A DNA stretch of 64,000 nt, taken from assembly GCF_030816965.1 (NCBI RefSeq), contig NZ_JAUSYQ010000002.1, positions 1,488,001 to 1,552,000 on the forward strand. Direction: 5' to 3'. The position numbers and the translations under genes were made by a program. Below are positions 1 to 64,000 of this stretch, piece by piece. This DNA comes from Streptomyces canus (lineage in GTDB: Bacteria; Actinomycetota; Actinomycetes; Streptomycetales; Streptomycetaceae). The notes under the pieces were generated by a model. The model was not told the origin of the DNA and made no database searches. It saw nothing but the letters and a program-made list of their open reading frames with translations. Positions within the stretch are counted from its first letter, which is position 1, and each line of letters starts with the position of its first letter.

Positions 1-3000
1 ACGGCACTGCCGCGGATGACGGCGTACACGTGGTCGCCGTCAGCGCGGGCGCGGGTGAACGGTTTGAGCAGGACGACGCCGACGCCCTCACCGCGACCGT
101 AACCGTCCGCGTCCCGTGCGAAGGGCTTGCAGCGCCCGTCGGGGCTGAGCATCCCCGACTGGTCGAAGGCCACGAAGAGGTTGGGGCTGAGGACTACGTT
201 CACCCCGCCGGCCACGGCGACCTCGCATTCGCCGGAGCGCAGCGCCCTGACGGCTCGGTGGACGGCGACCAACGCGCTCGAACAAGCGGTGTCGAGGGCC
301 TCACTCGGTCCGCGCAGATCGAAGACGTGCGACACCCGGTTGGCGAGGACGCAGGAGGCGACACCGCTGGCCGAGTGTGCCTCGACGGGGATGTCATGGC
401 TGCTGAGCAGGTCATCGTAGTCGCTGGCGGCGACCCCCGCGAAGACCCCCGTGGCGGTTCCCGCGAAGGCGCTCGGCGCGTGACCCGCGTCGTCGAAGAC
501 GCGTCGCACCGCCTGAAGGAACAGACGCTGCTGAGGGTCCATCAGCGCTGCTTCGCGGGGCGAGATGCCGAAGAGCGCCGCGTCGAAGGAGCGTACGTCC
601 TCGAGGAAGCCGCCGCGTACGTCGCGCGTACGGGGATCCGCCAGCAGATCTGCGCGGTCCTGTGGGACAGGGCCGGTGAGATCGTCACCGGCGGCAAGCC
701 GCGTCCAGAACGTGTCCAGGTCGGGAGCCCCGGGGAGCACACCCGCGATGCCGATGACCGCGATGGCGTCGGGGTCCGGTTCGGGGGACGGCGCGGGTGG
801 TGGGGCCGGCACCGGGTGGAGCGGGGGATCGGTCGGGAGGGTGGGTACGGCTGGGGTGGTCGTGGTGGTCGGGACGGCCGGTGCAGCCGGTACGGCCGTG
901 GCCGCTGCTGCCGGGGCGGTCGCGGCACCCGGTGCAATCGGGGTGATCGGCGCAACCTGTGCGGGCGGCGTGAGCGGTAGCGTCGCGGCCACCGCCGGGC
1001 CGTGGTTCTCGACCAGGTACCGGGCGAAGGCGTCCAGATCGGCGCACTCGAACAGGACGGTCGGCAGCAGGTCGAGGGAGTACCGCTCGTTCACCTCACT
1101 GATCAGCTCGGTCAAGGAGATCGAGTCGAAACCGGTGTCCATGAGGTCGGCTTCAAGGTCCACTTCCCGTTCATCCACGAGCAGGAACCGGGCGGCCATC
1201 GTGCGCAGCGCGGACCGGGCGGCCTCCCGGAGGATGTCCGGGTCCCGCTCGGCGGTGCCGACCACCGTCACCGGTTCCGCGACGTCGGGCGGGACCGCGG
1301 TGGTTGCCGGGGAGGCGTTGACGACAACGCAGCTCTCCTCCGTCGCCAGCGCCGCGCCGAGCGCCCGCAGCCCCTTGTCGGTGGCGAGCGGGACGCTGTC
1401 CCAGCGCTGGGCGAAGAGTGCGCGGGTGCCGTCCGTCACCTGCATGCCCCCCTCCGCCCAGAGGGGCCAACACACGGAGAGGGAACGCCCGTTGCGTTCT
1501 CCCGCCCGCTCGCGCTCCGCCCGCCGGGCGGCGAACTCGTCCAGGTAGGCGTTCGCGTACGCGTAGTCGGCCTGGCCGAGGTTGCCGGTGCGGGCCGCGA
1601 CGGAGGAGAAACAGACCAGGAAGTCGAGCGGATCACCGGCGGTGGCCTCGTCGATGTGCTCGATTCCCTTGATCTTCGGGTCGAGCACCGCGGCGACGTC
1701 CTCGGCCGTCTTGCGCACGGCCCGCATGTCGCGCCTGGTTCCGGCCGCGTGGATGACGCCGCGCAGCGGTCCGTGGGTCCGCCGCACGTCGGCGACCAGC
1801 CGACGTACGTCGTCGACGTCGGCCACGTCCACCTTGTACGGCACGATCCGTGAGCCGGGGAACGAACCCTCGGCCGCCCCGCTGCCCGCGCCCGCCGCGT
1901 CAACGGAACGCCCTGCCAGGACCACCGTCGCGGGGGCCTGATCGGTCATGTGCCGGGCGAGCCGCCGCCCCAGGGCGCCGGTGCCGCCGAGCAGCAGGTA
2001 GACGCCGTTTTCCCGTAGCGGCAGGGCGGGGCCGGTGCTGCCGGGTGCCGTGGGAGCGAGCGCCTGGAGGTCGCCCAGCGGTTCCAGGTCCCGGACGTGG
2101 CGTGTCCCCTGGGTCATCAGCACTTCCACGCACCGGTTCTCCGGGGCCGCCGTCGGATCGGCGGCCAGCACTTCCGCGATCAGCGCGGACGCGACGTCCT
2201 CGGGACGGACGGGCGAGTCGAAGGTCACGGCCGCCGCCGCGAAGGCGCTGTGTTCGAGGGCAAGGGTGCGCAACAGGGCCGGCAGTGCCCGCTGCGCGGG
2301 GCGGCGGCCCGCGGGCGCGTCCGCATGGCCCGTGACGAGGCGCAGGGGCGCTCCCGTACGGACGGCGCACAGCGTACGGACCGTCCAGAGGAGGGGGTGG
2401 AAACCGCTCCTGACATCGGCGTCGTCGTACGTGTCGGGCGCGACGTGGACCACCGCGTCGGGCACCAGGGCGTCGGCGTGCAGGTCCTCGACGAGCCGTG
2501 CCAGATCCTCCGGGCGCGCGGTGTCCAGAGCGTAGGAGTCGGGCGATGTGCGGGCGTAATGCTGCGCCGGGGCGACCCGGACGCAGCGGGCGCCCAGCCT
2601 GCTGAGGCCGTCGGCGAGGCTGTCGGCCTGCGGCCCCTCGGCCAGCAGGAGGGCGACACCGGGCGCGTTCCCCTGCCTCGCGGGCGGCGGCTCCGGCCGC
2701 CAGCGCGGCGCGAGGAGCGTGACCTTTGTCCCCGCGTCCTCCGGCGACTCCGGCGACTCCGGCGACTCCGGCGAGGGTGACAGTGAGAGTGACGTCGACG
2801 CGGCCGACCGCTCAGGGACGGATGCGGGCGCGGCCCCCTCTGCGGTGGGCTCGGGGAGCCAGTAACGCTTGCGTTCGAAGGGGTAGGACGGCAAGGGGGC
2901 CCTGCGCGGGGGCGTCTGCGGCCAGAGCCCGCGCCAGTCGACCGGCGCCCCGTCGACCCAGAGCCTGGCCGGCTTTGCGGGGCGGCCACGGGAGAGGAGG

Positions 3001-6000
3001 TCCGCGACGAAGGATGCGCCGTCCTCGTCGTCGAAGAGGCCGCCCGCGGGTCCCGCGGTGCCGGTCAGGGCACCCGGCGTGGTGCGCCCCTCGGCCAGGG
3101 CGGTCAGCGCGTCGATCAGTCCCGCACGGTCGCCCGCGGTGACCGCGAGGCGTTCCGGCAGCTCCGCGCGGCCCACCTGAGTGGTGTAGGCGACCTCATG
3201 CAGAGGCACGTCGACACGCTGTCGCAGAAACGCGGCCAAGTCCCGTGCCTGCACTCGCAGTTGCTCAGGCGTACGGGCGGAGAGCAACAGCCAGCGCTCG
3301 GCCTCGGGGGCGTACGGACGTCCTTCCTCGGCCGGCTCGGTCGCCTCGGGTATCCGTGTCGCACCGGAGGCCGTGGCGGGAATGTACTCCTCGATGACGA
3401 GGTGCGCGTTGGCTCCGCCCGCGCCGAAGGAGCTGACCCCGGCCACGCGTGGCGAAGGTCCCGGCCAGGGGCTGAGCTCGGTCGGCAGGTGGAACGGGGT
3501 CCCCGACAGTTCGATCTTCGGGTTCAGCCGGTTCAGTCGTGCGCACGGAGCGATCCGGCGGTGCCGCAACTGCAGCAGCACCTTGGTGAGTCCCGCGATG
3601 CCGGCCGCGCCCTCCAGGTGGCCGATGTTGGCCTTGACCGAGCCGAGCGCGCACACGGCGGGTGCCTCAGGCCCGGTCAGCGCCTTGGCGAGGCCCGCGA
3701 TCTCGATGGGGTCGCCCAGCGCGGTGCCGGTGCCGTGAGCCTCGACGTAGCCGAGGGAGCGGAGGCGGGCTCCCGAGTCACGCCATGCCTCCCTGACGAG
3801 AGCGGCCTGGGCGTTCGGGTTCGGGACGGTGTAACCGGAGGTGCGTCCGCCCGCGTTCACATGGCTGCCCCTGATGACGGCCCAGATCGTGTCGCCGTCG
3901 GCCTGCGCTGCGGCAAGGGGTTTGAGAAGCACGGCGCCGACGCCCTCCCCCGGTGCGAACCCGTCGGCGCTCTCGTCGAAGACCTTGCATGCACCGTCGC
4001 GCGAGAGCATGTTCATCGAGCTGAGCGCGATGAGGTGGGCGGGATGGAGGATGAGGTTGACTCCCCCCGCGATGGCCATGCGGCACTCTCCGCGCCGCAG
4101 GCTCTGCACCGCCAGATGGACGGCCGTCAGCGAGGACGAGCAGGCGGAGTCCACGGTGAAGCTCGGCCCGTGCAGGTCAAGCGTGTAGGAGACGCGGTTG
4201 GCGATCGACCAGGAGGGCGAGTGGCCGTCCCCGTACCGCCCCCGCGGCCAGCCTCCGGCGGCGGCAAGCTGCCCGTAGGCACCGTACATGGTGCCCGCGA
4301 AGACGCCGGTGGACGGCTGCCGTGTGCGGGGCGACAGACAGCCCGCGTCTTGTAGAAGGGTCCAGGACGTCTCCAGGAAAAGCCGTTCCTGCGGGTCCAT
4401 CGCCGCGGCGTCGCGCGGCAGGATCCCGAAGAAGGCCGGGTCGAACAGGTCCACGCCGTCGATGAATCCGCCCCAACGGCCGTATGTGCGCTGGGGTTGC
4501 CCGGGCTGCGCGGAGAAGTGGGTGCGCCAGTCCCAGCGTTCGGCCGGTACCTCGGTGACGCAGTCGGCACCCTCGGAGATCTTCGACCAGAAGGTGTCGA
4601 CGTCGGGGGCGCCCGGGTACCGGCCCGCCACGCCGATCACCGCGATGGGTTCGGCCGTGTCGTCCTCGGGCGACACGTTCTTCGTGGCGATCTGCGCCTC
4701 GCTCGCGTCCGGCGGCTCCTCGGCGGGGTTCGCGCGGCCCTCGGGGCCGATCACGGCCGCCAAGGACGCGCCGTGGGCCTCGATGAGATGGGCAGCCAGA
4801 TCCGTGATGGTCAGATGCTCGAAAAGGAGAGTAGAGGGCAGTTCGCCGAGATCGCGCTCGAAGCGGTCCACCAGGGCGAGACTGACCAGGGAGTCGATGC
4901 CGAAGGTGTCGAAGCCCGCCGTCTCGTCCAGGGCCTCGACGGTGAAATGCAGTACCTCGGCGAAGACGTCCTTGACGTAACGGCGCGCGCGGGCCGCGGT
5001 GACGGGATCCGGCTCCGTGCTCCACGCTCCCGCCGGCCGACGGCGCGCCACGAGAACAGCCTGGGCCAGCTCCTCCTCAGGCATGCCGGGCAGACCGCGG
5101 ACCCGCTCGGGCGTGGTGCCGGCCGCCGTCAAAGCCGCACGCCACTGCCGGGGTGACAGCAGGGGTGCGTGCGCGAGCCGGCCGTCCGAGGTGTCGAACC
5201 GCCACCAGCCAGCGGTGAGTCCGAACGTCAAGGTGAGGAAGTCGTCCGCCCGGGTGACCTCGTTGACAAGCAGCAGCCCGCCGGGGCGGAGCAGCGAGAC
5301 GATCCTTTTGAGAACGGCCGACAGGTCAGCGGTGGCGTGCAGCACGTTTCCCGCGAGGATCATGTCGTAGCCGTCCTCGGGCACGTCCAGATCCTGTTCG
5401 CGCGGGTCTCGCTCCACGTCGAAGAGGCCGAACGTCACCTCCGGACGGTCCCGGTACCGCTCCTTGGCCCGGCTCAGGAAGGCGGCCGAGACATCGGTGT
5501 AGTGGAACCGCACCTCGACCGCCGACTCGGCGCAGACGCGCAGGACGACATCGGTGCCCGCCCCGGTTCCCGCGCCGATCTCCAGGATGCGGGCGGTCCG
5601 CTCCTCGCACCGCGTGAGCCGGGCGGCCTCGGTGGCGACCTCCTCAGCGAGCAGCGCGTGGTGGTGGTCGGCGGCCAGGTTTCCGCCGTAGACGCGGGCG
5701 AGTTCGTCCGTGGCGCCCCTGGGGAACAGCACTTCGACACCGCTCACGCGTCCGGCGAGGACGTCGGGCAGCGCGTCGACGCACCGGCGCAGCAGGTCCA
5801 GATGGGCGGTGAGTCCGGGGTGACGTTCGGTGAAGTCCTCATCCTCCCCGCTCCGTCGGCGAGTGTCGGGCGGCAGCAGGGTGAGCATGTCTCCGGTCCG
5901 GCGGATGGTCCCCCTGCGTTCCAGGATGTCCAGCAGTGCGTAAAAGAGCCGCTTGCTGTCCGGGGTGAGATGGAGCGCGGCAGCCAGCCCGCCGACGGTC

Positions 6001-9000
6001 GTCTCCTCGCCCACCACGGGGATGCCGGGCAGGCCGCGGAACCTGCGGTCGAGGAGGTCGCGCGCCGTGGCGACCAGTTCGGCGTGACCGCGCACGGCCG
6101 AGGCGAGCGTGGGGCGGCAGGTTTTGAGGAGGTCCGGTACGAGGTCGCTCGCCGCGCCGTTGAGGACGAGGGTCTGGGGAAGCGCCGAGGTCAGCACCCG
6201 CTCCAGGGCGGTCAGCCCCTCAGCCACCTCGATGGGTTCGATGCCCAACTCGGCGAACCTGCGCCGGTACTCAGGGGTGGCCACCGCGCCGACACCGCCC
6301 CAGTAGCCCCAGTTGACCGTTGACGCCGGGACGCCCCCATGACGCAGCTCCGTGGCGAGTGCGTCCTCGAACCTACTGGCCGCCGCGTAGTTTCCCTGGC
6401 CCGCCGCCGGCAGGAAGGAGACGGCGGAGGAGAAGAACACCAGGAAGTCCAGTGGATCCTCGCGCACCGCGTCTGCCAGGACCAGCGCGCCCTTGGTCTT
6501 GGCGTCGAGTACGGCCGTGAGGTCGCTCTCGCTCATGGTGGCGAGGGTGCTGTCCCGCAGGTCGAGGGCCGCGTGGACGACACCGTTGAGCGGGCCGACC
6601 TCGGTGCGGGCCGTCACGACGGCGGCGCGCAGGGCCTCGGCGTCGGCGGCGTCCGCGCGCAGGTACAGGGCGCTCCCGCCGAGGGCGGTGATCTCGGCGC
6701 GAGCCGCCTCGACGCCCGCGTCCGGCGCCCGTCGTCCGAGCCAGACGAGCCGCGCTCGGTGCCGGCGGGCCAGGTGCTTGCTCAGCGCCAACCCGAGCCC
6801 GCCGGTGCCGCCGAGGATCAGATATGTGCCCCCGTCGCGCCAGGGCGCGCCCGGCGCTGAAGCCGGCGCAGATACAGGTTCGGAGACCGCTTCGAGCGTA
6901 CGGACGTATTTCCGTCGCCCGCGCACGGCGACCAGGGGGCAGCTCCAGTCGGCGGCGAGTATCCGGTCCGCCTCGGCGCGGGCATCGTCCGGCTCCCCGA
7001 GGTCCAGACAGCCGACCCGCCAGCGCGGGTACTCGGCGGCCAGGGCCGCCGCGAGTCCGGTGACGGCGGCCGCCTCCGGGTACGGGACCTCCTCGGCGCG
7101 GACGGCGACCGCGCCGCGCAGCACGATCCCGAAGGTGAGGGGCGCCCGTCCCCGGCCCGCCGCCAGCGCCGCTTTGACGGTACGGAACACAGCCGTCGTC
7201 AGATCGTTCGCGGCGGCCGGCCGGTCCAGCGGGGGCGCCGCCCGGCCGCGTCCCGGTACGACCGCGTAGACGGTGTCGTAGGGCTCCTCCCGCTCGTCGA
7301 AGACCGCCTCCGCCTCGGTGAGCGGCACACAGCGGACGACGACTCCGGGGTTCCGGCCGAGCAGAGCATGCACCAACGGGTCGCTTGGATCGCCCAGGAC
7401 GGCGACCCGCCGAGGCGCCGACACCGGCTCGGGATCGTTCTGGGCGGGCAGCGGGCTCCAGACCGGCCGGTACAGCGCGGGGGGCTCGGGGGTCGATGCG
7501 GGTGCCGGTGCCGGCGCTGCGGGGCGCAGGGTAACCCCGTCGAAGCGTACGCAGACGCGTCCCGCGAAGTCGGCCAGCCGGACGGTGAACCGACGGTCCG
7601 CCCCGGTGCCCGGCCCCGTGGCCTGGACGTGGGCGTAGCGGGGCACGGCGGCGGGATCGAGGACGCACACCTCGTCCACGGAGAACGGCAGCAGCGGTGT
7701 TCGGGCCGTCGACGAGTCGGCGGTGCCGTCCGCGAGCAGTGCGACCACGCTCTGGAGGGCGCCGTCGAGCACGGCCGGGTGCGGCACGGTCGTCGTCTTC
7801 GCCCCGTCGAAGGAGACGGGCTCGAGCGGCAGCAGCGTTCCGATCGCCTCGTCGGGTCCGTGGGCGCGCAGTTCCGTCAGGGAACGGAAGGCGCCGCTGT
7901 AGCTCAGACCGCCACGTTCGAACGTGCGGTACAGCTCGTCGGCGCTCCAGCTGCGCGTCCCGGCACCGGTCAGGATGGCGGGGTCGAGACGCTCGCCCTG
8001 GGAGGGCGCGGGCGAAGTCCCGTCCGAATTCTCGTCGCGAGGGTCACGAGGGTCGCGGAGGTTGCGGACGTCGTGGAGGTCGCGGGGCAGGAGCACGCGG
8101 GCGTGTTCCGTGGCAGGTGCACCGTCGACCGTGGTGGACAGGGCGACGGTTGCCTTACGGGGCCCGGTCCGCAGCGTGAGGTGGAGCTCGGTGGGGGTTT
8201 CGACCTCCAGGGGGAGCGTCCAGCGAAGTCCGCGCATCAGCAGAGGAGTTGACGCGCCTTCTGCCAGGGCCGCGGCCGCCGCGAGACAGACGGTGGCGGT
8301 CGCGGGCAGGACGGTGCGGCCCGCGACGCGATGTCCCGCGACGATCCAGTGATCGGGGCCGATCCGCAGCGTCCTGGTCTCCTGCGCCTCGTCGGCGGCG
8401 GTCCCTGCCTCTTTCTTCCGGCTGCCGTCGGCCGGGTCCGGTCGCGCAGGCCAGTAGCGATCCTTGGTGTGGGGGTAGGGCGGCAGCGGCACCCGGCCCG
8501 CGGGCGGACCGGCGAAGAGGGTCTGCCAGTGAGGCAGTCGGCCCGAGCGGTACACGTCAGCAGCGGTACTCGCCGAACGGGAGGCCGTGGCGTCATCCTG
8601 CGGTGCGGCGGGGGCTGGGTCGGGTACGGGATCCGGTCCGTTCTCCGCGATCGAGCGAAGCCCTTCCATCAGGCCGGTGTGATCGGTGACGCTGAAAGCC
8701 GCGCGAACGGCGTGGTGGCGGTGTCCGGTGGCAAGGGTGTGAGCGATGCTGCGCAGCCTTGCCTCGCTCGGGTTCCCGGCGAACGCATGGGCCAGGTCGG
8801 CGGCTCGGCGGCGCAGTTCGGCGTCGGTCCGGCCCGAGACGACGATCAGTTCCTCATCAGCCCCATCCGGGGTTCGCACCGGGTACGGGCCGATGGGAGG
8901 TGCTTCGGCGATCACGAGGTGGCAGTTGGTGCCGCTGAATCCGAAACTGCTGAGCCCGGCGATACGGCGCCCGTCAGGTCCCGGGCGCCACGGCTCCAGC

Positions 9001-12000
9001 GTATGGACGACACGGCAGGGGCCGGCGTCCAGATCGATACGGGGATTGATGTGCGGCGAACCGAGCGTCGGCGGAAGCGCGCGGTGGCGCAGGGCGAGCA
9101 GCACCTTGATCAGCCCCGCGACGCCCGCTGCCGTGGTCGTATGCCCGATGTTTCCCTTGACGGAGCCGAGGCCGATCGTGCCGGGTTCTGCGGCGGTCGG
9201 CCCGAAGACCGCGTTGAGGGCCTTCACCTCGATGGGGTCGCCCAGTTCGGTGCCGGTGCCGTGCGCTTCGATGTAACCGACGTCCTGGGGGCCGATACCG
9301 GCCAGTTCTTGTACGCGGGTGATGAGTTCGCTCTGCGAGGTGGCGCTGGGCGCGGTGATGCCGTTGGTCCTGCCGTCGCCGTTCACGCCGGACGCCAGGA
9401 TGACGCCGTGGATGTGGTCGCCGTCCGCGACGGCCCGGTCCAGCGGCTTGAGGACGACGACACCGACCGCCTCGCCCAACACGATGCCGTCGGCCTCCGC
9501 GGCGAACGGTGTGCAACGGCCGGTCGGCGACAGCATCCCCGACTTGCTGGTCCAGATGTGCATCTTCGGTGTGGACAGCACGGACACTCCGCCTGCGATG
9601 GCGGTCTCGCACTCTCCGCGCAGAAGGCTCGCACAGGCCAGGTCGACGGCGACGAGGGAGGAGGAGCACGCGGTGTCCACGGCGAGCGTGGGACCGGTCA
9701 GGTCGAGGTGGTAAGCGATACGGGCGGCGAGCACGGAGGGGGTGTTGCCGAGGAAGGCGCCGCTCGTGCCCGCTGTCCCCTGCTCGGTGAGCAGATCGAT
9801 GTAGTCGCCCGCCGCGCACCCGGCGAAGACACCCCAGCGACGAGGGCCGGCGGCCGGCCCCGCGTACCCGGCGTTCTCCAGCGCGCGCCACGCCTCCTGG
9901 AGGAACAGCCGCTGCTGGGGGTCCATGGTTTCGGCCTCGCGCGGCGGCAGTTGGAAGAAGGGGGCGTCGAAGGCGTCGACGTCCGGCATCAGCGCCGCCC
10001 ATTTGCTGTAGGTCCGGTCGGGAGCTCGCCGGTCGGCGGCGAAGTGAGCCTCCACGTCCCACCGTTCGGACGGCACCTCGCGGATGGCACACCGGCCCGC
10101 GGCCAGGTTCTCCCAGAAGGCCTCGGGATCGGCCGCATCCGGGAAACGCCCGGACAGACCGATGACAGCGATCGACCGGGAGGAGACGGGCCCGGGGCCC
10201 CCTTCGGCGTGGCTCACGGTCCGCGCCTCGTCGGCGACGCGCTCGACGGGGGCGAGAACCACCTGCGCGGCACCTGGGGCAGTGGAGGGGGGCGCCGCCC
10301 GGCCGGCTCCCGTGTCGGGCGCCCCGGCGTTTCCTGCGGCCGGCGCCCCCGGGGCCCTCGCGGGCCGCCCCTCAGCTCCTTCCACGCTCGGCGTCCCGAT
10401 GGTGCCCGTAGACGACGACGCCTCATCAAAGGCCGCAATCGGCGCCCCGTCCGTCCCCGCGACGGACACGCCCGCAGCTTCCCCATTCGGCGCCCCCACA
10501 GCCCCCGCAGGGGAAAACGTCGCTTCCCGGTACAGGGCCGCTGCCCCCTCCAAGTCGGCTCGTACCGCCTCCGTGAGGGCGGGGACCGTCGGGTGGTCGT
10601 AGACGGTGACCGAGTCCAGGTCGGTGCCGAGTCTGCGGTTGAGGCGGCCGATCAGTTCCACGGCGCCGACCGAGTCGAGCCCCATCTCGGCCAGGCTTCG
10701 CGTCTCGTCGATTTCGTCGGGCCGCAGAAACAGCACCTCTCCGACGCTCTCCTCGATCGCGGCCCTGACCGCCTCCGCGCTGATACGGGACTTCTCCGCC
10801 GGGTACTCCTGCCGGAGGTCAGCGGCCTGCCCAGGCGTCCCCTGCCCTCCCAGGGCACCGAACCGCTTGGCCACCAACCGCCGCGCGTCCTCCCCCAGCA
10901 CCTCCCGGTGCATCGCCACCTCGCTCTCGATGACCGGCGCCAGGTCACTCCACGCGCGCCGCGCCAGTTCGGACTTGAGGGCGCGCACCGCTGCGGGCGC
11001 GTGCTGGGCGACCGCGCGGGCCAGGCCGAGGGCGGTGGGCAGTACGTCTCTTCCCTTCAGGACGAGCAGGTCCGCGCCCCTGGCGGCGAGTTCACCGCCG
11101 CGCAGGGCGCGACCCGTGAACAGCATTTCGGCCGCAGTGACGGCGCCGAGCCGTCGTGCGAGAACGTGGCTGGCGCCGAGGCCGGGAGTGAACCCGTAGG
11201 AGAGGAAGTTGGCGCGGTACTCGGCCTCCTCGGCGAGGACCACGATGTCCGCGTGAAGGCCGAAGGTGAAGCCGCCGCCGGCGGCGTGCCCCTGCATCGC
11301 GCAGATGACCGGCCGGTCGCAACGGGCCAGCCCTTGGTAGAGGAAGGGAACGTCGGAGAAGCTCGCCTCGCCCGCGGCGATCGAGTCCAGGGCGCGTTCG
11401 TCGCCGCCCATGCTGAACATCCGGCCGGTGCCGGTCAGTACGACGGCGCGCACGGCGTCGTCCTCGGCGATGCGGCCGAAGGCCGACTCCAACTCCTCGA
11501 CCATGCCGTCGCCGAACGTGGCCGACCGCAGGGTGACGAGGGCGATCCCCCCGTCGAGAAGCCGCAGTTCGACGGCTTCAGCGTCAACGTCAACAGGTTC
11601 CATGTCTGCGCCCTGCTCCACGTCGCTTTCCGCATCGTCGTCCGACACCCTGTCGTCCGGCGTGGGACGGGGCGCCCCGTCGCCCGCCTCCGCCCGCTCC
11701 CCGCGCCACCCGCCGAGCCGGCACGGCTCCTCCTGGAAGGGGTAGCCCGGCAGCGGCACCCGGCGCGGGCGGGTCGCCGGGTCATAGCACTCCTCCCAGG
11801 GCAGGTCCACGCCCGCCATCCAGCTCTCCGCGCACTGGCGGGGGAGTCCGTTCCGGAAGGCGGCCACGCAGTTCTCCGTGGATGAGACGGTGGCCGAGTC
11901 CGCGTCCTCACTCCAGTACTCGCCGCGCGCCCGGTCCGCGGGGGCGCCGTCCGCGTACCGGCCCAGGGACGTGACGAGGTGTTCGACAGAGCCCGTCAGC

Positions 12001-15000
12001 ACCGCGAGCCTGCGGGCCATCGGGGTGCGCCCGACCTGAAGGGTGTACGTGATGTCATCGAGGGCCTCGGGGCCGGTGTCCGCCGGTGCCGCGCAACGGC
12101 CCGCCAGTTCGCCGAGGGTCTCCTCCAGGCCCACCCCGGTCAGGTCGGGGGCGGCCAGGTCAGGGGCGGTGGGCAGCAGGGCGGGGATGGCCATCAACTG
12201 GGTGTGGTCCACCCCCAGTTCGGCGAGGGTCGCGCGGGGGTCCCTCGCATCCGGCGGAATGGAGAGCGCTTCGGCCAGCGCGTCGACAGCGCGGTCGTCG
12301 GCAACCGTCTCGCGGCGGGGCGGGGCGGTCGCTCGGAGGCGGTCGGCCAGGGTACGCGCGTACTGCCTCAGGGTGTCCTCGTCCTTGGCGGACAGTACGG
12401 CGAGCCGTGCACCGGCGGGCTGTACGCCTGTCCTCGGCGCGGCGGACCGATTCACGTACTCCTCGATCAGGACATGGGCGTTGGAGCCGCCGGCCCCGAA
12501 CGCGCTGACCCCGGACCGCAGCGCCCGCTCTCCCTGGCGCGGCCACGGGGTGGCCCGCAGCGGTACCTCGAACGGGGTCGCGGAGAAGTCGATGTGCGGG
12601 TTGGTCTCCTGGGCGTGCAGCGAGGGGGCGACCGTGCCGTGCCGCAGTTGCAGCAGCACCTTGGTGATGCCCGCGACCCCTGCCGCGCCCTCCAGGTGGC
12701 CGATGTTGGACTTCACCGAGCCGAGCAGACACGGTGCGGCGCCTGGCGGCCTCATCCCGAACACCCGTGCGAGCGCCGTCACTTCGATGGGGTCTCCGAG
12801 TGCGGTGCCGGTGCCATGGGCTTCGACATAGCCGACGGTCGCCGGGTCCCAGCCCGCGCGCTCGAGCGCGGCGCCGACCAGCCGGGCCTGTGCGTCGGGG
12901 CTCGGGACCGTGGCGCCCCCGGTGCGGCCCGCGTGGTTGATCACGGTGGTGCGGATGACGCCGTACACGTGGTCGCCGTCCGCGCGCGCCTTGGCGAGCG
13001 GCTTGAGGAGGAGGGCGCCCACCCCCTCGCCCGGCACGTAGCCGGTGCCGTCCTTGCCGAAGCTGCGGCAGCGGCCGTCCGTGGAGAGCCACTGTCCCTG
13101 GGCTAGCTGCAGGTACTTCTGCGGGTGTGTGGTGACGTTGACCCCGCCGGCCAGCGCCAGCGCGGATCCTCCGGTGCGCAGACTCTCCACCGCGAGGTGG
13201 AGGGCGGTGAGCGAGGAGGAGCACGAGGTGTCGGTGGCGATGCTGGGGCCGGTGAGGTCGAAGGTGTAGGAGACGCGGTTGGGGATCGAACTGTGCAGCG
13301 CGAAGGGGGCGACGCCGTCGGACGCGCCCTCGGCGAGCTGGTAGTGGTTCCACATCACGCCGGCGAAGACACCGACGGCCTCGCCGCGCAGGGTGTGCGG
13401 CGGGTATCCCGCGTCCTCCAGAGCGTGCCAGCAGGTGGAGAGGAAGAGCCGCTCCTGCGGGTCCATCCGTTCGGCCTCGCGGCGGGAGATCCCGAAGAAC
13501 AGCGGATCGAAGTGGTACGCGCGGTCGAGGAAGCCGCCCCACTTGCCGTACGTGCGCCCCGCCGCACCCTTGGCAGGGTCGTAGTAGAGGCTGTGGTCCC
13601 AGCGGTCCGCGGGGATCTCGGTCACGCAGTCGTCGCCGTTGACCAGGCGCTGCCAGAACGCGTCGAGGTCCGGCGCCCCGGGGTAGCGCCCCGCCATGCC
13701 GATGACGGCGACCGCGCCATCGTCCGGGTCCGGTGCGGGGGGCGGAGCCATGAGCGGCCGCCTCTCCGGCGCGAGCGTCCTCTCCTCCGGCAGCGCCTCG
13801 CGCAGCAACGAGCCGAGCGCGTCGGGGAGGCCGTGCAGGACGGCCGTTCTGGCATGGCCGGAGTGCAGCACCCATTCCAGCGCGTGCAGGCCCTTGTCCG
13901 TGGGCAGCGGTAGGACTCCGGTGGTCCGGCCGGCGCCGAGGAGCCGGCCGGCGGAGAGCCGCATGCCGCCCTCGGCCCAGTAGGTCCAGTCGATGGCGAT
14001 GGTGCGGCCGCGCCGGTCGGTACGCGCGGCGCGCCGGTGGGCGAAGGCGCCCAGGAAGGCGTTGGCGGCCGCGTAGTCGCATTGACCGGGGTTGGGCACG
14101 ATCGCGGACAGGGAGGAGAACAGGGCGAAGAAGTCCAGGTCGTCGGTGGCGGTGGCCGCGTCCAGGTGCAGCGCACCGAGGACCTTGGGCGCCAGGACTC
14201 GGGTGATCTCCTCCAGGCGCTTGCGCGGGTACACCCCGTCCGCGCGGACACCGGCCAGGTGCAGTACGCCGTCGATACGGCCGAAAGCGGCCCGTGTCTC
14301 CTGTGCGGCGCGGACGGCCTGCTCAGGGTCGGTGATGTCGGCTTGGACGTACCGGGCCTCTCCCCCGCGCCAGCTGCCGAGTTCGGCTGACAGGTCCGCC
14401 GGCAAGGAACCGCGGCCGGCCAGGACCACGCGGGCTGTGTACCGCTCGACGAGGTGTCGTGCGACCAGCTTGCCGAGTCCGCCGGCCCCGCCGGTGATCA
14501 GGTACACGCCCTGGTGGCGCAGTGCTCCCGGGACGTCCACGGACGGCGGGGGCGCGGGCAGCCAGCGCCGGACCATCCTGCGACCGCCCTCGTGGCGGAC
14601 CTCCGACTCGTCGGAGGGATCGAGCACCGCCGCCCGTATGAGTTCGCGGACTTCCTCGGCGGTGGCGGCGCCGCCACTCGCGGCGGGGGCCGACACAACT
14701 TTGCATCGCAGGCGGGGTGTCTCCGCGGTGACGGTACGGGCCAGGGCCGCGAGGGCGGCGGGGACGGGCGCGTGTTCGTCGGTGTCAGGGCAGATGACGT
14801 GCAGTCGTACGCCTGCGGTACCGCCGCGGTCGCTCAGGGCCCGTGCGGTGCGCCAGAGGGCGACGCACACGTCGGTGACGCAGGTTTCGTCGGCGGTACC
14901 GGGCAGGACGAGAGCGACTTCGGCCGCCGCGCCACTGTCCAGGTCCACGAGCATGTCGAGAGCGCGGGCGGCCTCGGCCGCCGCGGTGGAGTGACTGTCC

Positions 15001-16385
15001 TGGTCGAGCGGTTGTTCCGCTGTATCGACGGTGCGCAGCGCTGGGACCAGCCCGTGCAGGAGTTCCGTGGTGTAGCGGCGCGGTCCCATGACGACGAGTG
15101 GGCCGAGACTCCCCACGTCGCGGCGAGGCACTTCCTCTCGCTGCCAGCGGTCGACCAGACAGCGGGTGCGGGCTTCCCGGCCCTGGGGGTGGTCGGCTGC
15201 GCCGACGACGGGTGCCTCGGCGGGTACGTCAGTAGGGGCCGCCGGGATGTTGATGTCGAACTCGGCCGCCAGATGCGCGGCTAGGCTGGTGATGTCGCTG
15301 TACTCGAACAGCAGGGTCGGATACAGGGGTGCGCCGACGACCTGTTCCAGTTCCCGGCCCAGGGCGAGCAGCGCGACGGAGTCCAGGCCGAGGTCGTAGA
15401 AGCCGGTACGGGCGTCGACGGTCTCCGGAGCGCGTTCGAGGAAGGCGCCGACCAGCCCCCGCAGGAGCGCCACTACGTCCGTGGTGGTGGCTCGCCCGGC
15501 GGGCGGCGCGGCAGGCTCGGCGGAGGCGCCGCGTCGGGGACCGGGGGACTCGGCGCGTTTCCAGGTCACGCCGGTGCATGCGGCCACGAACCGTCCGTCG
15601 TCGTCGTAGAGCGTCAGATCGCGCGTCAGGGCCGCGCCGCCACCGGCCGCCGTGGGTCCGGCCGGTGCGGGCACAAGAACATGGCAGCTGCCCGTGGGGG
15701 TACGCGGCGCCCTGAACTCGCGAATGTGCACGAGGAGATACGGCTCGCCCGGTGCGGAGCCCTCGGGTTCGGGAAACGCCACGAGGGTGGCGGCGTCCAG
15801 CAGCGCGGGGTGCAGGGCGAACCCGGCCGCGCCCGCCGTGTCCGGTTGTTCGAGGCGCAGCGCGGCGAGGGTGTGGGTCGCGGTCCGGTGGAGGGTGCCG
15901 GTACAGCGCATCGGCGCGTCGTGCACCACTTTCCTGGCGGCGGCCGCCCGGTAGCGGTCCGCCATGGCCGTCGTCGTGGTCGCCGTGGGCGCGGACAGGG
16001 CACCGGGGTCGATGTCAGGCGGCCGGGGCTCGTCCTCGTAGTGGAGCGAAGCGGTGAGGTGCTCCTGCCAGTCCTGCCCGTGGGCAGGTTGGCCGTCCTC
16101 GCGCAGGGCGCGGCTGCGTACCCGTACGTCGTGGACGCCGCGCGCGTCGGGGTCCGACACGGTGCAGTGGATCTGCCGGTCGCGGTCGTCCACGGCGGTC
16201 AGCGGTCGCACGAAGACGATGTCGCGCAGGACCGCTCGGGCCCGGTCCTCGCCCGCCGCGGCCAGCATGCGGTGCACGAGGTCGAGGAAGGCCGCGCCAG
16301 GCAGTACGGCGACGCCGTCCACCCGGTGCGCACCGAGCACGAAGTCGCCTGTGGTCACCGTCGTGCGGCACTCAACTGCGGTCAT
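1..16385 (-). CDS. Trans-AT type I polyketide synthase (PKS B), 3' end beyond the window
   Basis: The frame is open from the ATG at 16385 to the window edge, giving at least 5461 residues. Domains in order: DH (1-275; H..G....P motif), ACP (298-375; GLDSVA), KR (412-808), KS (882-1312; DTSCSSSL, EAHGTGT), crotonase/ECH (1598-1798), ACP (1865-1935; GLDSVG), KS (2070-2498), DH (2635-2948), KR (2968-3362), C-methyltransferase (3422-3728; EIGAGTG), ACP (3795-3872; GIDSLV), KS (3912-4335), KR (4550-4980), ACP (5050-5130; GFDSIS) and a KS that runs off the window with its active-site Cys present (DTACSSAL). There is no AT domain, so malonyl units must be loaded by a separate enzyme. The start has a GAGGGAG ribosome site that overlaps the PKS A stop. 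The N-terminal DH-ACP-KR completes a module whose KS ends PKS A. Residue limits are estimates read by eye. Confidence 0.93.
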   Translation of the reverse strand, partial: MTAVECRTTVTTGDFVLGAHRVDGVAVLPGAAFLDLVHRMLAAAGEDRARAVLRDIVFVRPLTAVDDRDRQIHCTVSDPDARGVHDVRVRSRALREDGQPAHGQDWQEHLTASLHYEDEPRPPDIDPGALSAPTATTTTAMADRYRAAAARKVVHDAPMRCTGTLHRTATHTLAALRLEQPDTAGAAGFALHPALLDAATLVAFPEPEGSAPGEPYLLVHIREFRAPRTPTGSCHVLVPAPAGPTAAGGGAALTRDLTLYDDDGRFVAACTGVTWKRAESPGPRRGASAEPAAPPAGRATTTDVVALLRGLVGAFLERAPETVDARTGFYDLGLDSVALLALGRELEQVVGAPLYPTLLFEYSDITSLAAHLAAEFDINIPAAPTDVPAEAPVVGAADHPQGREARTRCLVDRWQREEVPRRDVGSLGPLVVMGPRRYTTELLHGLVPALRTVDTAEQPLDQDSHSTAAAEAARALDMLVDLDSGAAAEVALVLPGTADETCVTDVCVALWRTARALSDRGGTAGVRLHVICPDTDEHAPVPAALAALARTVTAETPRLRCKVVSAPAASGGAATAEEVRELIRAAVLDPSDESEVRHEGGRRMVRRWLPAPPPSVDVPGALRHQGVYLITGGAGGLGKLVARHLVERYTARVVLAGRGSLPADLSAELGSWRGGEARYVQADITDPEQAVRAAQETRAAFGRIDGVLHLAGVRADGVYPRKRLEEITRVLAPKVLGALHLDAATATDDLDFFALFSSLSAIVPNPGQCDYAAANAFLGAFAHRRAARTDRRGRTIAIDWTYWAEGGMRLSAGRLLGAGRTTGVLPLPTDKGLHALEWVLHSGHARTAVLHGLPDALGSLLREALPEERTLAPERRPLMAPPPAPDPDDGAVAVIGMAGRYPGAPDLDAFWQRLVNGDDCVTEIPADRWDHSLYYDPAKGAAGRTYGKWGGFLDRAYHFDPLFFGISRREAERMDPQERLFLSTCWHALEDAGYPPHTLRGEAVGVFAGVMWNHYQLAEGASDGVAPFALHSSIPNRVSYTFDLTGPSIATDTSCSSSLTALHLAVESLRTGGSALALAGGVNVTTHPQKYLQLAQGQWLSTDGRCRSFGKDGTGYVPGEGVGALLLKPLAKARADGDHVYGVIRTTVINHAGRTGGATVPSPDAQARLVGAALERAGWDPATVGYVEAHGTGTALGDPIEVTALARVFGMRPPGAAPCLLGSVKSNIGHLEGAAGVAGITKVLLQLRHGTVAPSLHAQETNPHIDFSATPFEVPLRATPWPRQGERALRSGVSAFGAGGSNAHVLIEEYVNRSAAPRTGVQPAGARLAVLSAKDEDTLRQYARTLADRLRATAPPRRETVADDRAVDALAEALSIPPDARDPRATLAELGVDHTQLMAIPALLPTAPDLAAPDLTGVGLEETLGELAGRCAAPADTGPEALDDITYTLQVGRTPMARRLAVLTGSVEHLVTSLGRYADGAPADRARGEYWSEDADSATVSSTENCVAAFRNGLPRQCAESWMAGVDLPWEECYDPATRPRRVPLPGYPFQEEPCRLGGWRGERAEAGDGAPRPTPDDRVSDDDAESDVEQGADMEPVDVDAEAVELRLLDGGIALVTLRSATFGDGMVEELESAFGRIAEDDAVRAVVLTGTGRMFSMGGDERALDSIAAGEASFSDVPFLYQGLARCDRPVICAMQGHAAGGGFTFGLHADIVVLAEEAEYRANFLSYGFTPGLGASHVLARRLGAVTAAEMLFTGRALRGGELAARGADLLVLKGRDVLPTALGLARAVAQHAPAAVRALKSELARRAWSDLAPVIESEVAMHREVLGEDARRLVAKRFGALGGQGTPGQAADLRQEYPAEKSRISAEAVRAAIEESVGEVLFLRPDEIDETRSLAEMGLDSVGAVELIGRLNRRLGTDLDSVTVYDHPTVPALTEAVRADLEGAAALYREATFSPAGAVGAPNGEAAGVSVAGTDGAPIAAFDEASSSTGTIGTPSVEGAEGRPARAPGAPAAGNAGAPDTGAGRAAPPSTAPGAAQVVLAPVERVADEARTVSHAEGGPGPVSSRSIAVIGLSGRFPDAADPEAFWENLAAGRCAIREVPSERWDVEAHFAADRRAPDRTYSKWAALMPDVDAFDAPFFQLPPREAETMDPQQRLFLQEAWRALENAGYAGPAAGPRRWGVFAGCAAGDYIDLLTEQGTAGTSGAFLGNTPSVLAARIAYHLDLTGPTLAVDTACSSSLVAVDLACASLLRGECETAIAGGVSVLSTPKMHIWTSKSGMLSPTGRCTPFAAEADGIVLGEAVGVVVLKPLDRAVADGDHIHGVILASGVNGDGRTNGITAPSATSQSELITRVQELAGIGPQDVGYIEAHGTGTELGDPIEVKALNAVFGPTAAEPGTIGLGSVKGNIGHTTTAAGVAGLIKVLLALRHRALPPTLGSPHINPRIDLDAGPCRVVHTLEPWRPGPDGRRIAGLSSFGFSGTNCHLVIAEAPPIGPYPVRTPDGADEELIVVSGRTDAELRRRAADLAHAFAGNPSEARLRSIAHTLATGHRHHAVRAAFSVTDHTGLMEGLRSIAENGPDPVPDPAPAAPQDDATASRSASTAADVYRSGRLPHWQTLFAGPPAGRVPLPPYPHTKDRYWPARPDPADGSRKKEAGTAADEAQETRTLRIGPDHWIVAGHRVAGRTVLPATATVCLAAAAALAEGASTPLLMRGLRWTLPLEVETPTELHLTLRTGPRKATVALSTTVDGAPATEHARVLLPRDLHDVRNLRDPRDPRDENSDGTSPAPSQGERLDPAILTGAGTRSWSADELYRTFERGGLSYSGAFRSLTELRAHGPDEAIGTLLPLEPVSFDGAKTTTVPHPAVLDGALQSVVALLADGTADSSTARTPLLPFSVDEVCVLDPAAVPRYAHVQATGPGTGADRRFTVRLADFAGRVCVRFDGVTLRPAAPAPAPASTPEPPALYRPVWSPLPAQNDPEPVSAPRRVAVLGDPSDPLVHALLGRNPGVVVRCVPLTEAEAVFDEREEPYDTVYAVVPGRGRAAPPLDRPAAANDLTTAVFRTVKAALAAGRGRAPLTFGIVLRGAVAVRAEEVPYPEAAAVTGLAAALAAEYPRWRVGCLDLGEPDDARAEADRILAADWSCPLVAVRGRRKYVRTLEAVSEPVSAPASAPGAPWRDGGTYLILGGTGGLGLALSKHLARRHRARLVWLGRRAPDAGVEAARAEITALGGSALYLRADAADAEALRAAVVTARTEVGPLNGVVHAALDLRDSTLATMSESDLTAVLDAKTKGALVLADAVREDPLDFLVFFSSAVSFLPAAGQGNYAAASRFEDALATELRHGGVPASTVNWGYWGGVGAVATPEYRRRFAELGIEPIEVAEGLTALERVLTSALPQTLVLNGAASDLVPDLLKTCRPTLASAVRGHAELVATARDLLDRRFRGLPGIPVVGEETTVGGLAAALHLTPDSKRLFYALLDILERRGTIRRTGDMLTLLPPDTRRRSGEDEDFTERHPGLTAHLDLLRRCVDALPDVLAGRVSGVEVLFPRGATDELARVYGGNLAADHHHALLAEEVATEAARLTRCEERTARILEIGAGTGAGTDVVLRVCAESAVEVRFHYTDVSAAFLSRAKERYRDRPEVTFGLFDVERDPREQDLDVPEDGYDMILAGNVLHATADLSAVLKRIVSLLRPGGLLLVNEVTRADDFLTLTFGLTAGWWRFDTSDGRLAHAPLLSPRQWRAALTAAGTTPERVRGLPGMPEEELAQAVLVARRRPAGAWSTEPDPVTAARARRYVKDVFAEVLHFTVEALDETAGFDTFGIDSLVSLALVDRFERDLGELPSTLLFEHLTITDLAAHLIEAHGASLAAVIGPEGRANPAEEPPDASEAQIATKNVSPEDDTAEPIAVIGVAGRYPGAPDVDTFWSKISEGADCVTEVPAERWDWRTHFSAQPGQPQRTYGRWGGFIDGVDLFDPAFFGILPRDAAAMDPQERLFLETSWTLLQDAGCLSPRTRQPSTGVFAGTMYGAYGQLAAAGGWPRGRYGDGHSPSWSIANRVSYTLDLHGPSFTVDSACSSSLTAVHLAVQSLRRGECRMAIAGGVNLILHPAHLIALSSMNMLSRDGACKVFDESADGFAPGEGVGAVLLKPLAAAQADGDTIWAVIRGSHVNAGGRTSGYTVPNPNAQAALVREAWRDSGARLRSLGYVEAHGTGTALGDPIEIAGLAKALTGPEAPAVCALGSVKANIGHLEGAAGIAGLTKVLLQLRHRRIAPCARLNRLNPKIELSGTPFHLPTELSPWPGPSPRVAGVSSFGAGGANAHLVIEEYIPATASGATRIPEATEPAEEGRPYAPEAERWLLLSARTPEQLRVQARDLAAFLRQRVDVPLHEVAYTTQVGRAELPERLAVTAGDRAGLIDALTALAEGRTTPGALTGTAGPAGGLFDDEDGASFVADLLSRGRPAKPARLWVDGAPVDWRGLWPQTPPRRAPLPSYPFERKRYWLPEPTAEGAAPASVPERSAASTSLSLSPSPESPESPESPEDAGTKVTLLAPRWRPEPPPARQGNAPGVALLLAEGPQADSLADGLSRLGARCVRVAPAQHYARTSPDSYALDTARPEDLARLVEDLHADALVPDAVVHVAPDTYDDADVRSGFHPLLWTVRTLCAVRTGAPLRLVTGHADAPAGRRPAQRALPALLRTLALEHSAFAAAAVTFDSPVRPEDVASALIAEVLAADPTAAPENRCVEVLMTQGTRHVRDLEPLGDLQALAPTAPGSTGPALPLRENGVYLLLGGTGALGRRLARHMTDQAPATVVLAGRSVDAAGAGSGAAEGSFPGSRIVPYKVDVADVDDVRRLVADVRRTHGPLRGVIHAAGTRRDMRAVRKTAEDVAAVLDPKIKGIEHIDEATAGDPLDFLVCFSSVAARTGNLGQADYAYANAYLDEFAARRAERERAGERNGRSLSVCWPLWAEGGMQVTDGTRALFAQRWDSVPLATDKGLRALGAALATEESCVVVNASPATTAVPPDVAEPVTVVGTAERDPDILREAARSALRTMAARFLLVDEREVDLEADLMDTGFDSISLTELISEVNERYSLDLLPTVLFECADLDAFARYLVENHGPAVAATLPLTPPAQVAPITPIAPGAATAPAAAATAVPAAPAVPTTTTTPAVPTLPTDPPLHPVPAPPPAPSPEPDPDAIAVIGIAGVLPGAPDLDTFWTRLAAGDDLTGPVPQDRADLLADPRTRDVRGGFLEDVRSFDAALFGISPREAALMDPQQRLFLQAVRRVFDDAGHAPSAFAGTATGVFAGVAASDYDDLLSSHDIPVEAHSASGVASCVLANRVSHVFDLRGPSEALDTACSSALVAVHRAVRALRSGECEVAVAGGVNVVLSPNLFVAFDQSGMLSPDGRCKPFARDADGYGRGEGVGVVLLKPFTRARADGDHVYAVIRGSA
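2740..2775. repeat. 9-bp tandem repeat inside PKS B
   Basis: Four copies of TCCGGCGAC (the last with one change) encode a run of Ser-Pro-Glu triplets in the linker between a post-KS region and the KR. It is a flexible, length-variable spacer. Confidence 0.75.
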
Positions 16386-16394
16386 GGGACTCCC

Positions 16395-19300
16395 TCACAC
16401 AGCCTTCGACCGGTGGGCGGGCGCGATGTCGCGTCCGTCGACGGTCAGTTCAAGGTCCAGGAACGAGGAGGGGGCGGGCGCGGGCGCCGTCCGCTCCTCC
16501 CGCCGCGGTTCCAGCCACAATCGGCGGCGGTGGAAGCGGGGTGGCGGCAGAGGGCTGCGTCGCACCGGCCTCCCCTCGCGCTCCGCCGGGTCGAGCGCGG
16601 CGGCGATGAGGTGGGCGTTGGTGCCACCCAGCCCGAAGGAACTCAGTCCCGCCACGCGCTCAGCCGCTCCCGAAGGCCACGGCGACAGGCGGGTGTTGGG
16701 GAAGAAGGGGGAGGCGGAGAAGTCGAAGCGCGGGTTGGGGCGCTCGCAGGAGAGCGTGGCGGGGATCAGTCCGTGTTCCAGGGCGAGGACGGTCTTGGCG
16801 AGTCCCGCGATGCCCGCGGCGGACAGGAGGTGGCCCAGGTTGGTCTTGACGCTGCCGATGGCGCACGATCCCGGGCGCACCCCGGCGAACACGTCGGTGA
16901 GGGAACGCAGTTCGATGGGGTCGCCGATCAGGGTGCCGGTGCCGTGTGCCTCCACCATCCCGATCTCCTCGGGGCGCCGACCCGCGTCCTCCAGCGCGCG
17001 CCGCACGACGCGCGCCTGGGCCTCCGGGCTGGGGGTGGTGACGCCCATGGTGCGGCCGTCGTTGTTGACGGCCACCGCTTCGATGACGGCGTGGACGCGG
17101 TCTCCGTCGGCGAGGGCCGCGGCGAGCGGCTTGAGCAGGACGACCCCGCATCCCTCGGCCGGTACGAAACCGTCGGCGCGCTCGTCGAACGTGGCACATC
17201 TGCCGGAGGGGGAGAGCGCGCGGGCCGCGCTCAGTTCGAGGTAGGGCTTCTCGTCCAACAGGATCTCGACGCCGCCCGCGAGGGCGAGCCGCGACTCCCC
17301 CGCCAGCAGGCTGCGCACGGCGAGCTGCACACTCACCAGCGACGACGAGCAGGCGCTGTCGACCACGAGGTTGGGGCCGCGGAAGTCGAAGTGGTGTGCC
17401 ACGTGCGCGGCGATGAAGTTCTGGTCGGAGCGGAGCGCGCCCGACCAGGTGCCGGCCCGTGCCCCGTAGTCGGACATCCGGGCGCCGACGAACACGCCCA
17501 CGTCCTGGCCCGCGAGTTCGCCGTCGTCGTACCCGGCTTCACGGAGACAGGCCGCGGAGCCTTCGAGGAAGAGCCTGATGGCGGGGTCGAGGCAAGTGGC
17601 TTCCTCGTCGCCGAAACCGAAGTAGGCCGGGTCGAAGTCCTCGATGCCCTCGACGAACCCGCCCCACTTGCTCATGCTGCGGGCCGGGGCCCGCTCCGGC
17701 CGGTACCACCGGCGTACGTCCCACCGGGAGGCAGGCACCTCGGTGACGGCGTCGCGGCCGGCAAGCAGCCCCGCCCAGAAGGAGTCCACGTCCGGGGCGC
17801 CGGGGAACCGGGTGGCAAGACCGATCACCGCGATTCGGTTGTCCGGCGTACGTTCCTGGCGCGACGGCGGACGGTCGGACGGGGTTCGCTCCTCGGGCGG
17901 TGCAGCGTGGTCCGGAGGCTCGGCCCGCAGGACGCCGAGGTGGGCGGCGAGGGCGTCGAGGGTCGGGTGCTCGAGCAACGCGGCCGGGTGCAGGGGTCTC
18001 TCGATCCGGTCCTCGATCATGCGCAGCAGTTCGCCGAGCATGATCGATTCCACTCCGAGGTCGCCGAAGGACGTCGAGGTGTCGAGGCCGTCGGCCGGAA
18101 TGCGCAGCGTGTCGGCGAAGATGTCGATCAGCCAACGGGGCGGCACCATCAGGGACTCGGGTGGTTCGGACGGTTCAGGTGACTCGGGCATGGCGACGGT
18201 GGCGTCCCTTCGCAGCAGGACCAGCCGGTCGGGATCGGGAGGCGGTGCGCCCTCCTGCGGGGCGGCCGGCAGGATCCGAGAACCGGAGGGCAGGGCGAGC
18301 GCCCGCTCCAGGACACGAAGTCCCTCGGCGTCGGTGAGCGGGCCGATACCCACCGGGGCGCATGGGTTGGGCAGGTGCCGGGTGCCGCCGCTCTGCGCCC
18401 ACTGGGGCCAGTCGACGGAGATCACTCGGGGGCGGTCCGTACCGGATCGGCTCGCGGCGGCAAAGTCGAGCAGCCCGTTGGCCGCCGCGTAATCGGTGCA
18501 CCCCGCCGCGAGAGACGGCACCGCGCTGCACACCGAGGAGAACAGGAGGAGGAAGTCCGGGTCGTCGCCCTGGTCCGCCGAGTCCGCCAAGGTGGCGAGC
18601 AGTGCTTCCAGGCCGTCGGCCTTGGGGTCCAGCACTTCCCGCGCCTCTTCGAGGTCCAGGTGTGCGAAACCGTCGGTGGCGCGGGCGGGCCGTCCCGCGC
18701 AGTGCACAATGCCGCCGATGCGGGAGACGGTCCCCCGCAGCTCCGCGAGCATCGCCCCGAGCGCCTGCCGGTCGGTGAGCGGCGCCCGGTGCACCCGCAC
18801 GTCCACGCCCCGCTCCCGCAACTCGCTTACCGTCGACGCCGATTCGGTGGCCACAGGGTCGTCGTCGGCCGCGCCCCCTGGCCGGGGCGTTCCGCACAGG
18901 ACGAGGGTGCGGGCACCGCGCTCCGCCAGCAGCCGGGCGACGCGGGCGCCGATCCCGCGCGTTCCGCCGGTGATCACGTAGGCGGCGTCAGGGTCGGTGC
19001 GCAGGGGCTGCCAGGGCGCGCGGACCGGGCGCAGTTCGGGAAGGAACCGGGCCCCCGCCCGATGGCACACCTCCCCCACGACCTCCTTCGCCGACCATTC
19101 CGCGAGGATCTGGGTCACGAGGTCCTCCTCGTGGCCGGTGCCGGTGTCGGTGTCGAGAACCGAGGCCAGGAGGCGGCGGTACTCCGCACCGATGACGCGG
19201 ACGAAGGCGGCGGTCCTGGCGCCCGCCGGATTCGTGGACGGTCCGTCGACGCTCTGCAGCCCCGAGGTGACCTGGAGGACACGCAGTCCGGCGACCGCCC

Positions 19301-22300
19301 GCTCGCGCACCAGCGTCCGCAGTACGGCGAGCCGGGCCCGCCACAGTCCGCACTCGGCGGGCGAACGGTGCAGATCCGCCAGGTCGAGCAGGCCGACGGG
19401 CCCGGTGTGGTCGTCGAGGAAGCCGCGGACGATGTCCTGCGCCCCGGCCTCGTCGACGTAGCCGGGTACACCGTCCCGCAGTTCGCTGCCCTCACGGACC
19501 AGCAGCACGCGCCGCCCGCTGAGCCGCTGCGCCAGAGCGCGGGCCACCGGCTGCGAGGCGTCCGAGAAAAGGCAGAGCAGCACCTCGTCCGGTGCACCCG
19601 ACACCGTGGGCAGGGCCCCGACGGACCGCCAGCCGCGGGTGTACAGGGGGATGTCGTCCCGGAGGGGCTCGGCGACGCGGGTGTCGGCGACCACCGGTGC
19701 CGCGGCGGTGGCGGTGGTGGCGGTCGCATTGGCCGCGTCCAGCTGTGGCGGCCAGCAGCGCATCCGGGCGAACGGGTACGAGGGCAGCGACACGAGACGC
19801 GGCGCGTACGGGGTGTCGTCCGGGCGCACGTCCGTCCACGTGACCCGGCCGCCGTCGACCCAGTGCCGGGCCAGGGCTGCTGTGTCGTTCGAGGCGGGCG
19901 AGGAGGACGCCAGGCCACCGCGGGTGCGGCCGTGGAAGGCGTGCGGATCGTCCCTGACGGCCTCGGGGCCGCCGTCGGCGAAGCGTTCCAGGCGTTCGCG
20001 CAGTCCCGCGAGGTCCGTGGCGACGACTGCCAGCCGCTCCCGCAGCGGCTCCCGCCCCACGTGCAGGGTGTACGCAAGATCGACGAGGTCGGCCGCGCTG
20101 TGCCCGTCCCGCTCGCCGAGCGCTGCCGCCAGGCGTCCCGTCACCGCTCTCAGGCTCCGCTCGTCGTAGGCCGAGAGCGGGAAGAGGAGCGGTCCGGCGG
20201 CGGTGGCCGCGCTCTGCTCGCGCGGGGCGGCGGGGGGTGCCTCCTCCACTATCAGGTGCGCGAGTGTGCCACCCGCGCCGAAGGAGCTGATCCCGGCCCT
20301 GCGGGGGTGTTCGCCGGCGGGCCAGTCGGCGGCCGTCCGCTGCACCCGGAAGGGCACGGAGTCCCAGTCGATGCCGGGGTTCAACTCCTCCGCGTGCAGG
20401 GACGGCGCGAAGCGGCCGTGCCGCATCTGAAGGATGACCTTGGTGAGTCCGGCGATGCCCGCCGCCGGTTCCACATGGCCGAGGTTGGACTTGACGGAGC
20501 CGATGGGGATGGTCCCCGGCGCGAGGCCCCGGCCGTCGAAGACCTCGCCGAGCCCCGCGATCTCGACCGGGTCGCCCAGCGACGTACCGGCCCCGTGTGC
20601 CTCGATGTAGCCGATGGTGTGGGCGGGCACCGACGCATCCCGCAGGGCGGCGGCGACCATGGCGGCCTGTGCGCGTGGGTTCGGGACGAGGAAGCCGTTG
20701 GTCCGGCCGGCGTGGACGGTCGCGCTGCCGCGCAGTACCGCGTGGACGCGGTCGCCGTCGGTCAGCGCGGTGCGCAGAGGCTTGAGCAGCACCACGCCCG
20801 CCCCCTCCGCGGGCACGAAGCCGTCGCCGTCCGCGCCGAAGCTGCGGCAGCGCCGTCCTTGCGCGGTGAGCCGCATGCGTTGTTGCTGGCGGAACTTGTT
20901 CGGGTGGACGGACAGGTTCACGCCTCCCGCCAGGGCCGCCTCCACCTCGCCGGAGCGCAGGGCCCGTATCGCCAGGCCGATGGCGACCAGCGACGACGAA
21001 CACATCGTGTCGACCGTCAGGCTGGGGCCGTTGAGGTCGAAGTGGTAGGAGACCCGGTTGGCGATCCCGCCCAGGGTGGTCCCCGTGTCGAGCGGATCGC
21101 CGCGCAGCGTCGACTCCACTCCGAAGTAGGGGTACTCGTTGTACATGGCGCCCGCGTAGACGGCCACCTTTCCGGAGTGGCGCTCGCGCAGCCGGCTGCG
21201 CGGATATCCGGCGTCGTCCAGCGCCTCCCACGCCACTTCGAGAAAGATCCGCTCCTGAGGGTCCATCAGGTCGGCGTCGCGCGGGGTGATGCCGAAGAGC
21301 AGGGGGTCGAAGGCGTCGATGCGATCGAGGAAGCCGCCGTGCGCGAGGTCGGCGGGCCAGTCGTCCCGCGTCCGGTCCGCGGGCAGGGCCGTCACGCAGT
21401 CGGTGCCGCTGACCAGACGCTGCCAGAGCATGTCGAGGTCGGGTGCCTGGGGGTAGCGTCCCGCGATGCCGATCACAGCCACGGCGCCGTCGTCGTGCGG
21501 CCCCTCCGCGGCCCGGCCGGTGCCGCGTGCCGCGGCGGGTGTCGTGGTGTGCCGAGTGTCGTCGCCCGGGCGGTCCGCCGTCCGCAGGTGCGGGTGGCGG
21601 CGGGCCAGTTCGTCCGCCACACCGGCGAGGTCGGCGTGGGCGTAGAACAGCGTGCGGTCCCGCTCGCCCAGTTCTTCCTCCAGCCGTGAGTTCAGTCGCG
21701 AGACGAGGAAGGAGCTGAGGCCGTACCGGTCCAGTGGCGTACGGGGTTCGAGTTGCTCCGGCGACAGACCGGACACCTGCGCGTACGTCCGGGTCAGCCA
21801 GGCGAGAGCGGCCGACGCGTCGACGGCGTGATTCCTGTCTCCCCTGTCGTTCGGGGCCGTCGTCCGAAGGGGGGTCTCCCGCCCGGCGTCGTCCGTCTCG
21901 TCGCCCCAGGTGGAGGTGGGCAGTGAGACGCGTCTGGCCGGCTGCGTCCAGTGCGCGCGCCAGTCCACGGGCGCGCCGTGCACCCAGACGCGGGCCGCCT
22001 CGCATTCCGTCGTCGCGGCGGTACCGACCGCACTGACCGACGCACGGACCGCGCCGCTCACGCCGCCGCCCCCGTCGTCGGAGGTGCCCGTAGCCAGTGC
22101 GGGGTGTGACCGGCCCGCGAGGTAGGCGTCAAGAGCCTCGTCCACATCGGTCAGTTCGGTCACGGTGATCGCGAGACGGTGTTCCAGCTCGGCCCTTCCG
22201 GTCTGCAGGGTGTACGCCACGTCGGCGAGCGACAGTTCCCGGTGCCCGTCCCGCGCGGCGGCTTCGACGAGGTGCTCCCGCAGGAGGCGGGCGCTCGCCT

Positions 22301-22367
22301 TGAGCCCGGCCGGGTCGGAGGCGGAGAGGACGAGGGCGTGCGGGACGGCGGCCTGGTCGCGGTTCAC
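16395..22367 (-). CDS. Trans-AT type I polyketide synthase (PKS A)
   Basis: About 1990 residues. Domains in order: a post-KS linker (1-105, with YTLQTGRAELEHRLA) that has no KS before it; ACP (166-259; YGLSSF); KS (290-717; DTMCSSSL, EAHGAGT, KSNLGH); KR (909-1379; TGGTRGIG, with the active-site Ser and the Y-x3-N stretch); ACP (1406-1476; GVESIM); and KS (1507-1926; DSACSSSL, EAHGTGT). There is no AT. The GTG start at 22367 overlaps the stop of the upstream hydrolase as GTGA, which suggests translational coupling. The frame stays open further upstream, but that part is arginine-rich nonsense antisense to good coding sequence, so the GTG is preferred. The orphan N-terminal linker suggests that an upstream protein supplies its KS. 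The terminal KS should pass its chain to the DH-ACP-KR at the start of PKS B. Confidence 0.93.
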   Translation of the reverse strand: MNRDQAAVPHALVLSASDPAGLKASARLLREHLVEAAARDGHRELSLADVAYTLQTGRAELEHRLAITVTELTDVDEALDAYLAGRSHPALATGTSDDGGGGVSGAVRASVSAVGTAATTECEAARVWVHGAPVDWRAHWTQPARRVSLPTSTWGDETDDAGRETPLRTTAPNDRGDRNHAVDASAALAWLTRTYAQVSGLSPEQLEPRTPLDRYGLSSFLVSRLNSRLEEELGERDRTLFYAHADLAGVADELARRHPHLRTADRPGDDTRHTTTPAAARGTGRAAEGPHDDGAVAVIGIAGRYPQAPDLDMLWQRLVSGTDCVTALPADRTRDDWPADLAHGGFLDRIDAFDPLLFGITPRDADLMDPQERIFLEVAWEALDDAGYPRSRLRERHSGKVAVYAGAMYNEYPYFGVESTLRGDPLDTGTTLGGIANRVSYHFDLNGPSLTVDTMCSSSLVAIGLAIRALRSGEVEAALAGGVNLSVHPNKFRQQQRMRLTAQGRRCRSFGADGDGFVPAEGAGVVLLKPLRTALTDGDRVHAVLRGSATVHAGRTNGFLVPNPRAQAAMVAAALRDASVPAHTIGYIEAHGAGTSLGDPVEIAGLGEVFDGRGLAPGTIPIGSVKSNLGHVEPAAGIAGLTKVILQMRHGRFAPSLHAEELNPGIDWDSVPFRVQRTAADWPAGEHPRRAGISSFGAGGTLAHLIVEEAPPAAPREQSAATAAGPLLFPLSAYDERSLRAVTGRLAAALGERDGHSAADLVDLAYTLHVGREPLRERLAVVATDLAGLRERLERFADGGPEAVRDDPHAFHGRTRGGLASSSPASNDTAALARHWVDGGRVTWTDVRPDDTPYAPRLVSLPSYPFARMRCWPPQLDAANATATTATAAAPVVADTRVAEPLRDDIPLYTRGWRSVGALPTVSGAPDEVLLCLFSDASQPVARALAQRLSGRRVLLVREGSELRDGVPGYVDEAGAQDIVRGFLDDHTGPVGLLDLADLHRSPAECGLWRARLAVLRTLVRERAVAGLRVLQVTSGLQSVDGPSTNPAGARTAAFVRVIGAEYRRLLASVLDTDTGTGHEEDLVTQILAEWSAKEVVGEVCHRAGARFLPELRPVRAPWQPLRTDPDAAYVITGGTRGIGARVARLLAERGARTLVLCGTPRPGGAADDDPVATESASTVSELRERGVDVRVHRAPLTDRQALGAMLAELRGTVSRIGGIVHCAGRPARATDGFAHLDLEEAREVLDPKADGLEALLATLADSADQGDDPDFLLLFSSVCSAVPSLAAGCTDYAAANGLLDFAAASRSGTDRPRVISVDWPQWAQSGGTRHLPNPCAPVGIGPLTDAEGLRVLERALALPSGSRILPAAPQEGAPPPDPDRLVLLRRDATVAMPESPEPSEPPESLMVPPRWLIDIFADTLRIPADGLDTSTSFGDLGVESIMLGELLRMIEDRIERPLHPAALLEHPTLDALAAHLGVLRAEPPDHAAPPEERTPSDRPPSRQERTPDNRIAVIGLATRFPGAPDVDSFWAGLLAGRDAVTEVPASRWDVRRWYRPERAPARSMSKWGGFVEGIEDFDPAYFGFGDEEATCLDPAIRLFLEGSAACLREAGYDDGELAGQDVGVFVGARMSDYGARAGTWSGALRSDQNFIAAHVAHHFDFRGPNLVVDSACSSSLVSVQLAVRSLLAGESRLALAGGVEILLDEKPYLELSAARALSPSGRCATFDERADGFVPAEGCGVVLLKPLAAALADGDRVHAVIEAVAVNNDGRTMGVTTPSPEAQARVVRRALEDAGRRPEEIGMVEAHGTGTLIGDPIELRSLTDVFAGVRPGSCAIGSVKTNLGHLLSAAGIAGLAKTVLALEHGLIPATLSCERPNPRFDFSASPFFPNTRLSPWPSGAAERVAGLSSFGLGGTNAHLIAAALDPAEREGRPVRRSPLPPPRFHRRRLWLEPRREERTAPAPAPSSFLDLELTVDGRDIAPAHRSKAV

Positions 22368-23521
22368 GGTTCCCCCTGAGTGATGAAGCGCGTGGCGAGG
22401 TCGAGCATCGCGTTCCCGGCCCGGAAGAGCCCGAGATGGTCTCCGCTGTCGGCCACCACCAGACGTGCGTGGGGCAGCGCCGCGGCGACGTAGCGGGAGC
22501 CGTCGGGGTGGGCGGTGTCGTCGTCCACGCTCGTCACCACCAGCGCGGGCTGTTCGATGCGGGGCAGTTGCGTGGCGAGGTCGGCGCCCATGAGAGCGCC
22601 GTTGAGCTGGCAGTAGCGAAAGAGCAGTTCGGGGGTGGCGTACGGGTAGAGCACGAGGTGGGCGAGGCCCGGCGGGACGGTGGTCAGCATCGACCGGCAG
22701 AGCACGGCGTGCACGCTGCTCGCACTCACCCGGTTCTCCGCGGCCATGGCCATGAACGCCTGGAGATTGCGCTGATGGCTCGTCTTCGGCGCGTGCTCGC
22801 CCAGTTCGAAGTCGCCGTGCCAGAGGCTGAGGGAGCCGACCCGCTCCGGACGCGCGTCGGCGGCACGCACCGCGAGGACCGCGCCGCCGCAGAGGCCGAC
22901 GACGTGGGCACGCCGCAGGCCGAAGTGGTCCATGACGGCGAACAGGTCGCCTACCTGGGTGGCGACGTCGGTCGCGCCGCCGCCTCCGCCCGTGTCCACG
23001 AACAGTCCCCGGCTCTCCCAGGTGACCACTCGGTTGTGCACCGCGAGTCTGCGCATCCACACCTCGGCAAGCCGGGCCGGCATTCCACAGGCCGACGCGA
23101 GGACCACCCCGGGGGCGTCCGTATCGCCGGCCGCGTAGCCAGGGAGCGCGACGCCGTCCGCGGCGTGCACGGTGTCCCGCTCACAGAAGCTGTCGAAGTC
23201 GAGGGCGAGGGCGGAGTCCACTGTCGCGTCGAACTCGTCGGAATGCTCGTCCGTGGTCGTGGCCGCGAGCGGTGCCGCCAGCCGTTCCAGTGCGAGACGG
23301 GCGCTGACGACCCGGTCGAAGGGGCTCAGGTTCTTGCGGTTGGTCAGCCGCATCGGCGGCACGTGGAGCCGTTCCGTGACCCGGTCCAGGACACGCTGGA
23401 GCCCTCGTCGATCGGCGGGCGCCACGTGCAGGGGAGGCGCCAACGCGTGGGCCAGCGGACCGACGTCCTTCACCGCTTTCGTCAGTTCGGCCACAGCGCG
23501 CCGTGTCTCAAGGCTGAGCAC
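22364..23521 (-). CDS. Alpha/beta hydrolase with a Cys nucleophile
   Basis: A 385-residue alpha/beta-hydrolase-fold protein with about 130 extra N-terminal residues. The nucleophile elbow reads GLCGGA, with Cys211 where most family members have Ser. Candidate acid residues are Asp333-335 (TSVDDDT) and the candidate His is His362 (SGDHLG). A Cys-Asp-His triad is known in dienelactone hydrolases and some PKS thioesterases. It is the first gene of the operon that contains both PKS genes and is coupled to PKS A by a GTGA overlap. It may therefore act on carrier-bound chains, by proofreading, release or acyl transfer; this is inference. The GTG start at 23521 follows an AAGGAG with long spacing. 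No signal peptide or membrane segment is seen. Confidence 0.8.
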   Translation of the reverse strand: MLSLETRRAVAELTKAVKDVGPLAHALAPPLHVAPADRRGLQRVLDRVTERLHVPPMRLTNRKNLSPFDRVVSARLALERLAAPLAATTTDEHSDEFDATVDSALALDFDSFCERDTVHAADGVALPGYAAGDTDAPGVVLASACGMPARLAEVWMRRLAVHNRVVTWESRGLFVDTGGGGGATDVATQVGDLFAVMDHFGLRRAHVVGLCGGAVLAVRAADARPERVGSLSLWHGDFELGEHAPKTSHQRNLQAFMAMAAENRVSASSVHAVLCRSMLTTVPPGLAHLVLYPYATPELLFRYCQLNGALMGADLATQLPRIEQPALVVTSVDDDTAHPDGSRYVAAALPHARLVVADSGDHLGLFRAGNAMLDLATRFITQGEP

Positions 23522-23586
23522 TCTTTCGTCAGCTCCTTTTTCCGGCCGGGCTTTGCCTGCAGGCTAGGGGGGCGCTCCGGACCGGG

Positions 23587-23604
23587 CTGCTCAGTGTTGA
23601 GCAG
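23587..23604. promoter_or_regulatory. Operator A, between hydrolase-PKS operon and isochorismatase gene
   Basis: The perfect palindrome CTGCTCA-GTGT-TGAGCAG lies between two divergent promoters. An identical -10 hexamer, TAGCCT, lies on each side: 23566-23561 on the minus strand and 23626-23631 on the plus strand, each 29.5 to 30.5 bases from the palindrome centre. The centre therefore sits near -41.5 for both promoters, and no -35 box resembling TTGACA is visible. Confidence 0.7.
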
Positions 23605-23678
23605 GGCGGTCTCGCGCAATTCCCTAGCCTTTTCCAGCGGGCCTTTTCGCGGGCCCACACGGAGCGAAAGGGAATTGC

Positions 23679-24284
23679 ATGAGCACCGAGGACGCCTTGG
23701 CAATCGACCCGAAAACCACCGCTCTCGTGCTGGTCGACTTCCAGCGCGGCGTGGTCGAGGGAATGGGAGGTGCCACCGCACTCGGACCGCATACCGCCGA
23801 GGACGCGGTCGGCAGAGCGCGTCGGACCGCGACGGCGCTGCGCGAACTCGGCGGCCTGGTGGTCATGGTCCGCGGGTCGATGGGCCTGTCGGGGGTGCCG
23901 TTTCCCGCGCCGCGCACGGACGCCGGCGTGCCCGCGGGCGTCCCCGTCCCGCCGCACTGGGCCGAGATCGTCCCCCGGCTGACGGACTGCGCCGATCATG
24001 TCGTCACCAAGCACCAGTGGGGCAGTTTCTACGGAACGGACCTGGAGGTGCTGCTGCGTCGCAACGGCGTCACGACGCTGCTGCTCGCCGGGGTCGCGAC
24101 GAATCTCGGCGTCGAGTCCGCCGCCCGTGAGGCCTACGACCGCGGCTTCGAGCAGGTGCTGATCGAGGACGCGACCACGGCGTTCGACGCGGCGGCCCAC
24201 CGCGACTCGGTGTCCCGGGTCATGCCACTGCTCGGCCGGGTGCGCAGCACCGAGCAGGTGCTGGCCGCGTTCGCACGCCACTGA
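23679..24284 (+). CDS. Isochorismatase-fold hydrolase
   Basis: A 201-residue protein of the isochorismatase / cysteine-hydrolase superfamily. Asp20 (LVLVDFQ) and Lys111 (VTKHQW) of the family's catalytic set are present. In the usual GVATxxC position the sequence is GVATNLGVES, so Gly144 replaces the catalytic Cys. Isochorismatases proper (EntB, PhzD) also lack this Cys and hydrolyse a vinyl ether, so that reaction is possible. Many uncharacterised actinobacterial relatives share the Gly, so the substrate stays open. It is transcribed alone, divergently from the PKS operon, from operator A, and its AAAGGGA ribosome site is well placed. A role in aryl starter supply is speculative. Confidence 0.75.
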   Translation: MSTEDALAIDPKTTALVLVDFQRGVVEGMGGATALGPHTAEDAVGRARRTATALRELGGLVVMVRGSMGLSGVPFPAPRTDAGVPAGVPVPPHWAEIVPRLTDCADHVVTKHQWGSFYGTDLEVLLRRNGVTTLLLAGVATNLGVESAAREAYDRGFEQVLIEDATTAFDAAAHRDSVSRVMPLLGRVRSTEQVLAAFARH

Positions 24285-24319
24285 GCGGGTTCCGACGAGG
24301 CGACAACCTCAGCGACGGT

Positions 24320-24344
24320 CGGACGGAATCGCGGATTCCGTCCG
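24320..24344. terminator. Bidirectional hairpin terminator
   Basis: A perfect 11-bp stem, CGGACGGAATC with GATTCCGTCCG, closes a GCG loop. It sits in the 92-bp space between two convergent genes, the isochorismatase-fold gene and the flavoprotein gene, and can serve both. Confidence 0.75.
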
Positions 24345-24376
24345 GCCGCCGGGCACCCCTCCCCGCTCCCGCGGAC

Positions 24377-25576
24377 CTAGCCCGTGGCGGCCACCTCCTG
24401 CATCAGCCGCAGCAGCTCCGGGGTGTAGAGACCGTCGAGCGGGGCGACGCCCGAGAGCGTGTCGAAGTACCGCTGGGTCAGTTCGGGCGAGGTGGAGACG
24501 GCGCGCAGGAGGGCGATCCTGCGGCCCTGGGCATCGGCCTGCGCCACCCCCAAGGTGGCCTGGAACGGGCCGCCGAGCCTCGCGTCCCGCTCGGTGGCGA
24601 AAGCGCTGAGAGCGGCGGCCTGCGCGACCGGGTCGCCGACGTGCTCCCGGACCCCTTCGACGAGCAGCTCCGCCTGCATCAGCGCGTCGCCGATGCCCTG
24701 GGCCGTCAGTGAGTCCTTGTGGTGGCCGGCATCACCGATGAGCACCCAGCCTGGCCCCGTGGCGGTGCGAAAGTAGTTCTGCTGGTCGCCCGTTCCGTAC
24801 AGGCGTTCCATGCGTTCCGCGTCGTCGAGTTGGGCGTGCAGGGCCGGGGCGTTGACCCGGACGCTTTCGAGGTAAGCGTTCATGGCGTCCCGCCGCACCT
24901 CGTCGAAGCGGTGCTGCGGGTGGTAGGCGGCGATCAGGGTGGCGTCGTTGGTGGGGACCGCGGCGATCCATCCCGTGGGCCCCTCGTACATCTCGAAGTC
25001 CGTGCGCGGCCCCTGCCAGAAAGTGTAGTAGGCGCAGGTGAGGGCGGGGTGCTCGACCTGTTTGGCGGCTCCGACGAGCCGGGCGACCGTGGAGCGCATC
25101 CCGTCGGCTCCCACCACCAGATGGGCCCGCTCGGTGTGCACGGCGCCGTCCGGGCCGTTCCAGCGGACGCCGGCCACCCGGTCACCGTCGTGGACGAGGC
25201 CGGTGACCTCGCTGCCGTCCCGGAACTCGGCCCCCGCGGCGACAGCGCCCTCGACGAGGATGCGGTCGAGGAGGTACCGCCGGGGCGCGTACGCCTCGCG
25301 GATGCCGTCGATGCCGCTGGAGCAGCCGGTCACCCGGACACCGCCCACCTCGTAGAGGACGCGGTCCAGTGGCGGGCAGCCGGTGGCCCGCACGGCGTCG
25401 AGCAGGCCCCAGCGGGCCAAGCGGGCCACGCCCGGCTGCTGGATGTAGAGCGTCGAGAGGGTGTCCGCGGGGAAGACCGAGCGTTCCAGCAGGAGCACCC
25501 GGTGGCCGGAACGGGCGAACAGCATGGCGGCCGGAGCACCGGCGGCGCGGGCCCCGACGACTATGACGTCGTACAC
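24377..25576 (-). CDS. FAD-dependent oxidoreductase/monooxygenase
   Basis: A 399-residue flavoprotein. The N-terminus carries a Rossmann motif of the variant form VVGARAAGAPAA. The family's second FAD motif is clear near residue 280 (GWVLIGDAGHHKD, followed by GIGDAL). Overall it resembles the geranylgeranyl-reductase / halogenase-like group of FAD enzymes. The WxWxIP motif of flavin halogenases was not found, so halogenation is unlikely. It is the last gene of a four-gene operon behind an acyl ligase; its GTG start lies 7 bases after the previous stop. It could oxidise a carrier- or CoA-bound precursor or tailor the product; the sequence does not decide between these. Confidence 0.8.
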   Translation of the reverse strand: MYDVIVVGARAAGAPAAMLFARSGHRVLLLERSVFPADTLSTLYIQQPGVARLARWGLLDAVRATGCPPLDRVLYEVGGVRVTGCSSGIDGIREAYAPRRYLLDRILVEGAVAAGAEFRDGSEVTGLVHDGDRVAGVRWNGPDGAVHTERAHLVVGADGMRSTVARLVGAAKQVEHPALTCAYYTFWQGPRTDFEMYEGPTGWIAAVPTNDATLIAAYHPQHRFDEVRRDAMNAYLESVRVNAPALHAQLDDAERMERLYGTGDQQNYFRTATGPGWVLIGDAGHHKDSLTAQGIGDALMQAELLVEGVREHVGDPVAQAAALSAFATERDARLGGPFQATLGVAQADAQGRRIALLRAVSTSPELTQRYFDTLSGVAPLDGLYTPELLRLMQEVAATG

Positions 25577-25583
25577 GACCCGA

Positions 25584-26534
25584 TCACTCGCCCTCGGCGG
25601 CCTGGGTGGCGTACATGCCCCAGTGCTGCGGCGTCAGTGCCAGATCTCCCAAGGAGCCCTGGACGAACATGCGCTCCCACCCGCCGCCGCCCCGCTCGTC
25701 GGATATCCACTGTTTGGTGAACACCTCCCGGGTGGCCGAGGTGTTGACCGCGCGCAGCCCCATCAGCGTGTAGTAGGAGCTGAGCGACTTCAGGTGGATG
25801 AAGTGGTGGATGCGGTCGGACTTCCCGAAGGCCTCCTCGTACAGGAAGATCGTCGCGTGGCCCTTGAGGCTCTCGTTCCAGGCGTCGCACAGGGCCCGTG
25901 CGAACATGCGGCCCTCGCCCCGAAAGGCGTAGTTCAGCTCGCCGGTGCGGTGCATGAGGATGCCGCAGTTGGCGGAGTGCAGAATCTCGTCGGCCGGGAC
26001 GTCCGTCTGCAACTGCGCGGTGGGGACGTCGAAGCGCACACCGCCGCTGCCGTCCTCGCGCACGGTGTCGAGTTTGCTGTCGGCCGTGCCGTACATGCCG
26101 AAGGTCGAGGGAATCAGCACCTCTTCCTTGAGGCCGCCGTCGAGGAACATGCGGTCCCAGGTGCCGCCGCCGCGCTCCTCGGGGATGCGGGGGCGCATCA
26201 TGATGTCGCGCCACCCCGCGTCCTGGGTGCCCATCTGCACCAGCGTCTCGTACGCGTCGAAGGACTTCAGGTGCATGAGGAAATGCAGCCGGTCCTTGAC
26301 GCCGAACGTCTCCTCGTACACGAAGACGGACACGATTCCCGCATAGTTGGTGTTCAGGTATTCGGCGAGTTCCCGGCCGAACTGGCGCCCTTCCGAACGG
26401 AATTCGGCCCGCAGCTGACCGACCCGTTCGACGATGACGCCGGAATTCGCAGAATGCAGGATCTTCTCAGGAGGGAGGGTGGTCTGGTGCTGGGCGGACG
26501 GGATGAAGAAATCCTGGGACGTCGGAACGGGCAT
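25584..26534 (-). CDS. Unidentified protein with two homologous halves
   Basis: A 316-residue protein that I do not recognise with confidence. It is an internal duplication. Each half begins with a conserved stretch (PPEKILHSANSGVIVER near residue 18; PADEILHSANCGILMHR near residue 165). Then come an Arg- and Glu-rich helix (FRSEGRQFGRELAE / FRGEGRMFARALCD), an acidic segment (FVYEETFG / FLYEEAFG), a His-rich segment (HFLMHLKSFDAYE / HHFIHLKSLSSYY) and a WxRMF segment. The repeated His pairs and acidic residues could bind metal or form a ferredoxin-like barrel, but that is a guess. There is no signal peptide or membrane helix. The ATG at 26534 is chosen for its AGGAGA at good spacing. It lies 7 bases before the flavoprotein and may work with it. 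Confidence 0.75.
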   Translation of the reverse strand: MPVPTSQDFFIPSAQHQTTLPPEKILHSANSGVIVERVGQLRAEFRSEGRQFGRELAEYLNTNYAGIVSVFVYEETFGVKDRLHFLMHLKSFDAYETLVQMGTQDAGWRDIMMRPRIPEERGGGTWDRMFLDGGLKEEVLIPSTFGMYGTADSKLDTVREDGSGGVRFDVPTAQLQTDVPADEILHSANCGILMHRTGELNYAFRGEGRMFARALCDAWNESLKGHATIFLYEEAFGKSDRIHHFIHLKSLSSYYTLMGLRAVNTSATREVFTKQWISDERGGGGWERMFVQGSLGDLALTPQHWGMYATQAAEGE

Positions 26535-26584
26535 GTGCGTGGTCTCCTGCCTGTACGTACGGGGAATGACGGGGTGAGCGGGGG

Positions 26585-26992
26585 TCAGTCGAAGCGGTAG
26601 CTGAGGGAGACGGTGCCCGCGGCCTCCTCCTGGGAGAGGTAGTTGCCGCCTCCGGAGAGCCCTGCCAGCTCCCCGGTGCCGGACCCGGGGACGACCCACA
26701 GCTCGGCCTGGAGGGTGCCCTTGTCGAAGGTGCCATTGGTGCGCAGGGCGAAGCCGCCGCTCCGGCCGCCGAGGGTGCCGGTAACCGTGAGCATGCCGGC
26801 GATGTCGGCGAACGTGTCGTCGGGCCGCACCATCAGGTACTCGGCGCGGACGTCGCCCTCGATCTCACCCTCGAACCTCTGGGTCGTCGAGGCATGCACG
26901 ATGCGTGGGCCGCCCTCCTGCTCCTCGCCGAGGGGCTTCTCGTCCCACGACAGCATTCGAAACGTCGCCTTCGCCGCCTGCTGTCCAGCCAT
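26585..26992 (-). CDS. DUF3224-like beta-barrel protein
   Basis: A 135-residue protein that matches the DUF3224 pattern: an N-terminal strand with a WDE motif (SWDEKPL), a central AEYLMV stretch, and Gly-rich beta strands near the C-terminus. DUF3224 proteins form small beta-barrels like allene oxide cyclase; some relatives in antibiotic clusters act as cyclases or binding proteins. It is the second gene of the ligase operon, 78 bases after the ligase and 50 bases before the tandem-repeat protein. The family call is from memory of conserved motifs. A function in cyclisation is only a possibility. Confidence 0.65.
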   Translation of the reverse strand: MAGQQAAKATFRMLSWDEKPLGEEQEGGPRIVHASTTQRFEGEIEGDVRAEYLMVRPDDTFADIAGMLTVTGTLGGRSGGFALRTNGTFDKGTLQAELWVVPGSGTGELAGLSGGGNYLSQEEAAGTVSLSYRFD

Positions 26993-27070
26993 GGCGGATG
27001 TCCTTCCGTCGTTGTGGGTCCTGCCGCTGTGGGGCGCCAGGGATGTGTGTGCTGTGCGGTGTGTTGAGGA

Positions 27071-28585
27071 TCAGGGCTGGTCCGGGCGCGCGGCGGTCTC
27101 CCGCAACCGGTCCCGCAGGACCCGCTTGCGCACCTTGCCGTTGGGTGAGAAGGGGAGTTCGGGCAGTAGCTCGATCTGTCGCGGCACCCAATGCGGGGGC
27201 AGCCGGCGCTCGAGGAAGGTGTTCAGGTCGTCGAGAGTGCTGTCCGGAGCGAGCACGACGGCGGCGGCCACCCGCTGCCCGCCGCTCCCGTCCGGGACGC
27301 CGAAGACAGCTGCTTCCAGGACCGCGGGATGCTCGTACACCTCTGCTTCGAGAGCGATGGTCGACAGGATCTCGGTGGGAGTGTGGATGGCGTCCTCGGC
27401 CCGGTCGAACAGGTAGAGGTCGCCGTCGTCGCCGATGTAACCGAGGTCGCCGGTGCGAGTCCAGTCGTCTCCCGGTGGCTGCTGGTTATGCAGGTAGCGG
27501 CGCCGCGGAGCCGCGCACCGCAGCTGGATCCGGCCCAGGTCGCCGTCGGGTACGGGGACATCCTGCTCGTCGACCACGCGGACCTCGGTGCTGGGGGTGG
27601 GGCGTCCCACGGAGAGCGGCCGCGCCGGGTCGTAGGTGTTGACGACGACACCGGGAACCGCTTCGACCTCGGTGTAGGAGCTGTTGAGGCGGGCTCCGGG
27701 GAACATCGCAAGGAGCCGGTCCGCGAGCGCGGGGGCGATGGCTGCGGCGGCCGAGGCGAGGGTGTGCACGGAACTGAGGTCGTACCGTTCGTGGATCTTC
27801 GCGGCGACCATTCGGGCGGCGATCATCGGATTGACCATGACGGAACCGACGCCGTGCTCGGCGATGAGTTCTCCCATTCGCTCCACGTCCCCGGGCCGGG
27901 TCGCGATGAGGGTGGCCCGAAGGGACAGCGCGACGTTGGTGGTGGTCACGCTGGCAGTGGTGCCGAGCTGCATGGGCACGATGAGCGGGCGGGGGTCGCC
28001 GAACTGCGCGAACGCCTCGGGTCCGCGTCCGAAGGTCAGATTGCCGTGCGGGACGCGTACCGGCTTGGAGTCGCCCGTGGTGCCCGACGAGTACAGGAGG
28101 TCACTGATGTCCTCTGGCCCCACCCGCACGTCCACGGGCGACTGTTCGCCGGTCTCCAGTGCGGAGACGGTCCTCACCCAGCAGCCTGGGTCGTCGGGCG
28201 GAGCTATACCGCTGCCGCGGATCATACCGCTGGGGCGGCACTGTGCGAGGCGGCGGGTGATCTCCGCCTTCGGCATGGTGTCGTTGAGATGGATGGCGGT
28301 GCAGCCGGCTTTGAGGATCCCCATGTAGGCCACCGCGTAGTCGACCCAGTCCATTCCCCCGAACAGCAGGGCCACCACGTCACCGCGGGCGGCCCCGGTG
28401 TCGAGGAGTCCGTGTGCGAGGGCGTCCGACCGGGCGTTCCAGCCGGCGTAGGTCATGGTCGCCGCCCCGTCGACCCGCATGACGGTCCGGTCGGCATCCT
28501 CCGACACCCGCATGCGCAGCAGATCGGGGACAGCGAACCCGGAGGTGGTCGTGGTCTCGGTGCTCTTCGCTGACGGTGTACTCAC
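27071..28585 (-). CDS. Acyl-adenylating ligase (AMP-binding), copy 1
   Basis: A 504-residue ANL-superfamily enzyme. The P-loop is YSSGTTGDSKPV, the adenine motif NSSYTEVEA, the A7 motif RTGDLGYIGDDG, and the C-terminal catalytic Lys lies in FSPNGKVRKR. The A8 hinge (RAEDAIHTPTE) departs from the usual form. It should activate a carboxylic acid as acyl-AMP and load it on CoA or a carrier protein; the N-terminal carrier of the synthetase at 42.8-49.9 kb is a candidate acceptor. It heads a four-gene operon. The GTG start lies at the predicted transcription start of the operator-B promoter, so the message looks leaderless. The frame stays open upstream, but that part is non-coding in character. 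Confidence 0.85.
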   Translation of the reverse strand: MSTPSAKSTETTTTSGFAVPDLLRMRVSEDADRTVMRVDGAATMTYAGWNARSDALAHGLLDTGAARGDVVALLFGGMDWVDYAVAYMGILKAGCTAIHLNDTMPKAEITRRLAQCRPSGMIRGSGIAPPDDPGCWVRTVSALETGEQSPVDVRVGPEDISDLLYSSGTTGDSKPVRVPHGNLTFGRGPEAFAQFGDPRPLIVPMQLGTTASVTTTNVALSLRATLIATRPGDVERMGELIAEHGVGSVMVNPMIAARMVAAKIHERYDLSSVHTLASAAAAIAPALADRLLAMFPGARLNSSYTEVEAVPGVVVNTYDPARPLSVGRPTPSTEVRVVDEQDVPVPDGDLGRIQLRCAAPRRRYLHNQQPPGDDWTRTGDLGYIGDDGDLYLFDRAEDAIHTPTEILSTIALEAEVYEHPAVLEAAVFGVPDGSGGQRVAAAVVLAPDSTLDDLNTFLERRLPPHWVPRQIELLPELPFSPNGKVRKRVLRDRLRETAARPDQP

Positions 28586-28618
28586 ACCCCGCAAGCTAGG
28601 CAGTCTCCACCGCCCCGG

Positions 28619-28636
28619 CTGCCCAATTCTGCGCAG
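28619..28636. promoter_or_regulatory. Operator B, between ligase 1 operon and methyltransferase gene
   Basis: CTGCCCA-ATTC-TGCGCAG matches the cluster operator. On the minus strand the -10 is TAGCTT at 28598-28593, 29.5 bases from the centre. On the plus strand the best -10 is GATGCT at 28657-28662. Both predicted start points fall on, or one base before, the start codons (GTG 28585 and ATG 28669), so both messages would be leaderless. Confidence 0.65.
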
Positions 28637-28668
28637 TGGGGCGTGCGTTGAACGGCGATGCTGTGTCC

Positions 28669-29439
28669 ATGACCGACTCGCTTCCGACCAGCGCCCCGGC
28701 CAAGAGCTTCGACCGCATCGCCAAGACGTACGACGCGACCCGTGACGGGGACGCGCGGGGCCGCGCGGTGGCCGCACTCGTCATCCCTCACCTGGTGCCG
28801 GGTCCGGTGCTCGAAGTCGGCATCGGGACCGGTGCCGTCGCCGCCGCGCTGGCCCGGGCGGGCCACCCTGCCCACGGGGTGGACATCTCCGCCGAGATGC
28901 TGCGACAGGCGAGACAACGGCTCGGTGCGCGGATCGTGCGCGGTGACGCGCGGGCCCTGCCGTACGCGCCGGGCTCCGTGCCGAACGTGCTCTGCGCCCA
29001 TGTCCTGCACCTCGTGGGCGACATGGACACGGCGGTGAGGGAGGCGGCACGGGTACTGGCACCGGGTGGTCGGCTGGTGGCCGTGCACGGGGAGACCTAC
29101 GCCGATCCGCAGGCCGATGTGACGGAGGCGATGACGCCCCTGGACCCGTTGCGGGAGCGCCCGGACACCCTCGATGGCCTGGCCCACGCGGCTGGGGCTG
29201 CGGGGTTGCGGACCGTCACGCAGTACGCCCTCGGGCCCAACGAACGCGGCTTCTCGCCCGAGGACTTCGCCGGCGCCATGGAGGCGCGGCAGTACCCGTA
29301 TCTGTGGGACGTGCCCGAGCCGGTCTGGCGCGAACTGGTGGAGCCGGTGATCGCGGCGTTGCGGGCGCTGCCCGAGCCCGCGCGCCCGCGCCCGCTCCAG
29401 TGGTGGTCCCCGCTGAGCGTCTTCGCCAAGGACGACTGA
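28669..29439 (+). CDS. SAM-dependent methyltransferase
   Basis: A 256-residue class I methyltransferase of the Methyltransf_11 type. Motif I is LEVGIGTGAVA, followed by the acidic residue of GVDISAEML and a conserved RVLAPGG post-motif. Its acceptor atom cannot be read from the sequence. It is transcribed alone, divergently from the ligase-1 operon, and ends at a shared terminator with the ferredoxin operon. No ribosome-binding site precedes the ATG at 28669, which agrees with a leaderless message. A longer reading from 28636 is possible but begins upstream of the predicted -10. Confidence 0.82.
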   Translation: MTDSLPTSAPAKSFDRIAKTYDATRDGDARGRAVAALVIPHLVPGPVLEVGIGTGAVAAALARAGHPAHGVDISAEMLRQARQRLGARIVRGDARALPYAPGSVPNVLCAHVLHLVGDMDTAVREAARVLAPGGRLVAVHGETYADPQADVTEAMTPLDPLRERPDTLDGLAHAAGAAGLRTVTQYALGPNERGFSPEDFAGAMEARQYPYLWDVPEPVWRELVEPVIAALRALPEPARPRPLQWWSPLSVFAKDD

Positions 29440-29459
29440 CCGGCCGCATGTCCCGAGAT

Positions 29460-29482
29460 CCGGGCCGGACGCGCCGGCCCGG
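29460..29482. terminator. Bidirectional hairpin terminator
   Basis: A 9-bp GC stem, CCGGGCCGG with CCGGCCCGG, closes a 5-base loop (ACGCG). It fills the 53-bp gap between two converging genes, the methyltransferase and the ferredoxin. There is no T-tract, as is common in Streptomyces. Confidence 0.65.
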
Positions 29483-29492
29483 AGCGGCCGGG

Positions 29493-29690
29493 TCAGTCCT
29501 CGATGAGCCGCAGCGCTCCTGAGGGGCAGGCGCGCACGGCCGCCCGCACCTGGTCCCCCCTCTCCCGCGCGGGCCGCTCGCGCAGCAGCACGACCGTGCC
29601 GGTGCGCTCGCTCTGCGCGAATACCTCGGGCAGCGCCCACACGCACTGGCCTGCCCCTACGCAGCGTTCCTCGTCCGCGCTCAGCCGCAT
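29493..29690 (-). CDS. 3Fe-4S ferredoxin
   Basis: A 65-residue ferredoxin with the cysteine pattern of actinobacterial P450 partners: ERCVGAGQC near residue 10, then a single ACPSGA motif near residue 54. The pattern C-x5-C...C-P lacks the fourth cysteine of a 4Fe-4S centre, which indicates 3Fe-4S. It should pass electrons from a reductase to the P450 at 35.7-36.9 kb. It closes the sugar/methylation operon and lies 9 bases after the epimerase, so it is separated from the P450 by six kilobases but shares its regulation. Confidence 0.88.
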   Translation of the reverse strand: MRLSADEERCVGAGQCVWALPEVFAQSERTGTVVLLRERPARERGDQVRAAVRACPSGALRLIED

Positions 29691-29699
29691 GCCCTCTCC

Positions 29700-30764
29700 T
29701 CACCCATCGTGGCCCTGCCTGGCCGACCGCATCGGCGCGGTCGCGAACTCCTTGACCCCGTCGAGGAAGTCGGTCCCCGCCCGCCAGCCGAGCTCCAGCG
29801 CCGCCCGCTCGGCCGAGGCGAACACATGGCGTACATCACCGATCCGGTACTCGCCGGTGATCCGGGGGGCGGGCGCCCCGCCGGCCGTGGCGAGCGCCTC
29901 GGCCAGCTCGCCGATGCTGCGGGGTGTACCGCTCGCGATGTTGTAGGCGCGCAGTCCGGGGGTGTCGCGGGCGAGCGCCGCGACATTGGCGGAGGCGACG
30001 TCGCGTACGTGCACGAAGTCCCTGCGGGGTTCGCCGTCCTCGAAGACGCGGGGCGCCTCGCCGCGGGCCACCGCGGAACGGAAGGTCGCGGCGACGCCCG
30101 AGTAGGGGCTGTCCTGCGGCATGTCGGGGCCGTACACGTTGTGGTAGCGCAACGCGGTGGCGCTCGCGCCGGTCTCTCTGGCCCAGGCTGCGACCAAGTG
30201 TTCTTGGGCGAGCTTGGTGACCGCGTAGACGTTGCGCGGCGGGTCCACCGGATCGTCCTCCTGCACGGCGCTCGCCGTGACGTCGGTGCCGCAGCGCGGG
30301 CAGCGCGGCTCGAAGCGGCCCGCGTCGAGGTCGGCGCGCTCGCGCGGGGCGGGCCGTACCCGCCCGTGCGCCGGGCAGTGGTACCTGCTGTCGCCGTAGA
30401 TGACGACCGAACTTCCCAGGACCATCCGCCCGGTCCCCGCCTCCGTCATGGCGGTCAGCAGAGTGGCGGTGCCCAGGACGTTGCTGCTCGCGTAGGCGGG
30501 CGCGTCGAGGATCTCGCGCCCTCTGCCGACCATTGCGGCCTGATGGCTGACCAGGTCCACTCCGCGCAGGGCCGCCCGCACGGCGACGGGGTCGGTGAGA
30601 TCGGCGTGGTGCAGGTCGACCCCGTCCGGCAGGGCGGGCGGGCCGTCCGGGTGGACCGCGGGCACGAGGGAGTCCAGGATCCGCGGTTCGTGCCCCGCGT
30701 CCAGCAGGGCGGCGACGACCCGGCTGCCGATGAATCCGGCTCCTCCGGTGACCAGGATCCTCAT
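29700..30764 (-). CDS. NAD-dependent nucleotide-sugar epimerase/dehydratase
   Basis: A 354-residue extended SDR. The NAD motif is TGGAGFIGSRV at the N-terminus. The catalytic residues lie in SSVVIYG and in YAVTKLAQEH (Y-x3-K). A four-Cys/His insert (CPAHG ... CPRCGT, about residues 128-160) could bind zinc; such an insert is found in the dTDP-L-rhamnose 4-epimerase type of enzyme, which is my best guess. Its ATG overlaps the stop of the upstream fusion gene (ATGA). It most likely acts on the dTDP-4-keto-sugar made by the two preceding gene products. No 3,5-epimerase or aminotransferase is in the window, so the final sugar cannot be derived. Confidence 0.82.
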   Translation of the reverse strand: MRILVTGGAGFIGSRVVAALLDAGHEPRILDSLVPAVHPDGPPALPDGVDLHHADLTDPVAVRAALRGVDLVSHQAAMVGRGREILDAPAYASSNVLGTATLLTAMTEAGTGRMVLGSSVVIYGDSRYHCPAHGRVRPAPRERADLDAGRFEPRCPRCGTDVTASAVQEDDPVDPPRNVYAVTKLAQEHLVAAWARETGASATALRYHNVYGPDMPQDSPYSGVAATFRSAVARGEAPRVFEDGEPRRDFVHVRDVASANVAALARDTPGLRAYNIASGTPRSIGELAEALATAGGAPAPRITGEYRIGDVRHVFASAERAALELGWRAGTDFLDGVKEFATAPMRSARQGHDG

Positions 30765-32680
30765 CGTTTCTCCTCATGGGTGCCGACGGTCACGGCGTGC
30801 GGGCCGGCGACGGACCGCCAGGTGCGGGCCAGCCCTTCGGGCAGTGGGGTGCTCGACCGCCAGCCGAGCACCTGGTGCGTCCTGCTCGTGTCGAGCACCG
30901 CGTCGCGGCGGTCGAAGCTGCGGCGCGGGGCGTACTCCACGGACAACTCGCGTTGGACGGTGGCCTCCAGGACTGCCAGGAGGTCGCTGAGCGAGATGCC
31001 CTCGCCGGAGCCGATGTTCAGGGCGGCGGGCAGTGACACGCCCGCTGTGTGGGCGGCGCGGACCTCTGCGAGCGCGGCACAGACGTCGTCGACGTACACG
31101 TAGTCGCGGACAGTGGCCGGGTCGCCGATGACGCGCAGCGGGGTTCCCTCGGCGACAGCTCGCAGCCAGTGGGCGACGACTCCTTGTCCGGTGCCGGTGC
31201 GCTGGCCGGGTCCGTAGACGTTCGACAGCCGCAGAGCGATCCCGGGGAGTTCGGCGCGGCGCGCGAACAGCGCCTGTTCCAGGGCCAGTTTGGCCGCCCC
31301 GTAGGCGTTGGAGGGGAGCAGAGCGGCGTCCTCGCCGTACGGGCAGGGGGCTGCCACGTCGTAGACGGTGCCGCCCGAGCTCGCGAGGACCAGGAGCGGT
31401 GGTCGCTCCAGGGCGGCCAGCACGTCCATGAGGCGGAGGAAGTGGTCATGGTCGGCGGCCACCACCGCCGGGTCCCGCCCGGCGGTGGCGGGGTTGACGC
31501 TGGTGGCCAGGTAGTAGACGGTGTCGGCCGTGCGCAGCTCCGGCGCCGGGGCGCCGTCGTCGTCCACGGCGGGCCGTTCCCGGGTGAAGGGCGCGACCCC
31601 GTGGTCCCGGCCGAGGTGGGTGAGCAGTCTGCCTCCGATGAATCCGTCGGCGCCTACGATCGCGGCGGTGGGGCGGGGCCGGCCGGTGCCCCGGCGGCGG
31701 GGCTCGGGGACGGGCGCGGCCACCGAGGTGGCCCACCAGGAGCGGTTCTCCCGGTACCACTGGACGGTGTCGGCGAGTCCGTGTTCGAAGGACACGCGGG
31801 GCTCGTAGCCGAGTTCGTCGCGGGCGACCGTTCCATCGAGGGCGTATCTGCGGTCGTGTCCCTTGCGGTCGGCCGTGTACTCGACGTGGCTCCAGTCCGC
31901 GCCGCACAGGGCCAGCAGGCGTTCGGTCAGTTCGCGGTCGGTGAGTTCGGCGCCGCCCGCGAGGTTGTAGACGGCGCCCGGTCTGCCGTGTTCCAGGGCG
32001 AGCTGGATTCCCCGGCAGTGGTCGTCGACGTGCTGCCATTCGCGTACGTGCAGACCGTCGCCGCGGAGCGGGACGGTGCCGCCTGTCAGCAGTCGTGTCA
32101 CTAAGAGCGGAATGATCTTCTCGGGGAGCTGGCGGGGTCCGTAGGTGCTCGAGCAGCGGGTGATGGTGACGGGCACCCCGTGGCTGCGGTGGTAGGCGCG
32201 GGCGAGCAGATCGGCCGACGCCTTGGACGCCGCATAGGGCGAGTTGGGCTCCAGCGGGGCGTCCTCCGTCCACGAACCGTTGCTGACGGTGCCGTAGACC
32301 TCGTCCGTGGAAACCAGCACGAGCCTCGGGATCTCGGCGCGCAGGCAGCTCTCCAGCAGCGTCTGGCTGCCGAGGACGTTGGTGCGGACGAGGCTTCCGG
32401 CGCCCGTCGGGGAACGGTCCGTATGAGACTCGGCCGCGAAGTGGACCACACCGTCGTGGCCGGGCACGATCCGGTCGAGGAGCGCCTGGTCGCACACGTC
32501 TCCGAGGACGAAGGTCAGCCGTGGGTGCGAGGCGGGCAGACTGCGCGGGTCGCCGGCGTTGGTGAGGCTGTCGACGACGGTGACGGAGGCTTCCTCCCAG
32601 CCCGGGTAGCGGCCGTCCAGCATGGACCGTACGTAGTGGGAGCCGATGAACCCGGCGCCCCCGGTCACGAGAACTCTCAT
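30761..32680 (-). CDS. Fusion: dTDP-glucose 4,6-dehydratase (RmlB-like) + second SDR epimerase
   Basis: A 639-residue protein with two complete extended-SDR units. The first (about 1-325) starts with TGGAGFIGSHYV and has the RmlB hallmark STDEVYG and YAASKASAD; it should convert dTDP-glucose to dTDP-4-keto-6-deoxyglucose. A basic Pro- and Arg-rich linker (about 330-345) leads to the second (about 346-639): IVGADGFIGGRL, ASSGGTVYD and YGAAKLALEQ, which looks like a UDP-glucose-4-epimerase-type SDR acting on a related sugar. The second unit may reduce or epimerise the product of the first. The ATG at 32680 is preferred over an upstream one because the extra residues are basic and unlike any SDR. 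It lies 10 bases after the thymidylyltransferase gene. Confidence 0.85.
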   Translation of the reverse strand: MRVLVTGGAGFIGSHYVRSMLDGRYPGWEEASVTVVDSLTNAGDPRSLPASHPRLTFVLGDVCDQALLDRIVPGHDGVVHFAAESHTDRSPTGAGSLVRTNVLGSQTLLESCLRAEIPRLVLVSTDEVYGTVSNGSWTEDAPLEPNSPYAASKASADLLARAYHRSHGVPVTITRCSSTYGPRQLPEKIIPLLVTRLLTGGTVPLRGDGLHVREWQHVDDHCRGIQLALEHGRPGAVYNLAGGAELTDRELTERLLALCGADWSHVEYTADRKGHDRRYALDGTVARDELGYEPRVSFEHGLADTVQWYRENRSWWATSVAAPVPEPRRRGTGRPRPTAAIVGADGFIGGRLLTHLGRDHGVAPFTRERPAVDDDGAPAPELRTADTVYYLATSVNPATAGRDPAVVAADHDHFLRLMDVLAALERPPLLVLASSGGTVYDVAAPCPYGEDAALLPSNAYGAAKLALEQALFARRAELPGIALRLSNVYGPGQRTGTGQGVVAHWLRAVAEGTPLRVIGDPATVRDYVYVDDVCAALAEVRAAHTAGVSLPAALNIGSGEGISLSDLLAVLEATVQRELSVEYAPRRSFDRRDAVLDTSRTHQVLGWRSSTPLPEGLARTWRSVAGPHAVTVGTHEEKR

Positions 32681-32690
32681 CGGTCGTCCC

Positions 32691-33749
32691 TCATTCCGTG
32701 ACCGTCGCCGTGCCCGCGTCACCGAGGATCAGCGTCGCGGTGGAGCGGGTGCCGTGGACCTCGGCGCCGCGCCCGATGATCGAGTCCGTGAGGCCGCGAA
32801 CGCCGCTGACCGTGGACCTCTCCAGGAGTACGGAGCGTGCGACGGCGCTGCGCTCCACCAGGGAGTGCGGTCCGACCGACAGGTGCGGGCCCACGTCGGC
32901 GTCGCGCAGTGTGGCTCCCGCGCCGACCACGACGGGTCCGGTGACCCGTGAGCGCACCACCTGGGCCGTGGGGTCGACGACGACCTGTCCGATGAGGACG
33001 GATTCCGCGTCCACCTGTCCGCGAACATCGCGCTCCACGGTGTCGAGGATGGTGCGGTCGCAGTCCAGCCAGTCGTCGATGCGTCCGGTGTCGCGCCAGT
33101 ATCCGGTGCACATCTCGGCGCGGACGTGGTGCCCGTTGTCGACCAGCCAGCGCACCGCGTCGGTGATCTCCAGCTCCCCTCGGGTACTGGGACGGACGGC
33201 GCGTACCGCCTCGTGGATCGCGGGCGAGAACGCGTACGCCCCGGTGACCGCCAGATCGCTGACCGACCGCTCGGGCTTCTCGACCAGGCCGCGAACCCTG
33301 CCCTGCCCGTCGACGACGGCGATGCCGTACTCGCTCGTGTCCTCGACCTTGGCCAGCAGCAGCATGGACGCGCAGCCGCCGGCGAGGAAACGGGCGACGA
33401 GGTCGCCGATGCCGTCCGTGAACACGTTGTCGCCCAGGTACATCACGAAGTCGTCGTCGCCCAGGAAGTCCCGGGCGATGAGCACGCCGTGGGCCAGGCC
33501 GGCCGGCCGGTCCTGGGGCAGGTAGCTGACCCGCAGCCCGAGTCGCGCGCCGTCGCCGACGGCCGCCCGGATCTCAGCCCCGCGGTCGCCGACGACGATG
33601 CCGACCTCGGTGATCCCCGCCGCCGCGATGGCCTCGAGCCCGTACAGCAGGACAGGTTTGTTGGCCACCGGCACGAGTTGTTTGGCCGTACTGTCGCTGA
33701 AGGGGCGCAGCCGGGTGCCCGTGCCGCCCGCCAGGACCAGTGCTTTCAT
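32691..33749 (-). CDS. rmlA: Glucose-1-phosphate thymidylyltransferase, long (StrD-like) form
   Basis: A 352-residue nucleotidyltransferase. The N-terminal signature is LAGGTGTRLRPFS followed by KQLVPVANKPV, and the metal/sugar site includes YLGDNVF and EKPE. The length and a C-terminal stretch of hexapeptide-like repeats (about residues 245-350) match the long actinobacterial form found in antibiotic sugar pathways, not the 290-residue RmlA. It makes dTDP-glucose for the downstream RmlB-like fusion. It lies 14 bases after its upstream methyltransferase neighbour in a six-gene operon driven from operator E. Confidence 0.9.
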   Translation of the reverse strand: MKALVLAGGTGTRLRPFSDSTAKQLVPVANKPVLLYGLEAIAAAGITEVGIVVGDRGAEIRAAVGDGARLGLRVSYLPQDRPAGLAHGVLIARDFLGDDDFVMYLGDNVFTDGIGDLVARFLAGGCASMLLLAKVEDTSEYGIAVVDGQGRVRGLVEKPERSVSDLAVTGAYAFSPAIHEAVRAVRPSTRGELEITDAVRWLVDNGHHVRAEMCTGYWRDTGRIDDWLDCDRTILDTVERDVRGQVDAESVLIGQVVVDPTAQVVRSRVTGPVVVGAGATLRDADVGPHLSVGPHSLVERSAVARSVLLERSTVSGVRGLTDSIIGRGAEVHGTRSTATLILGDAGTATVTE

Positions 33750-33763
33750 CGCTTCTCCCGGCG

Positions 33764-34501
33764 TCAGGCGGGGCAGACGAAGCCGAAGAAGAAGCGGTCC
33801 GGCGCGGTCTCCAGCACGGTGGGGAACGTGTCGCCGAGCAGACTGAGCACCATTTCGGAAGGCAGCAGCTGGGTGCGGTACGAGGCCCAGCGGATCCGGC
33901 CTTTCGTGGCGCGCAGGGTCACGGCGGAGGCGAGGAACAGCGCCGAGCGTGCGGCGTGGCGCAGTGCTCCGTAGCGCTGCCGCTGGAACTCGTGGAAGTG
34001 GTCACGCGTCCAGACGTTGCCGATCAGGTAGCCGCCAGGTGCGACGAAGGTGCGCAGCCGTTCCAGTACGGTGCGAACGTCGCCGAGGTGGTGGATGGCG
34101 TCGACGCACACCACCAGGGGGGCCGGTTCGAGGCCGTGGTCCTGCCAGAAGTCGCCCTGCACCACCTGGAGCCGGTCGTCGGCGACGCGGGCCTTCGTAC
34201 GGGCCAGGCCCTCGGCGGAGATGTCCACGGCGATCAGTTCGCTCGGGCCGACCCGATCGGCGACGATCTTCGTGAACTCGCCGGTGCCGCAGGCGAATTC
34301 GATGACGCGGTCGGCCCGTGCTCCGTACTTGTCGATCAGATCGCCCAGTACCGCCTTCTGCGCGCGGTAGTGGTCGCCGAGTACCGGGTCCAGTTCCGCC
34401 CTGTCACGGTCCCAGAACCGGGCGGCCCAGTACTCCCTGCCTTCCGGCGGATAGCCGGAGATCAGCCTGTTGCCGAGACTGACCAGCCGCTCTGCGATCA
34501 T
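33764..34501 (-). CDS. Class I SAM-dependent methyltransferase
   Basis: A 245-residue methyltransferase with motif I IEFACGTGEFT, acidic loop AVDISAEGL and a DAIHHLGD motif before the post-motif APGGYL. The ATG at 34501 is chosen because GGAGA lies 6 bases upstream; a GTG at 34513 would place the start on top of this ribosome site. Position before the dTDP-sugar genes suggests either a sugar O- or N-methylation or methylation of the polyketide. A hairpin stands just ahead of its ribosome site. Confidence 0.8.
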   Translation of the reverse strand: MIAERLVSLGNRLISGYPPEGREYWAARFWDRDRAELDPVLGDHYRAQKAVLGDLIDKYGARADRVIEFACGTGEFTKIVADRVGPSELIAVDISAEGLARTKARVADDRLQVVQGDFWQDHGLEPAPLVVCVDAIHHLGDVRTVLERLRTFVAPGGYLIGNVWTRDHFHEFQRQRYGALRHAARSALFLASAVTLRATKGRIRWASYRTQLLPSEMVLSLLGDTFPTVLETAPDRFFFGFVCPA

Positions 34502-34517
34502 GCCTGTCTCCACTTCT

Positions 34518-34535
34518 GCGGGGCTGCCGCCCCGC
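34518..34535 (-). promoter_or_regulatory. GC hairpin in the intergenic leader of the methyltransferase
   Basis: A 7-bp stem (GCGGGGC / GCCCCGC) with a 4-base loop lies 6 to 10 bases upstream of the GGAGA of the next gene within the operon. It may slow translation or act as an attenuator or processing site. There is no T-tract. Confidence 0.35.
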
Positions 34536-34584
34536 GAGGTCTACGGGCCCGCCGGTCCGGGGTCACGGCGGGGTGTGCGGGAGG

Positions 34585-35646
34585 TCAGGGCCGGACCGCC
34601 TGGAGCACCTGCCAGGGGCGAGGGCTGGTCGCGCTCGGCACCGGGGTCGTCTTCTCGTAGCGGAACCCGACGCTCTCGATGAGCGTGATGAACTCGTCCT
34701 CGGTCCGCGCCCGGCCGCCGGTGACGGTCTGCAGGCACAGGCTCATGAGGTCGAGGTGATCGGGTTGTCCGCCGGCCGGCCGGGTCCACTCGACCACCAG
34801 CAGCCTGCTGCCGGAGGGGGCGTTGCGCAGGCTGTTGCGCAGGATGCGGGCGCCGTCCTCGTCGCCCCAGTCGCACAGCACCTGTTTGATCAGGTAGAGG
34901 TCGGCGCTGGGCGGGGCGTCCTCGAAGAAGCTGCCGCCGAAGAAGTCGAGACGGTCCGCGACCGGGGAGTCCGCTCGGGCCGCGCGTCCCCGTTCGACGA
35001 CGGCCGGCAGGTCGAACACGGTGCCGTGGGCGTGGGGCGCCCCGGTCAGGATGTGGGAGAGGAGTATGCCCAGGCTGCCGCCGATGTCGACGATCCGGTG
35101 GTAGGGGCCGAAGTCGAAGCCCGCGGCGAGCGCGCGGCCGGCGTCGTTGCTGAGATCTGCCATGGCCTCGGCGTGCCACAGGCGTTCCTCGGGGTGGTGG
35201 TCGTAGTGCTGGTAGAGGTCCTCCCCCCGGTCGTCCTTGGCGGGCCTGCCGGTGAGGATCGTCTCGTGCAGCTTGGCCATGCGGTTCCACATGCCCTCGC
35301 CCATGTTCATCAGGGCCATGGCCGGGAAGGGGCCGGAGCCCCGGGCGAGCGTGCCGCCGAGTTCGGTGAGGGTGTAGGTGCCCTCGCCGTCGGACTCGAC
35401 GAGTCCCAGGATCGCGCAGGCGTCCAGGAAGCGGGTGAAGGTCGCGGGATCCGCGCCGATCGCGACCGCCAGCTCCGCGCTCTTGCGCGGTCCTGAGGCG
35501 AGCCGCTCGGGGATCTCGAACCGTACCGCCGTGGCCACCACCTGGCAGTCCCAGGGACGGAAGACGATCTGGCTGAGGCTGCGTCCGTCCGGCGCGGGGC
35601 TTGCCTGCTGCCCCGTTCCGTGACGTGTGTGCGGTGCGGTCGGCAT
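34585..35646 (-). CDS. O-methyltransferase family protein (acetylserotonin-OMT type) with altered catalytic site
   Basis: A 353-residue protein with an N-terminal dimerisation/winged-helix part (about 30-110) and a C-terminal SAM domain starting at VDIGGSLGILL. In this family the general base is the His of the LHDW motif; here the stretch reads VLCDWGDED, with Cys in that place. Some anthracycline relatives of the DnrK group work without this base or have other chemistry, so activity is possible but may not be ordinary O-methylation. It heads the operon of sugar genes and the ferredoxin, with a GGAGGG ribosome site and its own promoter at operator E. Confidence 0.82.
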   Translation of the reverse strand: MPTAPHTRHGTGQQASPAPDGRSLSQIVFRPWDCQVVATAVRFEIPERLASGPRKSAELAVAIGADPATFTRFLDACAILGLVESDGEGTYTLTELGGTLARGSGPFPAMALMNMGEGMWNRMAKLHETILTGRPAKDDRGEDLYQHYDHHPEERLWHAEAMADLSNDAGRALAAGFDFGPYHRIVDIGGSLGILLSHILTGAPHAHGTVFDLPAVVERGRAARADSPVADRLDFFGGSFFEDAPPSADLYLIKQVLCDWGDEDGARILRNSLRNAPSGSRLLVVEWTRPAGGQPDHLDLMSLCLQTVTGGRARTEDEFITLIESVGFRYEKTTPVPSATSPRPWQVLQAVRP

Positions 35647-35706
35647 GAACGGCCCTCCGTCACGATCGGTGTCGTAGGTGACGCTAGAGACCGGTGTGCG
35701 AGCGGG

Positions 35707-35724
35707 CCGCTCAAGATTGCGCGT
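35707..35724. promoter_or_regulatory. Operator E, promoter of the methylation/sugar/ferredoxin operon
   Basis: CCGCTCA-AGAT-TGCGCGT lies just after the P450 stop. The promoter-proximal half fits the cluster consensus well; the distal half is degenerate. The -10 TAGCGT at 35686-35681 starts 29.5 bases from the centre. The predicted leader is about 28 bases. Confidence 0.6.
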
Positions 35725-35729
35725 TCACC

Positions 35730-36938
35730 TCACCAGGTCACCGGCAGGGCGTCGAGGCCGAAGAAGGCGGAGCGCTGGCGGAAGGGCAACTGCTCGGCCG
35801 GGACGGCGGGTCGCGCCCCGACGAGCTCGCGGAAGAGGACAGCGAAGACCTCTTGGAGCTCCATGCGGGCCAGTTGGAGCCCCAGGCACTGGTGCGGGCC
35901 GAAGCCACAGGCCACATGGGCCGAGGCGTTGGGACGGCGCGGGTCGAGACGGTCGGGCTCCGCGAAGACGGCCGGGTCCCGGTTGGCCACCATGGGCAGG
36001 ACGACGACTCCCTCTCCGACCCGTACGGGCGAACCGCCGATCTCGGTGTCCTCGGTGGCGACCCGGGGAATCCACTGCGCGATGGCGAGGTAGCGCAGCA
36101 GTTCCTCGACGGCGCCGGTGACCAGGGCGGGGTCCGCGGTCAGTTGCTCCCGCGCGGCGTCGTCCCGCATGAGCGCGAGCGCGCCGAGCGAGATCATGCT
36201 GGCCGTCGTCTCGTGGCCTGCGACGAGGAGCAGCAGCACCATCGCCGGGAGCTGCCGGGGGTCGAGCGAGGAGTCGGCGTCGAAGCTCGCCACCAGGTCG
36301 GAGAGCAGGTCGTCGGAGGGGTCGCGTCGTTTGGCGTCGGCGAGCCGCAGTACATATTCCTGCAACTGGGTGACCGCGTCGACGACGGCCTCGCGGCTCA
36401 TCTGCGGGGCCCGCACCATGACGTCGATGAGCACGCCGAACCGCTCGCGGTCCCCGTACGGAACGCCGAGGATGTGACAGATCACCAGGCTAGGCAGCGG
36501 CATGGCGAAGGCGCTCACCAGATCCGTACCCGGGCCCTCGCGCTTCAACGCGGCCACCAGCTCCTCGACAGTGCCGCGCACGACCGGGCGCAGCCTCTCC
36601 AGCCGAGCCACCGCGAAGTGGGCGGTGGTCAGCCTCCGGTAGCGGCGGTGGTCGGCGCCGTCCATCCGGAAGAAGGAGAGCTGCTGCGAGGACGAGCCCG
36701 AGCCGGCGCGCGCCGTCGGGAAGCCCGGGTGGCTTCCGTCCGCGCTGAAGGGGCCCGCCAGCACGGCCCGTACGTCCTCGTACCGGCCCGCCAGGTGAGC
36801 GGTGCGGCCGGCGGGCAGGCGCACCCGGGGAAGCCGGCGTTCGCCGAAGAGTCGCCGGTAGGTGTCCGGTACGGCGAAGGGCTGCGCGGCGGACCGTACC
36901 GCCGGGAAGGTCGTCAGCTCGTGGACCGATGCGTTCAT
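35730..36938 (-). CDS. Cytochrome P450
   Basis: A 402-residue soluble P450. The I-helix oxygen motif is LLVAGHETTAS, the K-helix ExxR is EELLR, and the haem loop is CGFGPHQCLG with the Cys thiolate. Length and motifs are those of actinobacterial tailoring P450s such as the CYP107/105 groups. It should hydroxylate or epoxidise the product or an intermediate with electrons from the ferredoxin at 29.5 kb. The ATG at 36938 follows GAGGAG at good spacing; the upstream in-frame extension is not coding-like. The gene is monocistronic, from operator C. Confidence 0.92.
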   Translation of the reverse strand: MNASVHELTTFPAVRSAAQPFAVPDTYRRLFGERRLPRVRLPAGRTAHLAGRYEDVRAVLAGPFSADGSHPGFPTARAGSGSSSQQLSFFRMDGADHRRYRRLTTAHFAVARLERLRPVVRGTVEELVAALKREGPGTDLVSAFAMPLPSLVICHILGVPYGDRERFGVLIDVMVRAPQMSREAVVDAVTQLQEYVLRLADAKRRDPSDDLLSDLVASFDADSSLDPRQLPAMVLLLLVAGHETTASMISLGALALMRDDAAREQLTADPALVTGAVEELLRYLAIAQWIPRVATEDTEIGGSPVRVGEGVVVLPMVANRDPAVFAEPDRLDPRRPNASAHVACGFGPHQCLGLQLARMELQEVFAVLFRELVGARPAVPAEQLPFRQRSAFFGLDALPVTW

Positions 36939-37005
36939 GGGCGGGTTCTCCTCGGTCGCGTCACCTCTGGGCAGCGGCGACGCTACGGCGGGGCACGGCG
37001 ACCGG

Positions 37006-37023
37006 CTGCTCAATAGGGGGCAC
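37006..37023. promoter_or_regulatory. Operator C, P450 promoter
   Basis: CTGCTCA-ATAG-GGGGCAC has a perfect promoter-proximal half and a degenerate distal half. On the minus strand the -10 TAGCGT at 36985-36980 starts 29.5 bases from the centre. The leader to the P450 start is about 35 bases. Confidence 0.6.
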
Positions 37024-37032
37024 GGCCTTCCA

Positions 37033-37050
37033 GCGCACAGGGTTGAGCAG
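37033..37050. promoter_or_regulatory. Operator D, antiporter promoter
   Basis: GCGCACA-GGGT-TGAGCAG has a perfect promoter-proximal half for the plus-strand gene. The -10 candidate GACACT at 37071-37076 starts 29.5 bases from the centre. Sites C and D are 27 bases apart, centre to centre, and face away from each other. Confidence 0.5.
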
Positions 37051-37122
37051 ACCGACCCCCGCTCGGACCGGACACTCGGCACGACCTCGTCCCGCCCGTC
37101 CAGCTCGTCCAGGAGGCACTCC

Positions 37123-38466
37123 GTGCTCGCGTACGCCCCTGTCCCTTCGCTCTCCTCCCATCAACTGCTCCTGTTCCTGCTCCAGGTCTCGCTCCTGCTT
37201 CTGCTGGCCCGTGTGCTGGGTCGGCTCGCCAACCGGGTGGGAATGCCCGCGGTCGCGGGTGAGCTTCTGGTGGGCGTGGTGCTCGGTCCGTCCCTGCTGG
37301 GCAACGTCAGCCCGTCGCTCCAGGCCTGGCTCTTCCCGCACGAGCCGTCACAGGCCCATCTCCTGGACGCCATGAGCCAGTTCGCCGTGATCCTGCTGGT
37401 GGGTGTCACCGGGGCGCACATCGATGTCAAGGCCGTGCGAACTCGCATGGGAACCGTCGTGCGCGTGGGCCTCGGCGCTCTGCTGATACCGCTCGCCGCG
37501 GGGCTCGGCGTCGGCTTCGCCTTCTTCTCCGCGCTGGCCCCCGAGGATGCCGAACGGCCGCTGTTCGCCCTGTTCCTCGGGGTCGCGCTGTGCGTGAGCG
37601 CCATCCCTGTGATCGCCAAGACCCTCTCCGACATGGGCCTTCTCCACCGGGACGTCGGGCAACTCACCCTTGCGGCAGGGATGTTCGACGACGCCGCGGG
37701 CTGGCTGCTGCTCTCGGTGATCTCCGCGATGGCGACGACGACGGCCGGCGGCTCCCTGACGCTGCGCATGGCAGGCCTGGTCGGCTTCCTGCTCCTGATG
37801 CGACTGGTCGGCCTGCGGCTCGTACGGGCCGTACTGCGGCGATCGGCCGACTCCCCGGACCAGGGCCCGGTCCTGGCGTCCGCCGCCGTCGTCGTCCTGC
37901 TCGGCGCCGCGGCGACCCAGGCACTCGGCCTGGAGGCGGTGTTCGGCGCGTTCGTGGCCGGTGTGTGCGTGGGGGCGGCGGGCCCCGAGGTGCGGGCCCG
38001 GCTGGCTCCCCTGCGCGCGGTGGTGCTCTCGGTTCTTGCGCCGGTGTTCCTGGCCGCGGCGGGGCTACGGATGGATCTGACGGCGCTGGCGGACCCGCCG
38101 GTGCTGCTGTCGGCGCTCGCGGTGCTCGTGGTCGCCGTCGCCAGTAAATTTTTGGGCGCGTACCTGGGGGCCTGCGCGAGCCGGCTCACCCACTGGGAGG
38201 GGATCGCACTGGGCGCGGGCCTGAACGCACGCGGCGTGGTGGAGATCGTGGTGGCCACGGTGGGGCTCCAGATCGGAATCCTGAGCACCACGTCGTACAC
38301 GGTGGTGGTGCTGGTGGCAGTCGCCACCTCACTGATGGCACCGCCCGTACTGCGTCTCTCGATGCGCCGGGTGGAGCAGAATGCGGAGGAATCGCTGCGG
38401 GCGCGGGAGTACGACCGGGAGTGGAACGCTGATCGGTCGCCGTCTGCGCCGTCTGCGGAGGGGTGA
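37123..38466 (+). CDS. Cation:proton antiporter family membrane protein
   Basis: A 447-residue integral membrane protein of the CPA2-like Na+/H+ exchanger family, with about 12 hydrophobic segments. Family landmarks are GELLVGVVLGPSLLG near residue 45, the unwound-helix stretch FDDAAGWLLL near residue 190 and the C-terminal GLNARGVVEIVV. The GTG at 37123 is chosen because AGGAGG lies 6 bases upstream. It ends with a short charged cytoplasmic tail. Under cluster control, it may export product, supply pH homeostasis or give self-resistance. Two plain adjacent Asp residues (DD) in the exchange helix suggest an electrogenic type. Confidence 0.85.
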   Translation: MLAYAPVPSLSSHQLLLFLLQVSLLLLLARVLGRLANRVGMPAVAGELLVGVVLGPSLLGNVSPSLQAWLFPHEPSQAHLLDAMSQFAVILLVGVTGAHIDVKAVRTRMGTVVRVGLGALLIPLAAGLGVGFAFFSALAPEDAERPLFALFLGVALCVSAIPVIAKTLSDMGLLHRDVGQLTLAAGMFDDAAGWLLLSVISAMATTTAGGSLTLRMAGLVGFLLLMRLVGLRLVRAVLRRSADSPDQGPVLASAAVVVLLGAAATQALGLEAVFGAFVAGVCVGAAGPEVRARLAPLRAVVLSVLAPVFLAAAGLRMDLTALADPPVLLSALAVLVVAVASKFLGAYLGACASRLTHWEGIALGAGLNARGVVEIVVATVGLQIGILSTTSYTVVVLVAVATSLMAPPVLRLSMRRVEQNAEESLRAREYDREWNADRSPSAPSAEG

Positions 38467-38562
38467 GCGGGGGGCCGGGGGCTCACGAGGCAGGGGCACG
38501 GGCGGGGGGGGCGCGGCGGCCGAGGCCTGTTGGATTGAGGGCGCTCGGAATCCTCTCCGAGG

Positions 38563-38602
38563 GCCGAGCCGGACAGCGAAGCGCCGAGCCGGACCGCGAG
38601 GC
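38563..38602. repeat. Tandem repeat, 2 x 20 bp
   Basis: GCCGAGCCGGACAGCGAAGC is followed directly by a second copy with two changes. It lies in the 172-bp gap between convergent antiporter and ligase-2 genes. A short stem (CTCGGA / TCCGAG, 38544-38561) lies just before it and may help termination. Confidence 0.6.
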
Positions 38603-38638
38603 GCCTGGATGCGACCCGGGTGCGCCAGGTGCGAGGGG

Positions 38639-40189
38639 TCAGAGCGCCCGGTCCGCGCACTCGCGGGCGAGGCGCCACTTCAGGACCTTGCCGAGGTCTC
38701 CTCGCGGCAGCGTGTCGAGCACGACGAGCCGGTCAGGCCGGTCCTCCCGGGCGAGCATGTCCTCCATGCGTTCCCGCAGCCGGCCTTCGTGGACCGGGCC
38801 GTTGACCGTCGCCGCGGCCACGATCTGCCCGCGCCCGTTCCCCTGCTCGTCCGCGGGAGGCAGTGCGAAGACGGCGGCCTCCACGACCTCCGGCAGCCAC
38901 AACAGGGTGTTCTCCAGTTCCGAGGAGGAGAGGGTGTGGCCGTCCCTGACGAGCACGTGGGCCGCCCGGTCGAAGAAGTGCACCTTCCCTTCCCCGTCGA
39001 TGTGGCCGAGGTCCCCGGTCCGTGTCCAGCCGTCCGGACGGAAGGTATGCGCCTCCTCCTCGGGCAGCGCCACGTACGAGCGGCGGGGCGCGGGATGGCG
39101 CAGGTGAATCCAGCCCCGCTCCCCCGCGCCGACGGGCGACCCCGTCTCGTCGGTAACCATGACCTCGGTGCCGTCCGCGGGCGAGCCCAGGCTGACGGCG
39201 GAGCGTGCGGAGGGGGTGAGGCCCGACAAGTAGCCGGTCGGGAGAGGGTTGTTGAGGAAGGCCGGCGCCGATTCGGTGGAGCCGTATCCGGCGAGGATCC
39301 GCGCCTGGGGCAGCACACGGTGCAGCCGTGCCACCGAGGCCGGGGCCACGGGTCCCGAGCCCACCATGAGGGCGGCCAGCCCCGCGAGGTCGTGCTGGCG
39401 GGTGATGTCGGTGGCGGCCCAATGCCGCACGGCATGGGGCGGCAGAACCACGGTCGCCGTCCCGAGACCGGCGGCGGCCTCGGCGGCCGTCTCGGGGTCA
39501 GGGGCGCTCAGCACGTGGACGGTGGCCGGTGAGGTCAACGCCATCATGAGGGCGCTGTGGGCGGCGTTGGTGCCGACCGGCACCGCGCACAGCACGTGCG
39601 GCGCGTCCGCGGTGAACCTGCCGCGCGCGGCACGCCCGTGGGTGAGGTTGGCGTGGGTGACCGCGACGGGCTTGGCCCGCCCGGTGGTGGTTCCCGAGGT
39701 GTGGAGGATGTCCGCGACGTCGCCGGGGAACGCCTCGTCCGCCGGCGCGGCGCCGCCGCTGCGCCGCGTCAGCTCCCCGAGGGTGTCGGTCCAGCCGCCG
39801 GGGCAGCTCTCGTGCGCGCCGGACGGACGGATGAGCCCGACGACACCGCAATGGGCCATCCTGCGTCCGGCCTCCCCCGCGGGAAGTCCGGGCGGCAGCG
39901 GCACGGCCGCGGCGCCCAGGCGGTGCAGGGCCAGGGTGGCGACGGCATGGTCCCACCAGCCGCCGGGCGGGCAGAGCACTGCGACCCGGTCGCCGCGGCG
40001 GACGCCACGGGCGTGCAGCCCGCGGGCGAGCGACGTGGCGGCGGTGTCCCAGTCACCGAGGGTGAGGGATCGCCGGCCGTCGACGACCAGGGCGACATGG
40101 CGGGGCCGCTCACGGATGTACTCGCCCACGAGACGGGGAACAGTGCTGTGGGAGCGGGGGTCGCGGGCGGTGGCGGGAGGTGACGTCAT
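38639..40189 (-). CDS. Acyl-adenylating ligase (AMP-binding), copy 2
   Basis: A 516-residue ANL-superfamily ligase. The P-loop is HTSGTTTGRAKPV, the adenine motif GYGSTESAP, the A7 motif RTGDLGHIDGEG, and the catalytic Lys lies in RGDLGKVLKW. It shares uncommon features with ligase 1, such as an aromatic/basic insert before A7 (RRSYV here, RRRYL there) and a divergent hinge (RAAHVLVRDG), so the two may be paralogs. It would activate a starter or side-chain acid. The gene stands alone; its ATG lies about 2 bases after the predicted start of transcription, so it is probably leaderless. Confidence 0.85.
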   Translation of the reverse strand: MTSPPATARDPRSHSTVPRLVGEYIRERPRHVALVVDGRRSLTLGDWDTAATSLARGLHARGVRRGDRVAVLCPPGGWWDHAVATLALHRLGAAAVPLPPGLPAGEAGRRMAHCGVVGLIRPSGAHESCPGGWTDTLGELTRRSGGAAPADEAFPGDVADILHTSGTTTGRAKPVAVTHANLTHGRAARGRFTADAPHVLCAVPVGTNAAHSALMMALTSPATVHVLSAPDPETAAEAAAGLGTATVVLPPHAVRHWAATDITRQHDLAGLAALMVGSGPVAPASVARLHRVLPQARILAGYGSTESAPAFLNNPLPTGYLSGLTPSARSAVSLGSPADGTEVMVTDETGSPVGAGERGWIHLRHPAPRRSYVALPEEEAHTFRPDGWTRTGDLGHIDGEGKVHFFDRAAHVLVRDGHTLSSSELENTLLWLPEVVEAAVFALPPADEQGNGRGQIVAAATVNGPVHEGRLRERMEDMLAREDRPDRLVVLDTLPRGDLGKVLKWRLARECADRAL

Positions 40190-40223
40190 GGCCGCCGACC
40201 CTAGATTTCGCGGCTCCGCCGCA

Positions 40224-40241
40224 CTGCGCAGGACTGAGCAC
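40224..40241. promoter_or_regulatory. Operator F, between ligase 2 and MFS exporter
   Basis: CTGCGCA-GGAC-TGAGCAC fits the cluster operator with one mismatch. On the minus strand the -10 TAGGGT at 40203-40198 starts 29.5 bases from the centre. On the plus strand CATACT at 40263-40268 starts 30.5 bases from it. Confidence 0.65.
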
Positions 40242-40283
40242 CGAAACGCCGGCGCCCCCAGCCATACTCACCCGATCACGCTA

Positions 40284-40299
40284 CAACGTGCCTACGTTG
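40284..40299. promoter_or_regulatory. Second inverted repeat in the exporter leader
   Basis: CAACGT-GCCT-ACGTTG is a perfect 6-bp palindrome with a 4-base spacer. It lies just downstream of the predicted start of the exporter message and 85 bases before its ATG, a position that suits a repressor, for example one sensing the product. It differs from the cluster operator. Confidence 0.45.
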
Positions 40300-40383
40300 C
40301 ACGGAAGTTGGCATCGCCGCCTAAGATGTCGCGTACACGTAATGTAGCGGCGACCGGTCACCACAGCTCGTTGGAGGCACCGC

Positions 40384-41898
40384 GTGACAGCAACTGGTGC
40401 AGGCACCACCGCAGAGACGCCCGAACCGGGAGCCGAAGCGCCCCCCGCCGCGCGCCATATCATCACAGCGGGGGCGTTGCTCGCCCTGATCCTTTCGTCG
40501 ATGGACGTCTCCATCGTCGGAACGGCCCTTCCCCGGATGGCGGCCGACCTCGGAGCGCTCAGCCTCTATTCGTGGGTCGGCGTGAGTTACGGCATGGCCG
40601 CCGCGGTGGTCATCCCCATCGGGGGGAAACTCGGTGACCTGTTCGGCCGCAAACCGCTGCTGATGGCGGGGCTCGGCGGGTTCGTCCTCGCCTCCCTGCT
40701 GGGCGCCCTCGCCCAGAACATGGCGCTCCTCATCGTGGCGCGCACGGTACAGGGCGTCTGCGCGGGCCTGCTCACCGCCAACATCTTCACTCTCATCGGT
40801 GAGATCTACACCGCCGAGCGCCGGGCGCAGATCCAGGGTGTCTTCTTCAGCGTCGCCGGTCTCGGCATGGTCGCCGGCCCGCCCCTGGGCGGTGTCATCA
40901 CGGACAACTGGGGCTGGCCCTGGGTCTTCTGGATCAATGTGCCGCTGGCCGCTCTCGCGCTGCTCGCCGTGACCGCCGTACCGTTCAAGCAGGTGGGGGG
41001 CCGCTGGCAGGACATCGACGTCCTCGGCGTCCTGACCCTGAGCGCCGGCCTCGTCCCGCTGTTGTTCGGGTTGTCGCTGACCGGTGACGGGCACGCGTGG
41101 GGGTCCCCGGAGGTGCTGGGCCCCGTCCTCGGCGGTCTGATGGTGCTGGGTGTGTTCTGCCTGGTGGAGTCCCGGTACGCCCGCCAACCGCTCGTCCCCT
41201 TCGAGCTGTTCAAGGTCAACCAGGTGGCCGTCCTCGTGGTCGTCTCCTTCCTCTCGGCCGTCGCGATGATGGGCACGACCTTCTACGTACCGCTGCTCTA
41301 CCAGGGTGTCCTCGGAGTCAGTGCCACCTACTCGGGAAGCCTGCTGATCCCGCTCGCCGTCGCCATGATGGTGGTGCCGCCCCTCACCGGTAAGTACCTG
41401 CCGTCCGTGCCGCACTACCGCTATCTGGGAGCAGCGGCGTTCGCCCTGCTCGTCGTGGGTCTGGTGATGCTGTCCCGGGTGCGGCCCGGCAGCGGGGACT
41501 GGATGCCGCTGCTCGCCATGGTGATCGTCGGTATCGGCGTCGGCATCATCTTCCCCCTCACCACCACGGTGGTGCAGAGCGCGGTGCCGCTGGAGCTCCT
41601 CGGCGTCGGTACGAGTCAGATCCAGTTCTGGCGGACCTTCGCCTCGCCCGTGTCGATCGCCGTCCTCGGCACCCTGCTGAGCACGCGCGCCGGCGGCCTG
41701 GGATCGGGCGGCGGCAGCGGCCCCTCCCCCGAGCGGCTGGCCGACGGCCTGAGCGACGTGTTCATGGTCGGCGCGGTGCTCGCGGCGATCGGGCTGGTCA
41801 TCACCTTGTTCCTCAAGGAGATTCCTCTGCGTGGCGCACCGGCGAAGCCGCGCCCGGCGGTGGAGTCCGAGGTCGCCGCGTCGAAGGACGCCACCTGA
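40384..41898 (+). CDS. MFS drug exporter, 14-helix (DHA2) type
   Basis: A 504-residue protein with about 14 hydrophobic segments. Motif A between helices 2 and 3 is GGKLGDLFGRKP, and helix 1 carries the D-x-S-I-V-G-T-A-L-P pattern of drug:H+ antiporters. It most likely exports the cluster product. The GTG start has GGAGGCACC just upstream. The gene ends only 11 bases before the converging DH gene, so no terminator fits between them. Promoter control looks double: the cluster operator upstream and a separate palindrome in the leader. Confidence 0.9.
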   Translation: MTATGAGTTAETPEPGAEAPPAARHIITAGALLALILSSMDVSIVGTALPRMAADLGALSLYSWVGVSYGMAAAVVIPIGGKLGDLFGRKPLLMAGLGGFVLASLLGALAQNMALLIVARTVQGVCAGLLTANIFTLIGEIYTAERRAQIQGVFFSVAGLGMVAGPPLGGVITDNWGWPWVFWINVPLAALALLAVTAVPFKQVGGRWQDIDVLGVLTLSAGLVPLLFGLSLTGDGHAWGSPEVLGPVLGGLMVLGVFCLVESRYARQPLVPFELFKVNQVAVLVVVSFLSAVAMMGTTFYVPLLYQGVLGVSATYSGSLLIPLAVAMMVVPPLTGKYLPSVPHYRYLGAAAFALLVVGLVMLSRVRPGSGDWMPLLAMVIVGIGVGIIFPLTTTVVQSAVPLELLGVGTSQIQFWRTFASPVSIAVLGTLLSTRAGGLGSGGGSGPSPERLADGLSDVFMVGAVLAAIGLVITLFLKEIPLRGAPAKPRPAVESEVAASKDAT

Positions 41899-41909
41899 CG
41901 CTCTGACGG

Positions 41910-42824
41910 CTACCCGACCGGTCGGGCCCCGGTCCTGCGCACCACGGTCTCCTCCAAAAGCCGGTCGATCAGACCGGCTTCGCGGATGCGCTTGCAGGTG
42001 AGCCGGTCGAACCGGGCGGCGGGGCGGCGCTTCTCGTCGTAGAGCAGCAGGTCCGAGTCGAACAGTTCACCGGACGGCGTCAACGTCTCCCGTCGCGGCA
42101 CGTGGACCGTGAAGGGGCCCGGCAGGGGGCGCGGGGCGCGGAACCGCTCGATGAACATCGGGATGAAGGGCTCGGCGATCGAGGTGCGCGTCTGCGCGTA
42201 GGCCACGATGGTCGCCGCGTCGAGCTTGGCAGGGTGCATCTGGAACCACCGCTCGCTATACGGATCGGGCTCGGCCAGGGCGAGTTCCGCCAGTAGCTCT
42301 CCCTGTCCGGTGGTGAGCGTGCCGGTGCAGGTCATCGCGGGGCCGTGCCGGATATTGCGGGCCCGGGTGTGGGCGTACATCTCGGCCATCGTGCCGACGC
42401 GTGGCGCGCCGTGTCCGACGGTCGCGCACACCGCCTCGGGACACGGGGGGAACTCCTCCCCTCCCGGCTGCGGCGTGAGGTGCAGCTCGGCGCGGAAGTT
42501 CTCCCGCCACGGCCCGAAGGGCTCCGGTCCGTCCAGCCAGCGGCTCTCCCCCACGACCTGCGATGGGCCGAACCTGAGCCTGATGTCGCGGTCGAAGCCC
42601 TCAGCCGTGGCGATCGCCTCGGCGAAGACGATGTTGCGCAGTTCGGCTGAGGCAGGGGGGATGCCTCGTGCGCGCAGGACCCGCAGCACCATGTCGAGGA
42701 AAGTGACGCCCGGCAGGACCGAGACGCCGTGCACCCTGTGGGCGCGGGGGATGAAGTCGGTGTCCCGCAGTAGGAGACGGCACTGCTCGGGGAGTCCGGC
42801 CGCCGGGTGGCCCGCCACGGTCAC
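41910..42824 (-). CDS. Free-standing polyketide dehydratase (DH) domain protein
   Basis: A 304-residue protein that consists of one PKS-type DH double hot-dog. The first catalytic motif is HRVHGVSVLPG (H-x3-G-x4-P) near residue 33, and the second is the FQMHPAKLDAATIV stretch with its Asp near residue 205. It resembles the DH at the start of PKS B in sequence and order of motifs. Its GTG start overlaps the synthetase stop (GTGA), so it is coupled to the KS-ended synthetase. It is probably a DH domain split off a module KS | DH | ACP; the ACP would be the one at the N-terminus of PKS A. What it dehydrates is unclear because the unit before that KS is a thiazole carboxylate. Confidence 0.85.
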   Translation of the reverse strand: MTVAGHPAAGLPEQCRLLLRDTDFIPRAHRVHGVSVLPGVTFLDMVLRVLRARGIPPASAELRNIVFAEAIATAEGFDRDIRLRFGPSQVVGESRWLDGPEPFGPWRENFRAELHLTPQPGGEEFPPCPEAVCATVGHGAPRVGTMAEMYAHTRARNIRHGPAMTCTGTLTTGQGELLAELALAEPDPYSERWFQMHPAKLDAATIVAYAQTRTSIAEPFIPMFIERFRAPRPLPGPFTVHVPRRETLTPSGELFDSDLLLYDEKRRPAARFDRLTCKRIREAGLIDRLLEETVVRRTGARPVG

Positions 42825-45800
42825 CGCTCTTCTTCCGCGCCGGGGCCGCGCAGCACCACGTGGGCGTACGATCCGGCGGCGCCGACGGCGTTGACGAGGG
42901 CGCGCCGGACCCCCGGGTCGCCGCCTCTCGCCCGCCAGTTGGTGAGCCGGTCAGCGATCCGCAGCGGCAGCCCGTCCCAGTCGACAAGGGGGGTGCGGTG
43001 CTCGGCGACGAGAGTGGGCGCGATCGACCGATGACGCAACTGGAGCAGCACCTTGAGAAGTTGGGAGAGGGCGGACGCCCCTTCGAGGTGGCCGATGTTG
43101 GGTTTGACGGTGCCGATGAGGGTCGGGGACGAGGCGAACACGTCGGCCAGCGCCTCCAGTTCGGCCACGTCGGCGAGGGCGGCACCGGCGGCCGCGCACT
43201 CGACGTAACCGATGTCTGCGGGCGTGGCCCCGGCGCGGTCGAGCACGGTGCGCAGGGACGCCGCGAGGGCGTTCGGCGCGGGGCTGCCGTAGCGGCCGCG
43301 GCCGCCGTAGTGCCCGACCCAGGTCGCCTCCAAGACGCCGTGCACGACGTCCCCCGCTCGCCGGGCCGGTTCGGCCGGGCGCAGCAGAACGGCCGCGACC
43401 CCCTCCCCCGGGCACCAGCCGCCGCTGTCCGCGGCGTATGCGCGCACCGGGGCGGCGGAGTCGGTGAGCAGTCCGGCCGCGGACAGCGCGGCCAGGTGGT
43501 ACGGGTGCAGGATCAGGTTGGCGGCCCCGACCACGGCGGCGTCGCACTCGCCGCGCCGCAGGCTCTCCGCCGCGAGGTGGAGGGCCGTGAGGGAGGAGGA
43601 GCAGGAGGTGTCGACCGCGAGGCTCGGTCCTTCGAACCCGAAGAAGTGCGAGATCCTGGCGGGCAGGTCGGAGGCGAGCGCGGCGCTGCTGGCCTGTGCC
43701 CCGCCGGCCCACGCGTCCGCGCCCACGAGCTGCTGGTCGTGCCACATGGTGGCCGTGAACACGCCGACGCGCGGAGCTTCTGCGGCCAGTGAGGCGGGCG
43801 TGTGGCCGCTGTCCTCCAGGCAGTTCCAGACGGTCTCCAGCAACAGGCGTGCCTGCGGGTCGAGGGTCGCGGCCTCGGCCGGCGACAGGCGGAACCGACG
43901 GGCGTCGAACCGGTCGGGCCGCTGCAGGAAGCCCCCCGAGGTCACGCCCGGTAGGCCGGGCTCCGCGGCTGCCAGTGCCTCCCTGCGGTCCTCGGGTACG
44001 AGCCCGGTGGCGCAGTGCCCCGAGCTGAGCCGGCGCCAGTAGGCGCGGGTGTTCTCCGCGCCGGGGAACCTTCCCGCCATTCCGGAGACGACGACCTGGG
44101 CGGTGTCGTCCTTGCGCCGTCCGACCGGGGCCGGGCCGAGTACGGCTACCCGCTTCCCCGTCGGCACGACAGCCGCTTCGCCCGTCCACCCGGCGGTGAA
44201 GGGGGCCCGGTCGGCCCGCTGGTGCGCGACGGGTCCGCCCATCAAGGCGTGCAGGAACACATGGCCGTCGTCCAGCGCGAACTGGTCCCTGACGGTGTCG
44301 AACGTCATCGTACCGACGGGGCATAGCCCGACCCGGCAGCCGGCCTGTCCCGTCATGAGGAGCTGTCCGATGTAACCGGCCTCCAGAAGCAGGAAGTTCT
44401 CGGCGGCCTCCCCGTACAGCGGGGTGATGCCCTTCGTCTGGCCGATGAGATAGATCCCGAATCCGGAGCGGTCGAAAACCGGCCGGTTGTAGGGGAAGTG
44501 GACGTTCCTGGTGATCCGGGGCGCCGCGTTCACCAGGTGCAGCCGGCGGTCCACGGGGTGGTGGTAGTAGATCCCCTCGGGTATTCCCTCGACGCCCCCC
44601 TCCCGAATGTGGAGATAGGTCTGGACGGCGTAGGTGTCCCCCGCGGAGGCGTGCAGTCGCCGGTGCGCACCGCTTCCCCCGGAGTCGCTCAGCAGGGCCA
44701 ACAGCCGGGCCAGGGACTCGGAGGGCAATGGCTCGTCGAGGAAGTCCCGCCTGCTGCCCCGCCACGTGTACCAAACGGGGTCCACGTCGTGTCCCGGCAG
44801 TTCGACGGCCGGCTCACGCACGTCGGCCGGGCGCAGGTTCCACCTGGCGGCCTTGAACGCGTCCCGCTCCTCGGGCGAGAACAGATCGACTTGCTCCGGT
44901 GCAGGTCCGGGGCGCGGCGCCGCGCCCCGCGTACCGCTCGCCGGGCCGGTTGCAGGTGCCCTGTCGGTGCCCGGTCCCGTAGCCGTCGACGTCTTTGCAG
45001 GATCCGCCCGTCCGATGCGTTGCCCGACCACGCGGGCGATCCCGGCCACCGTCGGATCGGCCACCAGGGCCGCCACGGGAACTCGCTGTCCGTATCGGCG
45101 CAGCAGCCGGGCGGAGACCTGCACCAGGGTGAAGGAGGTGACCCCTTGGTCCCACAGGTCCTCGGCGGTGTCGATCGCCGGCACACCGAGGACCTCCGCG
45201 AAGACCGCGGCGATCTCCTCCACCAACGGCGGCTCTACGGGCGGACCCTCCTCGGGCTCCGGCGGTTCAGTCGTCCGCTCCGGAACCGGCAGGGGCAGGG
45301 CCGAGCGATCGAGCTTGCCGTGTGCGGTGGCCGGGAAGGACGGTACGAACACCACGAAGTTGGGCACCATGTAGGACGGGAGCGCCTTCGCGGCACGCTC
45401 ACGCAGCGCGCCCTCGTCGCCGCTCTCCTCGTCGGCGGGGATGACGTGCGCCACCAGGAGTTGGTCTCCCCCCTGTTCGCGCACCGACACCACCACGTCC
45501 CGGACCGAGCTGTCCGCGCGCAGTACGTGTTCGACCTCGGCGAGTTCCACTCGCTGGCCCCGGATCTTGACCTGGCCGTCGGTCCGCCCCCGGATGTGCA
45601 GGCAGCCGTCCGCGTCCCACAGAGCCCGGTCCCCGGTACGGAACATCCGGGCGCCGGGTTCGTCGGTGTACGGATCGGGCGGGAAGGACGCCATGGTGAG
45701 TTCGGGGTCTCCCGCATAGCCGAGTGCCAGACAGCGGCCGGCGGTGTACAGGTCCCCCTCGGTCCCCGGCGGGCACGGTCGCAGCCGGGAGTCGAGGACG

Positions 45801-48800
45801 TAGTGACGGCAGCGATCGATGGGACGTCCGTAGGGAATGGCACGCCATTCGGGGTCGATGTCCCGCACAGGGAAGACGTTGGACCAGACGGTGGTCTCGG
45901 TCGGTCCGCCCAGCGCGATCGTCCGCACGCCGGGGAAGGCGGCCGTCAGCCGCCCCGGCAACGACAGCGGGATGAAGTCACCGCTCAGCATCACCAGTCG
46001 CAGCCGCCCGGCGTCGGCGTCCGGGAGGAACGGGGTGAGCTGGTGCAGTGTGGTGGGGGCGGAGTTCCAGATCGTCACCGGTTCGGTCATCAGCACGTCG
46101 GCGAGCAATTGGGGGTCGCGCTGTTCCTCCTCGTCGGCAAGGTAGATCGAGGCACCGTGCCCGAGGAGCCCGAACAGGTCGAACACTGACAGATCGAAGC
46201 CGAACGAGGTGAGGGCCAGCCCGGTGTCGTGCGGTACGAGGTCGAAGTCCCGGGCACAGAAGGCGATCAGGTTGTGCACCGACCGGTGGGCGACCTCCAC
46301 GCCCTTGGGCGTCCCTGTGCTGCCCGAGGTGAACAGAACGTATGCCGTGTCGTCCGCGCAGGCCACCGCCGCGGGATTCTCGTCCGCCCGGGGATGGGTT
46401 TCGGCGTCGGGTCCCGGGTCGACGACGACGATGCGGCGGACGGGGTGCGCCATGGGCGGGTCCAGCGGGACGGTGCCCGGCGCGGTCAGCAGGGTGCGTA
46501 CGCCCGCCGCACCGAGCATCGCCGACACCCGGGCGGCGGGCAGCGCGGTGTCGACGGGCAGGTAGGCCGCGCCCGCCTTCAACACGCCGTACAGCGCGGC
46601 CACGAGGTCCGGACCGCGGTCCATGCGGACGGCGACCACGTCCCCCGCTTCGACCCCTTCCGCGCGCAGTCGCCATGCCACGGTGTTGGCGCGGCGGTTC
46701 AGCTCCCCGTAACCGACCGTGCTCCCCGAACGGCCCCGCACGGCCACGGCCGCGGGCGAGACCCGCGCCCAGTGTTCGAGCGGCAGATGTATGGGTCCTT
46801 CGAGGGCCGGGGCGGGGGAAGCCTCGGTGACGTTCCAGCCGTACAGGACGGCCTCGCGCTCCGCGCCCGTGGCCACAACGACCGCCGCGTCCGCGTTCGC
46901 CCGCTCCTCCTCCTCGGCTGCCTCGGCCGACCAGGCGCGCACGCTTGCCTCGAAGAGGGCGAACAGCTTCTCGTCGAGCCCGCCCCCGAGCACGCCGGGT
47001 GCCAGGTCCCACGCGTAGGAGAGGGTGTCGGCCTCGGCAACGCAGACGACGTCGAGATCGCAACCGGGCGTACTGGTCAGCCACTTGCCCTGAGTCACCC
47101 CTTCCGGCAGCGGGTGGCGGGTCAGGTCCACGAGTGCCGTCAGCACCACCGGATAGGAGAGGGTGACCGAACGGTCCCGCAGCGCCCTGCGGCTCAGTTC
47201 GGCGAGCCCGGAGGCGCTCCGGTGAGCCAGGTCGGCGGTGATCTGCAGACGGGCTGACCGGGCTGCCTCTTGGAGCGGTGTTCCCCGGGGCGGGGCGGAC
47301 AGCCAGTCGAGGAAGGACTCCTCCGCGGGACGGTGGCGTTCCGACTGTTCCGGCCACAGGACGACCGACAACGCGTACGGGTCCGTGATCTCCTCCGAGA
47401 GCGCGGCGGTGAGGGCAGCGAACACGATGTCGTCGACCGTCACACCGCGCACGGCGGCGCGCCTGGCAAACTCCCGGTATCCGGTGAACGTGCCGGACAG
47501 CCGGCGCCGGCCACTGCGTCCGACGACTTCCGTGCGTGGCAGCACAGGACCCGGCGGCACGGTCGCCAGCCGTTCACGCCAGTGCGCGGCCGCTCTGCCG
47601 CGTCGACCACCGCGTACGTACCGGGCCGTGTCCGGTGGGGCGGTGGCGAGTGCGGGCACGGCCGGGCCGTCCCCTTCGGCGTACAACCGCCACAGTTCGC
47701 GAAACAGGAGGTGGATGGAGCGGCCGTCACCGACGAGCAGGTCCATCGCGCAGTGCACGGTGTGCTTCCCCGTGGGGTCGCGGGTCACCCGTACGTCGAT
47801 GAGCGGCCAGCGGCCGAGAGGGAAGGGGCGGGAGGTCATCTCGGTGCGGATACGGGCGAGGTCCGCCTCGTTCGCGTCGGCGTCGGCGTCGAGGTCGATG
47901 ACGGGGATGTGCAGCGTGCCCGCTCCCCGGGGGCGGACGCGCAGCCGCGCCCCGTCCGTCTGCGTCCGCAGAGCGTCGTGGCGCTCGACGAGCCGTCGCA
48001 GGGCTCTGTCGAGTCGTACGAGGTCGAGCGCCTCAACCTCGTACGACTGGTAGCACTGACAGCCCTCGGCCTCCGCCGCGTCTTCCGTGACCGTCCGGCC
48101 GACCATGTACGCCTGTTGGAGATCGCGCGGCGGCAGCTCGCTCCACTGGCCACTGCCTTCCGTGCCCTTCCGCTCGTCCGTCGCGGCCGGGCCGAGCGCG
48201 GACAGGGCCGTATGGAACGCCGCGAAGGCGATGTCGGCGGTCCCGGTGGCGAATCGTGTGTCATCCACGTCCCAGCGGAAGCGCAGACCGCCGTCCTGCT
48301 CCCACATCTGATGGTCGAGGGCGACCCCGCTGGTCTGGCTGACCCCGTAGACCGTGTCGGCGCCGAAGCCGCCCGCCACACCCTCCCCCGGCCCGACGCC
48401 GATCAGGCTGGTGAACACAACGGGCAGGGCGGCGGGTTGGCGTCCGGTGGCAGCGCGTACGGCCCGCGCCGCCTCCACACCGGACACGCCGCCGTGCCGC
48501 AACTGTTCGCCCAGCAGGCGGTTGGCCGCGCGCGCGGCCTCGGCCGGCGAGGGCTGATCCATGTAGGTGACGTCATGAACGAGCGTCGAGGTGAAGGGCC
48601 CGACCAGTTCGTCCGCGGCGCGCGGCAGCCGCGGCCGGTCACTACTCGTGAGCAGAAGGGTGAAGGGGGCCTTGGCCCCGGCCCTCACCAGCGACTCGGC
48701 GAAGCAAGTGAGTACCAGGGCCGTGGGCGACACGTCCCACTCGTCAGCCAGCCGCGTCAGTTGCCGCCACGCTGCCGCGTCCAGCATGCCGTCGAGGGGA

Positions 48801-49855
48801 CGGCGCGTTCGCGGCATCTGCTCGTGAGTGTCGCCGGCGCCCGAAGCGGCCGCGGGCTCCAGAACGATGTCAGGAGGGCCAGAGGCCACTTCGCCCAGCC
48901 GCACCCAGTAGTCCAGGTCCTCCGCGTGCCGTGGCCCTGTCCGTTCGGCGAGGAGCGATCGGACACAGGACGCGACCGTCACGGCGTCGTCCGCCCGCTC
49001 GTCCCTGACATCGACCACCCCTCGGCCTTCGTACTCCGCCTTCCATTGCTGAAGGACGAGGGCGAATCCGTGCGCGTCGGTGACCACGGTGTCCAGGCTG
49101 AGGTGGATGATGCCGACTCCGCCGGGCAGCAGGGACACCTCGACGGCGAACAGCGGCCAGGCATCGGGCCGGTAGCAGCGGTGCGACAACCGCTCCCGTA
49201 CGTCCGCGACGGACCGGGCCGCCGTCGCCTCGTCGAGTTCCGTGAGGTCGTGGACCGGGAACTGCCAGGGCGGCGGATCGGCCAGTGTGCGCTGCGTGCC
49301 GTCCTGTCCGACGACGGTACGCAGCATGGCGTGACGCCGCACCACCGCGAGCCATGCCTTCTCCAGCCGGGCGGGGTCTGGACCGGCGACCCGGAACTCG
49401 CGGTAGAGGTGGCAGCCGGCAGGATCGGCCGCGCCTTCCTGCTTGGCCACGACGTATGCCTCTTGCAGGGATGTCAGGCTGAAGTCGGCCTCGTCATCGC
49501 CGAGTCGAGGCACCGACTGAGGCTCTCGGGAATCCTCGCGTCTCTCTACCTGACCGACCAGCTCCTGAAGGTCCTTCAGGTCCGCTTCGGCAAGCGTCAC
49601 GATGTCGAGGTCGTCGACGCCGAACGCGCGCCGCATCCCCAGCAGCAGGCGGGTGAGAGCCAGAGACGAGAGCCCCCAGGCCCGCAAGCTGCCCTCGGGC
49701 AGTTCGGGCGCCTGGTCCGGGCGTACCTCGGCGAGCAGCCCCCTCAGTTCCGGGGCAACCGGCTGACTGTCGGTCCGCGGCGGGCCCCCCGCATCCGGCG
49801 CGCCCGATCCGTGCCCGGCCTGCGAGGTCTCCTCGTCCCAACTGTCGGACTCCAC
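42821..49855 (-). CDS. NRPS-PKS hybrid: carrier-Cy-Cy-A(Cys)-PCP-Ox-KS0
   Basis: About 2344 residues. In order along the gene: an N-terminal carrier (near 49760-49535; WGLSSLAL), Cy1 (49490-48170; DTVVTD), Cy2 (48140-46860; DLLVGD), an A domain (46800-45240; FTSGSTGTPKG, GGPTETT), PCP (45220-45010; GVTSF), a SagB-like flavin oxidase (44900-44200) and a KS (44150-42850; DTSCSSSL). The A-domain pocket read from motifs is D-L-F-N-M-S-L-V-W, close to the cysteine code D-L-Y-N-L-S-L-I-W. The set should make a thiazole from Cys on the PCP. In the KS, the HGTGT motif reads CAAAG, so the His needed for decarboxylative extension is missing (KS0). The GTG at 49855 has GGGGAGA 4 to 5 bases upstream and is preferred; an in-frame GTG at 49942 lacks such a site. 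Confidence 0.93.
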   Translation of the reverse strand: MESDSWDEETSQAGHGSGAPDAGGPPRTDSQPVAPELRGLLAEVRPDQAPELPEGSLRAWGLSSLALTRLLLGMRRAFGVDDLDIVTLAEADLKDLQELVGQVERREDSREPQSVPRLGDDEADFSLTSLQEAYVVAKQEGAADPAGCHLYREFRVAGPDPARLEKAWLAVVRRHAMLRTVVGQDGTQRTLADPPPWQFPVHDLTELDEATAARSVADVRERLSHRCYRPDAWPLFAVEVSLLPGGVGIIHLSLDTVVTDAHGFALVLQQWKAEYEGRGVVDVRDERADDAVTVASCVRSLLAERTGPRHAEDLDYWVRLGEVASGPPDIVLEPAAASGAGDTHEQMPRTRRPLDGMLDAAAWRQLTRLADEWDVSPTALVLTCFAESLVRAGAKAPFTLLLTSSDRPRLPRAADELVGPFTSTLVHDVTYMDQPSPAEAARAANRLLGEQLRHGGVSGVEAARAVRAATGRQPAALPVVFTSLIGVGPGEGVAGGFGADTVYGVSQTSGVALDHQMWEQDGGLRFRWDVDDTRFATGTADIAFAAFHTALSALGPAATDERKGTEGSGQWSELPPRDLQQAYMVGRTVTEDAAEAEGCQCYQSYEVEALDLVRLDRALRRLVERHDALRTQTDGARLRVRPRGAGTLHIPVIDLDADADANEADLARIRTEMTSRPFPLGRWPLIDVRVTRDPTGKHTVHCAMDLLVGDGRSIHLLFRELWRLYAEGDGPAVPALATAPPDTARYVRGGRRGRAAAHWRERLATVPPGPVLPRTEVVGRSGRRRLSGTFTGYREFARRAAVRGVTVDDIVFAALTAALSEEITDPYALSVVLWPEQSERHRPAEESFLDWLSAPPRGTPLQEAARSARLQITADLAHRSASGLAELSRRALRDRSVTLSYPVVLTALVDLTRHPLPEGVTQGKWLTSTPGCDLDVVCVAEADTLSYAWDLAPGVLGGGLDEKLFALFEASVRAWSAEAAEEEERANADAAVVVATGAEREAVLYGWNVTEASPAPALEGPIHLPLEHWARVSPAAVAVRGRSGSTVGYGELNRRANTVAWRLRAEGVEAGDVVAVRMDRGPDLVAALYGVLKAGAAYLPVDTALPAARVSAMLGAAGVRTLLTAPGTVPLDPPMAHPVRRIVVVDPGPDAETHPRADENPAAVACADDTAYVLFTSGSTGTPKGVEVAHRSVHNLIAFCARDFDLVPHDTGLALTSFGFDLSVFDLFGLLGHGASIYLADEEEQRDPQLLADVLMTEPVTIWNSAPTTLHQLTPFLPDADAGRLRLVMLSGDFIPLSLPGRLTAAFPGVRTIALGGPTETTVWSNVFPVRDIDPEWRAIPYGRPIDRCRHYVLDSRLRPCPPGTEGDLYTAGRCLALGYAGDPELTMASFPPDPYTDEPGARMFRTGDRALWDADGCLHIRGRTDGQVKIRGQRVELAEVEHVLRADSSVRDVVVSVREQGGDQLLVAHVIPADEESGDEGALRERAAKALPSYMVPNFVVFVPSFPATAHGKLDRSALPLPVPERTTEPPEPEEGPPVEPPLVEEIAAVFAEVLGVPAIDTAEDLWDQGVTSFTLVQVSARLLRRYGQRVPVAALVADPTVAGIARVVGQRIGRADPAKTSTATGPGTDRAPATGPASGTRGAAPRPGPAPEQVDLFSPEERDAFKAARWNLRPADVREPAVELPGHDVDPVWYTWRGSRRDFLDEPLPSESLARLLALLSDSGGSGAHRRLHASAGDTYAVQTYLHIREGGVEGIPEGIYYHHPVDRRLHLVNAAPRITRNVHFPYNRPVFDRSGFGIYLIGQTKGITPLYGEAAENFLLLEAGYIGQLLMTGQAGCRVGLCPVGTMTFDTVRDQFALDDGHVFLHALMGGPVAHQRADRAPFTAGWTGEAAVVPTGKRVAVLGPAPVGRRKDDTAQVVVSGMAGRFPGAENTRAYWRRLSSGHCATGLVPEDRREALAAAEPGLPGVTSGGFLQRPDRFDARRFRLSPAEAATLDPQARLLLETVWNCLEDSGHTPASLAAEAPRVGVFTATMWHDQQLVGADAWAGGAQASSAALASDLPARISHFFGFEGPSLAVDTSCSSSLTALHLAAESLRRGECDAAVVGAANLILHPYHLAALSAAGLLTDSAAPVRAYAADSGGWCPGEGVAAVLLRPAEPARRAGDVVHGVLEATWVGHYGGRGRYGSPAPNALAASLRTVLDRAGATPADIGYVECAAAGAALADVAELEALADVFASSPTLIGTVKPNIGHLEGASALSQLLKVLLQLRHRSIAPTLVAEHRTPLVDWDGLPLRIADRLTNWRARGGDPGVRRALVNAVGAAGSYAHVVLRGPGAEEER

Positions 49856-49989
49856 GGTCTCTCCCCACGACGCGAAACGGGCGGGACGTGCCACACCCGG
49901 TTTCCGGCCCCGCCCACCGGCTGGGCCTGGACTGCCCTCCACGGGGATGGCTGGTCAGCCCTCAGTACGCCACCGCGCACGGCGGATCA

Positions 49990-50007
49990 CCGCCCACTTT
50001 TGAGCAG
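49990..50007. promoter_or_regulatory. Operator H, synthetase promoter and right edge of the regulon
   Basis: CCGCCCA-CTTT-TGAGCAG fits the cluster operator. The minus-strand hexamer CGTACT at 49969-49964 starts 29.5 bases from the centre, though it is a weaker -10 than the others. No matching site was seen to the right of this one. Confidence 0.55.
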
Positions 50008-50109
50008 CGTCGGTAGAGCCGGGCGGTCCCTGGGGAACCGTTTGCTCGAACGATTGCGAACAGGTGCGTGAATACGCCCGGTATTCCTACGACAGCCGCG
50101 ATCAGCCCC

Positions 50110-50115
50110 TAAACT
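50110..50115 (+). promoter_or_regulatory. -10 element of the VOC gene
   Basis: TAAACT is the best -10 hexamer in front of the VOC-protein gene, 64 bases before its ATG. No good -35 box or cluster operator accompanies it. Confidence 0.35.
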
Positions 50116-50178
50116 CTTGGTCTTCGGCTCCGGGCCGATCATGGTCGGACCGTCGCCAACCCAACTGAAGGAGCGTGT

Positions 50179-50544
50179 ATGACTGTCGCGGAATTCATCG
50201 GGATCAACCTCGACTGTCCGGACCCCCCTGCCCTCGCCGAGTTCTACGCCACGCTCACGGGCGGCAAGGTCACATACAGTGCGCCGGAGGGAGCCGCCAT
50301 GTCCGTGGAGGGCGGGCCCACCATGCTGTTCCAGCGCAAGGAGAACCACAGCCCGGCGTCATGGCCCGACGGAGAACCCTCGAAACAGTTCCACCTGGAC
50401 TTCTACGTGGACGACCTGGACACGGGCGAGGCCTCAGCGGTCGCCGCGGGCGCCACGAAGGTCTCGTTCCAGCCGGGTGACGGCAAATGGCGCGTCATGG
50501 CCGACCCGGCGGGGCACCTGTTCTGCATCTGCCCTCGTAGCTGA
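50179..50544 (+). CDS. VOC-superfamily (glyoxalase-like) protein
   Basis: A 121-residue single-unit VOC protein: FIGINLDCPDPPALAEFYA opens the first beta-alpha module, FHLDFYVDDLD the second, and it ends with MADPAGHLFCIC. The usual metal ligands (His and Glu) are only partly evident, so it could bind a ligand or small molecule instead of catalysing. AAGGAG lies 7 bases before the ATG. It lies just outside the last cluster operator, faces away from the synthetase and probably does not belong to the pathway, although VOC proteins can give drug resistance by binding. Confidence 0.8.
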   Translation: MTVAEFIGINLDCPDPPALAEFYATLTGGKVTYSAPEGAAMSVEGGPTMLFQRKENHSPASWPDGEPSKQFHLDFYVDDLDTGEASAVAAGATKVSFQPGDGKWRVMADPAGHLFCICPRS

Positions 50545-50889
50545 GAGCCGGCCCCGGCGAAGCCGACGGGGCTGAGAGGCGTCTAGCACCTGGCCGAAGG
50601 CGCAGTCCACCATCATCCAGCACTCCGGGGGCTGCGTCGACGGCGGTGCGGTTACCCGTCCTGACGGGCACGCGACGGCGGCGGCGACCTCACGGTTCTG
50701 TCGTGCCGTGGTGGTGATGCCGTGCTTCGCCGGTGCACACCAGCTCAGAGGCGTGGAGCCGGTCGGCCAGGACGCGGGCAGCGGCCCGGATGATGACGTC
50801 GGAGGAGCTGACCACCGTGTTGGCCAGTGCACCGACCAGTGCTGCTCCGCGAGCAGGCCGGCCTCATTCCACGCCGACGTCGTCGTGAG

Positions 50890-51190
50890 CACAGCCCCGA
50901 AACCGGAGGGGCGGCAGCGCGCGGCGCCGGAGTGCCGGCGCGGGGCCGTCGAACGCAGAAGCTTCCCCGGCCGCGGCCACACCGCGGAACTCCACATCAC
51001 CGACAAGGGGCACGACTACTGGAGGCCGCCGGCAAACGCGCCTGGGCGTCATCGGACAAAAACCTGAGCCTGTACTAGACGGCGAGCAACTCACCGCTCT
51101 GACCGGCCTGTTGTTGTCCGCACTCTCCGCGCACCAGCCAGGCTCGACCAGCACTCCGTCGAAGCCCCGTAACCGGGCCTGAACCACCGC
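50890..51190 (+). pseudogene. MarR-family regulator remnant
   Basis: In one frame the stretch RGAVERRSFPGRGHTAELHI followed by TDKGH looks like the wing and following helix of a MarR regulator. The C-terminal helices continue in other frames (EAAGKRAWASSDKNLSL, then DGEQLTALTGLLLSAL), so at least two frameshifts have broken the gene. The N-terminal part is not recognisable. The rest of the gap 50545-51458 holds other fragments: on the minus strand a coding-like C-terminus ERIAEQIRRFLQAEPEEVPA at about 51250-51310. No intact gene is seen there. Confidence 0.4.
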
Positions 51191-51458
51191 TTCGCGCAGG
51201 GAGTAAGCCGTTCGCGGCACACCCAACAGCGCCAGGTGCCTCACGCCGGGACTTCCTCCGGCTCTGCTTGGAGGAAGCGCCTGATCTGCTCGGCGATTCG
51301 CTCCACGTCGGGCCGCGATGTAGTAGTCAGTGCCCTCCGGCAACGACGCCCGGCAGCGCGGGGGCCCACGCCTCACCCGTGACGCGGACGACTCGGCCCG
51401 GGCGCTCCACGTGGACCGCTTTGTCTGATCCACCGGTTGGACGGGCGGCCGTGTGCCA

Positions 51459-52028
51459 TCAGGGCGCGGGGTCCACCAAGGCCCTGAAACAGGGGTCGAG
51501 CAGCTCGATGATCCGCTCCGGCCGAGTGTCGCGCAGCGGTCCCAGCTCGAGCAGGTGCTTGCCGACGACGACGCCCAGGTTGGCCATGATCAGCAAGGCG
51601 GCCCGCAGCTCGGCGTCCTCCCCTTCCACGACCGCGGACACCTGCTTGATCTGGCGGTCGAACGTCTCGCGCATCTCGGCCGCCATGTCCGGATGCGTGA
51701 GCATGGAACGGAGCATGGCCAGCGAGGGGGCGGGCATGCCCGCAAGTTTCACGCCGAGGCCTGCCATGAGCTGCGCGATGAGCGGGTCTGCGGACTCAGG
51801 GGCGGACCCCGCGGCGTCGAGCCGGACCACCTGCCTGAAGAGGTTCTCCTTGTTGCCGAAGTACTGCATCACCAGCGCGGGGTCGACCTTGGCCGCTCTG
51901 GCGATGACTCGGATCGTCGCACGGTCGTAACCGAGCTCGCCGAACGACTGACGTGCGCAGTCCAGGATGCGCTGTTCGGTCAAGCGGCGTCGCTCAGCTC
52001 GCGAGAGCGGGGGCTCTTCGGTACTCAC
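51459..52028 (-). CDS. TetR-family transcriptional repressor
   Basis: A 189-residue TetR protein. The N-terminal helix-turn-helix runs from ILDCARQSFGELGYD through TIRVIARAAKVD to MQYFGNKENLF. The C-terminal ligand domain (about 70-189) is not diagnostic, but it resembles the TetR_C_17-like form common beside drug pumps. It is divergent from an MFS gene 158 bases away and probably represses that gene and itself. The GTG at 52028 is preferred because upstream residues are not TetR-like and would overlap the shared operator. Confidence 0.88.
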   Translation of the reverse strand: MSTEEPPLSRAERRRLTEQRILDCARQSFGELGYDRATIRVIARAAKVDPALVMQYFGNKENLFRQVVRLDAAGSAPESADPLIAQLMAGLGVKLAGMPAPSLAMLRSMLTHPDMAAEMRETFDRQIKQVSAVVEGEDAELRAALLIMANLGVVVGKHLLELGPLRDTRPERIIELLDPCFRALVDPAP

Positions 52029-52051
52029 ACCATCGATTCTAACCGCTTCGC

Positions 52052-52065
52052 TCAACACAAGTTGA
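52052..52065. promoter_or_regulatory. Likely TetR operator
   Basis: TCAAC-ACAA-GTTGA is a perfect palindrome between the divergent TetR and MFS genes. It overlaps a plausible plus-strand -35 (TTGACC, 52062-52067; -10 TCTACG, 52084-52089), so binding would block the pump promoter. Confidence 0.5.
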
Positions 52066-52186
52066 CCCTGAGCGGCGCTTGACTCTACGCTCGTTGAGTG
52101 AACGCCCGGCCGGCAGTCTCCCGCTCCGGCCTGTCGGCGTCGGCGACAGTGCGCAGCCCCATCGCCCCTGTCCTCCAAGGAGCAGC

Positions 52187-53677
52187 ATGTCCAACCAGAA
52201 CACCATCGGCTCGCCGCCCGCGAAGGACGAGCCGAGTGCATCGGGGCAGTCGGCGACCGCGCCGTCACAGCCGAACCGCCCCGCTCTCGCCCTCACGGTC
52301 ATCGTGACCTGCTACCTCATGGTGGCCATCGACTCCACGATCGTGAACATCGCGTTGCCCAGCATCCAGGAAGCGTTGGGCTTCTCCCCCGTCGGCCTGT
52401 CGTGGGTGATCAACGCCTATCTGCTGGCCTTCGGCGGCCTTCTGCTGCTTGGCGGCCGCATGGGCGACATGTTCGGCCGACGCCGGGTGCTGGTCGTGGG
52501 CACCGTGATCTTCACTGCCTCGTCACTGCTCGGCGGCATCGCCGACGCGCCGTGGCTGCTGGTCACGGCCCGGGCGTTGCAGGGAGTGGGCGCGGCGATG
52601 GCTGCGCCGGGCACTCTCGCCCTGATCGCCAGCAACTTCGAGGAGGGCGCGCCCCGCAACCGGGCGCTGAGCATCTACTCCGCCACCGCGGCCACCGGAA
52701 CCTCGCTCGGTCTGATCCTGGGCGGCATCCTCACCTCCCTGGCGTCGTGGCGGTGGATCCAGTTCGTCGACGTGCCCATCGGTCTCGCGGTGGCAGTGCT
52801 CGCCCCCATGTGCATCCGGGAAACCCCCTCGCACTCGGGCCGCTTCGACTTCGTCGGGACGATCACCGGTACCGCCGGTGTCACGGCCCTGGTGTACGGG
52901 CTCATCCGGGTGCCCTCCGAGGGCTGGGGCAACGCGGTGTCATTGACCTGCTTCGCCGCCGCCGTGGTCCTGCTCGTTTCGTTCCTGGTGGCCGAGCGCC
53001 GAGCCGCCCAGCCCATCGTCCCGTTCCAGCTGTTCTCGGAGCGCACCCGCACGGCCGCCTACACCAACATGCTGATGTTCACGGCGACCATCCTCAGCCT
53101 GTTCTACTTCCTCAGCCAATTCATCCAGAACGTCCTGGAGTTCTCCCCGATCCAGGCCGGCCTCGCCTTCCTGCCGATGACGCTGGGCATGTTCATCGTG
53201 GCCCGAGCGGTGCCGAAGATGCTGCCCAAGCACGGCGCGAAGCGGTTCATGGTGGCCGGAGCCCTGCTGATGACCGTCACGGCGATCTGGCTCAGCACCA
53301 TCTCGGTCTCCGACAGCTACCTCACAGGCGTGCTCGGTCCGATGCTGCTCTTCGGCATCGGGGCGGGCTGTTGCCTGATGCCCACGAATGTGACGGTGCT
53401 CAGCGGCATTCCCCAGCAACTCGCCGGGGCGGCCTCCGGCGTGCTTCAGACGATGATGCAGCTGGGCGGTGCGCTGGGGCTGGCCATCCTGGTCACCGTG
53501 TACGGCACGTCCGCCGACGACGCCGCCGAACACGCCGGCACGGGCGTCGACGCGGTGCACCAGGTGGTGACGGCAGGGGTCCGCAGCGCCTTCACCGGCA
53601 GCATCGTCTTCGTCGGCTGTGCTCTGGCCGTCGCCTTGCTGGTGATCCGCGTACCCAAGCCCGCCGCCAAGGCGTGA
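52187..53677 (+). CDS. MFS multidrug exporter, 14-helix (DHA2/EmrB-QacA) type
   Basis: A 496-residue transporter with about 14 membrane segments. Helix 1 shows VAIDSTIVNIALPSI and motif A is GGRMGDMFGRRR. The ATG at 52187 follows AAGGAG at 5 bases; the reading upstream of it crosses the promoter. It is under the divergent TetR. It is not preceded by the cluster operator and ends at a strong terminator, so it is probably an independent resistance unit and not the product exporter. Confidence 0.9.
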   Translation: MSNQNTIGSPPAKDEPSASGQSATAPSQPNRPALALTVIVTCYLMVAIDSTIVNIALPSIQEALGFSPVGLSWVINAYLLAFGGLLLLGGRMGDMFGRRRVLVVGTVIFTASSLLGGIADAPWLLVTARALQGVGAAMAAPGTLALIASNFEEGAPRNRALSIYSATAATGTSLGLILGGILTSLASWRWIQFVDVPIGLAVAVLAPMCIRETPSHSGRFDFVGTITGTAGVTALVYGLIRVPSEGWGNAVSLTCFAAAVVLLVSFLVAERRAAQPIVPFQLFSERTRTAAYTNMLMFTATILSLFYFLSQFIQNVLEFSPIQAGLAFLPMTLGMFIVARAVPKMLPKHGAKRFMVAGALLMTVTAIWLSTISVSDSYLTGVLGPMLLFGIGAGCCLMPTNVTVLSGIPQQLAGAASGVLQTMMQLGGALGLAILVTVYGTSADDAAEHAGTGVDAVHQVVTAGVRSAFTGSIVFVGCALAVALLVIRVPKPAAKA

Positions 53678-53703
53678 GCACTCTCCCCCGGTGCTCCGCA
53701 CCG

Positions 53704-53734
53704 CTGGGGCGTCCCTGTGACAGGGGCGCCCCAG
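53704..53734 (+). terminator. Strong hairpin terminator of the MFS gene
   Basis: A 14-bp stem (CTGGGGCGTCCCTG with CAGGGGCGCCCCAG, one G-T pair) closes a TGA loop, 27 bases after the MFS stop. A short TTTT follows 17 bases later. Confidence 0.8.
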
Positions 53735-53769
53735 CCGGCGTTTTCGGAACCGTGCGCGGTCGACCGACT

Positions 53770-54211
53770 TTAAGGGCGGCGCGAACACCTCCCGCAGAGC
53801 GGCGTACGGCACCGGCAGCAGAGCCACCTCAGTGAACTCACCGGCCGGATCGGTCAGCGGGACCATGCCGATGTGCCCCTTGGTGACCCCGCCGCTGCCC
53901 AGGGTCGTGGAGGTGACCTGGCCGCCCACCGCCCGGTGCGGCGCCTGCTGCGCGTCCACGCCGGTCGCCCGGCTGATCAACCCGTGCAGGGCCTGCTCGG
54001 CGGCCTGGACGACCGGCCTGTCCAGCTCGCGCAGGACGAGGGTGCGCATCGTGCGCGTGGTGACTCCACGCAGTGCGGGACTGTCGGCGCGGCTGAGCCG
54101 GTCGAGCTTCTCGACGACCATCACGGAGGCTCCGGCCAGCCCGAGTTCGGCTGCCAGGAACAATCCGACGGGCCCTCCTCCGACGACCACCACATCGACG
54201 TCGACCTTCAT
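53770..54211 (-). pseudogene. Truncated FAD-dependent aromatic monooxygenase
   Basis: About 145 residues remain of the N-terminus of a PHBH-type flavin hydroxylase such as those of aromatic polyketide pathways: VVVVGGGPVGLFLAAELGLA is the FAD motif, then EKLDRLSRAD and RGVTTRTMR. The similarity stops near LREVFAPPLK. The second FAD motif (GD) and the whole substrate domain are missing; the frame continues antisense to the MFS gene, which cannot be real. It is a decayed gene, next to other debris. Confidence 0.7.
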
Positions 54212-54305
54212 GGCAGCGGCATCCACGATGCCCCTCACTCCCTTCCTGACTGTCCTCGCGTCCTTGATGTCCTCGGACCCGCCGCATCCCTTCGGCCGAT
54301 GCCCT

Positions 54306-54670
54306 TCAGGCGGCGGTCAAGCGCTCGAACGCCGCATGCAGGTAGCCCGCGAGCACCGACGGACTGGGGTGCTCGAAGATCTCCGAGAGCGGCAGCTCGA
54401 TGCCCGTGACCTCGACGAGGCTGCTGCGTAGTTCGAAGGCCGTGAACGAAGTGAGCCCCAGCTCCACGAAGGCCACGTCCTCGGGCACCGCGTCGATGGT
54501 GCTGTGCCCGAGCGCGAACGCCGTGCTCCTGCGCACCAGCGACAGCAGCGCGCTCCGGCGTGCCTCTGCCGGCAGTCCGGTCATATGCGTGGTGAGCCGG
54601 TTGTTGCCGTCCACGGTGCCGACACCGTGGTCCCCCGATGCCGGGTCGAACAGGTCGCGCAGCAGCGGAT
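54306..54670 (-). pseudogene. Orphan C-terminal ACP fragment of a type I PKS
   Basis: About 110 residues look like the end of a PKS module: AEARRSALLSLVRRSTAFAL, then the carrier motif ELGLTSFTAFEL with a possible phosphopantetheine Ser, then PSPSVLAGYL. No other PKS domain lies upstream; the frame runs directly into the transposase debris. Sequence style (ELR instead of the trans-AT forms) suggests a cis-AT type I PKS unlike the main cluster. It is likely the relic of another cluster lost by rearrangement. A tiny functional ACP cannot be fully excluded. Confidence 0.55.
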
Positions 54671-54689
54671 GATTCCGGCCTCCAGCTGT

Positions 54690-54835
54690 TTCGGTTCCGG
54701 TTGTGGGGTGATCTCGGGTTCGGGTTCGGTTGGCGTGGTGGTGAAGAGCTCGGCCATGGAGGCTCGGACAGGTAGCGGCGGTCGAAGACCTGCCATTCGT
54801 CGTGGAGTTCGGCCAGCACCGCGTGCAGGCGTTCA
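54690..54835 (-). mobile_element. C-terminal remnant of an IS256-like transposase
   Basis: In one minus frame LHAVLAELHDEWQVFDRRYLSE resembles the C-terminus of IS256-type transposases. A one-base loss moves the continuation (SMAELFTTTPTEPEPE) into the next frame, where it ends near the ACP fragment. No terminal repeats or DDE residues remain. The identification is from memory of the family's tail and is moderate. Confidence 0.45.
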
Positions 54836-54915
54836 GCGGAGCCTTCAACTGGTACCGAAACATCCAGCGGGTCAACGAAACTGCTCGCGCCCTTCCGACG
54901 GCACCCACCGTGACC

Positions 54916-54935
54916 GTTCAACCGAACGATTGAAC
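54916..54935. repeat. Small inverted repeat before the solute-binding protein
   Basis: GTTCAA-N8-TTGAAC, about 105 bases before the next start codon. It could be an operator; nothing else marks this spacer. Confidence 0.3.
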
Positions 54936-55040
54936 CCGGAGACAGCCTTCGGATGACGCGGAACAACGCGGTTCATCGGCAGGATTGGTGCGCCGCCTCG
55001 TACGGAATCTGGCGGCGGAACCACCAGGAGGACCCCCACG

Positions 55041-56186
55041 ATGCCCAGTAACTTCAGCAGGCGGCGGCTGCTCACCACCGGAGCCGGTGTCGCTCTCGGC
55101 GGTGCCGCCGCGGCCGTCGCGACCAACGCTCAGGCGGCTGACCCCGTCGGCGCCCCGCTGGCGGGTGTCCGCGAGGAGACTCGCTCCCTCGACGAGCTCT
55201 ACGAGGCGGCCATCGCCGAAGGCGGCAAGCTCGTCCTTTACCAGGGCGGGGACGTCGACGCCCAGGCAGCCGGGCTACGGACCGACTGGGCCGCCCGCTT
55301 CCCGAAGATCCCGCTGACGGTCTCCGTGGACTACAGCAAGTACCACGACGTCCGCGTGGACAACCAGCTCGCGACCGACACCCTGGTCCCCGACGTCGTC
55401 CAGTTGCAGACGCTCCAGGACTTCACCCGCTGGAAGCGCGAGGGCAAACTGCTGCGCTACAAGCCCGCAGGCTTCTCACAGATCCACAAGGGCTTCAAGG
55501 ACCCGGACGGCGCGTGGACGGCGCTGTTCGTCATCGCCTTCAGCTTCATGTACGACATCCAGGCGGCCGGGGCGAACGCGCCCAGGACGCCACTGGACCT
55601 GCTCGACGAGCGCTGGAAGGGCGCCATCGCCTCCTCCTACCCGAACGACGACGACGCGGTGCTGTACCTCTACTCCCTTTACCAGCAGAAGTACGGCTGG
55701 GACTGGGTGGCGAGGTTCGCCGCGCAGCAGCCCCAGTTCGCCCGGGGCACGAACACCCCGGGCGCCGCGGTCAACGGCAAGACGAAGACCATCGGAGTGG
55801 GCGCGGGGGGCAGCGCGGTCTCCACGTCGACAACGGTGAAGTGGGTCCTACCGACCGGCGACCATCCCTTCATGGCCTGGGGGCAACGGGCCGCGATCCT
55901 GAAGAAGGCGGCGCACCCTGCCGCCGCCAAGCTGTACGTGAACTGGCAGCTCTCCGAGGAGCGCCAGGCGGCCAGCCGCAACGGCTGGTCGGTGCGGACG
56001 GACGTCACGCCGTACGCCGGCCTGAAGCCGGTGTGGGAGTTCCCGAACGCCCACGTCGACGGCTTCCCCAGGTTCATGGAGGACCGCGCCGCGGCCGAGC
56101 GGCTGCGGCAGACGTTCTCCCTCTACTTCGGCGAGGTCAAGGGCGACCCGTCGCCGGGCTGGCCCGGTCTGCACCCGGGGAGCTGA
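55041..56186 (+). CDS. Tat-exported ABC-type solute-binding protein
   Basis: A 381-residue periplasmic-binding-type protein. The N-terminus has a twin-arginine signal (SRRRLLTTGAG), a hydrophobic core and an AQA-A cleavage site near residue 33, and no lipobox Cys. The mature part begins with SLDELYEAAIAEGGKLVLYQG, which is typical of iron(III)/spermidine-type (SBP_bac_6/11) binding proteins. Tyr residues such as those in YSKYHD could be ligands for metal, but the substrate is not settled. No permease or ATPase gene adjoins it, so it is an orphan here. AGGAGG lies 10 bases before the ATG. It precedes a two-component pair in the same direction. Confidence 0.85.
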   Translation: MPSNFSRRRLLTTGAGVALGGAAAAVATNAQAADPVGAPLAGVREETRSLDELYEAAIAEGGKLVLYQGGDVDAQAAGLRTDWAARFPKIPLTVSVDYSKYHDVRVDNQLATDTLVPDVVQLQTLQDFTRWKREGKLLRYKPAGFSQIHKGFKDPDGAWTALFVIAFSFMYDIQAAGANAPRTPLDLLDERWKGAIASSYPNDDDAVLYLYSLYQQKYGWDWVARFAAQQPQFARGTNTPGAAVNGKTKTIGVGAGGSAVSTSTTVKWVLPTGDHPFMAWGQRAAILKKAAHPAAAKLYVNWQLSEERQAASRNGWSVRTDVTPYAGLKPVWEFPNAHVDGFPRFMEDRAAAERLRQTFSLYFGEVKGDPSPGWPGLHPGS

Positions 56187-56298
56187 CGTCAGCGCGGGCA
56201 CGGCACCACCGGGGCGTTTACAGCGATCAAACAGGTCACGGCTTAGACTTCTTGACCTGTTGTCACCTTCGCCCGGCCCGCCCCAGGGAGCCGCAGCC

Positions 56299-57495
56299 GT
56301 GCCCGTCACCGCGCTCGCCGTACGCCGGCCATCCGGCTCCGCACGGAATCTCCCACACCTGGTGTTCCTGGTCGCCGTGGTCGGCACCCTCGTGCGGCTC
56401 TTCGAGCTGAACCACGAGCTGTGCTGGCACATCGCGCCGCCCACGGCCGCGCTGGCCCTGCTGTACGCGGCCGGGCTGGCCTGGTGGGACCGGCTGGAGC
56501 GCTGGGCGCGACCGGCCTGGCTCGGTCTCCTCCTGCTGCTGTGGTCCTGGGTGGCCTGGAGCCTCCCGGCACAGCTCACCTTCGGGTACGCGTGGCTGGC
56601 CGTACCGCTCGCCGTCCTGGCACTGCGCATGCCCACTCGCGCGGCACGGGCCACGGCGCTCGGTGTCCTCACCGCACTGCTGGTCTCGGCCCTTCAGCGA
56701 GCCGGCGGCGGCTTCGACCCCGATGTGCTGGCTCCGCCGGTCACCGCCCTGTGGGCGACCGTACTCCTCTACCGCGCCCAGCAGCGGCTGACCCGCGAAC
56801 TCGCCACCACACGAGGCGAGTTGGCGCGACAGCAGCGAGAGGCCGGGCGGCTCGGCGAACGAGCCCGCATCGCGCGGGACCTGCATGACACACTCGCCCA
56901 GGAACTCTCGGGCAGCCGCATGCTGCTCCAGGCCGCCGACCGGGACTGGGACCGTCGCCCCGACGTCGCCCGACGGCAGGTGCGGGCCGTGACCGGAGCT
57001 CTCGGCGAGCATCTCGCGCAGACCCGCGGCATCATCGACGACCTCACCCCACCCCTGCTCGCGCGAGACGGCCTGGAGGCGGCGCTGCGCGACCTGTGCA
57101 CCCGCACCGGCTCCGCCGTCGGCACGCCCACGATCACCTTCCGTACCGAACACGAGCCCTGCTCCCTGCGGACAGATCAGGCCGTGGCCCTGCTGCGGGT
57201 GACACAGAGCGTTCTGGCCAACGCGTGCGAACACGCGCGGGCCCAACACGTACGCGTCACTCTGGCCTACGGCGACGCGGCGACCGCGGCCGTCGAGGTC
57301 CTGGACGACGGAGTGGGATTCGACTCGATGGCGCTACAGCCCACCGGCAACGGTCGCGGATTCGGACTGGCCGCGGCGCGTGACCGACTGGGTGTGTTCG
57401 GCGGCACCTTCCGCATCGACAGCACGCCCGGACACGGCACCCGCGTACGGGCGGCCCTGCGAGCCGAGGACCGAGTCCCGGTGGGCACGCGATGA
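56299..57495 (+). CDS. Sensor histidine kinase (HisKA_3 type)
   Basis: A 398-residue NarL/DesK-type kinase. Residues 1-150 hold about 5 hydrophobic segments, a short coiled coil follows, and the dimerisation box is RIARDLHDTLAQELSG with the phospho-His. The C-terminal ATPase shows NACEHARA (N box), DDGVGFD (G1) and GRGFGLAAARDRL (G2). The GTG at 56299 is preferred over a TTG at 56260. Its TGA overlaps the ATG of the response regulator gene (ATGA). The partner regulator is broken by a stop codon, so the pair may be dead or the kinase may signal elsewhere. Confidence 0.88.
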   Translation: MPVTALAVRRPSGSARNLPHLVFLVAVVGTLVRLFELNHELCWHIAPPTAALALLYAAGLAWWDRLERWARPAWLGLLLLLWSWVAWSLPAQLTFGYAWLAVPLAVLALRMPTRAARATALGVLTALLVSALQRAGGGFDPDVLAPPVTALWATVLLYRAQQRLTRELATTRGELARQQREAGRLGERARIARDLHDTLAQELSGSRMLLQAADRDWDRRPDVARRQVRAVTGALGEHLAQTRGIIDDLTPPLLARDGLEAALRDLCTRTGSAVGTPTITFRTEHEPCSLRTDQAVALLRVTQSVLANACEHARAQHVRVTLAYGDAATAAVEVLDDGVGFDSMALQPTGNGRGFGLAAARDRLGVFGGTFRIDSTPGHGTRVRAALRAEDRVPVGTR

Positions 57496-58157
57496 GCGAG
57501 ACCTCCAGCCCGTCGCTGCGGATCGTGATCGTGGACGACCACACGGTCGTACGGGCCGGCCTGCGCGCCCTCCTCTAGAGCGAACCCGGCTTCACCGTCG
57601 TCGGCGAGACCGGCGACGGTACCGACGCTGTGCAGCAGGTGGAACGACTCGGCCCCGATGTGGTGCTGATGGACCTCCGGCTGTCGGACACCGGCGCGGC
57701 AGGCAGCGTCATCGACGGCATCGAGGCGACCCGCCGGATCCTGGCCACCCCCACCCCTCCCCGAGTCGTCATACTCACAAGCCATGGCCACCAGGCCGAC
57801 GTCCTGCGAGCTGTGGAGGCCGGAGCGCGCGGATACGTCCTCAAGGCGGGGCCGCCCGAGGAATTGTTCCGCGCCGTACGCGCCGCGGCGGCCGGAGGCA
57901 TGGCGCTGGCACCGGAGGCCGCGGCACAGTTCGTCGGCGATCCGACCGCGCCGGGCCCACTGCTGAGCGAGCGCGAGATCGAGGTCGTCCGGCTCCTGGC
58001 TCATGGACACAGCAACCGGACGATCGCCGGCACCCTGTATCTGGCTGAGGCCACGGTCAAGACCCATCTGGTCCGCATCTACCGCAAGCTCGGCACGGGA
58101 AACCGCGCCGGCACCGTCACAGAAGCGGTCCGACTCGGCCTGATCGAACTCAGCTGA
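57492..58157 (+). pseudogene. NarL-type response regulator interrupted by an in-frame TAG
   Basis: The frame starts at an ATG that overlaps the kinase stop. It reads as a receiver domain (IVIVDDHTVVRAGL), meets TAG at 57576-57578 (codon 29), and continues in the same frame as a normal regulator: phospho-Asp in VLMDLRLS, VLKAG, and a LuxR-type DNA-binding domain (LSEREIEVVRLLAHG ... ATVKTHLVRIYRKL). Relatives have CAG (Gln) at that place (LLQSEPGF), so a single C-to-T change explains it. The downstream part could restart only at a late codon, without the receiver's first strand. A sequencing error or readthrough remains possible. Confidence 0.8.
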
Positions 58158-58689
58158 GCCTGACCTGGCACCGTCCTCAGCGGACCCTCAACCGCCGGAC
58201 GGAACGAGTCGTGAGTCGGCCCCAGTCCGTACATCCCGCAGTAGTGAGCCGGCACGCGCAGCGAAACGGCACGGGCGGCCGTGGTCGGCGGCGGTGAGGT
58301 GGGCGGCGACCGCCGCGGCAGGCCCACCGAAGGAGCCGGTCGTCATGACGGGTTCTCCGTATAGGGGCAGGCTTTCCGGTACGCCTGCCCCCGACTGGAA
58401 CAGCAAGACACCCTCAGGACGGCGCGAAGATCACGTGGGGTGTCGGGAGGGGCTCTTCGCCGACCATGGACGGCGAAGAGCCCGAGAGGCTGTCTCCCCC
58501 AACCCCTCCCCTGCCGAGTCGCCCTCACATCCCCGCTCACACTCGCCGCTCGCGGTCAGGTCTCTCCGTCCGCCGTGGCGGTGAGCCCAGTCGGCGGCTT
58601 CGGCATCGGTCAGGAGGAGCGCCTGGTCTGGTGGGCGGTGCCGTCCTGGACGACGTGGACGCGGCCCGGGTGCCGCCGTGCTTCGGGGC

Positions 58690-59000
58690 GGGGCCGGCTA
58701 TCGGGGCGAGGCGCTGCCAGGTGTCGGCCGTGACCCGCGCGAGGGAGACCGCGTTGTACCAGAAGGGCCGTGCGGGTGTGGAGAGTTGGGTGACGCCTTC
58801 CGTCCAGTCGGCGGTGAAGCCATTCTTCGCGCCCATCTTTACGAGAGCGTTCTGTAACGACGTTGGGGTCGGCGAGCGGAGGGGGTTGAGTCCGGTGCCG
58901 AGTGCGGCGCCAAGGTTCGCGTGGCGGGGGCCTGCGGTCCGGGTGTGGAGGAGCACTCGGTCGTCGTCGGTGGCCGGGGAGAAGTTGCCCCAGTCGTGGT
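58690..59000 (-). pseudogene. Coding-like fragment, function unknown
   Basis: About 100 residues with strong third-position GC (YHDWGNFSPATDDDRVLLHT, then NALVKMGAKNGFTADW and RPFWYNAVSLARVTADTW). There is no start codon of its own at a natural place, and the ends run into unrelated sequence, so I read it as a fragment. I do not recognise the family. The flanking stretch 58158-58690 shows no gene. Confidence 0.4.
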
Positions 59001-59027
59001 AGCACTTGGCGCTGATATCGCGGTACC

Positions 59028-59105
59028 CGCACCTTCCAGAACCTGCGCCTGTTCGGGCAGTTGATGGTCCGCGAGAACATTCTCGTCGCGCTCGACCGCA
59101 CCCGG
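59028..59105 (+). pseudogene. 26-residue remnant of an ABC-transporter ATPase
   Basis: RTFQNLRLFGQLMVRENI and a following LVALDRT are the Q-loop region of a LivG-type branched-chain amino-acid transporter ATPase. Nothing else of that gene is near. It is inserted between the unknown fragment and the NACHT remnant, on the opposite strand. Confidence 0.6.
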
Positions 59106-59109
59106 CCCC

Positions 59110-59897
59110 GGACACACGCCTCCTGCGCCGAGACTGCGAGCGGTCGTACGACTTCGGGCGAGCGCAACGGGTGCGACGACGGGACGTCCCGTGGCACGGG
59201 CCGGTCGGGCCGGCCCGAGACCAGGACGCGCACGCCGGGCGGCGGGTTCGCGGGGAGCAGCGCCGCGATGCTGTGCTCGCCGGGGCCCGCCGTCACACCC
59301 CGATCCTCGTCCAGCCCGTCCACGACGAGCGCCAGCCGCTCGCCCGCCTGGGCGCAGGACGCGGCGGCAGCCTCCAGCAGCCGGTGGAAGACACCGGCGG
59401 GGGCCGCCTCGGCCGACAGGTCGGGCATCGGCTGCCCGGCCGCCTCGACGACCACGCGCAGAAACGCCGTCCAGTCGCTCTGACCGAACCAGCGGGCCGT
59501 GACGAAAAAGGAGACGAGCCTGACGCCGGATGCCGGACGAACCACGCCATGAGCGCGGACTTCCCGGCCCCCGCGGGGCCCTGCCACCACTGGTACGCGG
59601 GACCCTCCGCCGCCTTGCAGAAACGGGCTAGTTCAGCCAGCTCGTCCTCGCGGCCCACGAGGTCCAGGGGAACACCTGCTCCACCTGGTACCGGTAGGAC
59701 GAGCGCGCGGTCGCGGCGGGCCGACTCAGGTACACATCGCCGACCAGCACTCCGGTGACGGCAAGGCCGCCGGGTTCCGCGTGAGCGTCCCCGGAGTTGC
59801 GGACCTGGGCCTTCACGAGTCGGGAGTCCGTCACTTCCCCCTGCCCGTCAGACGTGTCCGCGCCCTCACTCGAGCCTGGCCCCGGTATCGGCGTCAC
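59110..59897 (-). pseudogene. Frameshifted NACHT/STAND-type ATPase
   Basis: The start (59897) gives a short N-terminal part ending SSYRYQVEQVFP. The next piece, LVGREDELAELARF and the Walker A motif GPAGAGKSAL, lies in another frame (shift near 59665). A third piece after RHPASG, with SFFVTARWFGQSDW and a Walker B-like LALVVDGLDE, lies in yet another frame (shift near 59530). The C-terminal sensor domain is absent. The gene is dead. Related actinobacterial genes encode NTPase signalling proteins beside a small membrane protein, which is the arrangement here. Confidence 0.6.
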
Positions 59898-60246
59898 CGC
59901 CGCCGGACGCGTCGGCTTCGCCGGAGTCCTCCACCCGGACCTCCGACGGCAGCGAGCCGCCCTGCGCCACGACTCCGGTGTTCGCGCGCCCGCCGGGTCC
60001 GGCGACGGCCCGTCCGGTGCCCGACACCCGCAGCACCGCCGGACGCGGTCGCACGGAGTCCGACCCGCCCGCTGCGAGACCCGCCCACACGCCGATCCCG
60101 ACGGCGGCCACTCCGGCTAGCGCGGACACCGCAGAAGCGATCTTGTCGGCGTCGTCCCAGCGGAGCACGGCGAACACGGCCGCCAGCACCGCCACCACGC
60201 CCGACGTCACCAGGATCGTCACCCGCCGCCCGCTCATCCCGGCCAC
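59866..60246 (-). CDS. Small membrane protein upstream of the NACHT remnant
   Basis: A 126-residue protein with two hydrophobic segments (VTILVTSGVVAVLAAVFAV and an Ala/Gly/Val-rich one near residue 45) and a Gly- and Asp-rich tail with short repeats (GRANTG, GDADTG). I cannot name its function. In Streptomyces such proteins commonly stand before NTPase genes of the NACHT type; here the partner is broken. Start GTG 60246 or ATG 60237. The region 60247-60836 after it has no gene that I can support. Confidence 0.5.
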   Translation of the reverse strand: MAGMSGRRVTILVTSGVVAVLAAVFAVLRWDDADKIASAVSALAGVAAVGIGVWAGLAAGGSDSVRPRPAVLRVSGTGRAVAGPGGRANTGVVAQGGSLPSEVRVEDSGEADASGGGDADTGARLE

Positions 60247-60750
60247 CTGCCCCTGCCGTCCAGACCGCCGTGCCGGGCAAGTCGAAGGCGCCTGGCGGGA
60301 ACAGATCGTTCCGCAGGCGCCTTCGTCGCGTGGACCGCGGTGCCGCCCGTGCCTCAGCGGTGCCGTCGCCGTCAGGTGTCACCCAACACTGCAGCAGTCC
60401 CAACACCGTGGCTGCAGCGTCGTGTGCCGGCGCTCGTCGTACTGCCACCGGGGGCACGGTAGGGCTCTCATGATCGGGGATACCCACCCGATCGCCGACG
60501 ACCGCCGTGCAGCAACGGGCCTGTTAAGGCTCAGGCATTCCAGCCGGGCCGCCCACACCCATTGACGGACGCTCCTACCACGGCGAGTCGCGACAGGCTC
60601 GCAGATCAGGGTGGCCATGGGGAGGACCACTGGCTGGTTGCCGACTGCCACGGCGGCAACGCTCCCGCCATAGAGCCGTCACGGTGACAGGAACGTGAGA
60701 CACGAGCCCCCACAGGAAGCAATAAAGACCCTCCGACCTGGGCATTTGAC

Positions 60751-60780
60751 TTGATCACCAGAATCTACCCCCATCATAAC
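60751..60780 (+). promoter_or_regulatory. Probable clpP promoter
   Basis: TTGATC at 60751-60756 and CATAAC at 60775-60780 are separated by 18 bases, in an AT-richer stretch that ends with TTTTTTA just before the ribosome site. They are the best sigma-70-like boxes before clpP. Confidence 0.4.
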
Positions 60781-60836
60781 GTCACGTACGTCCTGTACAT
60801 TTTTTACGGACAGCCTGCTGCGAGGAGGGGTACGCC

Positions 60837-61472
60837 ATGGCCCGACCCACCGCCCGTTACGTCCTGCCCGAGTTCCACGAGCGCACGAGCTCCGGGCACC
60901 AGACGATGGATCCGTACTCGAAGCTGCTGGAGGAGCGGATCGTCTTCCTCGGGACCCGGATCGACGACGTCTCGGCGAACGATGTGATGGCGCAGTTCAT
61001 GTACCTCGAGTACCAGGACCCGGACCGGGACATCTCGCTGTACATCAACTCCCCCGGCGGCTCGTTCAGCGCGATGGCGGCGATCTACGACACGATGCGG
61101 TACGTCAGCTGTGACGTGGAGACGACTTGCCTGGGGCAGGCCGGCTCCTCCGCGGCCGTGCTGCTGGCCGCCGGCACCCCGGGCAAGCGTTCCGTGCTGC
61201 CGGGTGCCCGGGTGGTGATCCACCAGCCCGCACTGAGCGAGCCGGTCCAGGGGCAGGCCAGCGATCTGGCCATCCAGGCCGACGAGCTGATCCGGGTGCG
61301 AGCCCGCCTGGAGGAGATGCTCGTCCGGCACACCGGGCGCAGCCCCGAGCAGGTGAGCGTGGACATCGAGCGGGACAAGATCCTGGACGCGCAGGGCGCC
61401 CTGGACTACGGCCTCGCGGACGCGATCGTCCCGAGCCGCAAGTCCTCGCGCACCACGCCGGACGCGAGGTGA
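60837..61472 (+). CDS. clpP: ATP-dependent Clp protease proteolytic subunit
   Basis: A 211-residue ClpP. The family body starts near residue 28 ([14 protein letters not shown]). The nucleophile Ser lies in [14 protein letters not shown], the His in RVVIHQPA, and the Asp in the stretch [10 protein letters not shown]. The N-terminal processing region is longer than in ClpP1 and resembles that of the ClpP3/ClpP4 type of Streptomyces. GAGGAGG lies 8 bases before the ATG at 60837. It is followed 7 bases later by a small gene rather than a second clpP, so it would have to pair with a ClpP from elsewhere or form a homomer. Confidence 0.92.
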
Positions 61473-61479
61473 GCCGTAC

Positions 61480-61785
61480 ATGGTGCCGGACCTTCCACCG
61501 CTGCCCGCGCTCACGCGCGCCGAGGGCGAGCTGATCGACCGTTATCTCGACGTGGTCGACCTGCTGGGCCGGATCAACCCGGCCCGGCGCGAGGACACCT
61601 ATGGCGGACTGCGCGCGGCGCAGGCGCTGGTGAGCAGGGCGGCCGAGCTGCGCGACGCGCTCGTGGTGATGCACGGCCGCGGTGAGCGCGAACTGCACGC
61701 CGCGACGCTGGCACGAGCGCTTCGGGTGCTGGACGGCGAGCGGCGCACGTCCCGGGTCACCGTCCCGCCCGAACCAGGCAATTGA
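61480..61785 (+). CDS. Small helical protein in the clpP operon
   Basis: A 101-residue protein rich in Leu, Ala, Arg and Glu, likely all-helical, without a signal or membrane segment. I do not recognise a family. The ATG lies 7 bases after the clpP stop, so both are made from one message. It may help to adjust or assemble the Clp protease; this comes only from the context. The operon ends at a hairpin at 61874-61893. Confidence 0.65.
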   Translation: MVPDLPPLPALTRAEGELIDRYLDVVDLLGRINPARREDTYGGLRAAQALVSRAAELRDALVVMHGRGERELHAATLARALRVLDGERRTSRVTVPPEPGN

Positions 61786-61873
61786 CGCACCGACAGTGTT
61801 CCCGGGCGTCCCGCGGTCCGACGGGGCGTCCGGGGGGCCTTTGAAACGGACCAAACGACGTACCACCATTTGC

Positions 61874-61893
61874 AGGAGGCGCGGCTCCTTTTT
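61874..61893 (+). terminator. Hairpin with T-tract, end of the clpP operon
   Basis: The stem AGGAG / CTCCT closes a 6-base loop and is followed by five T, about 90 bases after the last stop codon. The stem is short, so the call is moderate. A perfect palindrome, GTTGCGCAAC (61907-61916), follows and may belong to the next promoter. Confidence 0.45.
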
Positions 61894-62132
61894 CACGACC
61901 CCCCAAGTTGCGCAACACGCGTAGCACGGGAGCGGAATGAGGAGTTTCTGTGCTGGTCCGGGGGCCTGCGAGGCCCTCGACACCCCTCCGTTCGAAGAGG
62001 TGTCCACCCGAACGGGTGAGTGGTGAGTAACAACACAAACCCCCGGTTCCGTTGGGTTTTTGGGACATCCGTGCGCCAAGATCCCGTCTGACGACAAGCC
62101 CCCGCCGCAGCGGCGGGGCGGTCCGGGCGGAC

Positions 62133-62325
62133 GCCGAGTCCTGCCGCCGCCCGGATGACCGGTCGACAGAAGTGGATCGGCAGGAGTGGAGGACCCAGGC
62201 ACGACGGGTCGCCGGGACGGTCACGCCATGACCGGGTCGAGCAGCCCTTGGGGTGAAGCCGCGTCAGCGGCCGGGCAACTTCGCCAGCCCGAATCCGACA
62301 GGTCATCCTTCACAGGCGGCTGACG
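62133..62325 (+). ncRNA. ydaO/yuaA-type c-di-AMP riboswitch
   Basis: The leader of the NlpC/P60 gene holds the conserved blocks of this riboswitch in the right order: GTGGAGGACCCAGG near 62186, CCCTTGGGGTGAAGCC near 62250, CGGGCAAC near 62273, and CCCGAATCCGACAGG near 62288, ending with CACAGGCGG near 62311. A GCCGAGTCCTGCCG arm at 62133 pairs with CGGCAGGA about 35 bases on. In Streptomyces such riboswitches control cell-wall hydrolase genes and switch them off at high c-di-AMP. A GC hairpin (CCCCGCC / GGCGGGG, near 62100) stands just before it. The rest of the gap 61786-62132 has no gene. Confidence 0.8.
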
Positions 62326-62336
62326 AAGGGTTGCGC

Positions 62337-62810
62337 ATGACTGCGCTCAATCGTGTCCCGTCGCTGATGGTCCGGGCCGGTACGGCCTCGGCCTTCGCCA
62401 TCGCCGCCGTGGGCGGCTCCGTCGTGGTCCCGGGTGTCGCAGCCGACGCCGCCGCCGCGACGCCGGCGACGAAGGCACTCAAGGTCGCGGCTTCCAAGAA
62501 GGGCTCGCCGTACAGGTACGGCGCCACGGGGCCCCACCGCTTCGACTGCTCAGGGCTCACGCTGTACTCGTTCAAGAAGGCGGGCAAGAAGCTGCCTCGT
62601 ACGGCGGCCCAGCAGTACAACAAGACCCGCCATATCTCCTCAGGCAGCCGCAAGGCCGGCGACCTGGTGTTCTTCCATTCGGGTTCGAACGTCTACCACG
62701 TCGGCATCTACGCCGGGAAGGGAAAGATCTGGCACGCCCCGAAGACCGGGGACGTGGTGAGGCTGCAGAAGATCTGGACGAAGAGCGTCTGGTACGGCCG
62801 GGTCAAGTGA
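62337..62810 (+). CDS. NlpC/P60 cell-wall endopeptidase
   Basis: A 157-residue secreted peptidase. The N-terminus is a Sec signal peptide with cleavage near VAADAAAA (about residue 40). The catalytic Cys lies in FDCSGL, the His in YHVGIYAG, and a third polar residue in WHAPK. It should cut peptide stems of peptidoglycan. The ATG at 62337 follows the riboswitch, and the GAAGGG just upstream overlaps the end of the aptamer, so ligand binding could hide it. A large hairpin follows the gene. Confidence 0.9.
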   Translation: MTALNRVPSLMVRAGTASAFAIAAVGGSVVVPGVAADAAAATPATKALKVAASKKGSPYRYGATGPHRFDCSGLTLYSFKKAGKKLPRTAAQQYNKTRHISSGSRKAGDLVFFHSGSNVYHVGIYAGKGKIWHAPKTGDVVRLQKIWTKSVWYGRVK

Positions 62811-62814
62811 CGCC

Positions 62815-62858
62815 CCCGAGGGGGTGGCGGCGACCTGACCTCCCGCCGCCCCCTCGGG
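62815..62858 (+). terminator. Large GC hairpin after the NlpC/P60 gene
   Basis: CCCGAGGGGGTGGCGGC pairs with GCCGCCCCCTCGGG, with a small bulge, around a loop of about 13 bases. It lies a few bases after the stop codon. Confidence 0.65.
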
Positions 62859-62904
62859 TCTCCCGGCACGCGTGACACGGGCTCAGGTGGTTACCCGTGG
62901 CGGC

Positions 62905-63507
62905 ATGGCCGACCACCGCCCGTGCACCGCCCGCAACGAGACGCCGCTGGAGCGCGCCGACCGCAACTTCGGCGAGCTGCTCCAGGAACTGCGCGTCACC
63001 CAGACCGGGGTGCAGATCCTCTTCGCCTTTCTGCTGACCCTGGCCTTCACCCAGCGCTTCCCGTCCCTCGACACCTTCCAGCGCGCCACGTACGTCACCA
63101 CACTGCTCTTCGCGGTACTCGCGGCGGCCCTGTTCACCGCGCCGGCCGCCCTGCACCGCTCGCTCTTCCAGCGCGGCGCCAAGGCCCGCATCGTGCAGGT
63201 CTCGTCCCGGCTCGCCACGGTCGGCATGGGGGTTCTGGTGCTCGCCTTCACCGGGTCGGTGCTGCTCGTGGTGGACGTGACGACGGGCCGGGCCGGCGGA
63301 GTGGCCGCGGGCGCGGCGACCCTGCTGGTGTGCCTGGGCCTGTGGGGGCTGCTCCCCCGGCTGGTCCGGCGGGCGGGGCTCACCGAGGAACGCAGGACGG
63401 CACAGCCGCATCCGGCGCCTCCGTCGGCGACGCGTGAGGTGGTCAGGCCGCGAGCAGCGGCTCGGCCAGGAGCATCACCCCGAGAGCCGTCAACGCGCCC
63501 GCGGTGA
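62905..63507 (+). CDS. Four-helix membrane protein (DUF6328-like)
   Basis: A 200-residue protein with about four hydrophobic helices. An N-terminal stretch, RADRNFGELLQELRVTQTGV, is followed by LFAFLLTLAFTQRF; this combination is typical of an actinobacterial family I know as DUF6328, whose function is unknown. The C-terminal 45 residues are Pro- and Arg-rich and disordered. The ATG at 62905 or a GTG/ATG upstream (62872) could be the start. Its last 65 bases overlap the converging LysE gene, so the real stop may be as read but the tail is of low worth. Confidence 0.65.
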   Translation: MADHRPCTARNETPLERADRNFGELLQELRVTQTGVQILFAFLLTLAFTQRFPSLDTFQRATYVTTLLFAVLAAALFTAPAALHRSLFQRGAKARIVQVSSRLATVGMGVLVLAFTGSVLLVVDVTTGRAGGVAAGAATLLVCLGLWGLLPRLVRRAGLTEERRTAQPHPAPPSATREVVRPRAAARPGASPREPSTRPR

Positions 63508-64000
63508 CCCCGGTGACCGCCCGGGCCGCCCGCGGCCGGCGCAGCCACCGCCCCAGCCGGTCCACGAGCACGGCCACCGCCGAGAACCACACCAGCGCGA
63601 GAACGACCACGATCAGGGCGAGCAGCAGCGTCCTGGGCAGCGTGGAGCTCCCCTGGGGCACGAACTGCGGCAGCAGGCTGAGGAAGGTGATGGGGACCTT
63701 GGGGTTGAGCGCGTTGGTGACGAACCCCTGCCGCAGGGGGCGCAGCGCCGCGCCGGCCTCGACGACGGTCTCCGTGCGTGTCCGCCGCAGCTCCAGCAAG
63801 GTCCGTACACCCAGGTACAACACATAACCCCCACCCAGCAGTTGAAGCGCCCGGAACAGCGCGGGCACGGCCGTGAGCACCGCGGCGACCCCGGCCACCG
63901 CGAGCGCCGTGTGGACCAGTAGCCCGCCCACGACGCCGAGCGCGCAGGCGACCCCGGCCCGGCGGGAGACCAGGGCGTTGCGTACGACAACGGTGAAGTC
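63443..64000 (-). CDS. LysE/RhtB-family amino-acid exporter, 5' end beyond the window
   Basis: About 185 residues are present. Hydrophobic segments and family marks such as RNALVSRRAGVACALGVVGG, ALQLLGGGYVLYLGVRTL and the FVTNALNPKVPITFL motif identify a LysE-type translocator. The N-terminal dozen or so residues, with the PGP motif, lie off the right edge. It probably exports an amino acid or a related small molecule. It converges on, and overlaps, the four-helix membrane protein gene. Confidence 0.88.
   Translation of the reverse strand, partial: DFTVVVRNALVSRRAGVACALGVVGGLLVHTALAVAGVAAVLTAVPALFRALQLLGGGYVLYLGVRTLLELRRTRTETVVEAGAALRPLRQGFVTNALNPKVPITFLSLLPQFVPQGSSTLPRTLLLALIVVVLALVWFSAVAVLVDRLGRWLRRPRAARAVTGVTAGALTALGVMLLAEPLLAA

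Follow-up and report, generated by a model that had tools for sequence, protein, structure and literature searches.

Gene organization of the cluster

The DNA analysed here, a stretch of 64,000 nucleotides of the Streptomyces canus genome (the window), carries a biosynthetic gene cluster that continues beyond its left edge; positions left of the window are given as negative numbers. The PKS operon (1..23521, minus strand) encodes an abhydrolase-fold protein, a PKS and a giant PKS, and runs on left of the window with genes for an LnmK-like protein, an ACP, an HMG-CoA synthase and a KS-like protein. It is followed by an isochorismatase-family gene (23679..24284, plus strand), an acyl-CoA ligase-like gene that is the first of the ligase-1 operon (27071..28585, minus), a methyltransferase gene (28669..29439, plus) and an O-methyltransferase gene heading a methylation/sugar operon (34585..35541, minus). 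Further to the right lie genes for a cytochrome P450 (35730..36938, minus), a Na+/H+ exchanger-family protein (antiporter; 37123..38466, plus), a second AMP-binding ligase (38639..40129, minus), an MFS pump (40501..41898, plus) and an NRPS-KS protein with condensation, adenylation, carrier, nitroreductase-type oxidase and KS domains (42821..49855, minus).

The cluster bears the marks of the leinamycin family, namely a DUF-SH-like didomain, an LnmK-like protein, two HMG-CoA synthases and a halogenase. The PKS holds LPG_synthase_C-like and Beta_elim_lyase domains ahead of a hydrolase domain, and in our reading the first two would correspond to the DUF and SH domains. An AT-PfaD fusion, together with the two HMG-CoA synthases and the LnmK-like protein, is what a trans-AT system with beta-branching calls for.

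The Crp/Fnr regulator and its leinamycin counterpart

At a distance of 11.3 kb from the left edge of the window there is a gene for a 229-aa protein of the Crp/Fnr family (L007:8002-8691, minus strand; window coordinates -11998 to -11309). It is the second gene of an operon that starts with the halogenase gene. The protein consists of a cNMP_binding domain (Pfam PF00027, 6e-15) followed by HTH_Crp_2 (PF13545, 3.6e-12). Its AlphaFold2 model (pLDDT 89.8) has a predicted fold nearest to GlxR and M. tuberculosis CRP, with GlxR (3r6s) as the best Foldseek match (E 1.6e-19, TM 0.81). The domain order, the fold, the equivalent of Arg180 and the class II position discussed below are shared with the Crp/GlxR family (E. 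coli CRP, C. glutamicum GlxR, M. tuberculosis CRP). In the sensor domain, which was inspected for cAMP residues, the phosphate-binding cassette shows Gly-Glu in 121 of 121 sequences of the regulator family and Arg in 117 of 121, while its loop comes out one residue shorter than that of GlxR, in an alignment that is ambiguous by one residue.

The recognition helix differs. Where canonical Crp has RETVGR, the regulator has RSRVGL. In E. coli CRP bound to TGTGA, Arg180 contacts G2, and Glu181 and Arg185 contact G4 (PMC11253593). Members of the regulator family keep the Arg180 equivalent, and nearly always have Ser and Tyr, Phe, Leu or His at the equivalents of Glu181 and Arg185; in the 229-aa protein these are Ser at residue 189 and Leu at residue 193. 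The operator assigned to this family below retains TG and is degenerate at the place of G4. Its half-site is CTGCNCA instead of TGTGA, and its full form CTGCNCA-N4-TGNGCAG stands against TGTGA-N6-TCACA of the Crp/GlxR family.

A close parallel was found in genome G545. Its LnmK is identical in 316 of 319 residues to PDB entry 4hzn, which we take to be the crystallised LnmK of leinamycin, and judged by sequence its cluster is almost certainly the leinamycin cluster. The G545 regulator sits behind genes resembling lnmK, L, M and N, named here after the leinamycin genes lnmI to lnmQ in their sequence along the cluster, and shares 46% identity with the S. canus regulator. This LnmO-type regulator and that of S. 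canus have in common the Crp/Fnr family, the recognition helix core TTRSR and the kind of cluster, and the G545 operon bears the same composite operator as the S. canus cluster. In S. canus, however, the regulator follows the halogenase in a separate operon, whereas LnmO is flanked by lnmN- and lnmP-like genes. In a published listing LnmO appears as a Crp/Fnr regulator with positive action and a yield of 300% (Huang et al. 2016 in PMC7105598). Searches of the CC-licensed PMC literature turned up no description of an LnmO operator or of the present palindrome; the original LnmO paper, which lies outside it, may give one.

Palindromes and promoter architecture

A preliminary description of the window had listed seven 18-bp palindromes ahead of ten transcription units, and all seven 18-mers were found where it had placed them. 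They were ranked over 124 kb with a matrix built from other genomes only, in which the site of the regulator operon and the seven window sites took ranks 1 to 7 and 10. The best-scoring copy stands at the head of the regulator operon. Site A (23587..23604; CTGCTCAGTGTTGAGCAG) is an exact palindrome (score 28.4, rank 2) and a predicted operator for both directions, from which the PKS operon is predicted to be driven. Sites B (28619..28636; CTGCCCAATTCTGCGCAG; rank 3) and F (40224..40241; CTGCGCAGGACTGAGCAC; rank 5) are likewise predicted to serve both directions. Site C (35707..35724, minus; CCGCTCAAGATTGCGCGT; rank 7) has one degenerate half, site D (37006..37023, minus; rank 6) belongs to the P450 promoter and site E (37033..37050, plus; rank 10) to the antiporter promoter. 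Because the scores of C (12.0) and E (10.8) fall within the background range, these two sites rest on the spacing of their -10 boxes. Site G (49990..50007, minus; CCGCCCACTTTTGAGCAG; rank 4), before the NRPS gene, has a good operator score. The consensus proposed earlier, C(T/C)GCNCA-N4-TG(A/C)GCAG, is exact at 23587, 28619 and 49990, with one mismatch at 37033 and 40224 and two at 35707 and 37006. The intact half of C, D and E is indeed the promoter-proximal one, as had been claimed for the sites with one degenerate half.

The palindromes are followed by -10 boxes at a fixed distance. Site A is flanked by TAGCCT 20 bases away on either side, for the PKS operon (23561..23566, minus) and for the isochorismatase gene (23625..23630, plus). 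Site B has TAGCTT for the ligase-1 operon (28593..28598, minus) and the -10-like GATGCT for the methyltransferase gene (28657..28662, plus), both again 20 bases away. TAGCGT occurs in the O-methyltransferase/sugar operon promoter at site C (35681..35686, minus) and in the P450 promoter at site D (36980..36985, minus), and a -10-like GACACT in the antiporter promoter at site E (37071..37076, plus). Site F has TAGGGT towards ligase 2 (40198..40203, minus) and, at offset 21, a -10-like CATACT towards the MFS pump (40263..40268, plus). In nine of the ten units NANNNT is found 20 or 21 bases away from the palindrome. The exception is the NRPS unit: no such box lies 20 or 21 bases from site G in either direction, and the better half of this site is the distal one relative to the NRPS gene.

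In the stretches from other genomes 35 of 43 oriented promoters have NANNNT at an offset of exactly 20 or 21 (32 of 40 without neighbourhood G249 C108, for which see below), as do 10 of 15 in S. canus, against a mean of 1.0 and 0.5, respectively, for other offset pairs. The 15 include 37006 read in the plus and 37033 in the minus orientation, both of which probably arise only because one gap holds two sites. At the top-scoring site of G403 (28.3 bits) no -10 box has the correct distance.

Class II activators of the Crp type bind centred at about -41.5, and the -35 consensus is TTGACA. A -10 box at 20 or 21 bases places the centre of the palindrome near -41.5, the position of a class II activator, and in all 20 promoters with TANNNT at this distance the best TTGACA match at a spacer of 16-18 reaches at most three of six letters. 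Operator position, fixed -10 distance and poor -35 element all agree with class II promoters of the Crp type, as far as sequence can tell. We consider it very probable that CTGCTCA-N4-TGAGCAG is the operator of the LnmO-type Crp/Fnr regulator encoded 11.3 kb to the left, and that the dimer bound near -41.5 switches the cluster on. The dimer would bind the palindrome and recruit RNA polymerase to the -10 boxes 20 or 21 bases downstream, so that the cluster genes would be switched on together. We infer that this very protein is the one that binds, that it activates and does not repress, and that it would also activate its own operon through the palindrome at its head.

The same protein might instead act as a repressor that keeps the -35 region covered and comes off only upon a signal. 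The palindrome does overlap the -35 region where the -10 box lies at 20 or 21 bases, and repressors act at such positions too. A repressor, however, does not need a fixed spacing, yet wherever the -10 box is present its distance is 20 or 21 bases. Good -35 elements are missing from these promoters, and LnmO, which shares the helix and 46% identity, is recorded as a positive regulator. Repression therefore seems unlikely, and activation by the Crp/Fnr protein is the reading followed below.

Recurrence in other genomes

Relatives of the regulator with 37-55% identity and a near-invariant recognition helix were found in 21 other genome neighbourhoods. One of the stretches, G249 C108, was chosen for its motif copies and the remainder by the Crp-type regulator alone. 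L011, a near copy of L010, entered neither the matrix nor the spacing and de novo counts, and G507 and the genome of L016, whose contig coordinates coincide, were treated as one. L017, an Actinomycetaceae MAG with a regulator of 33% identity, showed no motif and was excluded from the family counts; only three genes were called in it, by a gene caller trained on the S. canus genome.

In a de novo count of palindromes in the 21 foreign stretches, TGCTCA-N4-TGAGCA came first with 14 copies in 9 stretches (13 in 8 without G249 C108). The CTGCNCA-N4 palindrome occurred in 13 stretches (12 without G249 C108), while the best unrelated palindrome reached 5; the neighbourhoods have common ancestry, so that such counts are not independent. 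Of the 35 foreign sites with at most one mismatch 32 are intergenic. The 22 regulator genomes hold 59 exact copies, of which 27 are no more than 60 kb away from the regulator, a limit picked after the data had been seen, against 0.84 expected. An exact copy near the regulator is absent in 5 of the 22 genomes, and one of the 22 neighbourhoods (G705) has no convincing site within 60 kb. Applied out of sample, the matrix found composite sites (palindrome plus spaced -10 box) in four clusters that had supplied no training sites. In G545 a held-out site that scores 28.6 bits and is followed by TAGGGT at offset 20 precedes the lnmI-Q-like operon, in which the LnmO gene lies.

Regulator and motif also go together in wider samples. 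In a class-wide draw of 394 genomes the strict motif was present in all four genomes with the regulator (E 1e-30) and in 33 of the 390 without. The 29 loci taken from the 37 class genomes with a strict match hold 32 CTGCNCA-N4-TGNGCAG places, 13 of them intergenic; TANNNT at 20 or 21 bases was seen at two of the 32, both in regulator genomes. Among 392 genomes of the genus a DUF-SH hit is accompanied by the regulator in at least 12 of 13 cases, and the regulator by a DUF-SH hit in at least 12 of 14, both being lower bounds since the three best DUF-SH and up to seven regulator candidates were scored per genome.

The region does contain other candidate binders, such as a NarL-type response regulator (57630-58157) and a TetR protein (51459), and the palindrome might be read by one of these, or by a protein encoded elsewhere, with the Crp gene a mere neighbour. 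However, relatives of the response regulator, the one gene of LuxR/NarL type looked at, occur in only two other neighbourhoods, which disfavours the LuxR or NarL type suggested earlier, and relatives of the two TetR and one LysR proteins tested occur in none. With the exception of G249 C108 the neighbourhoods had been picked solely for their Crp-type regulator, and they show the motif all the same; it also co-occurs with the regulator in the class-wide draw. For the 30 most widely shared protein families the first 50 residues of a single member were inspected by eye, and none apart from the regulator looked DNA-binding. A different binder is therefore quite improbable. The single pathway-specific regulator that had been postulated outside the window finds a good candidate in the cluster-situated Crp/Fnr gene, beside whose relatives the palindrome recurs.

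Specificity of the motif in the S. canus genome

The exact consensus has five places in the 10.66-Mb genome: four in the cluster, one of them 10 kb left of the window, and a fifth within a gene at C2:8791201. CTGCNCA-N4-TGNGCAG has four places, three of them in the cluster, and its reversed control none. That the sites are targets of the housekeeping Crp, under global carbon control, would suit the protein superfamily and the class II geometry. This reading can hardly be upheld, since the palindrome departs from TGTGA-N6-TCACA, the DNA-reading residues of the recognition helix are not those of GlxR and three of the four strict genome sites lie within the cluster. The Crp/GlxR family has a global regulon, whereas the predicted target set of the present regulator is narrow and bound to the cluster.

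The window has 30 strand-matches to the consensus with at most two mismatches, one palindrome being able to count twice, against 13.96 ± 4.39 in shuffled sequence, and none of 100 shuffles reached 30. As a genome scan the one-mismatch consensus was too loose (172 strand hits, 153 for the reversed control) and was abandoned. The matrix ranks stayed the same apart from one swap when G249 C108 was omitted. As background, 400 kb drawn from 20 regions elsewhere in the genome gave 9 hits with scores of 10 bits or more. Some column-permuted matrices equalled or exceeded the real counts at 8, 10 and 12 bits; at 14 bits the real count was 6 and the permuted maximum 2. Composite sites number 15 in the 124 kb and 3 in the 400 kb elsewhere, the latter all below 4 bits. 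A motif equally common elsewhere would have spoken against a cluster-specific operator, and in both the whole-genome pattern search and the 400-kb matrix scan the strict forms concentrate in the cluster. A chance pattern of GC-rich DNA, which would fit the one-mismatch consensus and its lack of genome-wide enrichment, is refuted for practical purposes by the composite-site counts and by the recurrence in other genomes.

Further left, the distance to the -10 box is right at two sites of 5-6 bits (-14590 and -23922), through which the regulon may extend leftwards; a site at -10101 (4 bits) is probably due to chance. The left AT-PfaD operon is without a palindrome of its own and would need read-through from the regulator operon.

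A probable regulatory code of the leinamycin family

The present palindrome starts with CTG and ends with CAG, a likeness to the 20-bp palindromes of the lux-box/LuxR type, which do so too and lie near -42.5. Another cluster of the leinamycin family, that of the largimycins (lrg) of Streptomyces argillaceus, has a halogenase and two HMG-CoA synthases as well (PMC9396626; PMC13200230). It is silent under standard conditions, and the activator gene lrgR2 was overexpressed to obtain product (PMC9396626; PMC13200230).

It seems likely that almost the whole leinamycin family uses one regulator-operator code: the LnmO-type branch of Crp proteins would have lost the Glu/Arg pair for the second G of TGTGA, would read CTGCNCA-N4-TGNGCAG and would serve as a dedicated class II on-switch across actinobacterial families, leinamycin included. 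This would be a natural example of an altered DNA code in a Crp-type recognition helix, and it would give a DNA target to the LnmO-type regulator, which the literature found mentions solely for its effect on yield. Should the code hold, a composite site made up of the palindrome, 20-21 bases and NANNNT would mark the member genes of a cluster and would indicate that the regulator turns on its own operon; this regulator would be the single gene to express for activation of the cluster. Clusters of this family can be silent in culture, as the largimycins illustrate (PMC13200230), and their products are antitumour compounds. One motif search would then delimit such clusters and name the gene that wakes them.

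The palindrome and the regulator gene

A palindrome C(T/C)GCNCA-N4-TG(A/C)GCAG had been described before each transcription unit of the cluster, and all seven 18-mers (sites A 23587, B 28619, C 35707, D 37006, E 37033, F 40224 and G 49990) were confirmed. The claim that every site carries this consensus holds exactly for three of the seven; two sites deviate at one base and two at two bases. With up to two mismatches the window has 30 matches against 13.96 expected, and none of 100 shuffles reached 30. The window (C2:1488001-1552000) is part of a 10.66 Mb genome (G000), in which the exact consensus occurs at five places. Four of these belong to the cluster (window 23587, 28619 and 49990, and C2:1477847, 10 kb to the left of the window). 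The remaining copy (C2:8791201) is intragenic and lacks TANNNT at an offset, i.e. the distance from palindrome end to -10 box, of 20 or 21 bases. The tightened form CTGCNCA-N4-TGNGCAG was found at four genomic places, three of them in the cluster, while its reversed control gave none. In the genome scan that had been proposed, strict forms are thus concentrated in the cluster, but the consensus with one mismatch is unspecific (172 matches vs 153 for the reversed control).

The preliminary description also postulated a single pathway-specific regulator encoded outside the window. A likely candidate is present in L007, the stretch left of the window: a Crp/Fnr-family gene of 229 codons (L007:8002-8691, minus strand; PF00027 and PF13545). 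With its start 11.3 kb to the left of the window, it had been out of view. The palindrome copy at C2:1477847 (L007:9847-9864) heads the minus-strand genes for a PhyH-type chlorinating enzyme (L007:8706-9656, minus strand; TIGR01762) and the regulator. GlxR and Mtb CRP are the closest solved relatives of the regulator by sequence and also the nearest by predicted fold (pLDDT 89.8; Foldseek TM about 0.8). No second regulator match at E 1e-30 was found in the genome among the 7 scored of 22 candidates.

The C-terminal part of the giant PKS harbours an LPG_synthase_C-like and beta-eliminating-lyase domain pair, plus a hydrolase domain. We read the pair as the DUF-SH didomain, which PMC8479088 describes as marking leinamycin-type clusters, though not exclusively. 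The region further encodes an LnmK-like protein (5e-88 to PDB 4hzo), an AT-PfaD fusion, two HMG-CoA synthases, a halogenase, a P450 and an NRPS-KS with a nitroreductase-type oxidase. The largimycin cluster is likewise described (PMC9396626) with a halogenase and two HMG-CoA synthases. Two DUF6039 proteins (PF19505, unknown function) are encoded in the cluster (window 25584-26534 and L007:1826-2740), and this family appears common to 9 stretches. A TetR-family gene (window 51459-51983) adjoins a 496-aa gene at 52187, transporter-like by eye, and the paired genes of a histidine kinase and a NarL-type response regulator lie right of the cluster (window 56362-58157). Left of it are gene calls that look urease-operon-like by eye from their first residues (L006:7067-10871, window -32933 to -29129; negative positions lie left of the window). 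Gene starts are from a simple codon-usage caller.

The motif near regulators of other genomes

A protein-based search gave 8 loci, 7 of which contain between one and three copies of the motif, each with no more than one mismatch; no such copy was found in the eighth, L017 (33% identity). The regulator was found in 4 of 394 class genomes and 14 of 392 genus genomes, the own genome and G243 being in both sets. Strict CTGCTCA-N4-TGAGCAG is present in all 4 class carriers vs 33 of the 390 others (Fisher p 7e-5), in carrier G249 on a contig other than that of the regulator. Among the 22 distinct regulator genomes (185 Mb), CTGCNCA-N4-TGNGCAG has 59 places, 27 of which, in 17 genomes, lie at most 60 kb from the regulator vs 0.84 expected, a limit chosen after the list was seen. 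The remaining 32 are about at chance level (reversed control, 25 in these genomes). Regulator neighbourhoods share kinship, and probabilities are guides only. Sites with at most one mismatch are intergenic in 32 of 35 cases in foreign stretches, i.e. those of other genomes (L011 and contig C108 of G249 included), and the intergenic share in 29 class-genome loci, most of them lacking the regulator, is 13 of 32 places.

The palindrome was also recovered de novo, by counting palindromes with exact halves of six bases (gaps 0-12) or with halves of seven bases, one of them free (gaps 0-10), in 100 kb of intergenic DNA from 21 foreign stretches, leaving out the own genome, L011 and L017. TGCTCA-N4-TGAGCA ranked first (14 copies, 9 stretches) and the CTGCNCA-N4 palindrome had 16 copies in 13 stretches; the best unrelated palindrome occurred in 5. 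One stretch, G249 C108, had been picked for its motif copies; dropping it left 13 copies in 8 and 14 in 12 stretches, the order unchanged.

G012 and G035, two class genomes that belong to one other genus and gave no regulator match, have 6 and 10 places of CTGCTCAN4TGAGCAG. These are probably an unrelated repeated palindrome, since 9 of 10 listed places are identical (CTGCTCATGCATGAGCAG). A Streptomyces specialis contig (L069, genome G507) encodes two LnmO-type regulators (14720-15280 and 17121-17777).

Promoter architecture

The 29 foreign intergenic sites yielded 43 oriented promoters, gene starts being allowed up to 400 bases away. In these there are 13 cases of TANNNT, all at offset 20 or 21 and none elsewhere in offsets 0-43; the own cluster has seven at 20/21 and another at 35. 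The looser NANNNT is found at 20/21 in 35 of 43 foreign promoters (32 of 40 without G249 C108), while other offset pairs have a mean of 1.0 and a maximum of 2. For the own promoters this is 10 of 15 (other pairs: mean 0.53, maximum 2). If the -10 box begins at -12, the palindrome covers -50 to -33 and has its centre at -41.5 for offset 20 or at -42.5 for offset 21, where class II activators, Crp among them, sit. No TTGACA match above 3/6 at a spacer of 16-18 was found in the 20 promoters with TANNNT at 20/21. Both the fixed spacing and the lack of a -35 element favour activation over repression as the predicted mode of the regulator.

A matrix trained solely on the 29 foreign sites was used to rank all positions of the own 124 kb (window plus flank). 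The regulator's site and the seven sites of the window took ranks 1-7 and 10; ranks 8 and 9 are intragenic. Without G249 C108 (27 sites) only D and F were swapped. At ≥14 bits there were 6 matches vs a mean of 0.29 (maximum 2) in 200 symmetric column permutations. At ≥8, 10 and 12 bits there were 12, 10 and 6 vs means of 3.8, 1.7 and 0.7, with single permutations reaching 22, 11 and 6. Across 400 kb drawn from 20 further places in the genome, no match reached 14 bits, 3 reached 12 and 9 reached 10 (7 of these 9 intragenic); because this background also yields matches at ≥10 bits, sites C and E rest on their -10 spacing. Composite promoters (≥3 bits, intergenic, with NANNNT at 20/21 and a gene starting 15-320 bases downstream) numbered 15 in the own 124 kb vs 3 in the 400 kb, all 3 below 4 bits. 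They include a weak predicted operator absent from the preliminary description, before a PIG-L-type deacetylase gene (L007:10044-10061, window -9956; CACTCT at offset 20), and weaker sites at window -14590, -23922 and -10101.

Possible recognition of the predicted operator

According to PMC11253593, in E. coli CRP (half-site T1G2T3G4A5) Arg180 contacts G2, and Arg185 with Glu181 reads the G4:C4 pair. Aligned by distance from the dyad, the half-site C-T-G-C-N-C-A has T1 and G2 in common with this sequence, and the position at which it is degenerate corresponds to G4. In all of 121 aligned sequences (the own protein plus the best 120 of 258 matches, the first of these again the own protein) Arg occupies the position of Arg180. 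In 120 of them Ser stands in place of Glu181, and the position of Arg185 holds Tyr, Phe, Leu or His. The more distant G095 regulator has Thr and Gln at the latter two positions. The LnmO-type family shares the Arg180 equivalent and, in its predicted operator, T1G2 with E. coli CRP but has lost Glu181/Arg185 and the G4 preference. That the residues lost match the base preference lost in the predicted operator is consistent with such recognition, not proof of it.

The probable leinamycin cluster and the range of the predicted switch

The LnmK-like protein of G545 is identical at 316 of 319 residues to the crystallised protein of PDB 4hzn, which we take to be leinamycin LnmK. The one-strand gene order in G545 (4428, 7351, 319, 79, 416, 267, regulator 227, 82 and 516 aa) presumably corresponds to lnmI to lnmQ. 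These likenesses make it almost certain that G545 has the leinamycin cluster; its regulator would therefore be LnmO. None of the training sites came from G545, G490, G558 or G403; even so, all four have intergenic composite sites of at least 8 bits, four to six per genome, within the roughly 100 kb surrounding the regulator. The best one of G545, CTGCTCAGAAGTGAGCAG (28.6 bits, TAGGGT at offset 20), is located before the 4428-aa gene and so precedes the operon containing the regulator. For the best-scoring site of G403 (28.3 bits) the composite criteria detect no -10 box. A table in PMC7105598 lists LnmO among positive regulators, as of Crp/Fnr type, and gives 300% under yield for its overexpression. 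The exception is G705 (regulator 47% identity), with no convincing site in 60 kb and no DUF-SH match.

A DUF-SH-like match was found in 19 of 22 regulator genomes, in 15 on the regulator's own contig. In the genus set (392 genomes) DUF-SH was found in 13, including a weak match (30%) in G523, the regulator in 14 and both in 12. The families most often common to the neighbourhoods, besides the regulator, resemble ligases, HMG-CoA synthases and P450s, as named from own-cluster members or by eye. Apart from G705, the regulator genomes without a DUF-SH match are G533 and G095. Since both nevertheless carry the composite operator, the LnmO-type switch may be used outside the leinamycin family too.
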